DNA of 64,000 nucleotides from assembly GCA_020055645.1 (NCBI GenBank), contig CM034546.1, forward strand, positions 129,291,875-129,355,874, given 5' to 3'. This stretch comes from Tomocerus qinae. Its lineage: Eukaryota; Arthropoda; Collembola; Entomobryomorpha; Tomoceridae. The position numbers were made by a program, and so were the translations under genes. The notes beneath the pieces are model-generated. The model was not told the origin of the DNA and did not search any database. It was given only the letters and a program-made list of their open reading frames with translations. Positions 1 to 64,000 of the stretch are shown piece by piece (position 1 is the first letter of the stretch; each line of letters begins with the position of its first letter).

Positions 1-1321
<1,321 letters not shown>

Positions 1322-1464
1322 TCGTACGCAGTTGACCGTGGAATAGAATTTTGCAGAGCTTAAAGTTGAAGGATATCCTCGACATTCAATTGAAGCTCAT
1401 GCAGTGTAATTCAATCTTCAATGTAATAATATGACATTATCAAAGTTGACTTAGCTATAAAGTA

Positions 1465-1598
1465 CAGACACACTAAAAAGCACTCCCATCCATGTAACCC
1501 CTGTACAGGGTAGCGAAAAATACAGTTGTTTGATTAGGTTAGATTTTCAGTCACCCTGTATAGGGGGAGGGAGGTGCAGGGTGCTTTTAATGTCACTG
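1465..1598. mobile_element. Small MITE-like inverted-repeat element
   Basis: A 134-bp segment starts with CAGACACACTAAAAAGCAC and ends with the inverse of CAGTGACATTAAAAGCAC. The arms stay similar inward through a CCCTGTA(C/T)AGGGT motif, giving an imperfect inverted repeat of about 45 bp per arm. CTATAAA occurs just outside both ends, but not flush with CAG, so the exact ends and target duplication are uncertain. It has no coding capacity. A non-autonomous DNA transposon, perhaps hAT-like, is the best reading. Confidence 0.5.
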
Positions 1599-2043
1599 CT
1601 ATAAATGTGATGCTGCAATAAAGCTGAGATATTAAGATCTTGAAAAATGCTGAAGCACAAAATGCGTCGGCATTGATAGCGTGTATTGCTGCAAGGCTTA
1701 TCTAAAGAAGTATTACGCTATTCTATAAATAGCTGGACCTAATTATCATGCACTACGCGTAGTATTGATAATTTTGTCACGTTGGCAATAAATATTAGAG
1801 CTTTGATTGTATGAATTGTACAATACTTTTTTCTTTTCCCTATTGTAATATAAAGTTATTTATATTGTTACATAAAAAATAATTCACATGCAATACAGAA
1901 AGTCATGTGCACATCTCCCAATTGATGTGTAGGTTACAAACATGCAAGATTATACCGAAGTATAAAAAAGTGTGCTTTATTATTATTGGTAGTTGTTTTT
2001 ATCATCCTAGCCATTTATACCTTCACTGCGTATTTATTTATAC

Positions 2044-2430
2044 TGTCGTACGGAAAAGACTCCTCTGTGGGTGATGCGCTCGCTAGGTAAAGCCACGGGT
2101 CAACCAGGAGAGGTATTCTCCGAATGTTCTTCTTTCGGTCAGGTCAGTGTCAGTCACGTCCCGAAGATGCCAATAATGCCAAGATGCCAATAACTCAACC
2201 CAAGCCAAGACCTCGTTTCTCTGTCCCACAACCTCTTTATTGGCTCTAGACTCGCACCTTCTCTCCTCCGCTTCCAACTTAGTTCTCCCGACTCTTTTTA
2301 CAAGTCTGCTGAGAGTCATCCAATGGCTTCACTCACTAGTGCAGCCATTGGCTGGCTCACGGCAGCCCCGCGTTTACATAATTGTCGGCGGTTTACATAT
2401 CTCTATGACTAATCTTACTATACCCCGACA
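2044..2430. mobile_element. Solo LTR (LTR retrotransposon fossil, probably Ty3/Gypsy)
   Basis: A 387-bp GC-richer block begins TGTCG and ends CGACA, a perfect 5-bp terminal inverted repeat of LTR type (TG...CA). It is flanked by the direct repeat ATAC (2040-2043 and 2431-2434), a 4-bp target duplication as Ty3/Gypsy elements make. No internal retroelement sequence lies beside it, so it is a solo LTR left by LTR-LTR recombination. The intact target duplication suggests it is not very old. Confidence 0.65.
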
Positions 2431-2434
2431 ATAC

Positions 2435-3069
2435 AAGTAAAGTCCCCGGCCAAAGGATATTATATTTTATCTTTTTGTCAAGGCCAGTTTTTTTATTTGT
2501 TTGATGGAGCACTTTGTTTTCCAAAGTGACAAGACTTAAGACCGCTGCACTGGTGCACTATTTTACCTTGCCTTTAAACTCACAATATCAAACACTTATT
2601 TTATTACACATTTTTAAATATTTGGGAGACTGATGAATTATCTATACATTCACTAAATGACCATTAATGTTGAAAATATGCCGTAGAACCTGAAAACGTT
2701 AAAAATTGAAATGGATGCTATAAAATGTGAGTGGAAACGGCATAAGAATAATTTCTATGTGGCTGGAAAATGAAAGATGCTGAGCTGATGGATAATGTGT
2801 GACATCTAATCAGAAATAAATCATCTAATCTTATCAGTATACTATACGAAACGAAGTCATACTTATAAAAATTAAAAAATTCAACTTAAAACTAGATCAA
2901 ATAACATTGCAAAGGAGTATATAACTCTGGTGGGTATAATTCCGAGACAATAACATAAACCAAATTAATTCTATCCAGTAACATTTTTCAACTAACAACT
3001 AAATACTACATACAAATAAGTCAATAAAATAAAAGGTATAATAATATTTATGCGGGGGGAAGGGCGGGT
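2435..3069. other. Non-coding stretch between the LTR and the piwi 3' end
   Basis: AT-rich sequence with no supported gene. Its right end is probably piwi 3' UTR and downstream sequence. I see no repeat or element in it. Confidence 0.5.
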
Positions 3070-6000
3070 TTACAAGAAGTGTAGATGGTGGGCGAGAGCG
3101 CGGTGTGCGTGTTTTCCGAGGGAGAGTCCAGTCAAGAAAGCGAGCTTGTGTGCGTATTGACAAGGAGCAGGGACGGCGACAGTGCCGGACCAGTTGAAGT
3201 AGAGATGGCACATTTTGTACGAGATAATCTGGATCCGATCCGGAGAGAGGCCTTGGTTGTCGTACAGAACGTTGAATGACGTCGGACTCACCGTCCCTTG
3301 CCGAGCTGTCTGCGACACCAGAAAAAAGTCGTACCTGCATCAACAACAGAAAAACAAGAAATTAGAGTCAATTCACGTCATGGACAAAAGATAAAAGGGA
3401 GCTGGATGTATTTACATGGAAAGAAATATTTTAGATAGAGATTGCTGGATACATTTACATTGAAAGTAATATTAAATTAAATACCTTTCTGGCAAAGTGA
3501 CGACGTCGTCAACGACGGTGCCTGGTGGAGGATTCTCCGGTCCTTTAGTCCCAAATCCTTTGGTGAACAGACGAGTGTTGATCTTCTTGGTCACCACGAT
3601 AAACGTCAGCTTAGGAATCTCTTTTCCTTCAACCGCGTACAACTCACGCAACGCTGCCTATTTAAATACAATTTAATTAATTAATTATCTCTTTTATGAT
3701 TATAGTTAACGAATTGTGAATAAATTAAGACCAACCTGAACTTGCTGCACTTCCAACTCTCTGACATAGCCCAATTGACCTTCACCCACTCCATCGCGGA
3801 ATAGGATGATTCTGTCGGGCATTAATCCGTTCTTCATCTTGTAGGCATTGCAGCATTCTATGCAAGAAAGTTAATTAATTAATTAAAAGGTACTAGATTT
3901 AATTAGAGCAATTGAAATATTACTTTTGATGTCGAGGTTGAGGTTCTTGGAGAGTTCTTCGTTGGAGGTGTGGTTGGAGGTGACGGAGAAGTAGGATGCG
4001 AGGGAGGCGGAAGTCGTGCAGACCGTAGCCCCAATGCTGAAGCCAGAGCCTTTCGCGCCGCTGTAGACATCAAATCCAACGACCATTAAGTTCTTGAGAG
4101 GCAACTTGATGGACCACGGCTCCCCGCCCAACTTCGTACACATCTGAATTGTCATCTTCGTCGCGATCGACATCAGACCCTTCGACACCGCGTTCTTCGC
4201 CAACATGCACTGCGACGGAACTAAATTAACAAACACTAATTAGATCACTTCTATTAAATCATGATTATTTTAATTAACTAATCACTTACTGCCCATGTCG
4301 ACGCTGAGGCGTTTCTTGACAGACGAGTACAGGTCCAGTTTGTTGTTCGGCAGAATCACGAACAGCATTTGGAAGTCCTTCCCACTTTGTTCAGCATTAT
4401 CGATAGCTTTCAGGTAAGTCGGGATTCGAGTGTCATTCAGCTTCACTCTGCATATCATTAATTAAAATATAATTAAAAAAATAAATTAAAGTGTATGCAA
4501 ATAAATAGATAGATTTACATGTCTAAAGGCTGGCGAATTTGGAAATTGAGAGGTCCAGAGACTTTCATCATAGTGCGGACCAAGTTGTCGACTGCCGATG
4601 CATCTCTTTGAGGGACGATGATTATCCATTGGTCCAAGTTGACAGCGTTCAGGAGTTTCTTGGCTGGTGAATAAAATAAAATATTTTTTATTATATTAAT
4701 TATTACTTAAGTATTTTTAATTAAATTAAATCTAAAATAACTTACATCGAAAAGCCATGGTCCAGTCTGCTTTGTCGTTGGCTTGTTCATTGGTTCCGTC
4801 GGCGAAAAGTATAGACTCTCGAGGGAGAGTGCGACCTGGACAATCAACCAAGTTTTGGTCGAAACCGATTTCCCACTGCATAATATCCTCCATGACCTGA
4901 TAATGATAATATAAATTAATATAATAATTAAATGTAATAATTAAATACAAATGTAATAATTAAATATAATTAATTAATTAATGATAATTACTTTAGGCGT
5001 GGAGGTGAGTCTTTGGATGAAGGCGGTAATGGCGTGTGTCTTTTTGTTGGGTGGCATGTGGAGGGAGATGTTGTGCGAGGTCCTTCATGAGGGAGAAGTT
5101 GGCTCTCATTTGGTCGGTGAGTCCGGTGAGTTGGCAGAGTTCGGGGATGAGAAGAATGTTGTTGGTGTGGCCACGATGCATTTCTTTTTTGGAGGGGCGG
5201 GAGAGGAGCAGCGGTTGTTGCATGTCCGAGATGTCGATATTGTAACGATTTTTGTAGTAGGCAGCATAGGTGATTGCTTTTCCTCCTTGCTCGAAAGTCG
5301 TCAGTGGATTGGCCTTGAAGTCGATGTCGTCCACCCGGTACGTCTTCCTGTTGTAGTAAGTCATCACGATCGCCCCTTTCAGCTCCGTCTCCACCGCCTC
5401 TTCGAAATTCCTCGCCGACCCTTTCAGACTCTTCACCATCGTCAGCACGTTGCCCAGCCGAAGTACTTTGTGGGTCAACTCCACGCACAGAAGAACGTCC
5501 CTCTCGTGCATACGCATTGACGTCACGTAACCTGATTTAATATAATTTATAATTATTTAATTTATTCACTTATAATTAACTATTTAATTGAGAGAAATAT
5601 ATTATAATTAAATTACCTGGCCAGAGTTGGAGACGGTTTTGGTTGACGGTGATGGCGGAGTGTCTGTCGTAGAAATTCCGCCCCATCTCTTCCAGCTCCA
5701 TTCCGTACAGACATTTTCTGACGACGATGTTGTAGAACTGCGTGTAGACAGGGTCCGAGGGAAGGACTTTTCCGACCAGCTTCAGCCTGATGACAACTTC
5801 GGTCTCGTCCTTCTTGTTGATGCATGGCAGGGTGACGACCTCCTCTTCACTCAGGGGCGATGATTTGTAGAGCAGAGTTCCATCGAAGATGTGCGCTCCA
5901 ATCACAGCTCGCTGTCCACGGACAATCGCCTTCCGAACTTCCAGCAGGTCTTCTTGCGGGCTGAAGTCCACGCGGTATTGATAAAGAGCCCAATCCGCAG

Positions 6001-6540
6001 GGCATCTCAACCGAAAGTAGTTTGACACAAGCCCGATCTTCGTCCCAGAAGTCCCCTGCTTAGTCACCAAATCCTCCGGTCGTGTCACCGTCGACTCCAA
6101 AAAGACATTCGGTCCCAAAAGTCGGTTCCCACGATGAGCACCGCGATTTCCCACCGCCTCCGGGTCGCTCAACTTCTCCTGCAACAACGATGACTGCGGA
6201 GAACTCGTAGATGACGACGACGAAGAAATATCCTCCGATTTTTTTCTGCAAAATGCAATCGGAAAAATTAGTAATCGATTTTCAATTAGCAAGTAATAGA
6301 ACCTTTTTATTGAATATAATAGTTAATTTTCGAAAAAAGTAATGTCAAAAATTAATTGATGTGATTAAAAATGACTTACGATTGGACGGAGATGTTCAAG
6401 CGGCCGATGCCTGTCTCGGGAGTTTCATAATAGTCACCCGAGCGTCTAGGAGGAGATCCAGTTCTGGGGTAGTCAGCTCGTATTCGACCTCGGGCTCGTC
6501 CTCTTCCCATCGGTTCAGGTGTCGGAGGAGGGTAGCTCAT
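3070..6540 (-). CDS. piwi: Piwi-clade Argonaute protein (ten exons, one frame slip)
   Basis: PIWI-clade Argonaute; such proteins bind piRNAs and silence transposons in the germline. Exons: 6540-6380, 6245-5617, 5531-4992, 4896-4746, 4663-4519, 4447-4290, 4220-3924, 3857-3736, 3657-3485, 3334-3070; about 879 residues, normal for the clade. Exon 1 is RG-rich (GRGRARGRIR), the usual arginine-methylation, Tudor-binding tail. Then come KQGTSGTKIGLVSNYF (N domain, exon 2), the PAZ region (end of exon 2 and exon 3), ELCQLTGLTDQMRANF, the MID region (exons 4-6), PSQCMLAKNA, and the PIWI domain with VVGFDVY and FRDGVGEGQ supplying catalytic Asp residues and QYAHKLAFL the His. Oddity: near 5058-5075 the frame changes by one base (one extra or two missing) between KDLAQH and MPPNKKTHAI; all other junctions keep phase. 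An assembly error, allele or recent lesion would each explain it. Confidence 0.92.
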
Positions 6541-6679
6541 CTTGGAGTGGAGGAGAACTTCGGTACAGAATCCAAAATGGAAGAGAATTTCGGTCAGATC
6601 AGAGTTGAGTGAAGGAGAGTGGCAGCAGGTCCAGGACAGTTTTCTTGAGGTCCGTTTTCTCTGAAGATCGGCAGAATTG

Positions 6680-6713
6680 TGACTCTCCAGGCTCACCAAC
6701 CTCCCTTTTTATA
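6680..6713 (-). promoter_or_regulatory. piwi core promoter (TATA box and initiator)
   Basis: On the minus strand TATAAAAAGGGAG (T at 6713) stands 33 bp before a TCACA initiator-like site at about 6680, which would give a 140-nt leader before the ATG at 6540. The same TATA box and spacing recur upstream of all four truncated piwi-tail copies, which supports its function. The start site itself is inferred. Confidence 0.65.
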
Positions 6714-6921
6714 CGATTTTCCAGAACAAAGAATCTCACATCTTTTCCATTGTAAGACATGGAGAACAAATAGAGTCGGGCACCGAATGCTGGAATTTTC
6801 TTGTTGGCAATCAGGTGATATATTATACCATATTCCTGTACCATGCAGTCTCTCCATGTTACTCAAATAGGAGACAAAGAAGAATGAAGAGTATGAACAT
6901 AATATAATATATGTAAATATG

Positions 6922-7345
6922 TAAATTAGGATAAACGATATTCAAATTGAAATGGATAATTACCTTGAATAAGGATGAAAATATTCAAATGAGGACGAAT
7001 AAGGATGAAAATATTCAAATGAGGACGAATAAGGATGAAAATATTCAAATGAGGACGAATAAGGATGAAAATATTCAAATGAGGACGAATAAGGATAATA
7101 TTCAAATGAGGATGAATAAGGATAATATTCAAATGAGGATGAATAAGGATAATATTCAAATGAGGATGAATAAGAAAAATATTTAAATGAAGATAAATAA
7201 TAATCAAATTTTGACGAACTATTGTAAAGTGGGATGAATAATATTCAAATTAGGAATGCCAATATTCAAATTAAAATGGATGATGAGCCTAATGAGGGTG
7301 AATAATATTCAAATGAGGATTAAAATGTAAATTATGCAAATATAT
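6922..7345. repeat. AT-rich minisatellite upstream of piwi (27- and 30-bp units)
   Basis: From 6968 to about 7185 there are 30-bp units (AATAAGGATGAAAATATTCA and on) followed by 27-bp units that lack three bases. Degenerate units sharing ATAATATTCAAAT continue to about 7345. Both unit lengths are multiples of three, so both strands stay open across the array by arithmetic alone. The same motif family recurs at 9926-10069 and upstream of every piwi-tail copy. Confidence 0.85.
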
Positions 7346-7424
7346 TCAAAATTGAGAATTAACATAAAATGGCAGTGTAAGGAGGAGATGGGGGAACATG
7401 ACTAAAACAAAGGAATTCGGAGAG

Positions 7425-7460
7425 TATTTAAGGCACCAACTTGAGAGCCTTAAAATCAGT
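7425..7460 (+). promoter_or_regulatory. Candidate plus-strand promoter facing the hairpin array
   Basis: TATTTAAG at 7425-7432 lies 33 bp before TCAGT (A at 7458), the normal arthropod TATA-to-Inr distance. It points away from piwi and into the 41-bp hairpin array. The pair and about 100 bp around it recur in the three amplified units (39559, 47518 and 55475). Transcription from it is inferred. Confidence 0.5.
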
Positions 7461-7499
7461 CTTAAGCTGAACTCTCTGAAGGATGGAGCCAAGACTAAA

Positions 7500-7984
7500 A
7501 GTCTACCCAGTGGACTCTAAACTACTCTCCGATTTTATTTTGTCTACCCAGTGGACTCTAAACTATTCCCCGATTATTTTCAGTCTATCCAGTGGACTCT
7601 AAACTATTCCCCGATTTTCTTAAGTCTACCCAGTGGACTCTAAACTATTCCCCGATTTTCTTAAGTCTACCCAGTGGACTCTAAACTATTCCCCGATTTT
7701 CTTAAGTCTACCCAGTGGACTCTAAACTATTCCCCGGTTTTCTTAAGTCCATTCATTTGACTCTAAACTATTCCCCGATTATCTCCAAGTCTATCAATTG
7801 GACTTCAAACTATTCCCCGGTTTTCTTAAGTCTACTCAGTGGACTCTAAACTATTCCCCGATTATTTTCAGTCTATTCAATGGACGCTTAACTGTACTCC
7901 GTTTTTTGAAAATCATTCCAAGGACTCTAAAACATTCTCCGATCTTCGAAAATCTATAGCCAGTGAACTCTAAAGTAATCTGCC
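7500..7984 (+). repeat. 41-bp hairpin minisatellite (about 12 units)
   Basis: About twelve head-to-tail units of about 41 bp. Each starts with AGTCTA, a 4-5 base loop and TGGACT, followed by CTCTAAACTATTCCCCG and a T-rich tail. The first part folds as a 6-bp stem (one G-U pair) with a short loop. Loops vary between units (CCCAG, TCCAG, TCAAT, CTCAG) while the stem and the downstream block are kept. The last two or three units are eroded. It is non-coding on both strands. Confidence 0.8.
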
Positions 7985-8221
7985 TTCCCACAATGTTAAG
8001 AATTTAGACCGTATTAGCTGTATTACAGTAAATCATAAAACGTGACTAAGATCGACCATATAAAATGTGTTTGTGTAATATACAATGTGATATACCATTG
8101 CAATAGGTTATATAAATACAAATTATATTTGTGAGGCTACTAAATGTTAAAATGAAATGCATAGGAAGGCTTCTATAGTTCATAAGTTTTTATTGCACGA
8201 ATACAGTGCCTGTATACGCAC

Positions 8222-9542
8222 TCATTTCTTCCCAACGATCCTAAACTGCTGGTATTGTGCTTGTAATTTATTTTTTACAATGTACGTATTAGGATTTTTT
8301 CCATATGGGACGGGTGAAAATTTGGAGCATTTTTCTCCTACCGTCTTTAGTATTTTCTTCTTTTCCTCCTCAGGAAGTTCTTTGAATTCTTTTTTGCTAA
8401 AATGATGTAAGAAGGGTTCAGTGCAGGAGAACATTTGTTGAGCCTGCTCATCGTTATCGTAGACCCAATCCTTTTCAAGAAACTGGATATTCACTTCTGA
8501 AAGTCCTGAGTTTTTGAAATACAAGTCCCAATTTTTGGTTTGGCTGTCGTTACTTTCAAAATGGAAATATTTGGAAATTTCTTTCGCATCTTCCGGACTT
8601 TCAAATTCAGTCACATCCCGAAGCAAAGTTGTATTAACGTAGCAACGTCCACCTGGTTTTAACAGTCTAGCAATTGTTTTCACCGCTGTCGCTTTGTCGG
8701 GGACCCAATGGAGAACTCTGAATGGAGATAATAAAATAGTTGTCATTATTCTTCTATTTTTAATTTGCTCAGATTATGAATTACTTTTAGTGATGTTTGT
8801 AATGACCATTCTAACCTGTTGCTCCACACAAGATCGACTTTTCCTTCCAGATTCCTCAATCTCTCATCAAGGAGATCCCAAGGAAGAGAAATATCCTGAA
8901 CAAAATACTCAATTTTGTCGTCATTGTGATTTTTATTAGCATATTCCACCATTTGGCTGTCAAAATCAGATGCAAATATTTTTTTCGGTGTCAAGCATTG
9001 CGCCAGTTTTTTTGTGACGTTTCCACTTCCGCAACCAATATCGACTACGATCATATCCGACCTAAAATATTCAATTAGTCAGGGAACATTTTCATAAATA
9101 ATGTTTTTGTCACACTGATTTCTGTCAATTATTTACGAGTTTAAATTTTAATACTAAATCATCACCAATTACTGTAAAATATCGTAACCGACAAATTCTA
9201 ATTAATTTTTTATAAAACAATTAACTATTACTGTTATGTTATACTTACGTGTCCGGTAAATCTTTGATGATCAAATCAATAGTCTCCTTTGCATCTCTGT
9301 ACTGAGCTCCATTAGACTTGTTATAATCATCAGCATCCCAAATAATTTTATTTCCCATATCTTCTACTGGCGAATCCGCTTCTGAAAAATTTATTTTATT
9401 CGTGCAGGTGGAAAGTGATTAATTAATCTTCATTTGAAGCCTTTTATATAAACTCAGCGTGACAACTGGAAAAGTTTAGTGGATTTAGTTCAGATAATTT
9501 CCTACCTCGTGAGTTACAAATGATAAGCATTTTTATTTTCAT
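8222..9542 (-). CDS. SAM-dependent methyltransferase, JHAMT-like (copy A)
   Basis: Class I S-adenosylmethionine-dependent methyltransferase resembling arthropod juvenile hormone acid O-methyltransferases. Four exons: 9542-9506, 9381-9249, 9061-8816, 8717-8222; 303 residues, close to the usual 270-300. Motif I is VVDIGCGSGNVTKKL (exon 3), then DFDSQMVEYA, VDLVWSN, LHWVPDKA and LLKPGGRCYVN. N-terminal DADDYNKSNGAQYRDA fits the family's Y-x5-Q start. A second in-frame ATG at 9530 is also possible and is the one shared with copy B. No break is seen. It forms a tandem pair with the gene at 10160-11377. True JHAMT activity is not shown by sequence alone; springtail and insect genomes carry many such paralogues, so the substrate is open. 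Confidence 0.85.
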
Positions 9543-9925
9543 AGCACTGTGAATCCGTATGCATAATACTTGAAAGGTTTATCAGCATTGCCGTGCATGT
9601 TATATTTAATTAGTAAAGTTACATTATTATAATATATTATAGTATGTTAAACAAAATAAAGGTTGGCATTATGTTAATCTTTTAAAATTATTGTTTATAG
9701 TGCAATCCACAGAAGTGTTATTCGAGTGTTAATAAAAAAAATGGTTTCACATGTACATAATATTATGTAATCGGTAATGATTATAACGACCCGTTATCTG
9801 TCTACCTAATTGTGAGTTTTACCTGTACCTGTATGTAGGCATATCAAATATGAATTAAGGCATTCTTCTTTAGTTACCCTAGGTCGCATTTTATTATGTC
9901 AGGTGGGAGCCCCGTGAAATATGTT

Positions 9926-10069
9926 AATTACGATGATAATTTGCAAGTTAGGAAGGACAATATTAAATTAAAACGAACAATTGCCTAATGAGGATGAATA
10001 ATATTCAAAATAGGACGGACAATTTTTTAAATTATGATTAATAATATTCAAACTTCAATTATGCAAATA
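9926..10069. repeat. Remnant of the piwi-upstream minisatellite between the methyltransferase copies
   Basis: GAGGATGAATAATATTCAAA and several relatives occur here, followed by AATTATGCAAATAT, the same order as at the right end of the piwi-upstream array (about 7300-7345). It marks the joint between the two methyltransferase duplication units (about 8128-9925 and 10070-11733). Confidence 0.65.
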
Positions 10070-10159
10070 TTTTTGAGGCTGCTAAATGTTAAAATGAAAT
10101 CGAGACCAGTGACTTTTGCAACTCAGGAATTTTTATTGCAACAGTGTCATGATAAACAC

Positions 10160-11377
10160 TCATTTCTTCCCAATTATTCTGAACTGCTGGTAGTGTACTA
10201 ATAATTTATTTTTTACAATGTACGTATTAGAATTATTTCCAAATGGGACGGTTGCAAATTTGGTGCATGTTTCTCTTACTTTCTTTAGCATTTTCGTCTT
10301 TTCCTCTTCAGGAAGTTCCTTGAATTCTTTTTTGCTAAAATGGTGTAAGAAGGGTACCATGCAGGAGTATATTTGTTCAACCTGTTCCTCGCTATCGTAG
10401 ACCCAATTCTTTTCAATAAACTCGATATTCACTTCCGAAAGTCCTGAATTTTTGAAATACAAGTCCCAACTTTTTGGTTGGCTGTCGTTACTTTCGAAAT
10501 AGAAATATTTGGTAATTTCTTCCGCATCTTCCGGGCTTTCAAATTCAGTTGGGTCCCGAAGCAAAGTTGTATTAATGTAACAACGTCCACCTGGTTTTAA
10601 CAATCTAGCAATTGTTTTCGCGGCTGTCGCTTTGTCGGGGACCCAGTGGAGAACTCTTAATCCAGATAATAAAATAGTTCTCATTATTTTTCTATTTTCC
10701 ATTTGCTCAGCAAATTAATACTATTGACTATTACTAATGGTTGTAATGATCATTTTAACCTGTTGCTCCAGACGAGATCAACTTTTCCTTCAAGATTCCT
10801 CAATCTCTCGTCAAGGAGATCCCAGGGAAGGGAAATATCCTGAACAAAATACTCAATTTTCTCGTCATTGTGGTTTTTGTTAGCATATTCCACCATTTGG
10901 CTGTCAAAATCAGATGCAAATAGTTTTTTTGGCGACAAGCATTCTGCTAGTTTTTTTGTGACGTTTCCACTTCCGCAGCCGATGTCGACTACGATCATAT
11001 CCGACCTGAAATATTGAATTAGTCAGTGAACATTTTCATAAATAATATTTTGGTCACTGATTTTTTTCCTACAATAAAATAATAAACAATAATGTAAATG
11101 TTGTAATTACGTGTCGGGTAAATCCTTGATAATTAAATCAATAGTCTCCTTTGCATCTCTGCACTGAGCTCCATTAGACTTGTTATATTCATCAGCATCC
11201 CAAATAATTTTATGGCCCATGTCTTCTACTGGCGAATCCGCTTCTGAGAAATTTATATTATTTGTGCAGATGGAAATTGGTTATTGATCTACATTTGAAC
11301 TAAGCGTGACAAACGGTTAAGTTTAATGGATTTACGTCAGACAGTTTCCTACCTCGTGAGTTACAAATGATAAGCAT
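10160..11377 (-). CDS. SAM-dependent methyltransferase, JHAMT-like (copy B)
   Basis: Tandem paralogue of the gene at 8222-9542 with the same four-exon layout: 11377-11353, 11243-11111, 11005-10760, 10655-10160; 299 residues. Exons 2, 3 and 4 have exactly the same lengths as in copy A (133, 246, 496 nt). Motif I (VVDIGCGSGNVTKKL), DFDSQMVEYA, VDLVWSN, LHWVPDKATA and LLKPGGRCYIN are intact. The start is MLIICNS; the upstream ATG used by copy A is out of frame here because of a small insertion, which argues that the downstream Met is the real start in both. Flanking DNA on the high side also matches that of copy A, so gene and flank were duplicated together. Substrate unknown. Confidence 0.85.
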
Positions 11378-11733
11378 TACGTTTTTTTATTTTCATAGCA
11401 CTTGTGAATCTGTTATATAATACTTGCTGAACAGGCATTGCTTATATAATATTCATGCAATGCATGCTAAAGGTTGGCATTATCTTAATCTTTTTAAATT
11501 ATTGCTTCTAGTGCAATCGACCGTATTATTGAGTTGAGTATTATTGAGTGTTAATAAAATTGTTTTACATGTACATAATATTATGCAATTCGGATGATTA
11601 TACAGACCCATTATCTGTCTGCGTAATTTTGAGTTTAGATACCTATAACCATAAGCATATCAAGTATATAAATTCTTCTTTAGTTACCCTAGGTCGCATT
11701 TTATTATGTCAGATGGGGGCCCCATGAAGTATT

Positions 11734-14420
11734 GCCTGGTAATTTACCAACATTTTTGTTCATGTTTGTCATTTTGTTTTTGTGCACATTACCTTAATTA
11801 ATAAGTCTGTATGAATAGCTGAAATAGTAGGAGCTAATAGGGCCAACACAACAAACCATAACTGCAGTTTTTCCAAAGATATGTATAGTACTTACGCCAA
11901 GGTATTTAAAATACTTTGACAGATCTATCGAATATCTAATTTATGTTGGAATAAATCTATAATGATTTAAATTTAAATGCCATTTGCATTTTAATTCCAA
12001 TATCCAAACTAAAATGGCACCAAAAAAGTTTAGCCTTGTAAACATTTATCAGAAACTCTTAATAGGATGTTCTCTTTAGTTATTGTTTCAATCTGGTTTT
12101 CATTTTTCTTTTGGACCGTCTAAATATTGAACTCGTTTAGTTAAATCCCTTTTAATTGGAAATGGTGGAGTATAAAGTTTTATTCGCTGAGAGTGACTGA
12201 TTGTGACCTATAATTGATAATTTGTTATGCGTATTATGCACGTAACATAATATTAATTACATATTTATTTAACTGAATAATATCCCTTATAGTTTTGAAC
12301 TTTGAACAGTTTGAAGGTTATAATTACATTAAAAGCCCATGTTGTCCGTATAACTGATATAAACATTGTACTTAAAAGCATAAATATCATAAACTGAAGT
12401 TGTTAATTTATCACATTTATCATTATCACTCCACAGTGTTAGTAAAAAATTATCTTAAAACATTCACTTACGACAGTCTGCACTTTTTAAACATTTTAGT
12501 TTTGAATGGAGTTCAATATTTATGTGTACAGATTGACACTGACTCTGAGAGAAAATATCTACAATAAGCATGATATTATATCAAAAGCAGAACTCCACAT
12601 TCGTGGTGTTTTAATCGCATCGATATACTTATGAATATATATTGTGGCTTTTCTAAACTATTAATTACAGTAGCTATAATTGTCCAGATGCAATTTTAAA
12701 TTGAGGATTTCTGTGAAATTAACCACGTTAACATACGTTATTTTACTCTGAGTAGGTAATATATTTTTGGACTTCAAGATAAACTGTTAAAATTTAAATC
12801 TGTGGAGCAAATAACTGTAAATAATTTATTCGTTTCATTACTGCCAAAAAATATAAGGACTAGTTAATTTTACAAGTTATTTCTGACACCGAAGTTTGTT
12901 ATTATGCTACAATTTATATAATTTGCCTTAATTAGACTTTAGACCGTGTAAATTATTATGCAGTACAACTTTAACAATCTATGATACAGAATGATATATA
13001 AAAAAATTATTTACACACACCAGAAATTGACTCTAAATATAGGCAACCTTCATGATCTCTTCAATCTTCAATTTATACTTACCTAGCTTTAGAGTAGGGA
13101 TGTAATGATATTATGAATGAATATATAAGTTGTCATAAACATTTGTGCAAATAATAATCAGTATGGCCCTACTGTAGGTTCAATGCAAGGTGATATCCAT
13201 ACATTTTATATACATCCACATCTTATCATCTAACGTTAAGGAAGTTCTGTAGTGGGCATTCTAAGAGAGCTCAAACCAAAATACATTTGCAGAATATTTC
13301 TGCCAACAGAGTATACAGAGGAACTTTCCGGGTTGTCCTCCCCCCTCCAAGGAAACTAGGTCCAATCATTATTACAATTAAAGTTTATTTTCTGTGGAAA
13401 ATTGCAACCTGTGGAAGGATTCTGCTAAAATTGAGTAGTCTCAAGATGCCCATCAGCACCTCTCCTTATAACGCTGCATTTATTTCTCGAGTACATCGCC
13501 TTATCTCATACTTAATTCATCTGTGTTTAAAGCCATTAACTATCATTGCCTTTGATATCAACTTCCAGTGTCTGAAGTAGATATTTAAGTAGACACAAAA
13601 CAGTCATACAAACAAGATGCCAACAATGTATATTAAATAGGTACATATGAAAATTTGCATCCAAGTAGTTTAATTGGGTTAACAATTTCGATTAAAATTT
13701 TTGTAGCGTTTCATCAACATTTAATGCAAACCCACCATAATAAAGTTCAATTTTGAAGTGTTAGTAAACATTGGTACTAGTACTATTGGTATGTTTGTGT
13801 ATTAAATATGCGCCTGAAATAATTGCATGAAAATCTCCTTTTTTGATTTTCCGTCAGTTTTTAATCTTATTTTTGAAGACAATACACTATTTTCAGTTTT
13901 AAATCTTGTCCTTAATTAACTTTGGCAAATATGCTGGAAAAATTTTAATTGAAACACAAAATTAAACAAATCAGTAGGTACAATTTAAATTCTGAAAATG
14001 CATTGTCATTGCCATATTGTAATAAAAGTTCAGCATCTTTATTTTAAATTAAAATAAGGTTGCTCCATTCTGACCTTTAGCCTAGTAGCCGGGTCCTCTG
14101 GTTATCCATTCAGATAAACAAACCCATACACCAAATGTGAAATATTATACTGAATAAGAAGTAATATGTATACTATTTTGAATATAGATATTTAATATCT
14201 TCATACATACATAAAATATATCCGTCTGTCGCATCACAATATTTGTATGAATAATTGCACCTTGAGTTTTACTTACGTACTTACTTATATCCACCTGAAT
14301 TTATGAGTGGTATATGTAGGCTATGCTATTCTAATGAATGACTAAAATCTATATCTGTACATTCAACATTACGCAATGAAGTGAGACACTTCCAGGACAA
14401 CTTGAACTATTTACTGACCT
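11734..14420. other. Gene-poor stretch
   Basis: About 2.7 kb of AT-rich DNA. A 97-codon open frame at 13287-13580 (plus) has no recognisable domain, no splice partners and ordinary composition, so I do not call it. No clear repeat or RNA gene was seen. Confidence 0.4.
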
Positions 14421-14460
14421 TATATTTAAGAACTTTGATTTGCAGATTAATTTGTCAGTT
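14421..14460 (+). promoter_or_regulatory. Candidate TATA/Inr promoter of the Pro/Gln repeat gene
   Basis: TATATTTAAG at 14421 lies about 36 bp before a TCAGTT initiator-like site at 14455-14460, roughly 50 bp before the start codon at 14508. The placement is right; the match is moderate. Confidence 0.45.
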
Positions 14461-14507
14461 GTCCAGACTAGCTGATTGCACAGACTTTATCACCCAAATA
14501 TTGCAAA

Positions 14508-15713
14508 ATGAAACCTTACCGTTGTCTCTTAACCGTTTTGGCCTGTATTTCTACACTTTTATTAACTACAGGTAATAAATACATAAATATATACAATATA
14601 ATAACATATAATTCCAAATATTTTATAATTATAAAATAGTTTTGAAAACAATAATAAAAATTCCACGTATTTTTATAAACGTAATTGGTAATTATTGGAA
14701 ATGTTTTAGATGCCCTATCATCCTATTCATGGTCTTCATGGAAAACTACATCTACTAATACTCAGACCCGACCAGCAACGAATTACGTTTACGCTGCTCA
14801 AAACGCTGCCAGCACGAATGCAAATTACAACAGACAATATAACTACCAATTAAGATCTACACCGACGGCCCAGCCTGCGTATACGAACTACCAAGCCAAT
14901 TATGCCTACGATAACAATCGACAATACCAAACGAGGTCCTTGGACACTTCGGAGAGAGTCAACGCGAGCACTTATCCCGCCGCCACAATTCAAGACTGGT
15001 CAGCATACGGACAAAATAATAATCAAAACAATTTAGTCTGCTCAGCTGGTTACACTGCCGTGCAAATGTGCGTTCCTAATCCACAACCCCCACAAGTTAT
15101 CCAACCGGTAAATCCCTGTGTATCTTATAATTGTCAAACTCCACAAGTTGTTCAACCTCCCCCACAAATAGTCCAACCCCAAATTGTCCAACCTTGTCAA
15201 ACATATAATTGTCAACCCCAGCAGGTTATCCAACCCCAACCAGTAGTTGTCCAGCCCCAACCACAAATTGTCCAACCCCAACCACAAGTTGTCCAACCTT
15301 GTCAAACATATAATTGTCAACCCCAGGTTGTCCAACCCCAACCAGAAGTTGTCCAACCCCAACCGCAAATTGTCCAGCCCCAACCACAAGTTGTCCAACC
15401 ATGCCAGACTTATAATTGTCAACAACAGGTAATTCAACCCCAACCAGTAGTTGTCCAACCTCAACCTGTTATTCAACCCCAACCTGTAGTTATTCAACCC
15501 CAGCCAGTTGTCCAACCTCAACCGGTTGTTCAACCATGTCAAACATATAATTGTCAACAGCAGGTTATTCAGCCACAACCAGTTGTTGTCCAACCCCAAG
15601 TAATCCAACCTCAACCAATTAATACATGTTGTCAGCAAATTGGCCCTTGCCCGAGTGGAGTTAGTTGTCCTGCCCAGACTTGTGCTCCGGGTACAGTTTG
15701 CTATACTGGTTAA
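14508..15713 (+). CDS. Secreted Pro/Gln/Val-rich protein with repeated Cys modules
   Basis: Two exons, 14508-14571 and 14710-15713, give 355 residues. Exon 1 encodes a signal peptide (MKPYRCLLTVLACISTLLLT) with cleavage expected near TTDA. The first third is rich in Tyr, Asn, Gln and Ala (NYNRQYNYQLRS, NYQANYAYDNNRQYQ). From about residue 140 five modules begin C-x2-YNCQ and continue with repeats of VVQPQP, QIVQPQP or VIQPQPVV. The end is Cys-rich (CCQQIGPCPSGVSCPAQTCA). Alternating polar proline repeats with regularly spaced Cys pairs and Tyr suggest an extracellular structural, cross-linkable protein (cuticle, silk or adhesive); this is inference and no named family is recognised. Poly(A) signals AATAAATAAA lie near 15805. 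The long minus-strand frame opposite is a by-product of the repeats. Confidence 0.8.
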
Positions 15714-15859
15714 GTACAATCTGAGTTTTTTCTGATTGAAATTAATGTTGACGCTGATGCAAATAAGTAAATATTATGTAATTGTCTTTGTCATCTTTAT
15801 TTTAAATAAATAAAAGCTGGGTTCTCTACTCGATATTGAAATATTTGAGATAATTATAA

Positions 15860-17100
15860 TTACTAATAAATTTATTCTGTTTTCATGGAAAAATTAAATA
15901 TTATCAAACCTTAAGTGTTCTATATTCTCCTTTGAAGTACTATATACACATTATAAATGTCTGTACTCTACTATTGCATGATTAAAAATTAAGATATCTT
16001 ATCTATAGATGACGTTAGGGGTGTCAATGTGTCAAATATGTTATGGTCTAATAGTATCTTCAATAAAACATTCTGCAACCAAAGCATAATGTCTTTCGAA
16101 TTCACTTTCTATCATTTCTCTATACTAATTTAGTTTGACGGACATCGTCAATATCGTAAGAAAGTAAAGCATCTCTAATTATTAATTTAACATAAATTCA
16201 TTTTAATATGCTACAGATCTGTTTATGCACATTTATGGATTACTTAACTAACATACAAATAATGATAGTTAAAGAATACCGTCACTTATACATTGATCAA
16301 TATGAGCAACGTTCATATGCTTGGCTGAGCAATGCTTTGCTTTCTGAGTGTCGGTTATCATATACTGCTTGTATGTAGGGATAAACACTTATGCACAAAA
16401 AGATGTAATACAATAAATAAATGTCTACAATTACTTGTCGTGGTCGGTAAATTTTGTTGAGGTCCATTCTGGATTTATAATATAATAGAATCAATATTTT
16501 CGTAAATTAGTTCCCCATAGCATACTAAATATAGATACTCAATAAAGTTCACAATAATTAATAATAATAAAGGGTTTTCCTACTTCTTGGTTGTTTGCTA
16601 TAAACTTTGGGTAAATTAAGATAATAATTTTGTATAATTGCTTTACTTAAAAGCCATACTTGAGTTTAAACTGGGCGAATTTTATCACAAATAATTCTAA
16701 TTTGCTTTGTGTAGACCTATAAAATATTCACTAGAATAGACACCTCTTGGGAAATTGTTTATTGTCTTCACAGAATAAATAAATTGTCCCAATTGGAGTA
16801 TTGTGATTATTGATTGCAATACTCCAATTTATTTACAAACTTTGTATACAGAAATTACATGGTAAGAACTTGGCAGAAAACAATATAAAATAAAAAGTGG
16901 AAAACCTATGACTGGGAACGGTAAAGTAGTATTAATACAGATACCTTTCCACAATTAGCATAAAATGTATACCGTGCCTTGGGGAAAACATTTTTGTACT
17001 TTTATCAACATAAATTTGCATTTGGCAAAACTTAAAACTTCAATTTAAAAAAATAGTAAAGTTATTCTTTCACTTCTTTCTCATTTTCAGTATTTTCGAA
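15860..17100. other. Non-coding stretch upstream of the GPCR
   Basis: About 1.2 kb of AT-rich sequence with no supported gene, apart from the hairpin at 16791-16829. Confidence 0.4.
16791..16829. repeat. Perfect 13-bp hairpin
   Basis: AATTGGAGTATTG (16791-16803) is followed after 13 bases by its exact reverse complement CAATACTCCAATT (16817-16829). It lies about 300 bp before the GPCR start. No promoter or terminator role can be told; it may be the end product of a small palindromic element. Confidence 0.6.
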
Positions 17101-17131
17101 TTATTCTGGAAAATCTGAAATAAATTACAAA

Positions 17132-18420
17132 ATGGCAAATTATACAAATGAGTTGAGTGTTGCAGAAAGTGTCAGTGATTACTTTAATTGTTCATTGCTC
17201 CATGATATTCCTGTCCCTTATGGTGCAGCAATGAGTTTCATCGGTTGTTTTGGGACTCTTTTCAATTTGATCACCATTCATATAATACGGGGCGTGAAAC
17301 CGCCCCTCTCTTTTAAGATATTTCTTATCACTCTAACTGCTATGGATGCAACATTTTGTTTCGGCAGCATTTCCAAGCTTTTTGTAGCTACTAGAATGTT
17401 AACGGATGATTTGGCACTCATTTCTTATCTCATTTCAGATTTTGGTAAGACATTTTTAATTAAAAACCTAATTTGTAGTAAAAACTTGTATAGAACGCCA
17501 AACTTTGGATACTGCTTACACAAAAACTTAAATTTAATTGAAGGTAGTAAATCTTTGTTCAATGCAGGGCGCGTCGGATCAACATTTTTTACAGTGTTGC
17601 TATCAATCGAAAGGTGAGCTCTACTTTTCTTAAAAAATTTAAATTTTTGAGATTCAAGCAATTGGTCATTTTTTATTTCAAATATTTAGATACACTGTCA
17701 TAAGCAATCCCATTGAATACTGTTTTGGATGGGCTTCACGGAAAATTTGCATGGTGCTAATTTTAAGTTTAATTTGTGTACTGATGAGGAACTGGCCACC
17801 TTGGTATTTTTATTGGTTGTGTGCTACAAAGATGCACTTACCCTGGGCATTGTTACAGATATCATGACATTTGAAACTTGCCTTCTGATTGTAGAACTTT
17901 TATCGACGACCGCCTGTGTCATAACGTTAAATTGCATGATATTTGTAAAGGTCAGAATAACAACTTTTTATAATTTAAAATATTTATTTAGAAAAGCTTT
18001 TGCAAGTTCATAACTTTCAATCCATTTTTGCGAAAGTTTTAGACCATATTTTACTAATAATTTCAGATAAAGAAATCTCTGGCTCTCAGGGCGGAAATAA
18101 CTCACGAATCTCAAAACACAGCAACATTTACCAAGATAACCCAACTTGTCGTCAGCTCCTTTCTGTTTCTTCAAACTGCTCCTAGAGTTGCAGCTTTAGT
18201 TTTCTTTCTTCAATCAGTTGTAAATCAGAAATTGGAACCGAATCCAATAGATTATTATTTACACATTTTAGTCGCCTTGAACTCGGCAACTAATTGGATC
18301 ATTTACTGTGCCGCTGCTAAGAAATTGAGAATTAAATATCTTCAGTTTTTCTTTGGCCAAGCCTGTCAAAACCGTAAAGCGTCCATTATGTCTTCATTTT
18401 CAGACAAAAGTGACATTTAA
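17132..18420 (+). CDS. Class A (rhodopsin-type) GPCR with a frame slip in exon 3
   Basis: Seven-transmembrane receptor. Exons: 17132-17444, 17568-17613, 17690-17950, 18067-18420. N-terminal NCS glycosylation sites precede TM1 (GAAMSFIGCFGTLFNLITI, an N as in the family) and TM2 (FKIFLITLTAMDATFCF). TM3 ends LLSIERYTVISNP, an ERY version of the DRY motif. TM4 is ICMVLILSLICVLM; TM5, TM6 (ITQLVVSSFLFLQTAPRV) and TM7 with NSATNWIIY follow. The last could stand for NPxxY, but the Pro is absent. The summed exon length is 974 nt, two too many: the frame changes near 17815-17828 at WYFYWLC, where a TGTG run could hold one extra TG. This may be a pseudogene, allele or assembly slip. Peptide-receptor-like in feel, but the ligand is unknown. 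Confidence 0.75.
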
Positions 18421-19962
18421 TCTCTACTAAGATAAACGCAAGTGGAGCTTGAATAATTCCATCTGTATTATGTATCTTTGAATTATTTCGATACTTTTTT
18501 AGCACAATGCTTGTGATACGTCCAATGCAAGAATATGATATTAACGTCAAAAAGCCATAAATGTTGAAAAATCTATTCAATTTCAATAATCCGCATTATT
18601 TAGTTTTTAAAATAGCATCCTTCCTATTCTAAAATATTTTGATGTTTTGCATAAGTTAAATTTCTTCAAGATTTTTCATCGCAGATGTATATTTAAATAT
18701 AAAATATTAACCATTGGAATAAATACAAATGATGGAGTGCTAAAGTTCTATTTTGAGAATTATAGTATTTTTATTCTATCTAATTCTAAGGATATCATTG
18801 TTATTGTTTTCGGTTGACGTAATCGTGCACATTAACCTTCTCTTAATAATTAATCTGCTTAATTCTACTCACTCTACATTATCAACAGAATAGTTATTTT
18901 CCGTTTTCTTAATAATATTTATTTTGTTTTCCTTTCTGTGGAATTTTACTAAATAGGTCAATGGAAAAGTTAATGGGAATTACTATTGACCGACTTATGT
19001 GGAATATTTTAAGGAAATTAACCCGTAATGTATGGTCTTCAATGGAATATCAAAATCAAGTGTCATAGTTTATGAACACGAAACCACACAAAATCCTTGA
19101 AGTGTTTAAGCTATACTATTAAATAATAATAATGCAGATTATAATGGTAGGAAAGTAAGGAACTGTGAATATTATATAACAATAAATCGTGAGCTTAAGT
19201 CTAATTATTATTCATCCTAGCCTCGTCATTACCAATGATTATTAGAATAGCTTATTGCTTGTAAAATTTTTCACCTAACTTTATTTGGAGGTTTGTAATT
19301 GGTATTGGTAGATATGAAATTATTCGACTTATCATGAGTAAGTTCCACAAGTCGTAAATATAATTGTTCATTAACTATCTTTAGAGTACAGCCGTTAAAT
19401 GTGTCTCAGGTAAATATTTATTTTTTGGTAATTTCTGAAATCACAAATATTTATTTGTTGAAAAGCAAACTGTGAAAACCTTTTAAAGTTTACAAAGTTC
19501 GTACAAAAGTTTAAATTAACCAAAAGTTCAACAAACTTACATTTTTCTTAATTGTAAAAACGTGCATAAACTAACTACATAATCATTTATTTCGTATTTT
19601 TATTTTTAGTAGTTAGTGGCAGCATTATCTGTATTATTACTTAATTTCCAGTTTATACTGGCTTGATCTGGCAGACTTATCTGTATAAGCAGGTTTCGAA
19701 AATGTTCTTATTTATTTCCTCGAAATTATATACACAAAAATAAAAATATTTTCTTCTGAAAGTATTACGCTTTTATTATTCCCGAAATTGTGTAAATGCA
19801 TAACTATATTTCCGATCCGTGGCTATATTAAGCGTTTGATGAGAAGCAAACCTCAGAGATTAAGAAACAGACAGATAATGAAATGCTATCAATTAACATG
19901 TCTACCTTTAAACGCCTTAACGAATAACAACTTTTTAATTGTACCTGCTACATCAACTAGAA
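18421..19962. other. Non-coding stretch
   Basis: AT-rich DNA with no supported gene or repeat. Confidence 0.4.
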
Positions 19963-20127
19963 CAAGGACGTATTTAGGGGGTGCTAAGGTGCTTAAGTAC
20001 CTCCTAAATTTCCCAAAATAAAAACTGCACATTTTCTCAAAATCTAATAAAAAGTAGTTTTATGCAAAAGAAAATGCTACTCACATGTTCAAGCACCCCC
20101 TAAATTTGTATTCTGAATACGCCCTTC
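19963..20127. mobile_element. Old hAT-like MITE, CAAGnACGTAT family
   Basis: A 165-bp segment with ends CAAGGACGTATTTAGGGGG and, inverted, GAAGGGCGTATTCAG, and CCCCCTAAATTTG inside the right arm. The ends match those of the elements at 28240-28448 and in the amplified units. I find no clear target duplication, so this is an older or clipped copy. Confidence 0.55.
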
Positions 20128-20733
20128 AGCGAGAGTACTTTTATCTTCATATTACGAATGCAATGATACTAATAAGTCCTTGTTAGTTAATGACATAATT
20201 TTAAAGTATTTCTGTCTAATAATGAGTAGACTAATGATATAACAGGACGCAGCCAAAATTGATCTTGCAGTAATGAGTCAATTAAGTCAACATGGTGAAA
20301 TTCTTGAAATTTTCAAGACTCACGCATTAGTGAAGCTAATTCAATCCTTATCCCTGAGGTAATTAAATTAGTAATTACTGCAGCCAAATTAAAATACAAA
20401 TTGGTCTGTAGATATACAGCAAACCGAGACGTATCCTTATAAAAATTCAGACACAGGATAAAATCCTATCAGTAGTGCCCAATTCTACATCCGCTTTGCG
20501 TCTCACTCAACTATATTTTAGTGTAAGTACGATAACTATCATCACAAGCAAATACATTGAAATTTTCTATATAATATCCAATCTAACATAATAAATTGTA
20601 TATATTTATGACAGAGATATCTCGATTATTCTTCTAAGTTGCATTTATAAGGTATTTATAATTTTCATTACGACTAACATAGATAAGAGCTCTATTTAAT
20701 TGCAATCTGTGCGTTTTTGTAGGAGATAGTAAC

Positions 20734-21682
20734 ATGAAGACATTTATAATTGTGGTAATTGCAGCTATTTTTGTCGCTGGACAAGGTATTTCTTCGCTTT
20801 AAGCATTCATTATGTATAATTTTTTATTTTATTGTTGAAATTTGAAATTAGCTTAAAATCGATTGTTCAGTATTCATTTTGATGTTTTACTTTTCACCAT
20901 CTCTAAGTTTATTTCTCTTAATATTTACCGCCAATTATCATTATATTACAGCAAGATCAGATACCAACCTTTTGAGCAACGTAAACAGTGGTGGAGGAGT
21001 TGTTGCAAATAATCGTGTAAACTCAGGTTAGTCACAATTCCAAGTCTTTTGCCAGTAGAATTAATTGTACACATGAAAAGTTTCTTGAATTTCAACAAAG
21101 ATTTAGGAGATTTAGGAGGGGACGCAGCTGTAGTTTCAGCTCCAACCGCCCCTGCAGCTGTTTCAGGTATACGACATATCCTTCATGTACATTATGAACA
21201 ATAGTAAATGAATCTCTTAATTAGTTTTTAAAATATATTATTCATTATTTTTAATTTTTATTACCTAGCTGTAGCTGTAGCTCCTGCCAGCCCAGCGGTT
21301 GCAGGTATAAAATTATTTCTATACGCAAATAATTCATTCCTTGATAATAATATTATGAAAATTTATGATTCGCTTTTAAAAAAATATTTATTCTAATTTG
21401 TATTACTTAGCTGTCGCCACAGTTCCTGCTAGCCCAGCTGTTGCAGGTAAAAATAGCATTCAATCTACCTTTTTTCTTGAAAGTCATTATAGAAATACTA
21501 AATAATTCGCTTAATATATTTTTTAAAATTTGTAATATTGCGATTATTAACTTTTATTATTAGCTGTAGCTTCGGCTCCTGCCAGTTCAGCTCCATCGGG
21601 TCCTAGCTCATTGGATGCAGCTGCCCTTAGCCGCATTGGGTCTGTCAATATTGCTAGTAAGTCACGCAAAGGAATTATTTAA
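20734..21682 (+). CDS. Small secreted Ala/Val/Pro-rich protein built from micro-exons
   Basis: Six exons: 20734-20785, 20952-21026, 21107-21166, 21269-21304, 21411-21446, then 21564 to a stop at 21682. Exon 1 is a signal peptide (MKTFIIVVIAAIFVAGQ). All introns are phase 1. Exons 4 and 5 are both exactly 36 nt and encode AVAVAPASPAVA and AVATVPASPAVA, a tandem exon duplication; exons 3 and 6 start with related A-V-x-S/A-P text. The protein is low complexity with no catalytic domain; a cuticle, silk-like or surface coat protein is possible. A strong GTAAGT after base 21656 could splice to a further 3' exon instead of reading to 21682, so the C-terminus is uncertain. Confidence 0.65.
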
Positions 21683-21849
21683 ACCAGCAATTTTGTTTTT
21701 TATCTGTTTTAAAGGTGAACAAAATTTTATAAGTATGTGTGCAAATTGCTGCCTTCGCAAAAATCAAATTTCGCTGCTTATTTCTACCAGTGAAATTTGC
21801 TGTTTTACTGCTGTAATTTACAAATTTTAGGCTTTGCAAAATCAAAATA

Positions 21850-24059
21850 TTTTAGAAAAATAGATTGAAATTTTACGCCAAAGAATGTGGTTTTAGAAAG
21901 TAAATACCTATACGTAGATTTAAATTGCGAAAGTTAGAAATGCAGACTAAAAAGGAGAAATCGAATACACGAAATAGAATGCTATTTATATTTTAATCTT
22001 GTAGAACTTCCAGTTGGTCCATCATAAAGATAATCCTGGTGTTCCAAGCAAACTCTTCCCAAAATGATATATCATGCACGGTGGACATCGTTTTCTTAGA
22101 ATGGAAGTGTCTCCACAAAATATTTAAAATACTAGTAGTAAAGTTGCTATAAAGGGTGTAAGTATAATCGATGTAATAATTTTTGTATGTATGCAAAATG
22201 TAAAAAGTAAAGATACACAATATTATTATGGTGCAATTATTGGCTCAACAACTTAATTAACTGTACATATCATCTTTGGGTTTCCTATTCAAGTATTAGG
22301 TCAATAATGACAATAATGGGTGGTAAATATCAACGTGATGCAATAAATCTCAATGTTATCAGGCATCAAAGGTGTATTATAACCGTCTTGAACAAAGAAT
22401 CGGAAAAGTTTATCTGATTCTTTATAAATGATCTTTATAAATATTTAACTCCAATATGACGATATAGAAAGGACATATTTTCCTGGAAGGCATATTATGA
22501 ACATTTACTATTGAAGCTTAAGGTCCCGCAACGAATTCTTTCCTTTTCAACGACAGTTTGTTTTAATTTTTGTACATGAATGGGTTGAAGTAAGGCATAG
22601 GTTGTACAAATACCTATCAATGTTATTATTTTAATTAAGTTATTTACCTTGAAAGGGGGTCCTAGTATGCCCTGTGTATTTCATGGCGCGATTTTTAAAA
22701 TGCGCAACCATTGTCTTACTTAAACCTTTGAATATATTTAAAAAACGCCCATTGTAAGGGTATCATTAAGAGTATCTATCTATACGCATTGGCGAATGAA
22801 AATATTTCATACTGGTGGGGTCGAACATACAAAAATATTATATAATAAAATGTTTGGCATTTTGATAAACTTTTTTTCTTGAATTTTGGGTGACCCTGCG
22901 TTCTCTGGTCATTCTTGTATGTATCTATACCAATACCAGCATGTTTGTACTAAAGTACAAGTTAATTTTTTTGTGCATTGGCTTAGAACACAACAAAAAC
23001 AGATAACAATGACTGACTGAACTATTGGTACGTATAATATAGGTACATTCTTTACATCGTACTTGCTTAAGAGATTATATTCTTTACTAACTTCTCTGAG
23101 TTCTGAATTCTGAGGCTTCTAGATTGTTTAGTTCATCATTTCATGTATGTGCTTTGTATAAGTACAATAAGTAAAGTAGTCAATGCAATGAGTGGAACAG
23201 CAATTATACTGCAAATTCACTTTCGTTAAGAAACCAGCTCCGTCCATCATTGTTGTTACAGTATTTAAAACCTAAAGTTGTAGTTTAACATTCTTGTGTT
23301 GTCTATTGTCTTCTAAATCCATTTACATCCATCGAAGGCAAAGCCCTTCTCCTTTCTTAACCACAAGCGTAGCTTAGGGAGAAAGAAAAAAATCTATGGC
23401 ATTGAGAGATTCAGAGATACAAAATTCGTGAAATGTTTAAAGGAATAATTCACGTTTTCATTATTTTATTTTCTTTTTTAATTTCAATTGCTCATATTGA
23501 TATAACTCATGTTATATTAATAAATGTGTATGACTTCATACCTTGTCTAAATTATAGAATAATAAACCATACTACTGATGCTGAAATCATTGCGAAATTT
23601 TGGAAATAATAAATGTTCCTTTTTAGTAATAAAAAGTATTGTCTTTAGCTTAATTATATATATTCTTGCTTATAGAAAGTACTTTAAATATTTATTCTCC
23701 TTAATTATTATTGCATGTATTATTTGAGTGACAATTAGTGTCGCAACCAAATAGAAACCCTTGATGATCATGAAATAGATTGTTCCATTGCAAAACAGGT
23801 TTTAAACATTTAGATGTATACCTAAAAGGCGTAAAAAGTCAAGAGACTCTTTATTTTGAGAAGTGAATGAGATCATAATGCCTTGGGCATTTTTATCTAC
23901 ATACCAGCCCCTACTGCTCGATACTTTATTATATATTATTTACATCTTCATTCTTCTATTTCATTCTGGCACGTAAACCAAAACTTACGCTCTCTTGCTC
24001 CACTTAGATATTATTTAATATTAATATTTTCCCTTTTTTAAAATTATTAATCCTGTAAA
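21850..24059. other. Gene-poor stretch
   Basis: About 2.2 kb with no supported gene. It contains the MITE at 22583-22726; otherwise I see nothing distinct. Confidence 0.4.
22583..22726. mobile_element. MITE with GGTTGAAGTAAGGC ends (copy 1)
   Basis: The 144-bp element starts GGTTGAAGTAAGGCATAGGT and ends with the inverse of GGTTTAAGTAAGACAATGGT. TGAAT occurs just outside both ends and may be the target duplication. A sister copy sits at 32794-32934 with the same ends, similar size and a shared internal GCGCGATTTTTAAAA-like block. Confidence 0.65.
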
Positions 24060-24497
24060 ATGGCTAAATCAATTTTGGCTGTTGTGTTAGTTATTGGAGT
24101 TTTCGCAGTGATCGGAAATTCCAGTCCAATGAAACCAAAAATACCTTTGGCCTATTTTAAGTGTGCTAATTTAGAGTTTGAAACTGAAACAGACAGTAAA
24201 TATATTCAGTGCAAACAGTTGAAAGAGACAACAGAGGAACAAGGATTCAAATTGAGACAAAAACTTCGCAAGTATTTGCAGCTTCTAGATCAGATAAGCA
24301 AGGCAAAGGAGAGATCAGGAAATACTGTTATAAAAATTGAAGACTTAATTACTCAATCACAAAAACAATATGAAGATCTTTTAAACCAAATTAAATCATA
24401 TGATACCATAGCACAGGAATTCAAAAAAATTGTTTCAGCCGACTACTTTGTATACAAATTGGAAGCTGGGGAAGTTGAATCTCCACCACACAATTAA
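24060..24497 (+). CDS. Secreted helical/coiled-coil-like protein, unassigned
   Basis: Single-exon frame of 145 residues. MAKSILAVVLVIGVFAVIGN is a clear signal peptide. The mature part has two Cys (FKCANLE and IQCKQLK) about 18 residues apart, then a long run of charged, heptad-like helix (residues about 55-125: TTEEQGFKLRQKLRKYLQLL, IKIEDLITQSQKQYEDLL). No domain is recognised. A short AT-rich 5' leader (TAAAATG context) and the lack of introns fit a small secreted or haemolymph protein; the function is unknown. It could be a lineage-specific gene. Confidence 0.65.
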   Translation: MAKSILAVVLVIGVFAVIGNSSPMKPKIPLAYFKCANLEFETETDSKYIQCKQLKETTEEQGFKLRQKLRKYLQLLDQISKAKERSGNTVIKIEDLITQSQKQYEDLLNQIKSYDTIAQEFKKIVSADYFVYKLEAGEVESPPHN

Positions 24498-24911
24498 TTA
24501 ATTCTTGCTCTTACTTGCTCCAACAACTCATAAATTTGTGCTGCTCTAATCATAGTAAGAAAACTTATTTTTTATAAAACTGTCCCATTTTAAGCTGAAC
24601 TCCACACAAATTTTTAATTAAATTTTTTATATTCACACTTTATTAAAAAATATTTTCATGTTTCTTAGGAAAAATGATGAAGGTGACGGATTGGAAGGAT
24701 GTCGTTTTAAGCTTTACAATAAAACGGAACTAAAAATAAGAAACATTTTTGTTTTAGTTGTTTTATTAATCGAAAGTAGATCAATAAGTCATGATTTATA
24801 TTGTATTACGCAAACAGCTAAGTAAAAAATGAATATGTATTTAATTTACGACATGAATTAATATATATCTCATAATTAATTGTTTTCGGCAGAGTCAGAA
24901 TTAAATGCCTT

Positions 24912-27038
24912 TCATTTTTGTGTCTTCAATCCATCATGATCAGCACCCAAATTGGCAAAGTCATTTTCATTGCAGTTAGTAAGAGTGAAAGAGACAAGGT
25001 CGTCAAACGAATTTGCCCAAAAATTCGTAAAAAGCACCTCCTTAACTATCGAAACATTTAATCCTCTGCAATGTACAAAATTTAAATTAGTACAGTAAAA
25101 GTGTCTCCTAAAAATAAAAAAATGAATAGTTACCTGATTTGATACAATAGTAATAGTAATTGTCCTACACGACTGGTTGCATTGATTTTATCTTCACCTT
25201 TGACTACACGTACACGTGACTTTATAATAATATGATGTTTTAACTCCTTCAAAATTTGTGACTGTATTGTGAAAATAGAACTGACAATTGAGGTACCCCA
25301 ATCTGCAAAGCGATCTGCAGTGAAACGAAATTAAACACTTTAAGGTTTAATCCCATTAAACAAAAGCAGAGTCCACCCACAAAATAATTAAGTAAATAAA
25401 AATATATAAGACTTTATCTTTCGTTAACCTGGACTGAAAATCGACAAAACTTTCATTGCAGCGAATTCAAAGTCATCAATATTCATGTCATGGGCCTCTT
25501 TGAAAATTGCCGAAATTTTCGCTAAAAAGGTAGACATTTGTTGCGCATCATTGTTCGTCTTCGATTGCAAGTGAGCACGTAAGCCATCCGACAAATGATT
25601 TAAAGGAAATAGATTTTGACATTGCGCCAACCCCAAACAGAAAATATCATTCCAAGCACACTTCACAACAGAAATCTGTATTTCTAAGCTAAAACAAAAA
25701 ATAAAAAAATAACTATAAATTGTCCTTCGAAGATTTGGCTATTTATAACATAATTACTACCTTTTATAGATCAAAAAATAATAATGCGTTAAATATAAAG
25801 TAAAAAGACAATGTTTCGCTAAGGTTGCTATTTCCTATAGTTAACGCAAACTAAAAATATTTTTTGCAAATGTTGATATTTGAACTTTTTAAAATTTAAA
25901 AATTCACCATACCGTAAGGAATGGAAGGGTGGCAATGAGTGTATCCATTTAATCGAGAGAAACAAAAGTCTGGCTGCCATCTCATGAATATGGAGCAAAT
26001 TGTCTCTTATTGGAATATCTGGAAGGGCCAAAGTAAAATTTACACACGATGCAGGAATTAATTTTTTTTCCTTTTCGATGTTATTGCACGGCTTTACCAG
26101 ACTTCTTTCGGGTTTCGTTCCCTGTAAGTGTTACAGAATTTTAAACGTCAGATTTACGTCAGATTTAAATTCAGTAATTTCAATCAAATTCAAACTATGC
26201 TTTCAGAGTCAGATATTCTTACTACCGTTCCTTCAAGTTTGATTGTTTGCTTCACATTTACTTCAGAAGTACATGGACATGGAGCCATAACTTTTGAGAA
26301 GTCACTTTTATTTGATTTCATGTAACTTGGGTTTATGGGTTTCCGGTCATATTGCACTTCTTCACAAACAGTTTAGAATAATTAGAAATGCAAAGCAAAA
26401 GTATTAACCATTGACAATATATGATTTAAATATTGCAACATACTTTCCAGCCGCATTCCCATTTTTAAGCACTTCTGCATACGACAGTATTGACAGCGGT
26501 TTCGGGTATCTTTTGTCACTACACATTTCCGACTATTCAAACAAACATAGCCCATCTGTCGTCTGATAGAACGTTTGAAAAACCCCTTGCAGCCTTCACA
26601 GCTGATAGCATTGTAATGCCGACCTAGGGAAAATTTAATGTCAATTTTAATATAATTCAGGCCAATATAACTGACAAACGATTTCGATATTATTATCAAT
26701 TATTGAAATATATGGTTTGATAATTTATACAACAAAAACATTTTTACACACCAGTTGCCCGCAAACGACGCAGGTTATTAATTGGTTTGTCTGTGATGTC
26801 GGTGTCGGGGTTTGGAAAGATGAATTCACAATTAAATTCGTTGGGGACGACGACGACACCCGAGTAATTGTTGTTTCCAGGAGTCCAGACAATATTGGAT
26901 TTAATTGAACAAAACTGTCGGATAAAGAAATAGAAGAAACCTCCTGTTTTCCGTCAAAAATTCTTGGAACATGTAATTTGGATGCAGGCGGAAAAGCGAA
27001 TGGCTTCATCTCCATCCAGTTGTGTGGCTCGCGAAGAA
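24912..27038 (-). CDS. Hr78: Nuclear receptor, NR2C/HR78-like
   Basis: Ligand-regulated-type transcription factor. Exons: 27038-26752 (start ATG 27015), 26623-26444, 26359-26226, 26121-25913, 25688-25429, 25314-25134, 25065-24912. The DNA-binding domain has CVVCG (exon 1) and [19 protein letters not shown], the NR2 P-box [23 protein letters not shown] and a C-terminal VQYDRKP. The ligand-binding domain has [19 protein letters not shown] (helix 3), [31 protein letters not shown] and [13 protein letters not shown], closest in my memory to TR2/TR4 and arthropod HR78. Oddity: exon 1 ends CVVCGQL in phase 0 while exon 2 needs phase 1, and about two residues before GRHY are missing, so the exon 1-2 junction is unresolved. 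The C-terminal AF-2 helix looks diverged. A 5' exon upstream of 27038 is expected. Confidence 0.82.
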
Positions 27039-27199
27039 CTGAAATAGTAGATCCAATCCAGTTTTTTTAAAACTTTTTTAGTATTTTAAAAATAAGTACA
27101 GAAAATAATTTACTATTATAGACAAAGTAAATCGACCACTGAACTATAACTGATTTCTCACCTGAAAAATAGCTTATTTAGATTTGTAACGTTTTTAAC

Positions 27200-28239
27200 A
27201 CTTTAAAAGTGTAAAAATGAAATCTGCAAAATCAACTGAGAACTCGGTGGTGAAAGATTGACATCCACAATCAATAAATTGTTAAAACGTTTTTTTGGCC
27301 GTTAGTTTTCTCAGTTTTCGTCTTCGGTCAATCAGGTCGTTGATCGACATTAGGAGTGCAGAGTGCACGTAGTCGGCATGCAGGGGCAGTAGTGGCGTCA
27401 TGGTGTGGTACCAACGCAGTACCAGATAAAATGCTTGGTGTGGAGTGTGGGGTGCTTCCCAATTTAATGTGAAAGGTCAGAAAGTTGATCAATGGGTTGA
27501 GCTTCAGTCACCACAGTCGCTCAAGCGCATTAATTTGATTCAGGGAAACAATGAGCCATACTGTTCCCACAGAGAATTGGTACACTTTTTCAAATTCAGA
27601 CAACACTTAAAAACGATTTTCATCGGTGGAATTTTTCGATTAGCCAATGAAATTGCAAACATCCATGACGAAATTCTTTGACTTCTAATAACCGTCCTAA
27701 GGAGTAATATTTCAAAGAGCCTTACATTATCAGAAACTCAATTTACGTTGAAAGGATTACTAGTAGACAGAGTGACAGAGAACCGAGTTTTCTTTGTTAT
27801 AGTTATGTTATATTAATCATAGTTGTCTCAATCATTACTCCTGTTGTAGTCTATTTATAAATTTCAACAGTTTCGAAAGTATGTAAGTGTATTATAGCTT
27901 AGAATGGTAGTAATAATATTATCCTAAAGGGTTAGTCCATGCTATACTACTAAAATAATAGATAATTAGTGTAAATCATCTGTCGAAGAATTAAAATGAT
28001 ATACTTGTTTATCGGGTAACTCCGGAAGTTATCCGACAAACTTGGGCTTAAATATACTTAATGAAAATTGCTTTATAATATTCTTGCTATAATGATTTTT
28101 TAAAATTATGATTATTTTAATTGATGACAATCCCCATAGGTTTCCCATGAACACATAAAGGTTTTACATTTGTAAAGTCTTGCACTTTTACATGCAGTAT
28201 ACTCATTATGCATAATATTACCTATATACTATTCCTAAC
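27200..28239. other. Non-coding stretch upstream of the receptor
   Basis: Probably contains the receptor's 5' UTR exon and promoter. A 78-codon plus-strand frame at 27445-27681 shows no domain and is not called. Confidence 0.4.
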
Positions 28240-28448
28240 CAAGCACGTATGCAGAACTGAGTTTCGGAGGGGGCTAGATTTCCAATAGATATTAATTTTT
28301 GGCATTTTTTGAAGGAAATGAGTCAAAAATGGCAAATAATCGCGCGGAGCGCGAAAAGTTTTGCTATTTTGAGAAAAAATTCCCTTTTTCTTGGATTTCG
28401 GGGGGGGGGGGTTTCAGCCCGTAAAGCCCATCCCTAAATACGTCCTTG
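28240..28448. mobile_element. hAT-like MITE with 8-bp target duplication
   Basis: The 209-bp element begins CAAGCACGTATGCAG and ends with the inverse of CAAGGACGTATTTAG. It is flanked by perfect 8-bp direct repeats TTCCTAAC (28232-28239 and 28449-28456). The inside holds a G-run of 13 and the palindrome CGCGCGGAGCGCG. Ends in CA/TG and an 8-bp duplication are hAT hallmarks. No coding capacity. Confidence 0.85.
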
Positions 28449-28459
28449 TTCCTAACTGC

Positions 28460-29880
28460 TCTGCTATATTACGTTTATTTTTAATAAACCATGACAAATG
28501 CATGTAAAAAAGTAGCAGAGATAATCAGGCTTTGTGACGTTACATGACAATTTAGTGTATTTTCCAATTACCTTTAACCTTATGACCCCTATGACTGACA
28601 TAAACAAATAAATTCATGACGTTTTACAATGCCGAGAACTAAAGGTACACCAAGTTTTAGTTTTTAAAAAGACGGACAAATCGGGCATATCGATTCCTAT
28701 AAAGCTGCTCCGCCACTTAAACGTACTTTCATAATATTGATATCGGCTTATGTATCAGCATGATAAAGTCATTTTGATAGAACGGACGATTAGATTACTT
28801 AGATCGTCCGGGTCTGCCTGTAAAAACTTTAATAATAGGTTCGCCTCTTATTTATTTAATTATGAAAGGGGGTTTTTTGTCTGTCTGTGTATCTATCTAT
28901 CAATCAGATCCCACGTAACTTTGGACAGAAGAAACATTTTTGAGTTCTGTTTCTGTCTTGGGATTGCATGAAAGCAGAGGTAAGCGGGTTTTTTAATTTT
29001 TTATGATTTGACTCACCTCCGTCGGGGGAAATATTTCTATCATATTATACTTATAGAAAGTAGTGTAATACCTCATCCGAAAGAGGACAACTTTAAAAAA
29101 ATTGTCATACTACCTCATATCCCCTGTCTGGGGAATTTGGTAACTTTCGTTTTATACATCTTACAAAAGCTGAAGTTGTGATATCTCATTTGAAAGAAGA
29201 GGACAATATCTAATCACCTAACCACATCATTCTAATTCTAACCACTCTTTCGACTTCTAACCACTTCTTTCGATTTCTAACTACTTCTTTTGACCTCTAG
29301 CCACTTCTTTTGACTTCTAATCGTTTGACCTTTGAGTTATATGAACCTCTTATTGCCTACACTGTGTTACCAGTTTATTTATGAGATCATTGTACTACTA
29401 TAAGTATAATTCTGTTGAACAATTGTCATTGTATTAATGGACCTATTTTTGTTTTTTAGTTTATGTTTATGTTAGTTTGTTTTTTCGTTCGCCATTTTTC
29501 TGTTCAGTCAGATAATCAGGTCAGCCAGTCCGCCATTCTCCATACACAATAATACAACAAACTGGGATACCACTTTCTATTTAAATTAAAAGACCGCCGA
29601 AGAGTCAGTATAGCGTGGTATAGCTTTCAAGTAACTAGTTTCCTAAATAATATTATGGATTTGCAGTCATTGCAGTTTGCACTTGCAGTGGTTTATTTCT
29701 TCTAATAAACATTGACTAGTAACTAGTAACTAGGTAAGCTACCAAGAGTCGGGTTTTCACGACAATAATAAACAAGGTTAAAAATATTAAGAGTTAAATA
29801 GTTTACGGAATTTGTGTCTCGTTTCACAAACGGATACTTCATACTTCAAAAGCTTCATTACTGGGCCAAACCTAGGGAAT
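28460..29880. other. Non-coding stretch with a short tandem array
   Basis: No gene is supported. It contains the 20-bp tandem array at 29237-29330. TTTACAG at 29883-29889 looks like an acceptor, so the FkbM-family gene probably has a non-coding 5' exon in this stretch. Confidence 0.4.
29237..29330. repeat. 20-bp tandem repeat
   Basis: Four to five units of about 20 bp, consensus TCTAACCACTTCTTTCGACT, with a few substitutions each. Confidence 0.75.
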
Positions 29881-29899
29881 TATTTACAGGTTGCCTAAT

Positions 29900-31098
29900 A
29901 TGAACAGAAGACCAGTCATTGCATTATTTTTAGTTACAATGTGTCTTTCAATCACTTTTACTGTGTATAACAATACCTTAAACTACAATTTCCGTGACCA
30001 TATTTGCTATATACAACAGCCTAATAGTTCTTGGATATACATCGAAAATCTTATTAAGGAAGGGTTACCCCAAAATGATTCTAGAATAGTTGATTACATT
30101 AAGAAAAAACATTTATTTCCACCTTCAAATCTTCCATACAAACTAAATGACATGAAAGGCGATCCTGGAGTCGGAACTTACTACAATGGTCAAAATCTGG
30201 TCGTGAAGAAAATCCTTAAAAATATGGTACTAACTCTTGAATTTAATAATTTTCTAAATCTACTTGATTGAAAATAAAAATCCAAGATTGTATTTAAATT
30301 CCAAGTGTAACAATTCTCAAATATCCCAGCTCACATTTGTTTGATACATTTTGGGCTACTTTGGAAAAATTTAACCGCAAAATCAAATTAACTATCAAAA
30401 TAAAATTTCCTGATTGATTTTCTAGACGAACGGATTTTTTGTGGACGTTGGAGCTCATGATGGAGAATACATATCAAATACGATAAGTTTAGAAAGAGAT
30501 TTCAATTGGACTGGATTGTTGATTGAGCCATCTCCCATTGAATTTGCAAATGTAAAGTCAAAAAACAGAAAAGCTTGGCTTTCCAACGTTTGTCTATCTC
30601 CTACAACTATGCCTTCGACTTTTGACTACTTACACAAACCGGGATACACTATAGCCAATAAATTGAAGGGTACAGAATCAGACACGGATATCAAGAATAA
30701 TTGGAAACTCTATCGTCTTCAATGTTTTCCACTGTTCTCCATTCTGAGTGCACTGGGCATCAAATCAATCGATTATTTCAGTCTGGACATAGAAGGAGTA
30801 GAGCTCAAAGTTTTGAATACAATTCCCTTCGACTCGGTCTTTATTAAAGTAAAAAATAGTTTTCTTTATTTATTTTCTGTTCCATCAAAATTAAAAAATC
30901 CATTATTGATATCTGTCTATCTTTCTGCAGGTAATCTCCGTGGAGTATAACTTGATTCCAGAAGGGAAGAATGCTCTGGCTGATTTCATGAAGACTAAAG
31001 GATACATTGTCGCCCAAGAAGTGTACCACGACCAAATATTTGTCCATAAATCTCTAAATTATACGAATGCGACTGAGACAAACAAGACAGTTGGTTAA
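29900..31098 (+). CDS. FkbM-family methyltransferase, Star-like, membrane-anchored
   Basis: Three exons, 29900-30226, 30426-30848 and 30931-31098, give 305 residues. Residues about 5-22 (PVIALFLVTMCLSITFTVY) form a signal anchor, so the catalytic part should face the lumen or outside. Exon 2 holds GFFVDVGAHDGEYISNT (SAM-binding motif I), WTGLLIEPSPIEF, RKAWLSNVCLS, CFPLFSILSALGI and DYFSLDIEGVELKVL, all typical of arthropod Star-like FkbM proteins. Exon 3 has ISVEYNLIPEGK and DQIFVHKS and ends in N-glycosylation sites. The ATG is chosen because the frame before it is entered from a splice acceptor at 29889. No break is seen. The substrate of animal members is not established. A degenerate partial copy follows downstream. 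Confidence 0.85.
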
Positions 31099-31682
31099 GA
31101 TGATTTCTTCTCACGCAGTTGAAAGAATGGCTCCAAAATAATTGTTCAGAAAGTTTTGAACTTTGAAAATAGTATTTTCAGATTATAGTTAGTTTCGTAT
31201 TTATAGCATAAGGCAATTTATTGTTGCTTATAATAATGTTTGTTGTGAAAACTTTTAGTGTAACTTAAAAGCTATAAAATAGATAACCATGCACATAACA
31301 CGTATTTTTATAAACTTCGAACCCGTTTTATAATCACTCTCATTCCTCTAAAAGATTCATCAGCATTCCATAAAACCATACCCGTTTTTAACAAGCATGT
31401 TGTGAATTCGTTCATATGTTAATATGTAATAAGATCAGAGTGGCATAATTAAACAAGTGTCAATGTATTTTTCCAGGAAGAAAATGTAGTAGCCATTTCC
31501 GGGGTGTTGCTTTCAGCACATTCCTAGCCTACAAGATATATTCTACACCTTTTATGTTAACAAAATATTCAATTGTGAAAATTTATCAAATATTTCTTGA
31601 CACAACGCAAATTAAGGTCGTAAGAAATCTGCCAGTAGTATGAAAATTAAGAGATAAGTGAAGTCTAATACTAACCTCAAAA

Positions 31683-32121
31683 ATGCATGAGTTTAATAAT
31701 AACTTGTTGAAAACCATTGAAATTCTTATTAAGGAAGGATTTCTACAAAAGAACTCTCAAATAGTGGACTACATTAAGAAAAAACATTTATTTCCATCTT
31801 CAAATATGTCATATAATATAACCGATATGAACGGCGGTACAGAGGTCGTGAATTGGAAAGGCCAAAATCTAGTCGTGAAAGCAATCCTTAAAACTATGGT
31901 AAGTTTTATGTTTATCTCATAAATTCTGAATTTCAGAAGCTTCGAAGTAATTGTCCAAGACTAATATGATAAATATAGGTACTTAAGACTTCATTTTTTT
32001 TTCAGACAACCTCGGTAGAGTTTAGCCGGATTCCAGAAGGAAAACATTCATCTGCCAGATTTCATGAAAGATCTTGGTGTCTTCTTGTTGTCATCTTTCT
32101 TTGTCCATAAATATATCTAAT
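31683..32121 (+). pseudogene. Degenerate partial copy of the FkbM-family gene
   Basis: Segment 31683-31898 matches the lumenal stem part of exon 1 of the upstream gene (ILIKEGF, SQIVDYIKKKHLFPSSN, GQNLVVKAILKTM then GT). Segment 32006-32121 matches exon 3 (SVEFSRIPEGK and, out of frame, VHK), with frame changes. The entire exon 2, which holds the SAM-binding and catalytic motifs, is missing, as is the membrane anchor. It is a tandem-duplicate remnant and cannot make an enzyme. Confidence 0.8.
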
Positions 32122-32369
32122 TGTAAAAATACGACAGACAAAAAATAAATTTACCACAAATAAAGTTGAAATAAATGACTTCAATAATATTCTTTTAATC
32201 ACCATACCTGAAAATAGTTTCAGAAAGCTACACTATCATGTGAACAATTAAACATGTGGTTCCTAATATTTATTGTAAAATCTTAATCTTGGGTCTACAA
32301 GTCTATAATGTGACATACTGATGAGCAATTTGTATGGTATGTCACTTAGTAATTTTGCTAGAAAAGTTT

Positions 32370-34777
32370 AACGCAGTTTGGTTCATTATGCGTTATATAT
32401 TAGGCAAAGAACTAGGTAGGAGGTAGGATAATACATTACGAACAGAAACTACCCACAAAGACCAAATTGCTTGCAGTGCAGCCTTAAAATGTTGAGACAA
32501 ACTTTGATTTTAATTTACATAAATGCATATAATATGTATTAAGATAAGGACTTCCATAACTATACATACATCAAAATAATTGTAACTGCTTACTTGGAAA
32601 CAAAATAATAGTATGTTTGTTTCAATAGTTAATCAAAGTAAAATAATATCCTACATCTACATCAATCAAAAATCAAACGAACAAACAATATATATAAGGG
32701 CTTCTAAATAATTAAAAATAAAGTTGATTGGTTTAGCAATGGAAGTGGTAGCAATTCTATTATCAGCTATAACTAAGATTTATAACAAATACCGGTTAAA
32801 GTAAGGCAGTGGTTGAACGTTTTAAAAATCGCGTCATGGAATAGACCAGGGCCCGCTTTCAAAGGACCTAACCTAACCTGATTAAAACAATGACATTGAT
32901 AGACAGTTGAGCAACCACGGCCTTACTTCAACCCAAATATTAAAACAAAACATACACTTGCTGATGAAAACTTATACAACAATCTATTGGAAACCCTTCG
33001 ATGGAGATGGATGTCGACTTTCGTTATTTTGATTTTGTCTGGCCCGAGCGTGAGGAGGAATATATTTATTCTGCGTTGTCGGTGGAGAACCAACCGTTAC
33101 CACACCCGGTACAAAACTGTTACTACCATGAGTAGAAGCTTGGGGTCTATTGGAAGTTTTCCAAGAACCGACATTCCAGGAGGTAGACGTGTTATGTGAG
33201 CTACTAGGGTGTGTACGTCTATTCGTGGGACTTGGCTTGTTTGCTTCTTCAATTTTTGACTTTAACTTGAGCAATTTTAATTTGTGTGCATCTTCGGGAG
33301 CTCTTCTGATTTGTTCTATAATTTCTTCATTCACATTTCCAAAGATTTGGTCTGCACTCCATTCCCACTTGTAGCGCTTAGGAATATATTTTAAAGCCTG
33401 TGATAAACAATATTTGTTATAAATGACCACATTTCAAGAAAACAATGAAAAATATTATAAAATTAGGTCAAAGCAATACATTAAAACCGTTTTCTTCATC
33501 CGAGGAAAAATTATTCTGGATCCAGTACGAGACAGCTTCTGGCGTTTCCTCTATTGTAACAAAATAACATCCTTCTAACAAAAGGATAGAATTTTTGTCC
33601 TTTTCAGTCCAGGCGTGGTCTAAATCCCAAAACGATCTAAAGAAATTTTCAATTTGGTCTTTAATTTTTTCTAGGAGAGCCGAGCAACGTTTGGATTAAG
33701 TCAATCCGAGCAGGGAAATTTCTTGGGGTACATTGAATAGCAATATTGAAGAAATGTATCGCCTGTTCCACATCATTATTCTGTTACGAAATAAACCAAT
33801 TATAACTTTTTAGTGGGATTCTGTAATACAAACGAGAGGGACATACGGACATACGTTAAATATTATATAAGACGTTAAATGCAAATTTAAATTTAAAAGT
33901 GTAAAATAGCTTTACCCTGGTAAGTAGAAATGTTCCCATTTTGTGATTTACTTTACTATTAGAAGGGTAGCGTTTTATACTTATTCGGTAAAATTTTTCA
34001 GCCAATTTATAATCACGATGGATGTCAGGAAGTAAAGATGCAAATATTTCTCCGTATCTGACTGCTTCATTTGGACCACAGGTTTCCCGTTCGAAAGAAT
34101 CTCTAAAAGTCACAAAATAAACAATAGAGTGTGATCTCACATTCAAAATAACCAATTTATAATTTATTTATTGTTACCTTGCTAGAGTCTTGATATAGTC
34201 AACTACTTCCTTTTCTGACAAAAATGTTTTAATCCCAATGTCTAGAGGAAAACTAACTATTTCTTTGAATTTGTCCCTTAGAAATAAAATTTCCGCAAGA
34301 CATTGGCATAAAGTAGAAAGACAGGCAGAATTAAAGTTTGGAATAGTGATAGTGAGCTCCACTGCTTTGATAACCGCATTTAGCTCGTCCATAATTTTTT
34401 CAGGGTCGGGGCGGGTTGCATTAAATCTTTGCTGACGCCTCAAATATCGCAATCTGTGGTACAATATGAACATCCAACTCGGATTCTTGTCATCTAAGCT
34501 AGCAATCTAAAATATAAAACGAAGATTTTTATAAGAAATACTGAACAAAACATTCGGCGGTAATAAAATTCACGAATAAAATAAAATAAACCTTTTTAAA
34601 ATCGTTGAGCGAATCGACAGACCTTTTTCGTTCTGGAATCTGTTTATTTAGTAACCATTTGGATAGATATACCATCGATTTTCCGTTGTCACTAAGATTT
34701 TGAAAACTGGAGTCGAAACTTTCGTAATCTTTTTCGGTTGCAATTCCTAGCTTAAGGTTTGCATGAATCCGCAGCAA
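32370..34777. repeat. Left diverged half-unit of the tandem array
   Basis: This stretch aligns to 40490-42733 in the next unit, but with many substitutions, small indels and a private MITE insertion. It is the surviving ancestral left copy: it carries the 3' half of TPR copy 1. At 34778 it passes abruptly into sequence nearly identical to the amplified units. Confidence 0.8.
32794..32934. mobile_element. MITE with GGTTGAAGTAAGGC ends (copy 2)
   Basis: The 141-bp element starts GGTTAAAGTAAGGCAGTGGT and ends with the inverse of GGTTGAAGTAAGGCCGTGGT. AAATA lies just outside both ends. It is absent at the matching place in the other three units (about 40890, 48850 and 56810), so it inserted into the left copy only. 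Confidence 0.7.
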
Positions 34778-35992
34778 GCGACAGATATAGGTAATACCTT
34801 CTGCATATTCTGCGGAAAAAAAATATTCTCCGACATAGTATTGTGTCACGTATTCAACCCAAGATATATTTTTTGTAGCAAGATCCACATTTCCCCATTC
34901 GCATATTATATGCAAGAATGCTTCAACTAAGGGTGATACAGCACTTTGTAAAGTTCTTTTATCATTAACAGAGTAATTCTCTTTCAATTCTTCTTCTGTT
35001 TGTTGATGCGGCACCCCAGTCTTTTCATATAAGGACTCAGTCATTAGGGTAAACATCTTCGGTGTCACTTCGTAACAACCTAGCCAATTTATGAAATAAG
35101 TCTCGCATCTTTTCAGTTCATCTAGAATATTTTCACCCTTAGATATTCTGCATGACGTTTCAAGCAGTTTTGCTGTTTCCCTTTCCCAATTGGTTTGCCG
35201 TGGCTGGTCTTCCGTAGAAACTGCTGAAGCAACATCTGCAATTAAAAAAACATTTAATCCAACGTATATAGACAAGCTAATAGTATTTGTAACGAAAATA
35301 TAAATAAAATAATTTTAGATACATTATTTTTATATAAAGTTTACCTTGAATAACACAAATAATATTGAGATCAAATGCAAAATATTATCTTTATTTAGCT
35401 ACCTGGTTCATTGTTCCAACTGAATGAAACGTTCATTTTCATGGCATTTTCAATCATGCATTTCAACAGAGTCAGTTTCTCTTTTTCGGAAACTGGAACA
35501 GATCTGTCTTGTAATCTTTTCAAAATTTCTTCACGAGCAACACTTAGGTTAACAAAATCAGGCCACCTTTTATACTTCTTTTTCAATCGAGCCAGCGTCT
35601 AAAAATATATTCAGATGATCTAATGTTAGAATTTCACCTTTTAAGAATCGTATTATTTTATTCAATACTAACAGCAGCACAAGTTACAAGTAGTTCTAAT
35701 AAATAAATCTTACTGCAAAATCGATGAGAAGAAACTTCTTGTCCACCTCGCACCGAAAATCCATTTGGATCCATTGCAGAAGTGCATTATCCACATCATC
35801 TTTCAATAAAAAATAGCAACCATGCAAGAAGTGTAAAGAATATATTTCATGGCTTTTCCAGTTTCCACCTTCTTTCCAAATTGCATTAAAAACATTGTCA
35901 AGCTTTTCCGTGTTATTTTCTCGATCTTCCAAAAGAGTTTGTATTATGTCGATCGACTTACGATAATCCTTTTCATTTTGTTGAAGAAATAT
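32984..35992 (-). pseudogene. TPR-like multi-exon gene, copy 1 (left ancestral 3' half)
   Basis: Helical-repeat protein gene with at least seven coding exons, from an acceptor at 35992 (IFLQQNEKDY) to a stop at 32984. Parts in order: a W-rich block with LHFLHGCYFLLKDDVDNALL; LKKKYKRWPDFVNLSV; a 215-residue helical exon (TNWERETAKLLETSCRI, YICRLLRIHANLKLGI); YHRLRYLRRQQRF; a TPR-like DYKLAEKFYRISIKRYPSN; a second W/GYYF-type block; and a tail with IEEANK and NKYIPPHARARQNQ, a motif seen in RNA-binding proteins. No family name is recognised and exon 1 was not found. The exon near 33680 has an extra base and reaches a stop just after LLGSPRKN. The 5' half is nearly identical to the middle copies; the 3' half differs. 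RNA-related TPR function is inference only. Confidence 0.7.
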
Positions 35993-36156
35993 CTGTTAAA
36001 ATAAAATACAAAATAAATAAATACAATAACGTTTACACCCTTCTTCATTTATTTATTAATGATTGAATTTCTAATTTTAGCACAAGAAAATCAGAATTTA
36101 AATACCCCAATTATCATAATCAATAATCATAATAGGTCGTTGTTTAAAATACTAAA

Positions 36157-36352
36157 CAAGCACGTATCCAGAGGGGGGGCCGGGGGGGGCCGGGGGGGTC
36201 CGGGCCCCCCCTAAGTATCCAGAAAAAGGCAATTTTTTTGTCAAAAAAGGTGAAAAATCCAAAAAATTTTCGCGCACCGCGCGAATATGACTTGAATTTA
36301 TCAATATATTTTGGTGGACCCCCCCTAGGTCAAATTCCTGGATACGTGCTTG
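36157..36352. mobile_element. hAT-like MITE in U1 with 8-bp target duplication
   Basis: The 196-bp element has ends CAAGCACGTATCCAG and its inverse, flanked by perfect 8-bp repeats ATACTAAA (36149-36156 and 36353-36360). Inside are long G and C runs and CGCGCACCGCGCG. The diverged right copy has an empty site near 61095 (AAATAGTAAAAGTAA), so insertion came after the old duplication but before the recent amplification. Confidence 0.9.
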
Positions 36353-36360
36353 ATACTAAA

Positions 36361-37594
36361 AGTAATAATATTTTACTTCGAAATAATGATTTTCATCAGG
36401 CAGCAATTTTGAACTCATTTTGTAGCACTTTTTTCGGAATCCTGAATTTTCAAAAGGTGAAAGGAAAAGAACTATTCCTGTCAGTCACCGCCGTCCTTTC
36501 CTTAGTCCCTAGTCCCTACTACTCTATTTACTTGTTTTCAACTTTCACTGAGTTTATTCATGTATAACGTAAATGAGATTTTCAAATACGTGATCCAACT
36601 TAAACTTCCCAACTTAATTTTGAAAAAATTTCTCCCGCGTGATAAAATACCAATCAACACAAACGATATCATTATTAACTTCCTTGTTAAGTAGCAGTTT
36701 GTACTTCTAGCTTTATCACTTCACCCCTGTAATTTAATATTACTTCACCAAATACAATTCAATGGACCCACCTGTTGATCACGTACAATTTGGTTGAGAA
36801 TACTTGAGAGTGAGACGTTGACTTACTGGAGCTCCAACACTAACGTTGCATGAAGTTTTGAGTCTCACTTTTTCGGTTGTAGTTGTAGGCTTGTTGGGTA
36901 CTATTTTAATATGTATAAAATGTTGCTTTTTATTTTTTGTATTTAAGTTACAGTTGCTTGTAAATATGCATTAATTCGATGCCCGTTTAAATGTCAAATA
37001 ATATTAATTCCGGTTTGCGGTAAACTAAAATTGTTACTTAAAATGAACTTGTAATAAATATGTAATTCAGAAAAATTTAAGGTACCGATATGGTGGGATG
37101 TACGGTTGATGATTTCTTACGGAGTATATTATATGCAGGAAGATTTCGGTATTCGTATTCATAAACTTTATTACTAGGTATAATTTAATTGGTCGGCTAA
37201 CAAGGTGCAGCTGTGAAAGATGATACTACTCTATCAACAATTTACAATTAAAAACTACACAACTAATTATGGCATGCAATGTATTGTGGAAGTATGCCAG
37301 AGGTAAAGATTAAAAATGCAATTGTGGAAGAAAAGAGCTGAAGACCATAAATCTGCAATTTTATATCGAAGGAACAGAAAAAATTGTTTTTTTTTATTAA
37401 AATTAAAACCCAGATAAATCATCAAATTAAATTCATTCAGCAACACATAACAATGTAAAATCGAAGGTAACAGAAAACCCTTAAATATCTTTCGTAATTC
37501 TACTCTACAATTACTAACTAAAAATATATACAAATTCAGGTCAGACACCTACAAATAAAATAGAAGATGACAATTCTGGATAGCTGCGGCGGGT
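36361..37594. other. Non-coding part of the unit
   Basis: About 1.2 kb between the MITE and the piwi remnants, repeated in U2 and U3 and, diverged, in the right copy. It may hold the undiscovered first exon and promoter of the TPR gene: donor-like CCAGTAAGTC and CAACAGGTGGG occur on the minus strand near 36770-36850. No coding frame is supported. Confidence 0.4.
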
Positions 37595-38167
37595 TTATAA
37601 GAAGTGAAGATGGTGTGCGAGTGTCCGGCGTGCGTGTTTTCCGAGGAGGGAGAGTCCAGTCAAGAGTTACTTGTGTCCGTATTGACAGGAGAAGAGTGTG
37701 CGACAGTTCCGGACCAGTTGAAGTAGAGATTGCACATTTTGTACGAGATAATCCGATCCGGAGAAAGGCCTTGGTTGTCGTGCAGAACGCTGAATGATGT
37801 CGAACTCGCCGTCCCTCGCCGAGCAGTCCAGGAAACTAGGAAAAAGTCGTATCTGCATCAACAACAGAAAAACAAGACATTATAGTCAATTCATATTCTG
37901 GATAAGGTAAGAGATTCGTGGATAATTACTTCTGATAAACAATAAAAAATAAAAAAAATAATTAAAAAAAATTAATACAATTAAAAAATTAAAACAAATT
38001 GAATAATAATAAACTAATATAATAAACAAATAAACTAATAATAAACTAAAAACTTAAATAATAAAAAAATTAAAATAAATAATTACCAGAGTAGTAGGAT
38101 TGTAGGTGGAAGAAGTAGGTGGAAGAAGTAGGTGGACGTTGAGCAGATCGTAGCCCCAATGCTGAAG
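37595..38167 (-). pseudogene. piwi remnants (exon 10 and exon 7 pieces), U1
   Basis: Downstream of the piwi-tail frame, pieces of the piwi body survive. A block near 38090-38165 matches exon 7 (TTCAGCATTGGGGCTACG), fused directly onto exon 2 sequence. A block at about 37595-37853 matches exon 10 (NVLYDNQG-like VLHDNQGLSPDR, YKMCNLYFNWSG). Everything from mid exon 2 to mid exon 7 and exons 8-9 is deleted. The exon 10 frame is lost before the catalytic His, with small indels. It can serve at most as 3' UTR of the piwi-tail transcript. Confidence 0.8.
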
Positions 38168-38691
38168 TCAGTCCTCGTGTGTCGATTCCGGAAAGATATT
38201 CGGTCCTTGAGGTCGATTCTCACGATGAGCTCCGGGTTCAACTACAGCTGCCGGAATTTCCTCAGTTACTGATGGTGGCGGAGAAGAGGATGACGCTGAA
38301 CTCAAAGAGGATGCGGAAGAACTCAAAGAAGATGGTGGAGAATTCTTCTCCGCTTTGTTGCAACCAGGATCAGAGCTAAATAATAAATAAAATATACTTT
38401 TTAAGTGACAATTCAAGAATTTCATTATGTTACTTTAAAAGTTTAATTGGTTTAATCAAATACAAATGATTTCAAAAAATTAAATTGTGTGGTTAAAAAT
38501 GGCACTTACAGGTTGTCGGAGATATTCGATTCTGTGGTGTTTGCTTCGGGAATGTCCAAATCGTCTGTTGATTCCAGGTGTATTATAACCATTCCTGGGT
38601 AGATATGTTGGGCTCTGCCTCTGCCTCGTGCTCTATACATCGACCTCGGTTGACGTTGAGGCACCGGCGACGGGATTCGTGGGTAGCTCAT
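38168..38691 (-). CDS. Truncated Piwi N-terminal tail gene, U1
   Basis: Two exons, 38691-38510 and 38375-38168, joined by GT-AG in phase 2, give 129 residues. The start MSYPRIPSPVPQRQPR aligns with MSYPPPTPEPMGRGR of the full gene. RARGRGRA keeps the RG-rich, Tudor-binding type motif; a Ser-rich stretch (SSLSSSASSLSSASSSS) and GAHRENRPQGPNIFPES match exon 2. A stop follows ESTHED, just before the KxGTSG start of the core N domain. So the product would be only the disordered Piwi tail. A TATA box lies 180 bp upstream. The frame is kept in all four copies with the same exon lengths, including the diverged one. A decoy for Piwi-tail partners is a hypothesis; it may also be a well-preserved pseudogene. 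Confidence 0.6.
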
Positions 38692-38841
38692 CTTAGTGGA
38701 CAAAAGATCTTCGGAGTTGGGTAGAAAGTGTAGAAGTCGGTCGATCAGAGTTCAGCGATTAAGTTCTTGAGTGGAGAGAGGCGGCAGCAGGTCCAGGAGA
38801 GTTTCCTTGAGGTCAGTTCTCTCTGAAGATCGGCAGAATTG

Positions 38842-38875
38842 TGACTTTCCAGGCTCACCAACCTCCCTTTTTATA
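38842..38875 (-). promoter_or_regulatory. TATA promoter of the piwi-tail gene, U1
   Basis: TATAAAAAGGGAGG (38875 downward) with TCACAATTC 33 bp on, the same as at the full piwi gene. Confidence 0.6.
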
Positions 38876-39041
38876 CGATTTTCCAGAACAAAGAATCTGC
38901 CATCTTTCCATTTGAAAACATGGAGAACAAAGAGAGTCAGACCACGAGTGCTGGAATTTTCTTGGTACCGAGTATGTGATATGCAGATATCTCTGTACCA
39001 CGCAGTCTGTTCGTGACTCAAATAGACAAAAGAAAAAATTT

Positions 39042-39475
39042 AAATTAGGATGAATAATATTCAAATTAGGATGAATAATATTCAAATTAGGACGAATAAT
39101 ATTCAAATGAGAATGAATAATATTCAAATTAGGACGAACGATTGTAAATGAAAATGAATAATATTCAAATTAGGATTAAATGAAAATTAGGCTGAGTAAT
39201 ATTCAAATTAGAATTAAATGTAAATTAGGCTGAGTATTATTCAAATTGGAAATGGCGAATATTCAAATTAGGACGAACGATTGTAAATGAAAATGAATAA
39301 TATTCAAATTAGGATTAAATGAAAATTAGGCTGAGTAATATTCAAATTAGGATTAAATGTAAATTAGGCTGAGTATTATTCAAATTGGAAATGGCGAATA
39401 TTCAAATTAGGACGAACGATTGTAAATTAGAATGAATAATATTCAAATGAGGATTAAAATGCAAATTATGCAAAT
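39042..39475. repeat. AT-rich minisatellite, U1
   Basis: Units based on ATTAGGATGAATAATATTCA, with a higher-order block of about 145 bp present twice (containing GGCTGAGTATTATTCAAATT). It is related to the array upstream of piwi, but units are less regular and not multiples of three. Confidence 0.8.
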
Positions 39476-39558
39476 ATATTCAAAATTGAGAATTAACATG
39501 AAATGGCAGTGTAAGGAGGAGATGAGGGAAGATGACTAAAACAAAGGAATTTGGAGAG

Positions 39559-39594
39559 TATTTAAGGGACCTAATTGAGAGCCTTAAAATCAGT
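39559..39594 (+). promoter_or_regulatory. Candidate plus-strand promoter, U1
   Basis: TATTTAAG at 39559 and TCAGT with A at 39592, 33 bp apart, just before the hairpin array; same spacing as at 7425-7458. Confidence 0.5.
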
Positions 39595-39633
39595 CTTAAG
39601 CTGAACTCTCTGAAGGATGGAGCCAAGACTAAA

Positions 39634-40163
39634 AGTCTCCCCTGGGGACTCTAAACTATTCTCCGAATTTCGTTAGTCTACTCAGTGGACTCTAAACTAT
39701 TCCCCGGTTACCTTAAGTCTACTCTTTGGACTCTAAACTATTCCCCGGTTACCTTAAGTCTATCAATTGGACTCTAAACTATTCCCCGGTTACCTTAAGT
39801 CTATCAATTGGACTCTAAACTATTTCCCGGTTTTTTATAGTCTACTCAGTGGACTCTAAACTATTCCCTGGTTTTCTTAAGTCTATTCATTGGACTCTAA
39901 ACTATTCCCCAATTATCTTCAGTCTATTCTTTGGACTCTAAACTCTAAACTATTCCCCGGTTTTCTTCAGTATCCCCAGTGGACTTCAAACTATTTCCCG
40001 GTTTTTTTAAGTCTACTCATTGGACTTTAAACTATTCCCCGGTTATTTTAAGTCTATCCATTGGACTCTAAACTATTCCCCGGTTTTTTTAAGTCTACTC
40101 ATTGGACTCTAAACTATTCTCCAATTTTCTGTAGTCTACCCTGTGGACTCTAATTCCCCGACC
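39634..40163 (+). repeat. 41-bp hairpin minisatellite, U1 (about 13 units)
   Basis: Thirteen or so units of AGTCTA-loop-TGGACT followed by CTCTAAACTATTCCCCGGTT. The first unit reads AGTCTCCCCTGGGGACT: A to C on one side of the stem is matched by T to G on the other, a paired change that keeps the stem. Loops vary freely (CTCAG, CTCTT, TCAAT, TTCAT, TCCAT). Confidence 0.8.
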
Positions 40164-40947
40164 TCCGAAAGAATGTCTTTAGAATTTTGGAAGACTAACT
40201 AACTAACTACTAGTAATTAGTAAACTAACACTCACTAAAGTAGGCTTCAACACTTCGGAAATTAATTACTAGAGCAATAAACGAAGTATGTGATGAAGTT
40301 TGGTGTTAGAATGTCAACCAAAATCCATTTTTCTGTTTCTTTACTTATGAAGTGCAAATGATTTTGCAATTTCTACGTTTCGTAGTAGGTTAAAATTGGA
40401 TAGAACCCAAACTGCATGTAAGTAATTTATTATTACATGTAAAAATTATTATATGCGGTATTTAATATAAGGCTAATGTTCGGCAACTCGGTTCGGTTTA
40501 ACATGCGTTATATATAGGATAATACATTAGAAACAGGAACTCCCCATAAAGACCAAATTTCTTGCAGTGAAGCCTTAATATGTTGAGACAAACTTCAATT
40601 TATAGGTGCTGGATAAATAATATAGCAATATGATTTTAATTTACATAAATGCATATAATATGTATTAAGGTAAGAGCTTCAATAACTACACATACATCAA
40701 AATAATTGCAACTGCTTACTTCGTAACAAAATAATAGTGATATGAATCAATATAATTCATCACCAAAAAGTTTCAATAGCTTGTCAAAGTAAACTAATAT
40801 TATCCTGTCATCAATCAAATATCAAACTAATAAACAAAAAATCGTTCCTTAAGGGACGATATATTATATGCTACTAAATAATTAAAGTTAATTAATACCA
40901 AAACAAAACACATATTTGCAGATGAAAACTTGCGCAAAACAAAGAGT

Positions 40948-43900
40948 CTATTGGAAACCCTTCGGTGGAGGTTCATGTCGACTTTCCCTATTTTGATTTT
41001 GTCTGGCCCGAGCGTGAGGAGGAATGTATTTATTCTGCGTCGTCGGTGGGGAACCAACCTCAGCCGTGACTGCACCCGGTCCAAAACTGTTACTACCAAG
41101 AGTAGAAGCTTGTGGCCCATTGGAAGTTCCCCAAGAACCGGCATTCCAGAAGGTAGGCGTGTTATGTGAGCTACTGTGGTGTGTTCGTCTGTTCTTGTAT
41201 ATGTTTGTGGAATTTGACCTGCTTGCTTCTTCAATCTTTAACTTCAACCATTTTAATTTTTCTGCATCTTCGGGGGATGTCTCCATTTGTTTTATAATCT
41301 CCGCATTTACCTTGCCAAAGATTTGGTCTGCACTCCATTGCCACTTATAACGCTTAGGAATATTTTTTAAAGCCTGTGATAAATATTTAAATGAACAGCT
41401 TTCAAGAAAACGAAAACGATGAAAAATATTTTATAGCATAGCATTAGGCAATACATTAAAACCGTTTCTTTCATCCGAGGAAAGATTATGCCGGGTCCAG
41501 TACGAGACAGCTTTTGGCGTTTCCTCTATCATAACAAAATAATATCCTTCTAACAAACGGAGAGAATTTTTGTCCTTTTCAGTCCAGGCGTGGTCTAAAT
41601 CCCAAAACGATCTAAAGAAATTTTCAATTTGGTCTTGATTTTTTCTAGGAGAACCGAGCAACGTTTGAATCAAGTCAATCCGAGCAGGAAATTTCTTGGG
41701 GTACATTGAATACTTCACGATTGAAGAAATGTATCGCCTGTTCCACATCATTATTCTGTTACGAAATAAACCAAACATGACTCTATTAGGACTAGGTAAT
41801 ACAAACGATAAAGATATATACGTATAAGACCTAAAAAGTCAAAAAGTGTAAAATAGCTTTACCCGGGTAAGTAGAAATGTTCCCATTTTGTGATTTATTT
41901 TACTATTAGAAGGAAAGCGATCTACACTCAATCGGTATAAATTTTCAGCCAATTCATAATTACAATGGTTGTGAGGAAGTAAAGATAAAAATATTTCTCC
42001 GTATCTGACCGCTTCTTCTGCACCACAGGTTCCCCGTTCGAAAGAATCTCTAAAAGTGACATAATAAACAATATAAGATGTGATAATCTAACATTTAAAA
42101 TTACCACAGTATATAATGTTATATTTATTTATTGTTACATTGCTAGAGTCTTGATATACTCAACTGTTTCCTCTTCTGACAAAATTTTTTTGATCCCAAT
42201 GTCTAGAGGAAAACTAATTATTTCTTTGAATCTGTCCCTTAGAGATAAAATTTCCGCAAGGCATTGGCATAAACCAGAAACACAGGCAGCATTAAAATTG
42301 GGAATTGTAATAGAAAGGTCCACCGCTTTGACAATCGCATTTAACTCTTCTTTAACTTTATTTGGGTCGGGGCGGGGTACATAAAATCTTTGCTGACGCC
42401 TCAAATATCGCAACCTGTGGTACAATATATAAATCCAGTTCGGATTCTTGTCATCTAAGCTAGTAATCTGAAATATTAAATAAAAACTTTAATAAAAAAC
42501 TGTACAAAACATTCGAGAGTAAAATTCATAAATTAAATGAAATGTACCTTTTTCAAATCATTGAGCGAATCGTCAGACTTTTTGCGATCTGGAATCTGTT
42601 CATTTAGTAACCATTTGGATAAATAAACCATTGCTTTTCCTTTTTCACTAAGGTTATGAAAACTGGAGTCGAAACTTTCGTAGTCTTTTTCGGTTGTAAT
42701 TCCTAGCTTAAGGTTAGCATGAATCCGCAGCAGGCGACAGATATAGGTAATACCTTCTGCATATTCTGCGGAAAAAAAATATTCTCCGACATAGTATTGT
42801 GTCACGTATTCAACCCAAGATATATTTTTTGTAGCAAGATCCACATTTCCCCATTCGCATATTATATGCAAGAATGCTTCAACTAAGGGTGATACAGCAC
42901 TTTGTAAAGTTCTTTTATCATTAACAGAGTAATTCTCTTTCAATTCTTCTTCTGTTTGTTGATGCGGCACCCCAGTCTTTTCATATAAGGACTCAGTCAT
43001 TAGGGTAAACATCTTCGGTGTCACTTCGTAACAACCTAGCCAATTTATGAAATAAGTCTCGCATCTTTTCAGTTCATCTAGAATATTTTCACCCTTAGAT
43101 ATTCTGCATGACGTTTCAAGCAGTTTTGCTGTTTCCCTTTCCCAATTGGTTTGCCGTGGCTGGTCTTCCGTAGAAACTGCTGAAGCAACATCTGCAATTA
43201 AAAAAACATTTAATCCAACGTATATAGACAAGCTAATAGTATTTGTAACGAAAATATAAATAAAATAATTTTAGATACATTATTTTTATATAAAGTTTAC
43301 CTTGAATAACACAAATAATATTGAGATCAAATGCAAAATATTATCTTTATTTAGCTACCTGGTTCATTGTTCCAACTGAATGAAACGTTCATTTTCATGG
43401 CATTTTCAATCATGCATTTCAACAGAGTCAGTTTCTCTTTTTCGGAAACTGGAACAGATCTGTCTTGTAATCTTTTCAAAATTTCTTCACGAGCAACACT
43501 TAGGTTAACAAAATCAGGCCACCTTTTATACTTCTTTTTCAATCGAGCCAGCGTCTAAAAATATATTCAGATGATCTAATGTTAGAATTTCACCTTTTAA
43601 GAATCGTATTATTTTATTCAATACTAACAGCAGCACAAGTTACAAGTAGTTCTAATAAATAAATCTTACTGCAAAATCGATGAGAAGAAACTTCTTGTCC
43701 ACCTCGCACCGAAAATCCATTTGGATCCATTGCAGAAGTGCATTATCCACATCATCTTTCAATAAAAAATAGCAACCATGCAAGAAGTGTAAAGAATATA
43801 TTTCATGGCTTTTCCAGTTTCCACCTTCTTTCCAAATTGCATTAAAAACATTGTCAAGCTTTTCCGTGTTATTTTCTCGATCTTCCAAAAGAGTTTGTAT

Positions 43901-43948
43901 TATGTCGATCGACTTACGATAATCCTTTTCATTTTGTTGAAGAAATAT
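40948..43948 (-). pseudogene. TPR-like gene, copy 2 (chimeric)
   Basis: Same exon layout as copy 1. Its 5' half (above 42734) is nearly identical to copy 1; its 3' half matches copy 4, for example EEASRSNSTNIYKNRR in the last exon where copy 1 has EEANKPSPTNRR. The switch lies inside the coding exon at YICRLLRIHANLKLGI, so the gene is a left-right hybrid. It has two extra bases near 41715 and one missing near 41687 in the GYYF-block exon, a net frame change, so the product would be broken unless these are sequence errors. The tail again has KYIPPHARARQNQ. Confidence 0.7.
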
Positions 43949-44112
43949 CTGTTAAAATAAAATACAAAATAAATAAATACAATAACGTTTACACCCTTCT
44001 TCATTTATTTATTAATGATTGAATTTCTAATTTTAGCACAAGAAAATCAGAATTTAAATACCCCAATTATCATAATCAATAATCATAATAGGTCGTTGTT
44101 TAAAATACTAAA

Positions 44113-44308
44113 CAAGCACGTATCCAGAGGGGGGGCCGGGGGGGGCCGGGGGGGTCCGGGCCCCCCCTAAGTATCCAGAAAAAGGCAATTTTTTTGTCAA
44201 AAAAGGTGAAAAATCCAAAAAATTTTCGCGCACCGCGCGAATATGACTTGAATTTATCAATATATTTTGGTGGACCCCCCCTAGGTCAAATTCCTGGATA
44301 CGTGCTTG
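44113..44308. mobile_element. hAT-like MITE in U2
   Basis: Same 196-bp element and same ATACTAAA target duplication as in U1; carried along by the amplification, not a new insertion. Confidence 0.88.
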
Positions 44309-45551
44309 ATACTAAAAGTAATAATATTTTACTTCGAAATAATGATTTTCATCAGGCAGCAATTTTGAACTCATTTTGTAGCACTTTTTTCGGAATCCTG
44401 AATTTTCAAAAGGTGAAAGGAAAAGAACTATTCCTGTCAGTCACCGCCGTCCTTTCCTTAGTCCCTAGTCCCTACTACTCTATTTACTTGTTTTCAACTT
44501 TCACTGAGTTTATTCATGTATAACGTAAATGAGATTTTCAAATACGTGATCCAACTTAAACTTCCCAACTTAATTTTGAAAAAATTTCTCCCGCGTGATA
44601 AAATACCAATCAACACAAACGATATCATTATTAACTTCCTTGTTAAGTAGCAGTTTGTACTTCTAGCTTTATCACTTCACCCCTGTAATTTAATATTACT
44701 TCACCAAATACAATTCAATGGACCCACCTGTTGATCACGTACAATTTGGTTGAGAATACTTGAGAGTGAGACGTTGACTTACTGGAGCTCCAACACTAAC
44801 GTTGCATGAAGTTTTGAGTCTCACTTTTTCGGTTGTAGTTGTAGGCTTGTTGGGTACTATTTTAATATGTATAAAATGTTGCTTTTTATTTTTTGTATTT
44901 AAGTTACAGTTGCTTGTAAATATGCATTAAGTCGATGCCCGTTTAAATGTCAAATAATATTAATTCCGGTTTGCGGTAAACTAAAATTGTTACTTAAAAT
45001 GAACTTGTAATAAATATGTAATTCAGAAAAATTTAAGGTACCGATATGGTGGGATGTACGGTTGATGATTTCTTACGGAGTATATTATATGCAGGGAAGA
45101 TTTCGGTATTCGTATTCATAAACTTTATTACTAGGTATAATTTAATTGGTCGGCTAACAAGGTGCAGCTGTGAAAGATGATACTACTCTATCAACAATTT
45201 ACAATTAAAAACTACACAACTAATTATGGCATGCAATGTATTGTGGAAGTATGCCAGAGGTAAAGATTAAAAATGCAATTGTGGAAGAAAAGAGCTGAAG
45301 ACCATAAATCTGCAATTTTATATCGAAGGAACAGAAAAAATTGTTTTTTTTTATTAAAATTAAAACCCAGATAAATCATCAAATTAAATTCATTCAGCAA
45401 CACATAACAATGTAAAATCGAAGGTAACAGAAAACCCTTAAATATCTTTCGTAATTCTACTCTACAATTACTAACTAAAAATATATACAAATTCAGGTCA
45501 GACACCTACAAATAAAATAGAAGATGACAATTCTGGATAGCTGCGGCGGGT

Positions 45552-46124
45552 TTATAAGAAGTGAAGATGGTGTGCGAGTGTCCGGCGTGCGTGTTTTCCG
45601 AGGAGGGAGAGTCCAGTCAAGAGTTACTTGTGTCCGTATTGACAGGAGAAGAGTGTGCGACAGTTCCGGACCAGTTGAAGTAGAGATTGCACATTTTGTA
45701 CGAGATAATCCGATCCGGAGAAAGGCCTTGGTTGTCGTGCAGAACGCTGAATGATGTCGAACTCGCCGTCCCTCGCCGAGCAGTCCAGGAAACTAGGAAA
45801 AAGTCGTATCTGCATCAACAACAGAAAAACAAGACATTATAGTCAATTCATATTCTGGATAAGGTAAGAGATTCGTGGATAATTACTTCTGATAAACAAT
45901 AAAAAATAAAAAAAATAATTAAAAAAAATTAATACAATTAAAAAATTAAAACAAATTGAATAATAATAAACTAATATAATAAACAAATAAACTAATAATA
46001 AACTAAAAACTTAAATAATAAAAAAATTAAAATAAATAATTACCAGAGTAGTAGGATTGTAGGTGGAAGAAGTAGGTGGAAGAAGTAGGTGGACGTTGAG
46101 CAGATCGTAGCCCCAATGCTGAAG
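45552..46124 (-). pseudogene. piwi remnants (exon 10 and exon 7 pieces), U2
   Basis: Same deleted piwi body as in U1, with no difference that I can see in the exon-like parts. Confidence 0.78.
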
Positions 46125-46648
46125 TCAGTCCTCGTGTGTCGATTCCGGAAAGATATTCGGTCCTTGAGGTCGATTCTCACGATGAGCTCCGGGTTCAACT
46201 ACAGCTGCCGGAATTTCCTCAGTTACTGATGGTGGCGGAGAAGAGGATGACGCTGAACTCAAAGAGGATGCGGAAGAACTCAAAGAAGATGGTGGAGAAT
46301 TCTTCTCCGCTTTGTTGCAACCAGGATCAGAGCTAAATAATAAATAAAATATACTTTTTAAGTGACAATTCAAGAATTTCATTATGTTACTTTAAAAGTT
46401 TAATTGGTTTAATCAAATACAAATGATTTCAAAAAATTAAATTGTGTGGTTAAAAATGGCACTTACAGGTTGTCGGAGATATTCGATTCTGTGGTGTTTG
46501 CTTCGGGAATGTCCAAATCGTCTGTTGATTCCAGGTGTATTATAACCATTCCTGGGTAGATATGTTGGGCTCTGCCTCTGCCTCGTGCTCTATACATCGA
46601 CCTCGGTTGACGTTGAGGCACCGGCGACGGGATTCGTGGGTAGCTCAT
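46125..46648 (-). CDS. Truncated Piwi N-terminal tail gene, U2
   Basis: Exons 46648-46467 and 46332-46125, 129 residues, identical in sequence to the U1 copy. If expressed it would add dosage, not a new product. The TATA box lies at 46832-46825. Confidence 0.6.
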
Positions 46649-46998
46649 CTTAGTGGACAAAAGATCTTCGGAGTTGGGTAGAAAGTGTAGAAGTCGGTCG
46701 ATCAGAGTTCAGCGATTAAGTTCTTGAGTGGAGAGAGGCGGCAGCAGGTCCAGGAGAGTTTCCTTGAGGTCAGTTCTCTCTGAAGATCGGCAGAATTGTG
46801 ACTTTCCAGGCTCACCAACCTCCCTTTTTATACGATTTTCCAGAACAAAGAATCTGCCATCTTTCCATTTGAAAACATGGAGAACAAAGAGAGTCAGACC
46901 ACGAGTGCTGGAATTTTCTTGGTACCGAGTATGTGATATGCAGATATCTCTGTACCACGCAGTCTGTTCGTGACTCAAATAGACAAAAGAAAAAAATT

Positions 46999-47430
46999 TA
47001 AATTAGGATGAATAATATTCAAATTAGGATGAATAATATTCAAATTAGGACGAATAATATTCAAATGAGAATGAATAATATTCAAATTAGGACGAACGAT
47101 TGTAAATGAAAATGAATAATATTCAAATTAGGATTAAATGAAAATTAGGCTGAGTAATATTCAAATTAGAATTAAATGTAAATTAGGCTGAGTATTATTC
47201 AAATTGGAAATGGCGAATATTCAAATTAGGACGAACGATTGTAAATGAAAATGAATAATATTCAAATTAGGATTAAATGAAAATTAGGCTGAGTAATATT
47301 CAAATTAGGATTAAATGTAAATTAGGCTGAGTATTATTCAAATTGGAAATGGCGAATATTCAAATTAGGACGAACGATTGTAAATTAGAATGAATAATAT
47401 TCAAATGAGGATTAAAAATGCAAATTATGC
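46999..47430. repeat. AT-rich minisatellite, U2
   Basis: Same array as in U1, with the 145-bp block twice and one A-run length change near 47415. Confidence 0.8.
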
Positions 47431-47592
47431 AAATATATTCAAAATTGAGAATTAACATGAAATGGCAGTGTAAGGAGGAGATGAGGGAAGATGACTAAAA
47501 CAAAGGAATTTGGAGAGTATTTAAGGGACCTAATTGAGAGCCTTAAAATCAGTCTTAAGCTGAACTCTCTGAAGGATGGAGCCAAGACTAAA

Positions 47593-48122
47593 AGTCTCCC
47601 CTGGGGACTCTAAACTATTCTCCGAATTTCGTTAGTCTACTCAGTGGACTCTAAACTATTCCCCGGTTACCTTAAGTCTACTCTTTGGACTCTAAACTAT
47701 TCCCCGGTTACCTTAAGTCTATCAATTGGACTCTAAACTATTCCCCGGTTACCTTAAGTCTATCAATTGGACTCTAAACTATTTCCCGGTTTTTTATAGT
47801 CTACTCAGTGGACTCTAAACTATTCCCTGGTTTTCTTAAGTCTATTCATTGGACTCTAAACTATTCCCCAATTATCTTCAGTCTATTCTTTGGACTCTAA
47901 ACTCTAAACTATTCCCCGGTTTTCTTCAGTATCCCCAGTGGACTTCAAACTATTTCCCGGTTTTTTTAAGTCTACTCATTGGACTTTAAACTATTCCCCG
48001 GTTATTTTAAGTCTATCCATTGGACTCTAAACTATTCCCCGGTTTTTTTAAGTCTACTCATTGGACTCTAAACTATTCTCCAATTTTCTGTAGTCTACCC
48101 TGTGGACTCTAATTCCCCGACC
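47593..48122 (+). repeat. 41-bp hairpin minisatellite, U2
   Basis: Same thirteen units as U1. The candidate plus-strand TATA and TCAGT lie just before it (47518 and 47549). Confidence 0.8.
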
Positions 48123-48906
48123 TCCGAAAGAATGTCTTTAGAATTTTGGAAGACTAACTAACTAACTACTAGTAATTAGTAAACTAACACTCACTAAAGT
48201 AGGCTTCAACACTTCGGAAATTAATTACTAGAGCAATAAACGAAGTATGTGATGAAGTTTGGTGTTAGAATGTCAACCAAAATCCATTTTTCTGTTTCTT
48301 TACTTATGAAGTGCAAATGATTTTGCAATTTCTACGTTTCGTAGTAGGTTAAAATTGGATAGAACCCAAACTGCATGTAAGTAATTTATTATTACATGTA
48401 AAAATTATTATATGCGGTATTTAATATAAGGCTAATGTTCGGCAACTCGGTTCGGTTTAACATGCGTTATATATAGGATAATACATTAGAAACAGGAACT
48501 CCCCATAAAGACCAAATTTCTTGCAGTGAAGCCTTAATATGTTGAGACAAACTTCAATTTATAGGTGCTGGATAAATAATATAGCAATATGATTTTAATT
48601 TACATAAATGCATATAATATGTATTAAGGTAAGAGCTTCAATAACTACACATACATCAAAATAATTGCAACTGCTTACTTCGTAACAAAATAATAGTGAT
48701 ATGAATCAATATAATTCATCACCAAAAAGTTTCAATAGCTTGTCAAAGTAAACTAATATTATCCTGTCATCAATCAAATATCAAACTAATAAACAAAAAA
48801 TCGTTCCTTAAGGGACGATATATTATATGCTACTAAATAATTAAAGTTAATTAATACCAAAACAAAACACATATTTGCAGATGAAAACTTGCGCAAAACA
48901 AAGAGT

Positions 48907-51900
48907 CTATTGGAAACCCTTCGGTGGAGGTTCATGTCGACTTTCCCTATTTTGATTTTGTCTGGCCCGAGCGTGAGGAGGAATGTATTTATTCTGCGTC
49001 GTCGGTGGGGAACCAACCTCAGCCGTGACTGCACCCGGTCCAAAACTGTTACTACCAAGAGTAGAAGCTTGTGGCCCATTGGAAGTTCCCCAAGAACCGG
49101 CATTCCAGAAGGTAGGCGTGTTATGTGAGCTACTGTGGTGTGTTCGTCTGTTCTTGTATATGTTTGTGGAATTTGACCTGCTTGCTTCTTCAATCTTTAA
49201 CTTCAACCATTTTAATTTTTCTGCATCTTCGGGGGATGTCTCCATTTGTTTTATAATCTCCGCATTTACCTTGCCAAAGATTTGGTCTGCACTCCATTGC
49301 CACTTATAACGCTTAGGAATATTTTTTAAAGCCTGTGATAAATATTTAAATGAACAGCTTTCAAGAAAACGAAAACGATGAAAAATATTTTATAGCATAG
49401 CATTAGGCAATACATTAAAACCGTTTCTTTCATCCGAGGAAAGATTATGCCGGGTCCAGTACGAGACAGCTTTTGGCGTTTCCTCTATCATAACAAAATA
49501 ATATCCTTCTAACAAACGGAGAGAATTTTTGTCCTTTTCAGTCCAGGCGTGGTCTAAATCCCAAAACGATCTAAAGAAATTTTCAATTTGGTCTTGATTT
49601 TTCTAGGAGAACCGAGCAACGTTTGAATCAAGTCAATCCGAGCAGGGAAATTTCTTGGGGTACATTGAATAGCACGATTGAAGAAATGTATCGCCTGTTC
49701 CACATCATTATTCTGTTACGAAATAAACCAAACATGACTCTATTAGGACTAGGTAATACAAACGATAAAGATATATACGTATAAGACCTAAAAAGTCAAA
49801 AAGTGTAAAATAAGCTTTACCCGGGTAAGTAGAAATGTTCCCATTTTGTGATTTATTTTACTATTAGAAGGAAAGCGATCTACACTCAATCGGTATAAAT
49901 TTTCAGCCAATTCATAATTACAATGGTTGTGAGGAAGTAAAGATAAAAATATTTCTCCGTATCTGACCGCTTCTTCTGCACCACAGGTTCCCCGTTCGAA
50001 AGAATCTCTAAAAGTGACATAATAAACAATATAAGATGTGACAATCTAACATTTAAAATTACCACAGTATATAATGTTATATTTATTTATTGTTACATTG
50101 CTAGAGTCTTGATATACTCAACTGTTTCCTCTTCTGACAAAATTTTTTTGATCCCAATGTCTAGAGGAAAACTAATTATTTCTTTGAATCTGTCCCTTAG
50201 AGATAAAATTTCCGCAAGGCATTGGCATAAACCAGAAACACAGGCAGCATTAAAATTGGGAATTGTAATAGAAAGGTCCACCGCTTTGACAATCGCATTT
50301 AACTCTTCTTTAACTTTATTTGGGTCGGGGCGGGGTACATAAAATCTTTGCTGACGCCTCAAATATCGCAACCTGTGGTACAATATATAAATCCAGTTCG
50401 GATTCTTGTCATCTAAGCTAGTAATCTGAAATATTAAATAAAAACTTTAATAAAAAACTGTACAAAACATTCGAGAGTAAAATTCATAAATTAAATGAAA
50501 TGTACCTTTTTCAAATCATTGAGCGAATCGTCAGACTTTTTGCGATCTGGAATCTGTTCATTTAGTAACCATTTGGATAAATAAACCATTGCTTTTCCTT
50601 TTTCACTAAGGTTATGAAAACTGGAGTCGAAACTTTCGTAGTCTTTTTCGGTTGTAATTCCTAGCTTAAGGTTAGCATGAATCCGCAGCAGGCGACAGAT
50701 ATAGGTAATACCTTCTGCATATTCTGCGGAAAAAAAATATTCTCCGACATAGTATTGTGTCACGTATTCAACCCAAGATATATTTTTTGTAGCAAGATCC
50801 ACATTTCCCCATTCGCATATTATATGCAAGAATGCTTCAACTAAGGGTGATACAGCACTTTGTAAAGTTCTTTTATCATTAACAGAGTAATTCTCTTTCA
50901 ATTCTTCTTCTGTTTGTTGATGCGGCACCCCAGTCTTTTCATATAAGGACTCAGTCATTAGGGTAAACATCTTCGGTGTCACTTCGTAACAACCTAGCCA
51001 ATTTATGAAATAAGTCTCGCATCTTTTCAGTTCATCTAGAATATTTTTCACCCTTAGATATTCTGCATGACGTTTCAAGCAGTTTTGCTGTTTCCCTTTC
51101 CCAATTGGTTTGCCGTGGCTGGTCTTCCGTAGAAACTGCTGAAGCAACATCTGCAATTAAAAAAACATTTAATCCAACGTATATAGACAAGCTAATAGTA
51201 TTTGTAACGAAAATATAAATAAAATAATTTTAGATACATTATTTTTATATAAAGTTTACCTTGAATAACACAAATAATATTGAGATCAAATGCAAAATAT
51301 TATCTTTATTTAGCTACCTGGTTCATTGTTCCAACTGAATGAAACGTTCATTTTCATGGCATTTTCAATCATGCATTTCAACAGAGTCAGTTTCTCTTTT
51401 TCGGAAACTGGAACAGATCTGTCTTGTAATCTTTTCAAAATTTCTTCACGAGCAACACTTAGGTTAACAAAATCAGGCCACCTTTTATACTTCTTTTTCA
51501 ATCGAGCCAGCGTCTAAAAATATATTCAGATGATCTAATGTTAGAATTTCACCTTTTAAGAATCGTATTATTTTATTCAATACTAACAGCAGCACAAGTT
51601 ACAAGTAGTTCTAATAAATAAATCTTACTGCAAAATCGATGAGAAGAAACTTCTTGTCCACCTCGCACCGAAAATCCATTTGGATCCATTGCAGAAGTGC
51701 ATTATCCACATCATCTTTCAATAAAAAATAGCAACCATGCAAGAAGTGTAAAGAATATATTTCATGGCTTTTCCAGTTTCCACCTTCTTTCCAAATTGCA
51801 TTAAAAACATTGTCAAGCTTTTCCGTGTTATTTTCTCGATCTTCCAAAAGAGTTTGTATTATGTCGATCGACTTACGATAATCCTTTTCATTTTGTTGAA

Positions 51901-51907
51901 GAAATAT
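48907..51907 (-). pseudogene. TPR-like gene, copy 3 (chimeric)
   Basis: Chimera with the same left-right switch (about 50692) as copy 2. Two one-base changes in T-runs break the frame: one T fewer near 49603 (after LLGSPRKN) and one T more near 51046 (in RISKGENILDELK). Both are homopolymer changes, the kind that sequencing or assembly errors produce, so damage is uncertain. The remaining exons equal those of copy 2, and this copy keeps the AIQCTPRNFPAR reading that copy 2 has lost. Confidence 0.68.
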
Positions 51908-52071
51908 CTGTTAAAATAAAATACAAAATAAATAAATACAATAACGTTTACACCCTTCTTCATTTATTTATTAATGATTGAATTTCTAATTTTAGCACAA
52001 GAAAATCAGAATTTAAATACCCCAATTATCATAATCAATAATCATAATAGGTCGTTGTTTAAAATACTAAA

Positions 52072-52267
52072 CAAGCACGTATCCAGAGGGGGGGCCGGGG
52101 GGGGCCGGGGGGGTCCGGGCCCCCCCTAAGTATCCAGAAAAAGGCAATTTTTTTGTCAAAAAAGGTGAAAAATCCAAAAAATTTTCGCGCACCGCGCGAA
52201 TATGACTTGAATTTATCAATATATTTTGGTGGACCCCCCCTAGGTCAAATTCCTGGATACGTGCTTG
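52072..52267. mobile_element. hAT-like MITE in U3
   Basis: Same element and ATACTAAA duplication as in U1 and U2. Confidence 0.88.
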
Positions 52268-53510
52268 ATACTAAAAGTAATAATATTTTACTTCGAAATA
52301 ATGATTTTCATCAGGCAGCAATTTTGAACTCATTTTGTAGCACTTTTTTCGGAATCCTGAATTTTCAAAAGGTGAAAGGAAAAGAACTATTCCTGTCAGT
52401 CACCGCCGTCCTTTCCTTAGTCCCTAGTCCCTACTACTCTATTTACTTGTTTTCAACTTTCACTGAGTTTATTCATGTATAACGTAAATGAGATTTTCAA
52501 ATACGTGATCCAACTTAAACTTCCCAACTTAATTTTGAAAAAATTTCTCCCGCGTGATAAAATACCAATCAACACAAACGATATCATTATTAACTTCCTT
52601 GTTAAGTAGCAGTTTGTACTTCTAGCTTTATCACTTCACCCCTGTAATTTAATATTACTTCACCAAATACAATTCAATGGACCCACCTGTTGATCACGTA
52701 CAATTTGGTTGAGAATACTTGAGAGTGAGACGTTGACTTACTGGAGCTCCAACACTAACGTTGCATGAAGTTTTGAGTCTCACTTTTTCGGTTGTAGTTG
52801 TAGGCTTGTTGGGTACTATTTTAATATGTATAAAATGTTGCTTTTTATTTTTTGTATTTAAGTTACAGTTGCTTGTAAATATGCATTAAGTCGATGCCCG
52901 TTTAAATGTCAAATAATATTAATTCCGGTTTGCGGTAAACTAAAATTGTTACTTAAAATGAACTTGTAATAAATATGTAATTCAGAAAAATTTAAGGTAC
53001 CGATATGGTGGGATGTACGGTTGATGATTTCTTACGGAGTATATTATATGCAGGGAAGATTTCGGTATTCGTATTCATAAACTTTATTACTAGGTATAAT
53101 TTAATTGGTCGGCTAACAAGGTGCAGCTGTGAAAGATGATACTACTCTATCAACAATTTACAATTAAAAACTACACAACTAATTATGGCATGCAATGTAT
53201 TGTGGAAGTATGCCAGAGGTAAAGATTAAAAATGCAATTGTGGAAGAAAAGAGCTGAAGACCATAAATCTGCAATTTTATATCGAAGGAACAGAAAAAAT
53301 TGTTTTTTTTTATTAAAATTAAAACCCAGATAAATCATCAAATTAAATTCATTCAGCAACACATAACAATGTAAAATCGAAGGTAACAGAAAACCCTTAA
53401 ATATCTTTCGTAATTCTACTCTACAATTACTAACTAAAAATATATACAAATTCAGGTCAGACACCTACAAATAAAATAGAAGATGACAATTCTGGATAGC
53501 TGCGGCGGGT

Positions 53511-54083
53511 TTATAAGAAGTGAAGATGGTGTGCGAGTGTCCGGCGTGCGTGTTTTCCGAGGAGGGAGAGTCCAGTCAAGAGTTACTTGTGTCCGTATTG
53601 ACAGGAGAAGAGTGTGCGACAGTTCCGGACCAGTTGAAGTAGAGATTGCACATTTTGTACGAGATAATCCGATCCGGAGAAAGGCCTTGGTTGTCGTGCA
53701 GAACGCTGAATGATGTCGAACTCGCCGTCCCTCGCCGAGCAGTCCAGGAAACTAGGAAAAAGTCGTATCTGCATCAACAACAGAAAAACAAGACATTATA
53801 GTCAATTCATATTCTGGATAAGGTAAGAGATTCGTGGATAATTACTTCTGATAAACAATAAAAAATAAAAAAAATAATTAAAAAAAATTAATACAATTAA
53901 AAAATTAAAACAAATTGAATAATAATAAACTAATATAATAAACAAATAAACTAATAATAAACTAAAAACTTAAATAATAAAAAAATTAAAATAAATAATT
54001 ACCAGAGTAGTAGGATTGTAGGTGGAAGAAGTAGGTGGAAGAAGTAGGTGGACGTTGAGCAGATCGTAGCCCCAATGCTGAAG
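53511..54083 (-). pseudogene. piwi remnants (exon 10 and exon 7 pieces), U3
   Basis: Same deleted piwi body as in U1 and U2. Confidence 0.78.
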
Positions 54084-54606
54084 TCAGTCCTCGTGTGTCG
54101 ATTCCGGAAAGATATTCGGTCCTTGAGGTCGATTCTCACGATGAGCTCCGGGTTCAACTACAGCTGCCGGAATTTCCTCAGTTACTGATGGTGGCGGAGA
54201 AGAGGATGACGCTGAACTCAAAGAGGATGCGGAAGAACTCAAAGAAGATGGTGGAGAATTCTTCTCCGCTTTGTTGCAACCAGGATCAGAGCTAAATAAT
54301 AAATAAAATATACTTTTTAAGTGACAATTCAAGAATTTCATTATGTTACTTTAAAAGTTTAATTGGTTTAATCAAATACAAATGATTTCAAAAATTAAAT
54401 TGTGTGGTTAAAAATGGCACTTACAGGTTGTCGGAGATATTCGATTCTGTGGTGTTTGCTTCGGGAATGTCCAAATCGTCTGTTGATTCCAGGTGTATTA
54501 TAACCATTCCTGGGTAGATATGTTGGGCTCTGCCTCTGCCTCGTGCTCTATACATCGACCTCGGTTGACGTTGAGGCACCGGCGACGGGATTCGTGGGTA
54601 GCTCAT
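54084..54606 (-). CDS. Truncated Piwi N-terminal tail gene, U3
   Basis: Start ATG at 54606 and stop at 54084. The exons are as in U1; the intron is one base shorter in an A-run near 54392. The encoded 129 residues are the same as in U1 and U2. The TATA box lies at 54790-54783. Confidence 0.6.
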
Positions 54607-54956
54607 CTTAGTGGACAAAAGATCTTCGGAGTTGGGTAGAAAGTGTAGAAGTCGGTCGATCAGAGTTCAGCGATTAAGTTCTTGAGTGGAGAGAGGCGGC
54701 AGCAGGTCCAGGAGAGTTTCCTTGAGGTCAGTTCTCTCTGAAGATCGGCAGAATTGTGACTTTCCAGGCTCACCAACCTCCCTTTTTATACGATTTTCCA
54801 GAACAAAGAATCTGCCATCTTTCCATTTGAAAACATGGAGAACAAAGAGAGTCAGACCACGAGTGCTGGAATTTTCTTGGTACCGAGTATGTGATATGCA
54901 GATATCTCTGTACCACGCAGTCTGTTCGTGACTCAAATAGACAAAAGAAAAAAATT

Positions 54957-55378
54957 TAAATTAGGATGAATAATATTCAAATTAGGATGAATAATATTCA
55001 AATTAGGACGAATAATATTCAAATGAGAATGAATAATATTCAAATTAGGACGAACGATTGTAAATGAAAATGAATAATATTCAAATTAGGATTAAATGAA
55101 AATTAGGCTGAGTAATATTCAAATTAGGATTAAATGTAAATTAGGCTGAGTATTATTCAAATTGGAAATGGCGAATATTCAAATTAGGACGAACGATTGT
55201 AAATGAAAATGAATAATATTCAAATTAGGATTAAATGAAAATTAGGCTGAGTAATATTCAAATTAGGATTAAATGTAAATTAGGCTGAGTATTATTCAAA
55301 TTGGAAATGGCGAATATTCAAATTAGGACGAACGATTGTAAATTAGAATGAATAATATTCAAATGAGGATTAAAATGC
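54957..55378. repeat. AT-rich minisatellite, U3
   Basis: Same array as in U1, with minor substitutions (one AGAATTAAA reads AGGATTAAA). Confidence 0.8.
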
Positions 55379-55550
55379 AAATTATGCAAATATATTCAAA
55401 ATTGAGAATTAACATGAAATGGCAGTGTAAGGAGGAGATGAGGGAAGATGACTAAAACAAAGGAATTTGGAGAGTATTTAAGGGACCTAATTGAGAGCCT
55501 TAAAAATCAGTCTTAAGCTGAACTCTCTGAAGGATGGAGCCAAGACTAAA

Positions 55551-56080
55551 AGTCTCCCCTGGGGACTCTAAACTATTCTCCGAATTTCGTTAGTCTACTC
55601 AGTGGACTCTAAACTATTCCCCGGTTACCTTAAGTCTACTCTTTGGACTCTAAACTATTCCCCGGTTACCTTAAGTCTATCAATTGGACTCTAAACTATT
55701 CCCCGGTTACCTTAAGTCTATCAATTGGACTCTAAACTATTTCCCGGTTTTTTATAGTCTACTCAGTGGACTCTAAACTATTCCCTGGTTTTCTTAAGTC
55801 TATTCATTGGACTCTAAACTATTCCCCAATTATCTTCAGTCTATTCTTTGGACTCTAAACTCTAAACTATTCCCCGGTTTTCTTCAGTATCCCCAGTGGA
55901 CTTCAAACTATTTCCCGGTTTTTTTAAGTCTACTCATTGGACTTTAAACTATTCCCCGGTTATTTTAAGTCTATCCATTGGACTCTAAACTATTCCCCGG
56001 TTTTTTTAAGTCTACTCATTGGACTCTAAACTATTCTCCAATTTTCTGTAGTCTACCCTGTGGACTCTAATTCCCCGACC
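55551..56080 (+). repeat. 41-bp hairpin minisatellite, U3
   Basis: Same thirteen units. The plus-strand TATTTAAG is at 55475, with one extra A before TCAGT. Confidence 0.8.
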
Positions 56081-56864
56081 TCCGAAAGAATGTCTTTAGA
56101 ATTTTGGAAGACTAACTAACTAACTACTAGTAATTAGTAAACTAACACTCACTAAAGTAGGCTTCAACACTTCGGAAATTAATTACTAGAGCAATAAACG
56201 AAGTATGTGATGAAGTTTGGTGTTAGAATGTCAACCAAAATCCATTTTTCTGTTTCTTTACTTATGAAGTGTAAATGATTTTGCAATTTCTACGTTTCGT
56301 AGTAGGTTAAAATTGGATAGAACCCAAACTGCATGTAAGTAATTTATTATTACATGTAAAAATTATTATATGCGGTATTTAATATAAGGCTAATGTTCGG
56401 CAACTCGGTTCGGTTTAACATGCGTTATATATAGGATAATACATTAGAAACAGGAACTCCCCTTAAAGACCAAATTTCTTGCAGTGAAGCCTTAATATGT
56501 TGAGACAAACTTCAATTTATAGGTGCTGGATAAATAATATAGCAATATGATTTTAATTTACATAAATGCATATAATATGTATTAAGGTAAGAGCTTCAAT
56601 AACTACACATACATCAAAATAATTGCAACTGCTTACTTCGTAACAAAATAATAGTGATATGAATCAATATAATTCATCACCAAAAAGTTTCAATAGCTTG
56701 TCAAAGTAAACTAATATTATCCTGTCATCAATCAAATATCAAACTAATAAACAAAAAATCGTTCCTTAAGGGACGATATATTATATGCTACTAAATAATT
56801 AAAGTTAATTAATACCAAAACAAAACACATATTTGCAGATGAAAACTTGCGCAAAACAAAGAGT

Positions 56865-59800
56865 CTATTGGAAACCCTTCGGTGGAGGTTCATGTCGACT
56901 TTCCCTATTTTGATTTTGTCTGGCCCGAGCGTGAGGAGGAATGTATTTATTCTGCGTCGTCGGTGGGGAACCAACCTCAGCCGTGACTGCACCCGGTCCA
57001 AAACTGTTACTACCAAGAGTAGAAGCTTGTGGCCCATTGGAAGTTCCCCAAGAACCGGCATTCCAGAAGGTAGGCGTGTTATGTGAGCTACTGTGGTGTG
57101 TTCGTCTGTTCTTGTATATGTTTGTGGAATTTGACCTGCTTGCTTCTTCAATCTTTAACTTCAACCATTTTAATTTTTCTGCATCTTCGGGGGATGTCTC
57201 CATTTGTTTTATAATCTCCGCATTTACCTTGCCAAAGATTTGGTCTGCACTCCATTGCCACTTATAACGCTTAGGAATATTTTTTAAAGCCTGTGATAAA
57301 TATTTAAATGAACAGCTTTCAAGAAAACGAAAACGATGAAAAATATTTTATAGCATAGCATTAGGCAATACATTAAAACCGTTTCTTTCATCCGAGGAAA
57401 GATTATGCCGGGTCCAGTACGAGACAGCTTTTGGCGTTTCCTCTATCATAACAAAATAATATCCTTCTAACAAACGGAGAGAATTTTTGTCCTTTTCAGT
57501 CCAGGCGTGGTCTAAATCCCAAAACGATCTAAAGAAATTTTCAATTTGGTCTTGATTTTTTCTAGGAGAACCGAGCAACGTTTGAATCAAGTCAATCCGA
57601 GCAGGGAAATTTCTTGGGGTACATTGAATAGCACGATTGAAGAAATGTATCGCCTGTTCCACATCATTATTCTGTTACGAAATAAACCAAACATGACTCT
57701 ATTAGGACTAGGTAATACAAACGATAAAGATATATACGTATAAGACCTAAAAAGTCAAAAAGTGTAAAATAGCTTTACCCGGGTAAGTAGAAATGTTCCC
57801 ATTTTGTGATTTATTTTACTATTAGAAGGAAAGCGATCTACACTCAATCGGTATAAATTTTCAGCCAATTCATAATTACAATGGTTGTGAGGAAGTAAAG
57901 ATAAAAATATTTCTCCGTATCTGACCGCTTCTTCTGCACCACAGGTTCCCCGTTCGAAAGAATCTCTAAAAGTGACATAATAAACAATATAAGATGTGAT
58001 AATCTAACATTTAAAATTACCACAGTATATAATGTTATATTTATTTATTGTTACATTGCTAGAGTCTTGATATACTCAACTGTTTCCTCTTCTGACAAAA
58101 TTTTTTTGATCCCAATGTCTAGAGGAAAACTAATTATTTCTTTGAATCTGTCCCTTAGAGATAAAATTTCCGCAAGGCATTGGCATAAACCAGAAACACA
58201 GGCAGCATTAAAATTGGGAATTGTAGAAAGAAGAAAGGTCCACCGCTTTGACAATCGCATTTAACTCTTCTTTAACTTTATTTGGGTCGGGGCGGGGTAC
58301 ATAAAATCTTTGCTGACGCCTCAAATATCGCAACCTGTGGTACAATATATAAATCCAGTTCGGATTCTTGTCATCTAAGCTAGTAATCTGAAATATTAAA
58401 TAAAAACTTTAATAAAAAACTGTACAAAACATTCGAGAGTAAAATTCATAAATTAAATGAAATGTACCTTTTTCAAATCATTGAGCGAATCGTCAGACTT
58501 TTTGCGATCTGGAATCTGTTCATTTAGTAACCATTTGGATAAATAAACCATTGCTTTTCCTTTTTCACTAAGGTTTTGAAAACTGGAGTCGAAACTTTCG
58601 TAGTCTTTTTCGGTTGTAATTCCTAGCTTAAGGTTAGCATGAATCCGCAGCAGGCGACAGAGATAGCTAATCCCTTCTGCATATTCTAGGGAAAATAAAT
58701 TTTCTCCAACACAGTGTTTTGTCACGTATTCAACCCACGAAATATTTTTTGTAGCAAGATCCACATTTCCCCATGCGCATATAATATGCAAGAATGCTTC
58801 AACTAAGGGTGCAGTAGCACTTTGTAGTGAAGTTTTTACATCATAAACAGAGTAATTCTCTTTCAATTCTTCTTCCGTTTGTTGATGCGGCACAACAGTC
58901 CTTTCGTATAAGGACTCAGTCATTATGGTAAACATCTTCGGTGTCACTTCGTAACAACCTAGCCAATTTATGAAATAAGTCTCGCACCTTTCCAATTCAT
59001 CTAAAATGTTTTCAGCTTGACCCTTAGATATTCTGCATGACGTTTCAAGCAGTTTTGCTGTTTCCCTTTCCCAATTGGTTTGCCGTGGCTGACCTTCCGT
59101 AGAAACCGCGGAAGCAATAGCATATGCAATATTTAAAACAATTCATTTAATCAAAACAAACGTATATAGAAAAGTTAATGCTATTTGAAAACATACTTAG
59201 CCAAAAAAAATTGTAGATACAATATTTATGTAAAGTTTATCTTGAATAACACGAATAATAGTGCGATACAATGTAACAAATTATCTTCATTTAGTTACCT
59301 GATTCATTGTTCCAACTATTCATGGCATTTTCCATCTTCCTTTTCAACAGAGTCAGTCTCTCTTTTTCGGAATCTGGAACAGATCTGTCTTGTAATCTTT
59401 TCAAAATTTCTTCACGAGCAACACTTAAGTTAACATAACCATACCAACTTTTATACTTCTTATTCAATCGACGCAGCGTCTAAAAATCAATTCAAATGAT
59501 CTAATGTTAAAATTTCTCGTTTTTAGGTAAAAAATAATATAATAGTACGGCCATTGGGCCAATTATAATTACCATTTGGGTTTATAAAGCGTAGGACCAT
59601 TATTAGAATCGCATTATTTTATTTAATATTAACAGCACAAGTCACAAGTAAATAAAGCTTACAGCAAAATCGATGAGAAGAAACTTCTTGTCGACATCGC
59701 ACCGAAAATCCATTTGGATCCATTGCAGAAGTGCATTATCCACATCACCTTTCAATAAAAAATAGCAACCATGCAAGAAGTGTAAAGAATATATTTCATA

Positions 59801-59941
59801 GTTTTTCCAGTTTCCGCCTTCTTTCCAAATTGCATTAAAAACTTTGTCAAGCTTTTCCGTGTTGCTTTCTCGGTCTTCCAAAAGAGTTTGTATTTTGTCA
59901 ATCGTTTTACGATAATCCTTTTCATTTTGTTGAAGAAATAT
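56865..59941 (-). pseudogene. TPR-like gene, copy 4 (right ancestral 5' half)
   Basis: The 3' half (56865-58653) is nearly identical to copies 2 and 3. The 5' half is diverged, for example VTKHCVGENLFSLEYAEG where the others have VTQYYVGEYFFSAEYAEG, and the LKKKYKRW-type exon is shorter. It carries four extra bases near 58225, in the exon that reads SITIPNFNAAC in the other copies, which shifts the frame. All four TPR copies thus have a lesion, each at a different place, which suggests a working ancestor until recently, or errors in the sequence. Confidence 0.7.
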
Positions 59942-60115
59942 CTGTTAAAATGCAAAATATTTTAACGTTTTCACCCCGCTTTATTTATTTATTAATCATT
60001 GAATTTCTAATTTTATCACAACAAAATCAATATTTAAATACGCCAATCATCACTCTATAGTATAATCGTGTTGTTCGAGTTGTGCAGTGAAAAATTCCGT
60101 AGGTATATTTGTTTA

Positions 60116-60641
60116 GGCTGAATTTAGGCAGCGGTACTTTGTTACCACTGTCTCCGTGTTGCCGTTGGGGGTATTGGGGGTTAGCGGCAACAGCATAACA
60201 GCGGAGACAGTGGGAACAGCGGCGACACGCTACAACCACTAGCGGCAAAACTGACCAGCGGCAACAGAGACACATTAATCTGATTTTCTCTGTTGTCGCT
60301 ATTGCCCCTGAACCTAATATAAGCCAGTTCTCAGCTGTCTCTAACCTACCTGGCAAAAGTGGCAGAGGTATTTCGGGATTTGATACATATCGCTATTTTG
60401 CTCTTATGGAGCATTGAGCACAGAGCAGCAGTGCACCTGGCTTATACTAGACTTAGTGGCAACAGCGGCAACAGAGGAAATCAGATTAATGTGTCTTTGT
60501 TGCCGCTGGTCAGTGTTGCCGCTAGTGGTTCTAGCTGTGTCGCCGCTGTTGCCACTGTCTCCGCTGTTATTCTGTTGTCGCTAACCCCCATCGGCAACAG
60601 CGGAGACAGTGGCAACAAAGTACCGCTGCCTAAATTCAGCC
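60116..60641. mobile_element. Foldback MITE with long inverted repeats and 8-bp target duplication
   Basis: The 526-bp element has arms of about 210 bp (60116-60327 and 60437-60641) starting GGCTGAATTTAGGCAGCGG, around a loop of about 110 bp. It is flanked by perfect 8-bp repeats TTTGTTTA (60108-60115 and 60642-60649). The arms are full of GCGGCAACAG-type short repeats, giving a GC-rich island. No coding capacity is expected; an open frame at 60359-60673 is chance. The duplication length fits a hAT-type transposase. Confidence 0.88.
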
Positions 60642-60649
60642 TTTGTTTA

Positions 60650-61070
60650 TATCATCGTGTGTTAATGTTTTAAATCCCAACATGTCCGTATTCATAACAA
60701 AGCAGTTCATGCGTTCTGTATGCAAATATTTCCAGCTTTCGGTTCGATTAAGGTTCCTACTATTTCATGTTCGGGAAAATTTAAAATTTCGACATTTACA
60801 TTGTTGAAATTATGATACAAAGACAACACACTTGCCATACCTTCTCTGTCCCTAGATACGGACAGCTTTCTAAAACAAAAGTCCCTATACCTATCAATGT
60901 AAAATCTCTACCTCCGACGCCGATCCACCAAATGAGAAACCATGAAAAGTTCAATTAGAAAAAGCTATGAATCTCTGAAATACTTTCTTCTCATCGTCAA
61001 TCGTACAATATTGCCCCCGGAATACACACTAGCTTTATTTATAACAGGGCCTAGGTCCTGTGACCGGCTG
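60650..61070. other. Private sequence in the right copy
   Basis: About 420 bp with no match in U1-U3 that I can see and no coding frame; perhaps part of a larger insertion into which the foldback element went, or sequence lost from the other copies. Confidence 0.4.
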
Positions 61071-62370
61071 TAATCAATAATCATATATTTTGTTGTTTAA
61101 AATAGTAAAAGTAAAAATATTTTACTTGGAAATAATGATTTTCATCAGGCAGCAGTTTTGAGCTCATTTTGTGAAGCACTTTTTTCGGAATCCTGAATTT
61201 TCAAAAGGTGAAAGGAAAGGGAGAGAACTATTTCTGTCAGTCACCTGTCCTTAGTCTGTACTATTCTCTTTACTTGTTTTCATTTCAACTTTCATTGAGT
61301 TTATTAAAATTTGTTCGATTAAACAAACGCAACAACGTTTAAACGACAAACACTTATAACGTACATGAGATTTTCAACTGCGTGATACATCTTAAACTTC
61401 CCAACTTAATTTTGAAAAAATTTCTCCCGCTTGATAAAATACAATCAACACAAACGATTTCAATTATTAACTTCCTTGTTAAGCAGCACAGCAGCAGTTT
61501 GTACTTTGTACTTCTAGCTTTATCAATTCACCCCTGTAATGTAATATTATTTCACCAAATACAATTCCAATGGAACACCTGTTGATCACGTACAAACCAT
61601 TTGGTTGAGAATACTTGAGAATGAGACGTTGACTTACTGGAGTGGAGCTCCATAACGTTGCATGATGGTTTGAGTCTCACTTTTTCGGTTGTAGTTGTAG
61701 GCTTGTTGGGTACTATTTTATTATGTATAAAATGTTGCTTTTTATTTTATGTATTTAAGTTACAGTTGCTTGTAATATACATTAAATCGATGCCCGTTTA
61801 AATGTCAAATAATATTAATTCCGGTTTGCAGTAAACTAAAATTGTTACTTAAAATGAATTTGTAATAAATATGTAATTCAGAAAAATTTAAGGTGACGAT
61901 ATGGTGGGATGTGCGGTTGATGATTTCTTACGGAGTATATTATGCAGGAAAGATTTCGGTATTCGTACGTAAACATAACTAGGTATAATTTAATTGGTCG
62001 GCTAACAAGGTGCAGCTGTGAAAGATGATACTACTCTATCAACAATTTACAATTAAAAACTACACAACTAATTATGACATGCAATGCATTGTGGAAGTAT
62101 ATGCCAGCGGTAAAGATAAAATGCATCTGTGGAAGAAAAGAGCTGAAGACCATATATCTGCAATTTTATAATGAAGGAACTGAAAAATTGTTCTTTTTAT
62201 TAAAACTAAAACGCAAATAAATCATCAAATTAAATTCATTCTTTCAGCAATACATAACAATGTAAAATCGAAGGTAACAGGAAACCCTTAAATATCTTTC
62301 GTAATTCTACTCTACAATTCATAACAAAAACTATATACAAATTCAGGTCAGACACCCACAATAATCATTA

Positions 62371-62402
<32 letters not shown>

Positions 62403-62451
62403 CCTACAAATAAAATACAAGGTGATAATAATTCTGGATAGCTGCATGGGT

Positions 62452-63002
62452 TTACAAGAAGTGAAGATGGTGTGCGAGGTTCCGACGTGCGTGTTTTCCG
62501 AGGAGGGAGAGTCCAGTCAAGAAAGATTACTGTGTCCATATTTACAGAAGAGAGAAGGCGACAGTTCCGGACCAGTTGAAGTAGAGATTGCACATTTTGT
62601 ACGAGATAAACCGATCCAGAGAGAGGCCTTGGTTGTCGTGCAGAACGCTGAATGATGTCGAACTCGCCGTCCCTCGCCGAGCAGTCCAGGAAACCAGGAA
62701 AACGTCATATCTGCATCAGCAACAGAAAAACAAGAAATTATAGTCAATTCATATTCTGGATAAGGTAAGAGATTCGTGGATAATTACTTTTTGAAAAGCA
62801 ATAAAAATTTTTTAAAAAATCAAATAATTAAAAAAATAATACAATTAAAAAATTAAAACAAATTGAATAATAATAAAAAATAAAAAACTTAAATAATAAA
62901 AAAATTAAAATAAATAATTACCAGAGTAGTAGGATTGTAGGTGGAAGAAACAGGTGGAAGAAGTAGGTGGACGTTGAGCAGATCGTAGCCCCAATGCTGA
63001 AG
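62452..63002 (-). pseudogene. piwi remnants (exon 10 and exon 7 pieces), right copy
   Basis: Same deletion joints as in U1-U3 (exon 2 fused to exon 7 sequence, then exon 10), so the truncated piwi arose before the old duplication. The exon 10 frame is broken differently from the other copies. Confidence 0.78.
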
Positions 63003-63528
63003 TCAGTCCTCGTGTGTCGACTCCAGAAAGATATTCGGTCCCTGAGGTCGATTCTCACGATGAGCTCCGGGTTCAACTACAGCTGCAGGTATTTTCTCAG
63101 TTACTGATGGTGGCGGAGAAGAGGATGAGGCTGAACTCAAAGAGGATGCGGAAGAACTCAAAGAAGATGGCGGAGAACTCTTCTCCGCTTTGTTGCAACC
63201 AGGATCAGAGCTAAATAGTAATTATATTTTTTAAGTGACAATTCAAGAATTTGATTATATTACTGTAACTAATTGGTATTAACACATATTAAATCAAATA
63301 CGAATGATTTCAAAAATTAAATTGTATGGTTAAAAATGGCGCTTACAGGTTGTCAGAGATATTCGATTCGGTGGTGTTTGCTTCGGGAATGTCCAAATCG
63401 TCTCTTGGTCGTAGAGGTAGAGAAAACATTCCTGGGTAGACAGGTCGGGCTCTGCCTCGGGCTCGTGCTCTATACATCGACCTCGGTTGACGTTGAGGCA
63501 CCGGCGACGGGATTCGTGGGTAGCTCAT
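63003..63528 (-). CDS. Truncated Piwi N-terminal tail gene, right diverged copy
   Basis: Exons 63528-63347 and 63210-63003 have exactly the same lengths (182 and 208 nt) as the amplified copies and give 129 residues, even though the intron and flanks have diverged by substitutions and indels. Several residues differ (RARARGRARPVYPGMFSLPL against RARGRGRAQHIYPGMVIIHL), yet the frame, the RG motif, the Ser-rich part and the stop after ESTHED are kept. This contrast between coding and non-coding change is the best sign that the short frame is used. The TATA box is at 63713-63706. Confidence 0.62.
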
Positions 63529-63875
63529 CTTAGTGGAAAAAAGGTCTTCGGAGTTCGGGTAGAAATTGTAAAAGTCGGTCGATCAGGGTTCAGCGATCAA
63601 GTTCTCGAGTGGAGAGAGGCGGCAGCAGGTCCAGGAGAGTTTCCTTGAGGTCAGTTCTCTCTGAAGATCGGCAGAATTGTGACTTTCCAGGCTCACCAAC
63701 CTCCCTTTTTATACGATTTTCCAGAACAAAGAATCTGCCATTTTTCCATTTGAAAACATAGAATAAACAGACTCCGAGTACTGGAATTTTCTTGGTAACA
63801 ATCATGTGATATGCAGATATCTCTGTACCACGCAGTCTGTTCGTGAATAAAATATGAACACAAAAGAAAAAAATG

Positions 63876-64000
63876 TAAATGTGGATGAATAATATTCAAA
63901 TTAGGCCAAACGATTGTAATTGAAAATGAATAATATTCAAATTAGGCCAAACGATTGTAAATGAAAATGAATAATATTCAAATTAGGATTTAAAAAAATG
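63876..64000. repeat. AT-rich minisatellite, right copy (cut by window end)
   Basis: Units GAATAATATTCAAATTAGG, as in the other copies, continue to the edge. Confidence 0.75.

Follow-up and report, generated by a model that had tools for sequence, protein, structure and literature searches.

Four short two-exon frames in Tomocerus qinae raise the question of whether an animal can carry a gene purpose-built to make the N-terminal tail of Piwi, or whether such frames are what remains of a Piwi gene after loss of its central part. A sequence-only reading of the window, a stretch of 64,000 nucleotides, had favored an amplified tail gene. The evidence considered here suggests that the four copies are unprocessed, internally deleted Piwi copies, and that the tail peptide is somewhat more probably an unselected by-product than a selected protein.

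Tail Frames and Their Piwi Origin

The 129-codon frames are real. Translation and a splice-site check recovered all four of the frames first proposed, each on the minus strand with two exons and intact GT..AG splice sites. Exon 1 (182 nt), intron 1 (133–136 nt; donor GTAAG(T/C), acceptor TTTAG) and exon 2 (208 nt including the TGA) follow the same layout in every copy:

38168–38691, minus strand: tail gene of copy A, from exon coordinates and splice sites
38510–38691, minus strand: exon 1 of copy A; ATG at 38691, (G/A)R cluster in codons 21–26
38168–38375, minus strand: exon 2 frame of copy A; TGA at 38168–38170
46125–46648, minus strand: tail gene of copy B; exons 46467–46648 and 46125–46332
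54084–54606, minus strand: tail gene of copy C; exons 54425–54606 and 54084–54291
63003–63528, minus strand: tail gene of copy D, diverged; exons 63347–63528 and 63003–63210

Because the coding sequences of copies A, B and C are identical, these three copies amount to one data point. Between them and copy D there are 28 coding differences, which alter 14 residues, and no indels. The RG motif attributed to the tail was found as a (G/A)R cluster within codons 21–28, with three sites in the amplified copies and four in copy D, the amplified copies thus having one (G/A)R fewer. The predicted 129-residue peptide is serine-rich and expected to be disordered, and it matched no Pfam family at E 0.1. 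Rfam at gathering scores and a tRNA search each returned no matches. Pattern searches for relatives of the tail gave 14 matches in viral contigs, and those for the last Piwi exon gave 13 in viral contigs and 94 in prokaryote genome contigs; none was confirmed, an expected outcome because this is an animal gene.

The window also holds a long Piwi paralogue, which serves as the reference for what the tail copies retain:

3063–6540, minus strand: long Piwi paralogue; Piwi_N, PAZ and PIWI pass their Pfam cut-offs, ArgoL1 falls short of its own

In the PDB it matches Siwi (5guh, E 6e-207, aligned over 803 query residues), and one frame break was noticed, near 5055–5070, between PAZ and the MID-equivalent region. 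Its first exon carries five (G/A)R sites, four of them clustered. The proposed Piwi ancestry of the exons was borne out, as the tail copies share with this paralogue the start exon layout, the (G/A)R-rich tail and the last exon. Unlike Siwi and other PIWI proteins of the Aub-Piwi clade, however, they lack PAZ, MID and PIWI in frame. In a tblastn search of the joined long Piwi protein against the tail copies (E up to 1), only residues 82–106 and 794–881 matched, and neither this search nor the Pfam search of the tail protein found PAZ in frame. The PIWI domain is likewise absent in frame, its remains being an out-of-frame fragment (copies A and D) and a broken last exon (all four copies).

The duplicates keep the intron 1 position, promoter and upstream homology of the parent gene. 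A retrotransposed origin (processed pseudogene) was ruled out because intron 1 is retained in all four copies, at the same place as in the long paralogue. The core promoter of copy A lies in the following block, the interval of which was converted from alignment columns 120–239:

38783–38902, minus strand: core-promoter block of copy A; TATA at 38875, TCACA at 38844

Copies A and D are identical across this block (120/120), and copy A matches the long paralogue at 113/120 positions. The TATA promoter said to be kept does stand upstream of every tail copy, and of the long paralogue as well; the first base of its TATA motif lies 31 nt from a TCACA motif in all five genes. Homology to the paralogue extends further upstream over 6605–7941, including a 41-bp minisatellite. 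Since a TATA-type promoter and the splice sites are intact, the tail copies are probably transcribed.

An Internal Deletion at the Stop Codon

The claim that the gene encodes only the tail did not hold. Past the stop lie an out-of-frame PIWI fragment, then what is predicted to be a second intron, and finally the last exon of Piwi:

38100–38171, minus strand: PIWI-domain remnant of copy A, joined in another frame where the deletion closed; 78% to 4046–3974 of the long paralogue, E 3e-10
62965–63006, minus strand: PIWI-domain remnant of copy D after the tail; 86% to 4046–4005 of the long paralogue
37588–37893, minus strand: relic of copy A, end of the last intron plus last Piwi exon, with a frameshift close to its end; 85% to 3375–3063
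45545–45850, minus strand: relic last Piwi exon of copy B, matched to the long paralogue
53504–53809, minus strand: relic last Piwi exon of copy C, matched to the long paralogue
62448–62751, minus strand: relic last Piwi exon of copy D, with stop codons; 84% to 3375–3066

The PIWI remnant was aligned to the long paralogue for copies A and D; copies B and C have no column differing from A across this stretch. The tail TGA, 81 nt upstream of the predicted exon end, falls at the internal-deletion junction because the tail is joined there out of frame to a fragment of a PIWI exon. Collinear Piwi remnants flank the deletion on both sides, as aligned in A and D and as seen in the tail end and last exon of all four copies. 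The loss begins just short of the Piwi N domain and ends inside the PIWI domain; upstream of it, the promoter and 5' leader, exon 1 with intron 1, and the beginning of exon 2 survive. The junction and the sequence downstream are the same in copies A and D; the deletion is therefore older than their split. The "tail-only" design appears to have arisen as a by-product when an internal deletion stranded a PIWI remnant out of frame.

The relic last exon could still be used if exon 2 were skipped. Exon 1 joins it in frame, and open, in both A and D, giving a predicted fusion of the tail to the PIWI C-terminus, 124 aa long in A and 116 aa in D, and the relic shows a dN/dS of 0.30 in its ancestral frame. 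That value comes from only 6 differences (P 0.14–0.21), however, the C-terminal ends differ between A and D, and the fragment would presumably be unable to adopt the PIWI fold; such an isoform is most improbable. An internal GTGAGA in exon 2, checked by eye as a donor to the last exon, meets a stop.

The Amplified Unit

The description of an amplified gene was right in that the tail gene exists in four copies, but the amplification covers a 7.96-kb unit that also carries a second gene, here called gene X. The unit boundaries, given without strand, are listed with gene X of unit B:

32936–40893: repeat unit A, in which gene X has a diverged left part
40894–48852: repeat unit B
48853–56810: repeat unit C
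56811–64000: repeat unit D, right part diverged, reaching the window edge
40951–43951, minus strand: gene X of unit B, TPR-like protein, co-amplified with the tail gene, 5' end not found

Matches of gene X to TPR are weak only. From 34780 on, units A, B and C differ at 10 alignment columns, 6 of which are single-base gaps, and this near-identity leaves only two independent tail sequences. The identity of A–C was dismissed as evidence of conservation, as the units were recently duplicated; identical copies hold no selection signal. So few differences, with so many single-base gaps among them, are also what would be seen if the three units arose in part from assembly, through haplotypes or misassembled long reads, and the amplification were in truth smaller. 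This is rather unlikely, given that the copies carry distinct differences, for example between the gene X sequences of units B, C and D, and are arranged head to tail; it would in any case be compatible with the other readings.

The origin of the locus as deleted Piwi copies may be pictured as follows. A Piwi gene and its upstream region would have been duplicated, and the duplicate would then have lost its middle, placing the tail out of frame with the PIWI fragment. The deleted Piwi would next have been duplicated jointly with gene X, and the resulting copies would have diverged by roughly 10%. Recent unequal crossing-over within gene X may then have produced the three almost identical units. 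The tail copies would be transcribed, and might yield the 129-residue peptide.

Possible Selection on the Tail Frame

Exons had been described as kept amid many intron and flank changes. The frame is indeed open and free of indels, but conservation does not track it. Copies A and D differ at 19/182 positions in exon 1 (10.4%), 19/128 in intron 1 (14.8%) and 9/208 in exon 2 (4.3%), at 24/306 in the relic last exon, and least of all, at 2/90 (2.2%), in the 90 nt past the stop. The dN/dS comparison suggested for the diverged and amplified copies gave 0.44 for the tail frame, with a bootstrap interval of 0.20–0.99, whose upper end lies barely below 1. By exon, it was 0.71 for the RG-containing exon 1 and 0.16 for exon 2. 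The coding frame has the lowest value of the six frames (the other five, 0.64–1.98), the chance under neutrality of as many silent changes is 0.02–0.06, and frames left open would show this few residue changes with a chance of 0.018. Nonsynonymous sites (16/288) nevertheless change no more slowly than the untranslated relic (26/396, P 0.63), and the comparison with all non-coding sequence (82/1031) gave P 0.20. With one 12-codon patch removed, an exclusion picked post hoc, they fall to 7/260, below both the relic (26/396, P 0.03) and all non-coding sequence (P 0.0015). Taken together, selection on the tail frame is ambiguous.

Polarizing the A/D differences with the long paralogue as outgroup showed that copy D keeps the outgroup base at 16 of the 19 exon-1 differences and the amplified copies at 3, a 3:16 split that stands out from the 32:22 seen elsewhere (Fisher P 0.0013). 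Seventeen of the 19 lie within codons 23–42, inside the RG motif or immediately downstream of it. This pattern suggests that most exon-1 change occurred on the lineage of the amplified copies.

These data bear on the proposal that the tail peptide is selected: a soluble, core-less Piwi N-terminus, always accessible to the PRMT5 methylosome, would be methylated without piRNA and rival loaded Piwi/Aub in binding Tudor proteins or the methylosome. Consistent with it are the frame, splice sites and promoter motif, intact in four of four copies, the low dN/dS, and a (G/A)R cluster that persists in similar form, with three and four sites. A study in Drosophila cells describes a separated Aub fragment (1–105) as strongly methylated, full-length Aub as very weakly modified, and Aub 1–220 as sufficient for Csul binding (PMC8249470). 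A decoy is mechanistically reasonable because the free 1–105 fragment is so methylated; like the present tail, it is a free Piwi-type tail of similar length with a (G/A)R motif, but it is an artificial construct in S2 cells with no gene behind it (PMC8249470). Against selection, the exon that holds the RG motif has the higher dN/dS (0.71), and it is there that the changes of the amplified lineage cluster; nonsynonymous sites evolve as fast as the relic, and the amplification is common to gene X. A selected tail is accordingly possible but doubtful. Still less likely is that the core-less tail, expressed from the Piwi promoter and methylated with no piRNA loaded, mimics a "loaded Piwi" signal to Tudor proteins.

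Some evidence also counts against the reading of these genes as deleted copies, namely the open frame without indels in both independent sequences, the low dN/dS, and the dN/dS of 0.37 for gene X in its A–D diverged part, similar to that of the tail frame. A tail-only protein is possible given the open frame and kept promoter, and the 129-residue peptide is best read as a by-product or weakly constrained product.

Known Counterparts and Implications

PL2L60A and PL2L80A, like the tail frames, are shortened products of a PIWI gene, and reportedly retain the C-terminal part of PIWIL2. One report ties these short isoforms to alternative promoter regions of PIWIL2, as opposed to a deleted duplicate here (PMC4226551). 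In the pea aphid, one report describes eight complete piwi copies plus three incomplete, frame-broken piwi-like genes, likely pseudogenes, and an incomplete third ago3 copy very near a complete one (PMC3230593). That lineage-specific expansion with incomplete extra genes resembles the present locus, and the aphid pseudogenes count, by analogy, in favor of internally deleted copies; the present copies differ in their open 129-codon frame, conserved promoter, common deletion and tandem arrangement (PMC3230593). Among the matches listed from titles and abstract openings of open-licence literature, no tail-only Piwi gene was named, which is not a claim of absence from print, and the springtail (Collembola) matches listed held nothing on the species.

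If the locus is ordinary, it illustrates that a gene without its middle can mimic a purpose-built tail gene, and warns that near-identical copies are no independent evidence of conservation. Should the tail really be made, the locus would amount to a naturally occurring counterpart of the fly-cell experiment with a free tail, and how Tudor proteins distinguish loaded from unloaded PIWI would become directly testable in an animal. Were the tail a counterfeit of the loaded signal, piRNA amplification might be tuned or poisoned by it.

Tail Frames and Their Origin

The two-exon, 129-codon frame that a sequence-only reading had proposed for four copies of a Piwi tail gene was borne out by splicing and translation of the four intervals:

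38168-38691, minus strand: copy A
46125-46648, minus strand: copy B
54084-54606, minus strand: copy C
63003-63528, minus strand: copy D, diverged

All four have exons of 182 and 208 nt, an intron of 133-136 nt reading GTAAG(T/C)...TTTAG, and 129 open codons followed by TGA. The coding sequences of A, B and C are identical; relative to them, D carries 28 nucleotide differences in the coding sequence, differs in 14 residues and has no indels. The observation is real; what it concerns is a Piwi duplicate with an internal deletion, not a purpose-built tail gene. This follows from comparison with the long paralogue F and the remains of Piwi sequence beyond the tail stop:

3063-6540, minus strand (that of the tail copies): F, long Piwi paralogue (Pfam and structure-relative alignments)
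38171-38100, minus strand: PIWI-domain remnant of A, matching F 4046-3974
63006-62965, minus strand: PIWI-domain remnant of D, matching F 4046-4005
37893-37588, minus strand: relic of the last Piwi exon in A, beyond a predicted intron, 85% identical to F 3375-3063

The predicted joined exons of F exceed the Pfam cut-offs for Piwi_N, PAZ and PIWI, with a further ArgoL1 match that falls short of its own; the alignment with Siwi spans 803 query residues (E 6e-207). Drosophila Piwi can likewise be aligned. An apparent frame break near 5055-5070, where ...MKDLAQHL and HMPPNKK... lie in different frames, is either a lesion or a sequencing error; it falls between PAZ and the MID-equivalent region, and the rest of the gene looks open.

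Tail copies and F share the first 11 nucleotides of exon 1 and the position of intron 1, and D 63479-63307 is 66% identical to F 6512-6342. In the piecewise alignment, which covered copies A and D, the tail end of A (38234-38181) matches F 6143-6090, and the remnants follow in a frame different from that of the tail, with the TGA at the junction. With the joined F protein as query, tblastn hit all four copies at the end of the tail (residues 82-106) and in the relic of the last exon, and nothing between them matched at E up to 1. Between the tail and the first remnant, then, some 2 kb of gene is missing, a stretch that begins shortly ahead of the N domain and ends inside the PIWI domain. Thus the earlier statement that the frame ends ahead of the Piwi core domains holds for the peptide and is misleading for the gene, as a PIWI remnant and the last exon lie beyond the TGA.

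Promoter and Transcript

The TATA promoter is kept, as had been claimed: in all five loci TATA begins 31 nt from TCACA, which we take to be the initiator. Around TATAAAAAGG, A and D are the same throughout a block of 120 columns (about 38783-38902), and F shares 113 of these. The equivalent block in F lies at about 6621-6740. Flanking 40-column blocks match F at only 16-33 of 40, and conservation among A, D and F is far higher in this core-promoter and leader block than in the coding tails. The block is the region's strongest sign of function and an indication that transcription is possible at all five loci. Its conservation may reflect purifying selection or gene conversion. In A and D the stop codon lies 81 nt 5' of the predicted end of exon 2, a position that would expose transcripts to nonsense-mediated decay in some animals.

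Repeat Unit and Neighboring Features

Self-comparison and a four-unit alignment define a 7.96-kb repeat unit comprising the tail gene and a gene X (40951-43951, minus strand, in unit B). From 34780 on in A, units A-C differ at 10 alignment columns, six of them single-base gaps; gene X in A is diverged over its left half, as is unit D to the right of about 58660. Two older, diverged units that crossed over unequally within gene X could leave such a pattern. Gene X has weak TPR matches and looks like a TPR protein; its low-complexity C terminus carries KYIPPHARARQ, and it and its copies lack a clear named relative. In the assembled sequence gene X shifts frame inside an exon in units C and D, in B (relative to D) and in A near 33670; some of these changes may be sequencing errors. 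Repeats associated with the units are as follows:

36160-36349, also from 44116 and 52075: insertion of about 190 bp in units A-C, with 12-bp terminal inverted repeats GCACGTATCCAG/CTGGATACGTGC
7499-7974, 39633-40153, 47592-48112, 55550-56070: 41-bp minisatellite upstream of F and of tail copies A-C

Each terminal repeat occurs three times in the window and never in unit D, and the insertion looks like a small DNA transposon. The minisatellite seems to have moved along with the duplicated promoter region; D's equivalent site lies outside the window. Unit D holds a 528-bp palindrome (60115-60642, about 81% self-complementary), for which self-comparison found no second copy of at least 150 bp in the window. 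Elsewhere lie two tandem methyltransferase genes (8125-11063; 87% identity over 1 kb), one scanned piece of which matches Methyltransf_11 and which presumably resemble juvenile-hormone acid methyltransferase; a zf-C4 nuclear-receptor zinc finger (26385-26699, E 3e-25); and a 342-codon open frame (14685-15710) with repeated Q/P/V and CQTYNCQ motifs and no Pfam match at E 0.1. The methyltransferase pair, the nuclear receptor and the closest relative of solved structure, Siwi, point to an arthropod source.

Selection on the Tail

The suggested dN/dS comparison of the diverged with the amplified copies (A vs D, Nei-Gojobori) counts 11.8 silent and 16.2 replacement changes, giving dS 0.133, dN 0.058 and a ratio of 0.44 (codon bootstrap 0.20-0.99), with 0.71 in exon 1 and 0.16 in exon 2. 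The remaining five frames of the same DNA give 1.98, 0.74, 1.23, 0.94 and 0.64. When 28 changes are placed randomly, the frame stays stop-free in 33-41% of trials (30% if start loss also counts); as many silent changes as observed arise in 2-5% of trials (2-6% of stop-free ones), and 14 or fewer residue changes in 1.8% of trials that leave the frame open. The relic exon and post-stop remnant have three indel events in 396 aligned bases; by our arithmetic from this rate, about three would be expected in the 390 coding bases, and none is seen (chance about 0.05). For the co-duplicated gene X, the ratio is 0.37 across 296 aligned codons of the stretch in which A and D have diverged (three exons: 0.24, 2.02, 0.26). 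A value of 0.65 for its left part (A vs B, 309 codons) was discarded, as one of three exon pairs was compared out of frame, with stops in both copies and a ratio of 0.99. Together, these results favor some coding constraint.

Against such constraint, tail replacement sites (16/288) have not changed more slowly than the untranslated relic (26/396; P 0.63), since only 2 of 90 remnant and 24 of 306 last-exon positions differ between A and D, nor clearly more slowly than non-coding sequence as a whole (82/1031; P 0.20). Silent sites have changed at 12/96 (P 0.057 against the relic), and the low tail ratio stems partly from these fast silent sites. The dead ancestral frame of the last-exon relic itself gives 0.30 from six changes, and counts this small mean little. 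Excluding a 12-codon patch of clustered changes, a post hoc choice, brings the tail ratio down to 0.25; replacement sites are then slower than the relic (P 0.03) and than all non-coding sequence (P 0.0015).

With F as outgroup, D has the F base at 16 of 19 exon-1 differences and A at 3, whereas in the other five regions pooled the F base is that of A at 32 positions and that of D at 22 (Fisher P 0.0013; positions where F matches neither, 17, F gaps, 4, and the exon 2 sub-part row, 0 vs 3, are omitted). The most economical interpretation puts most of the exon-1 change in the amplified lineage; conversion of D by F-like sequence would leave the same counts. Of the 19 differences, 17 fall within or shortly after the RG motif (codons 23-42). 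The RG motif noted earlier is kept in kind, with three (G/A)R sites in A and four in D, and is not the best-kept part of the tail.

A Possible Tail Product

A selected role for the tail peptide is possible but, on balance, rather unlikely. According to PMC8249470, a separated Aub 1-105 fragment becomes strongly methylated in fly cells, full-length Aub is modified only very weakly, and an Aub 1-220 fragment suffices for Csul binding. By analogy, then, a free Piwi tail could pass for one in the loaded state. Such a counterfeit signal, an idea argued from mechanism, is less probable than a selected role in general, of which it makes up somewhat more than half.
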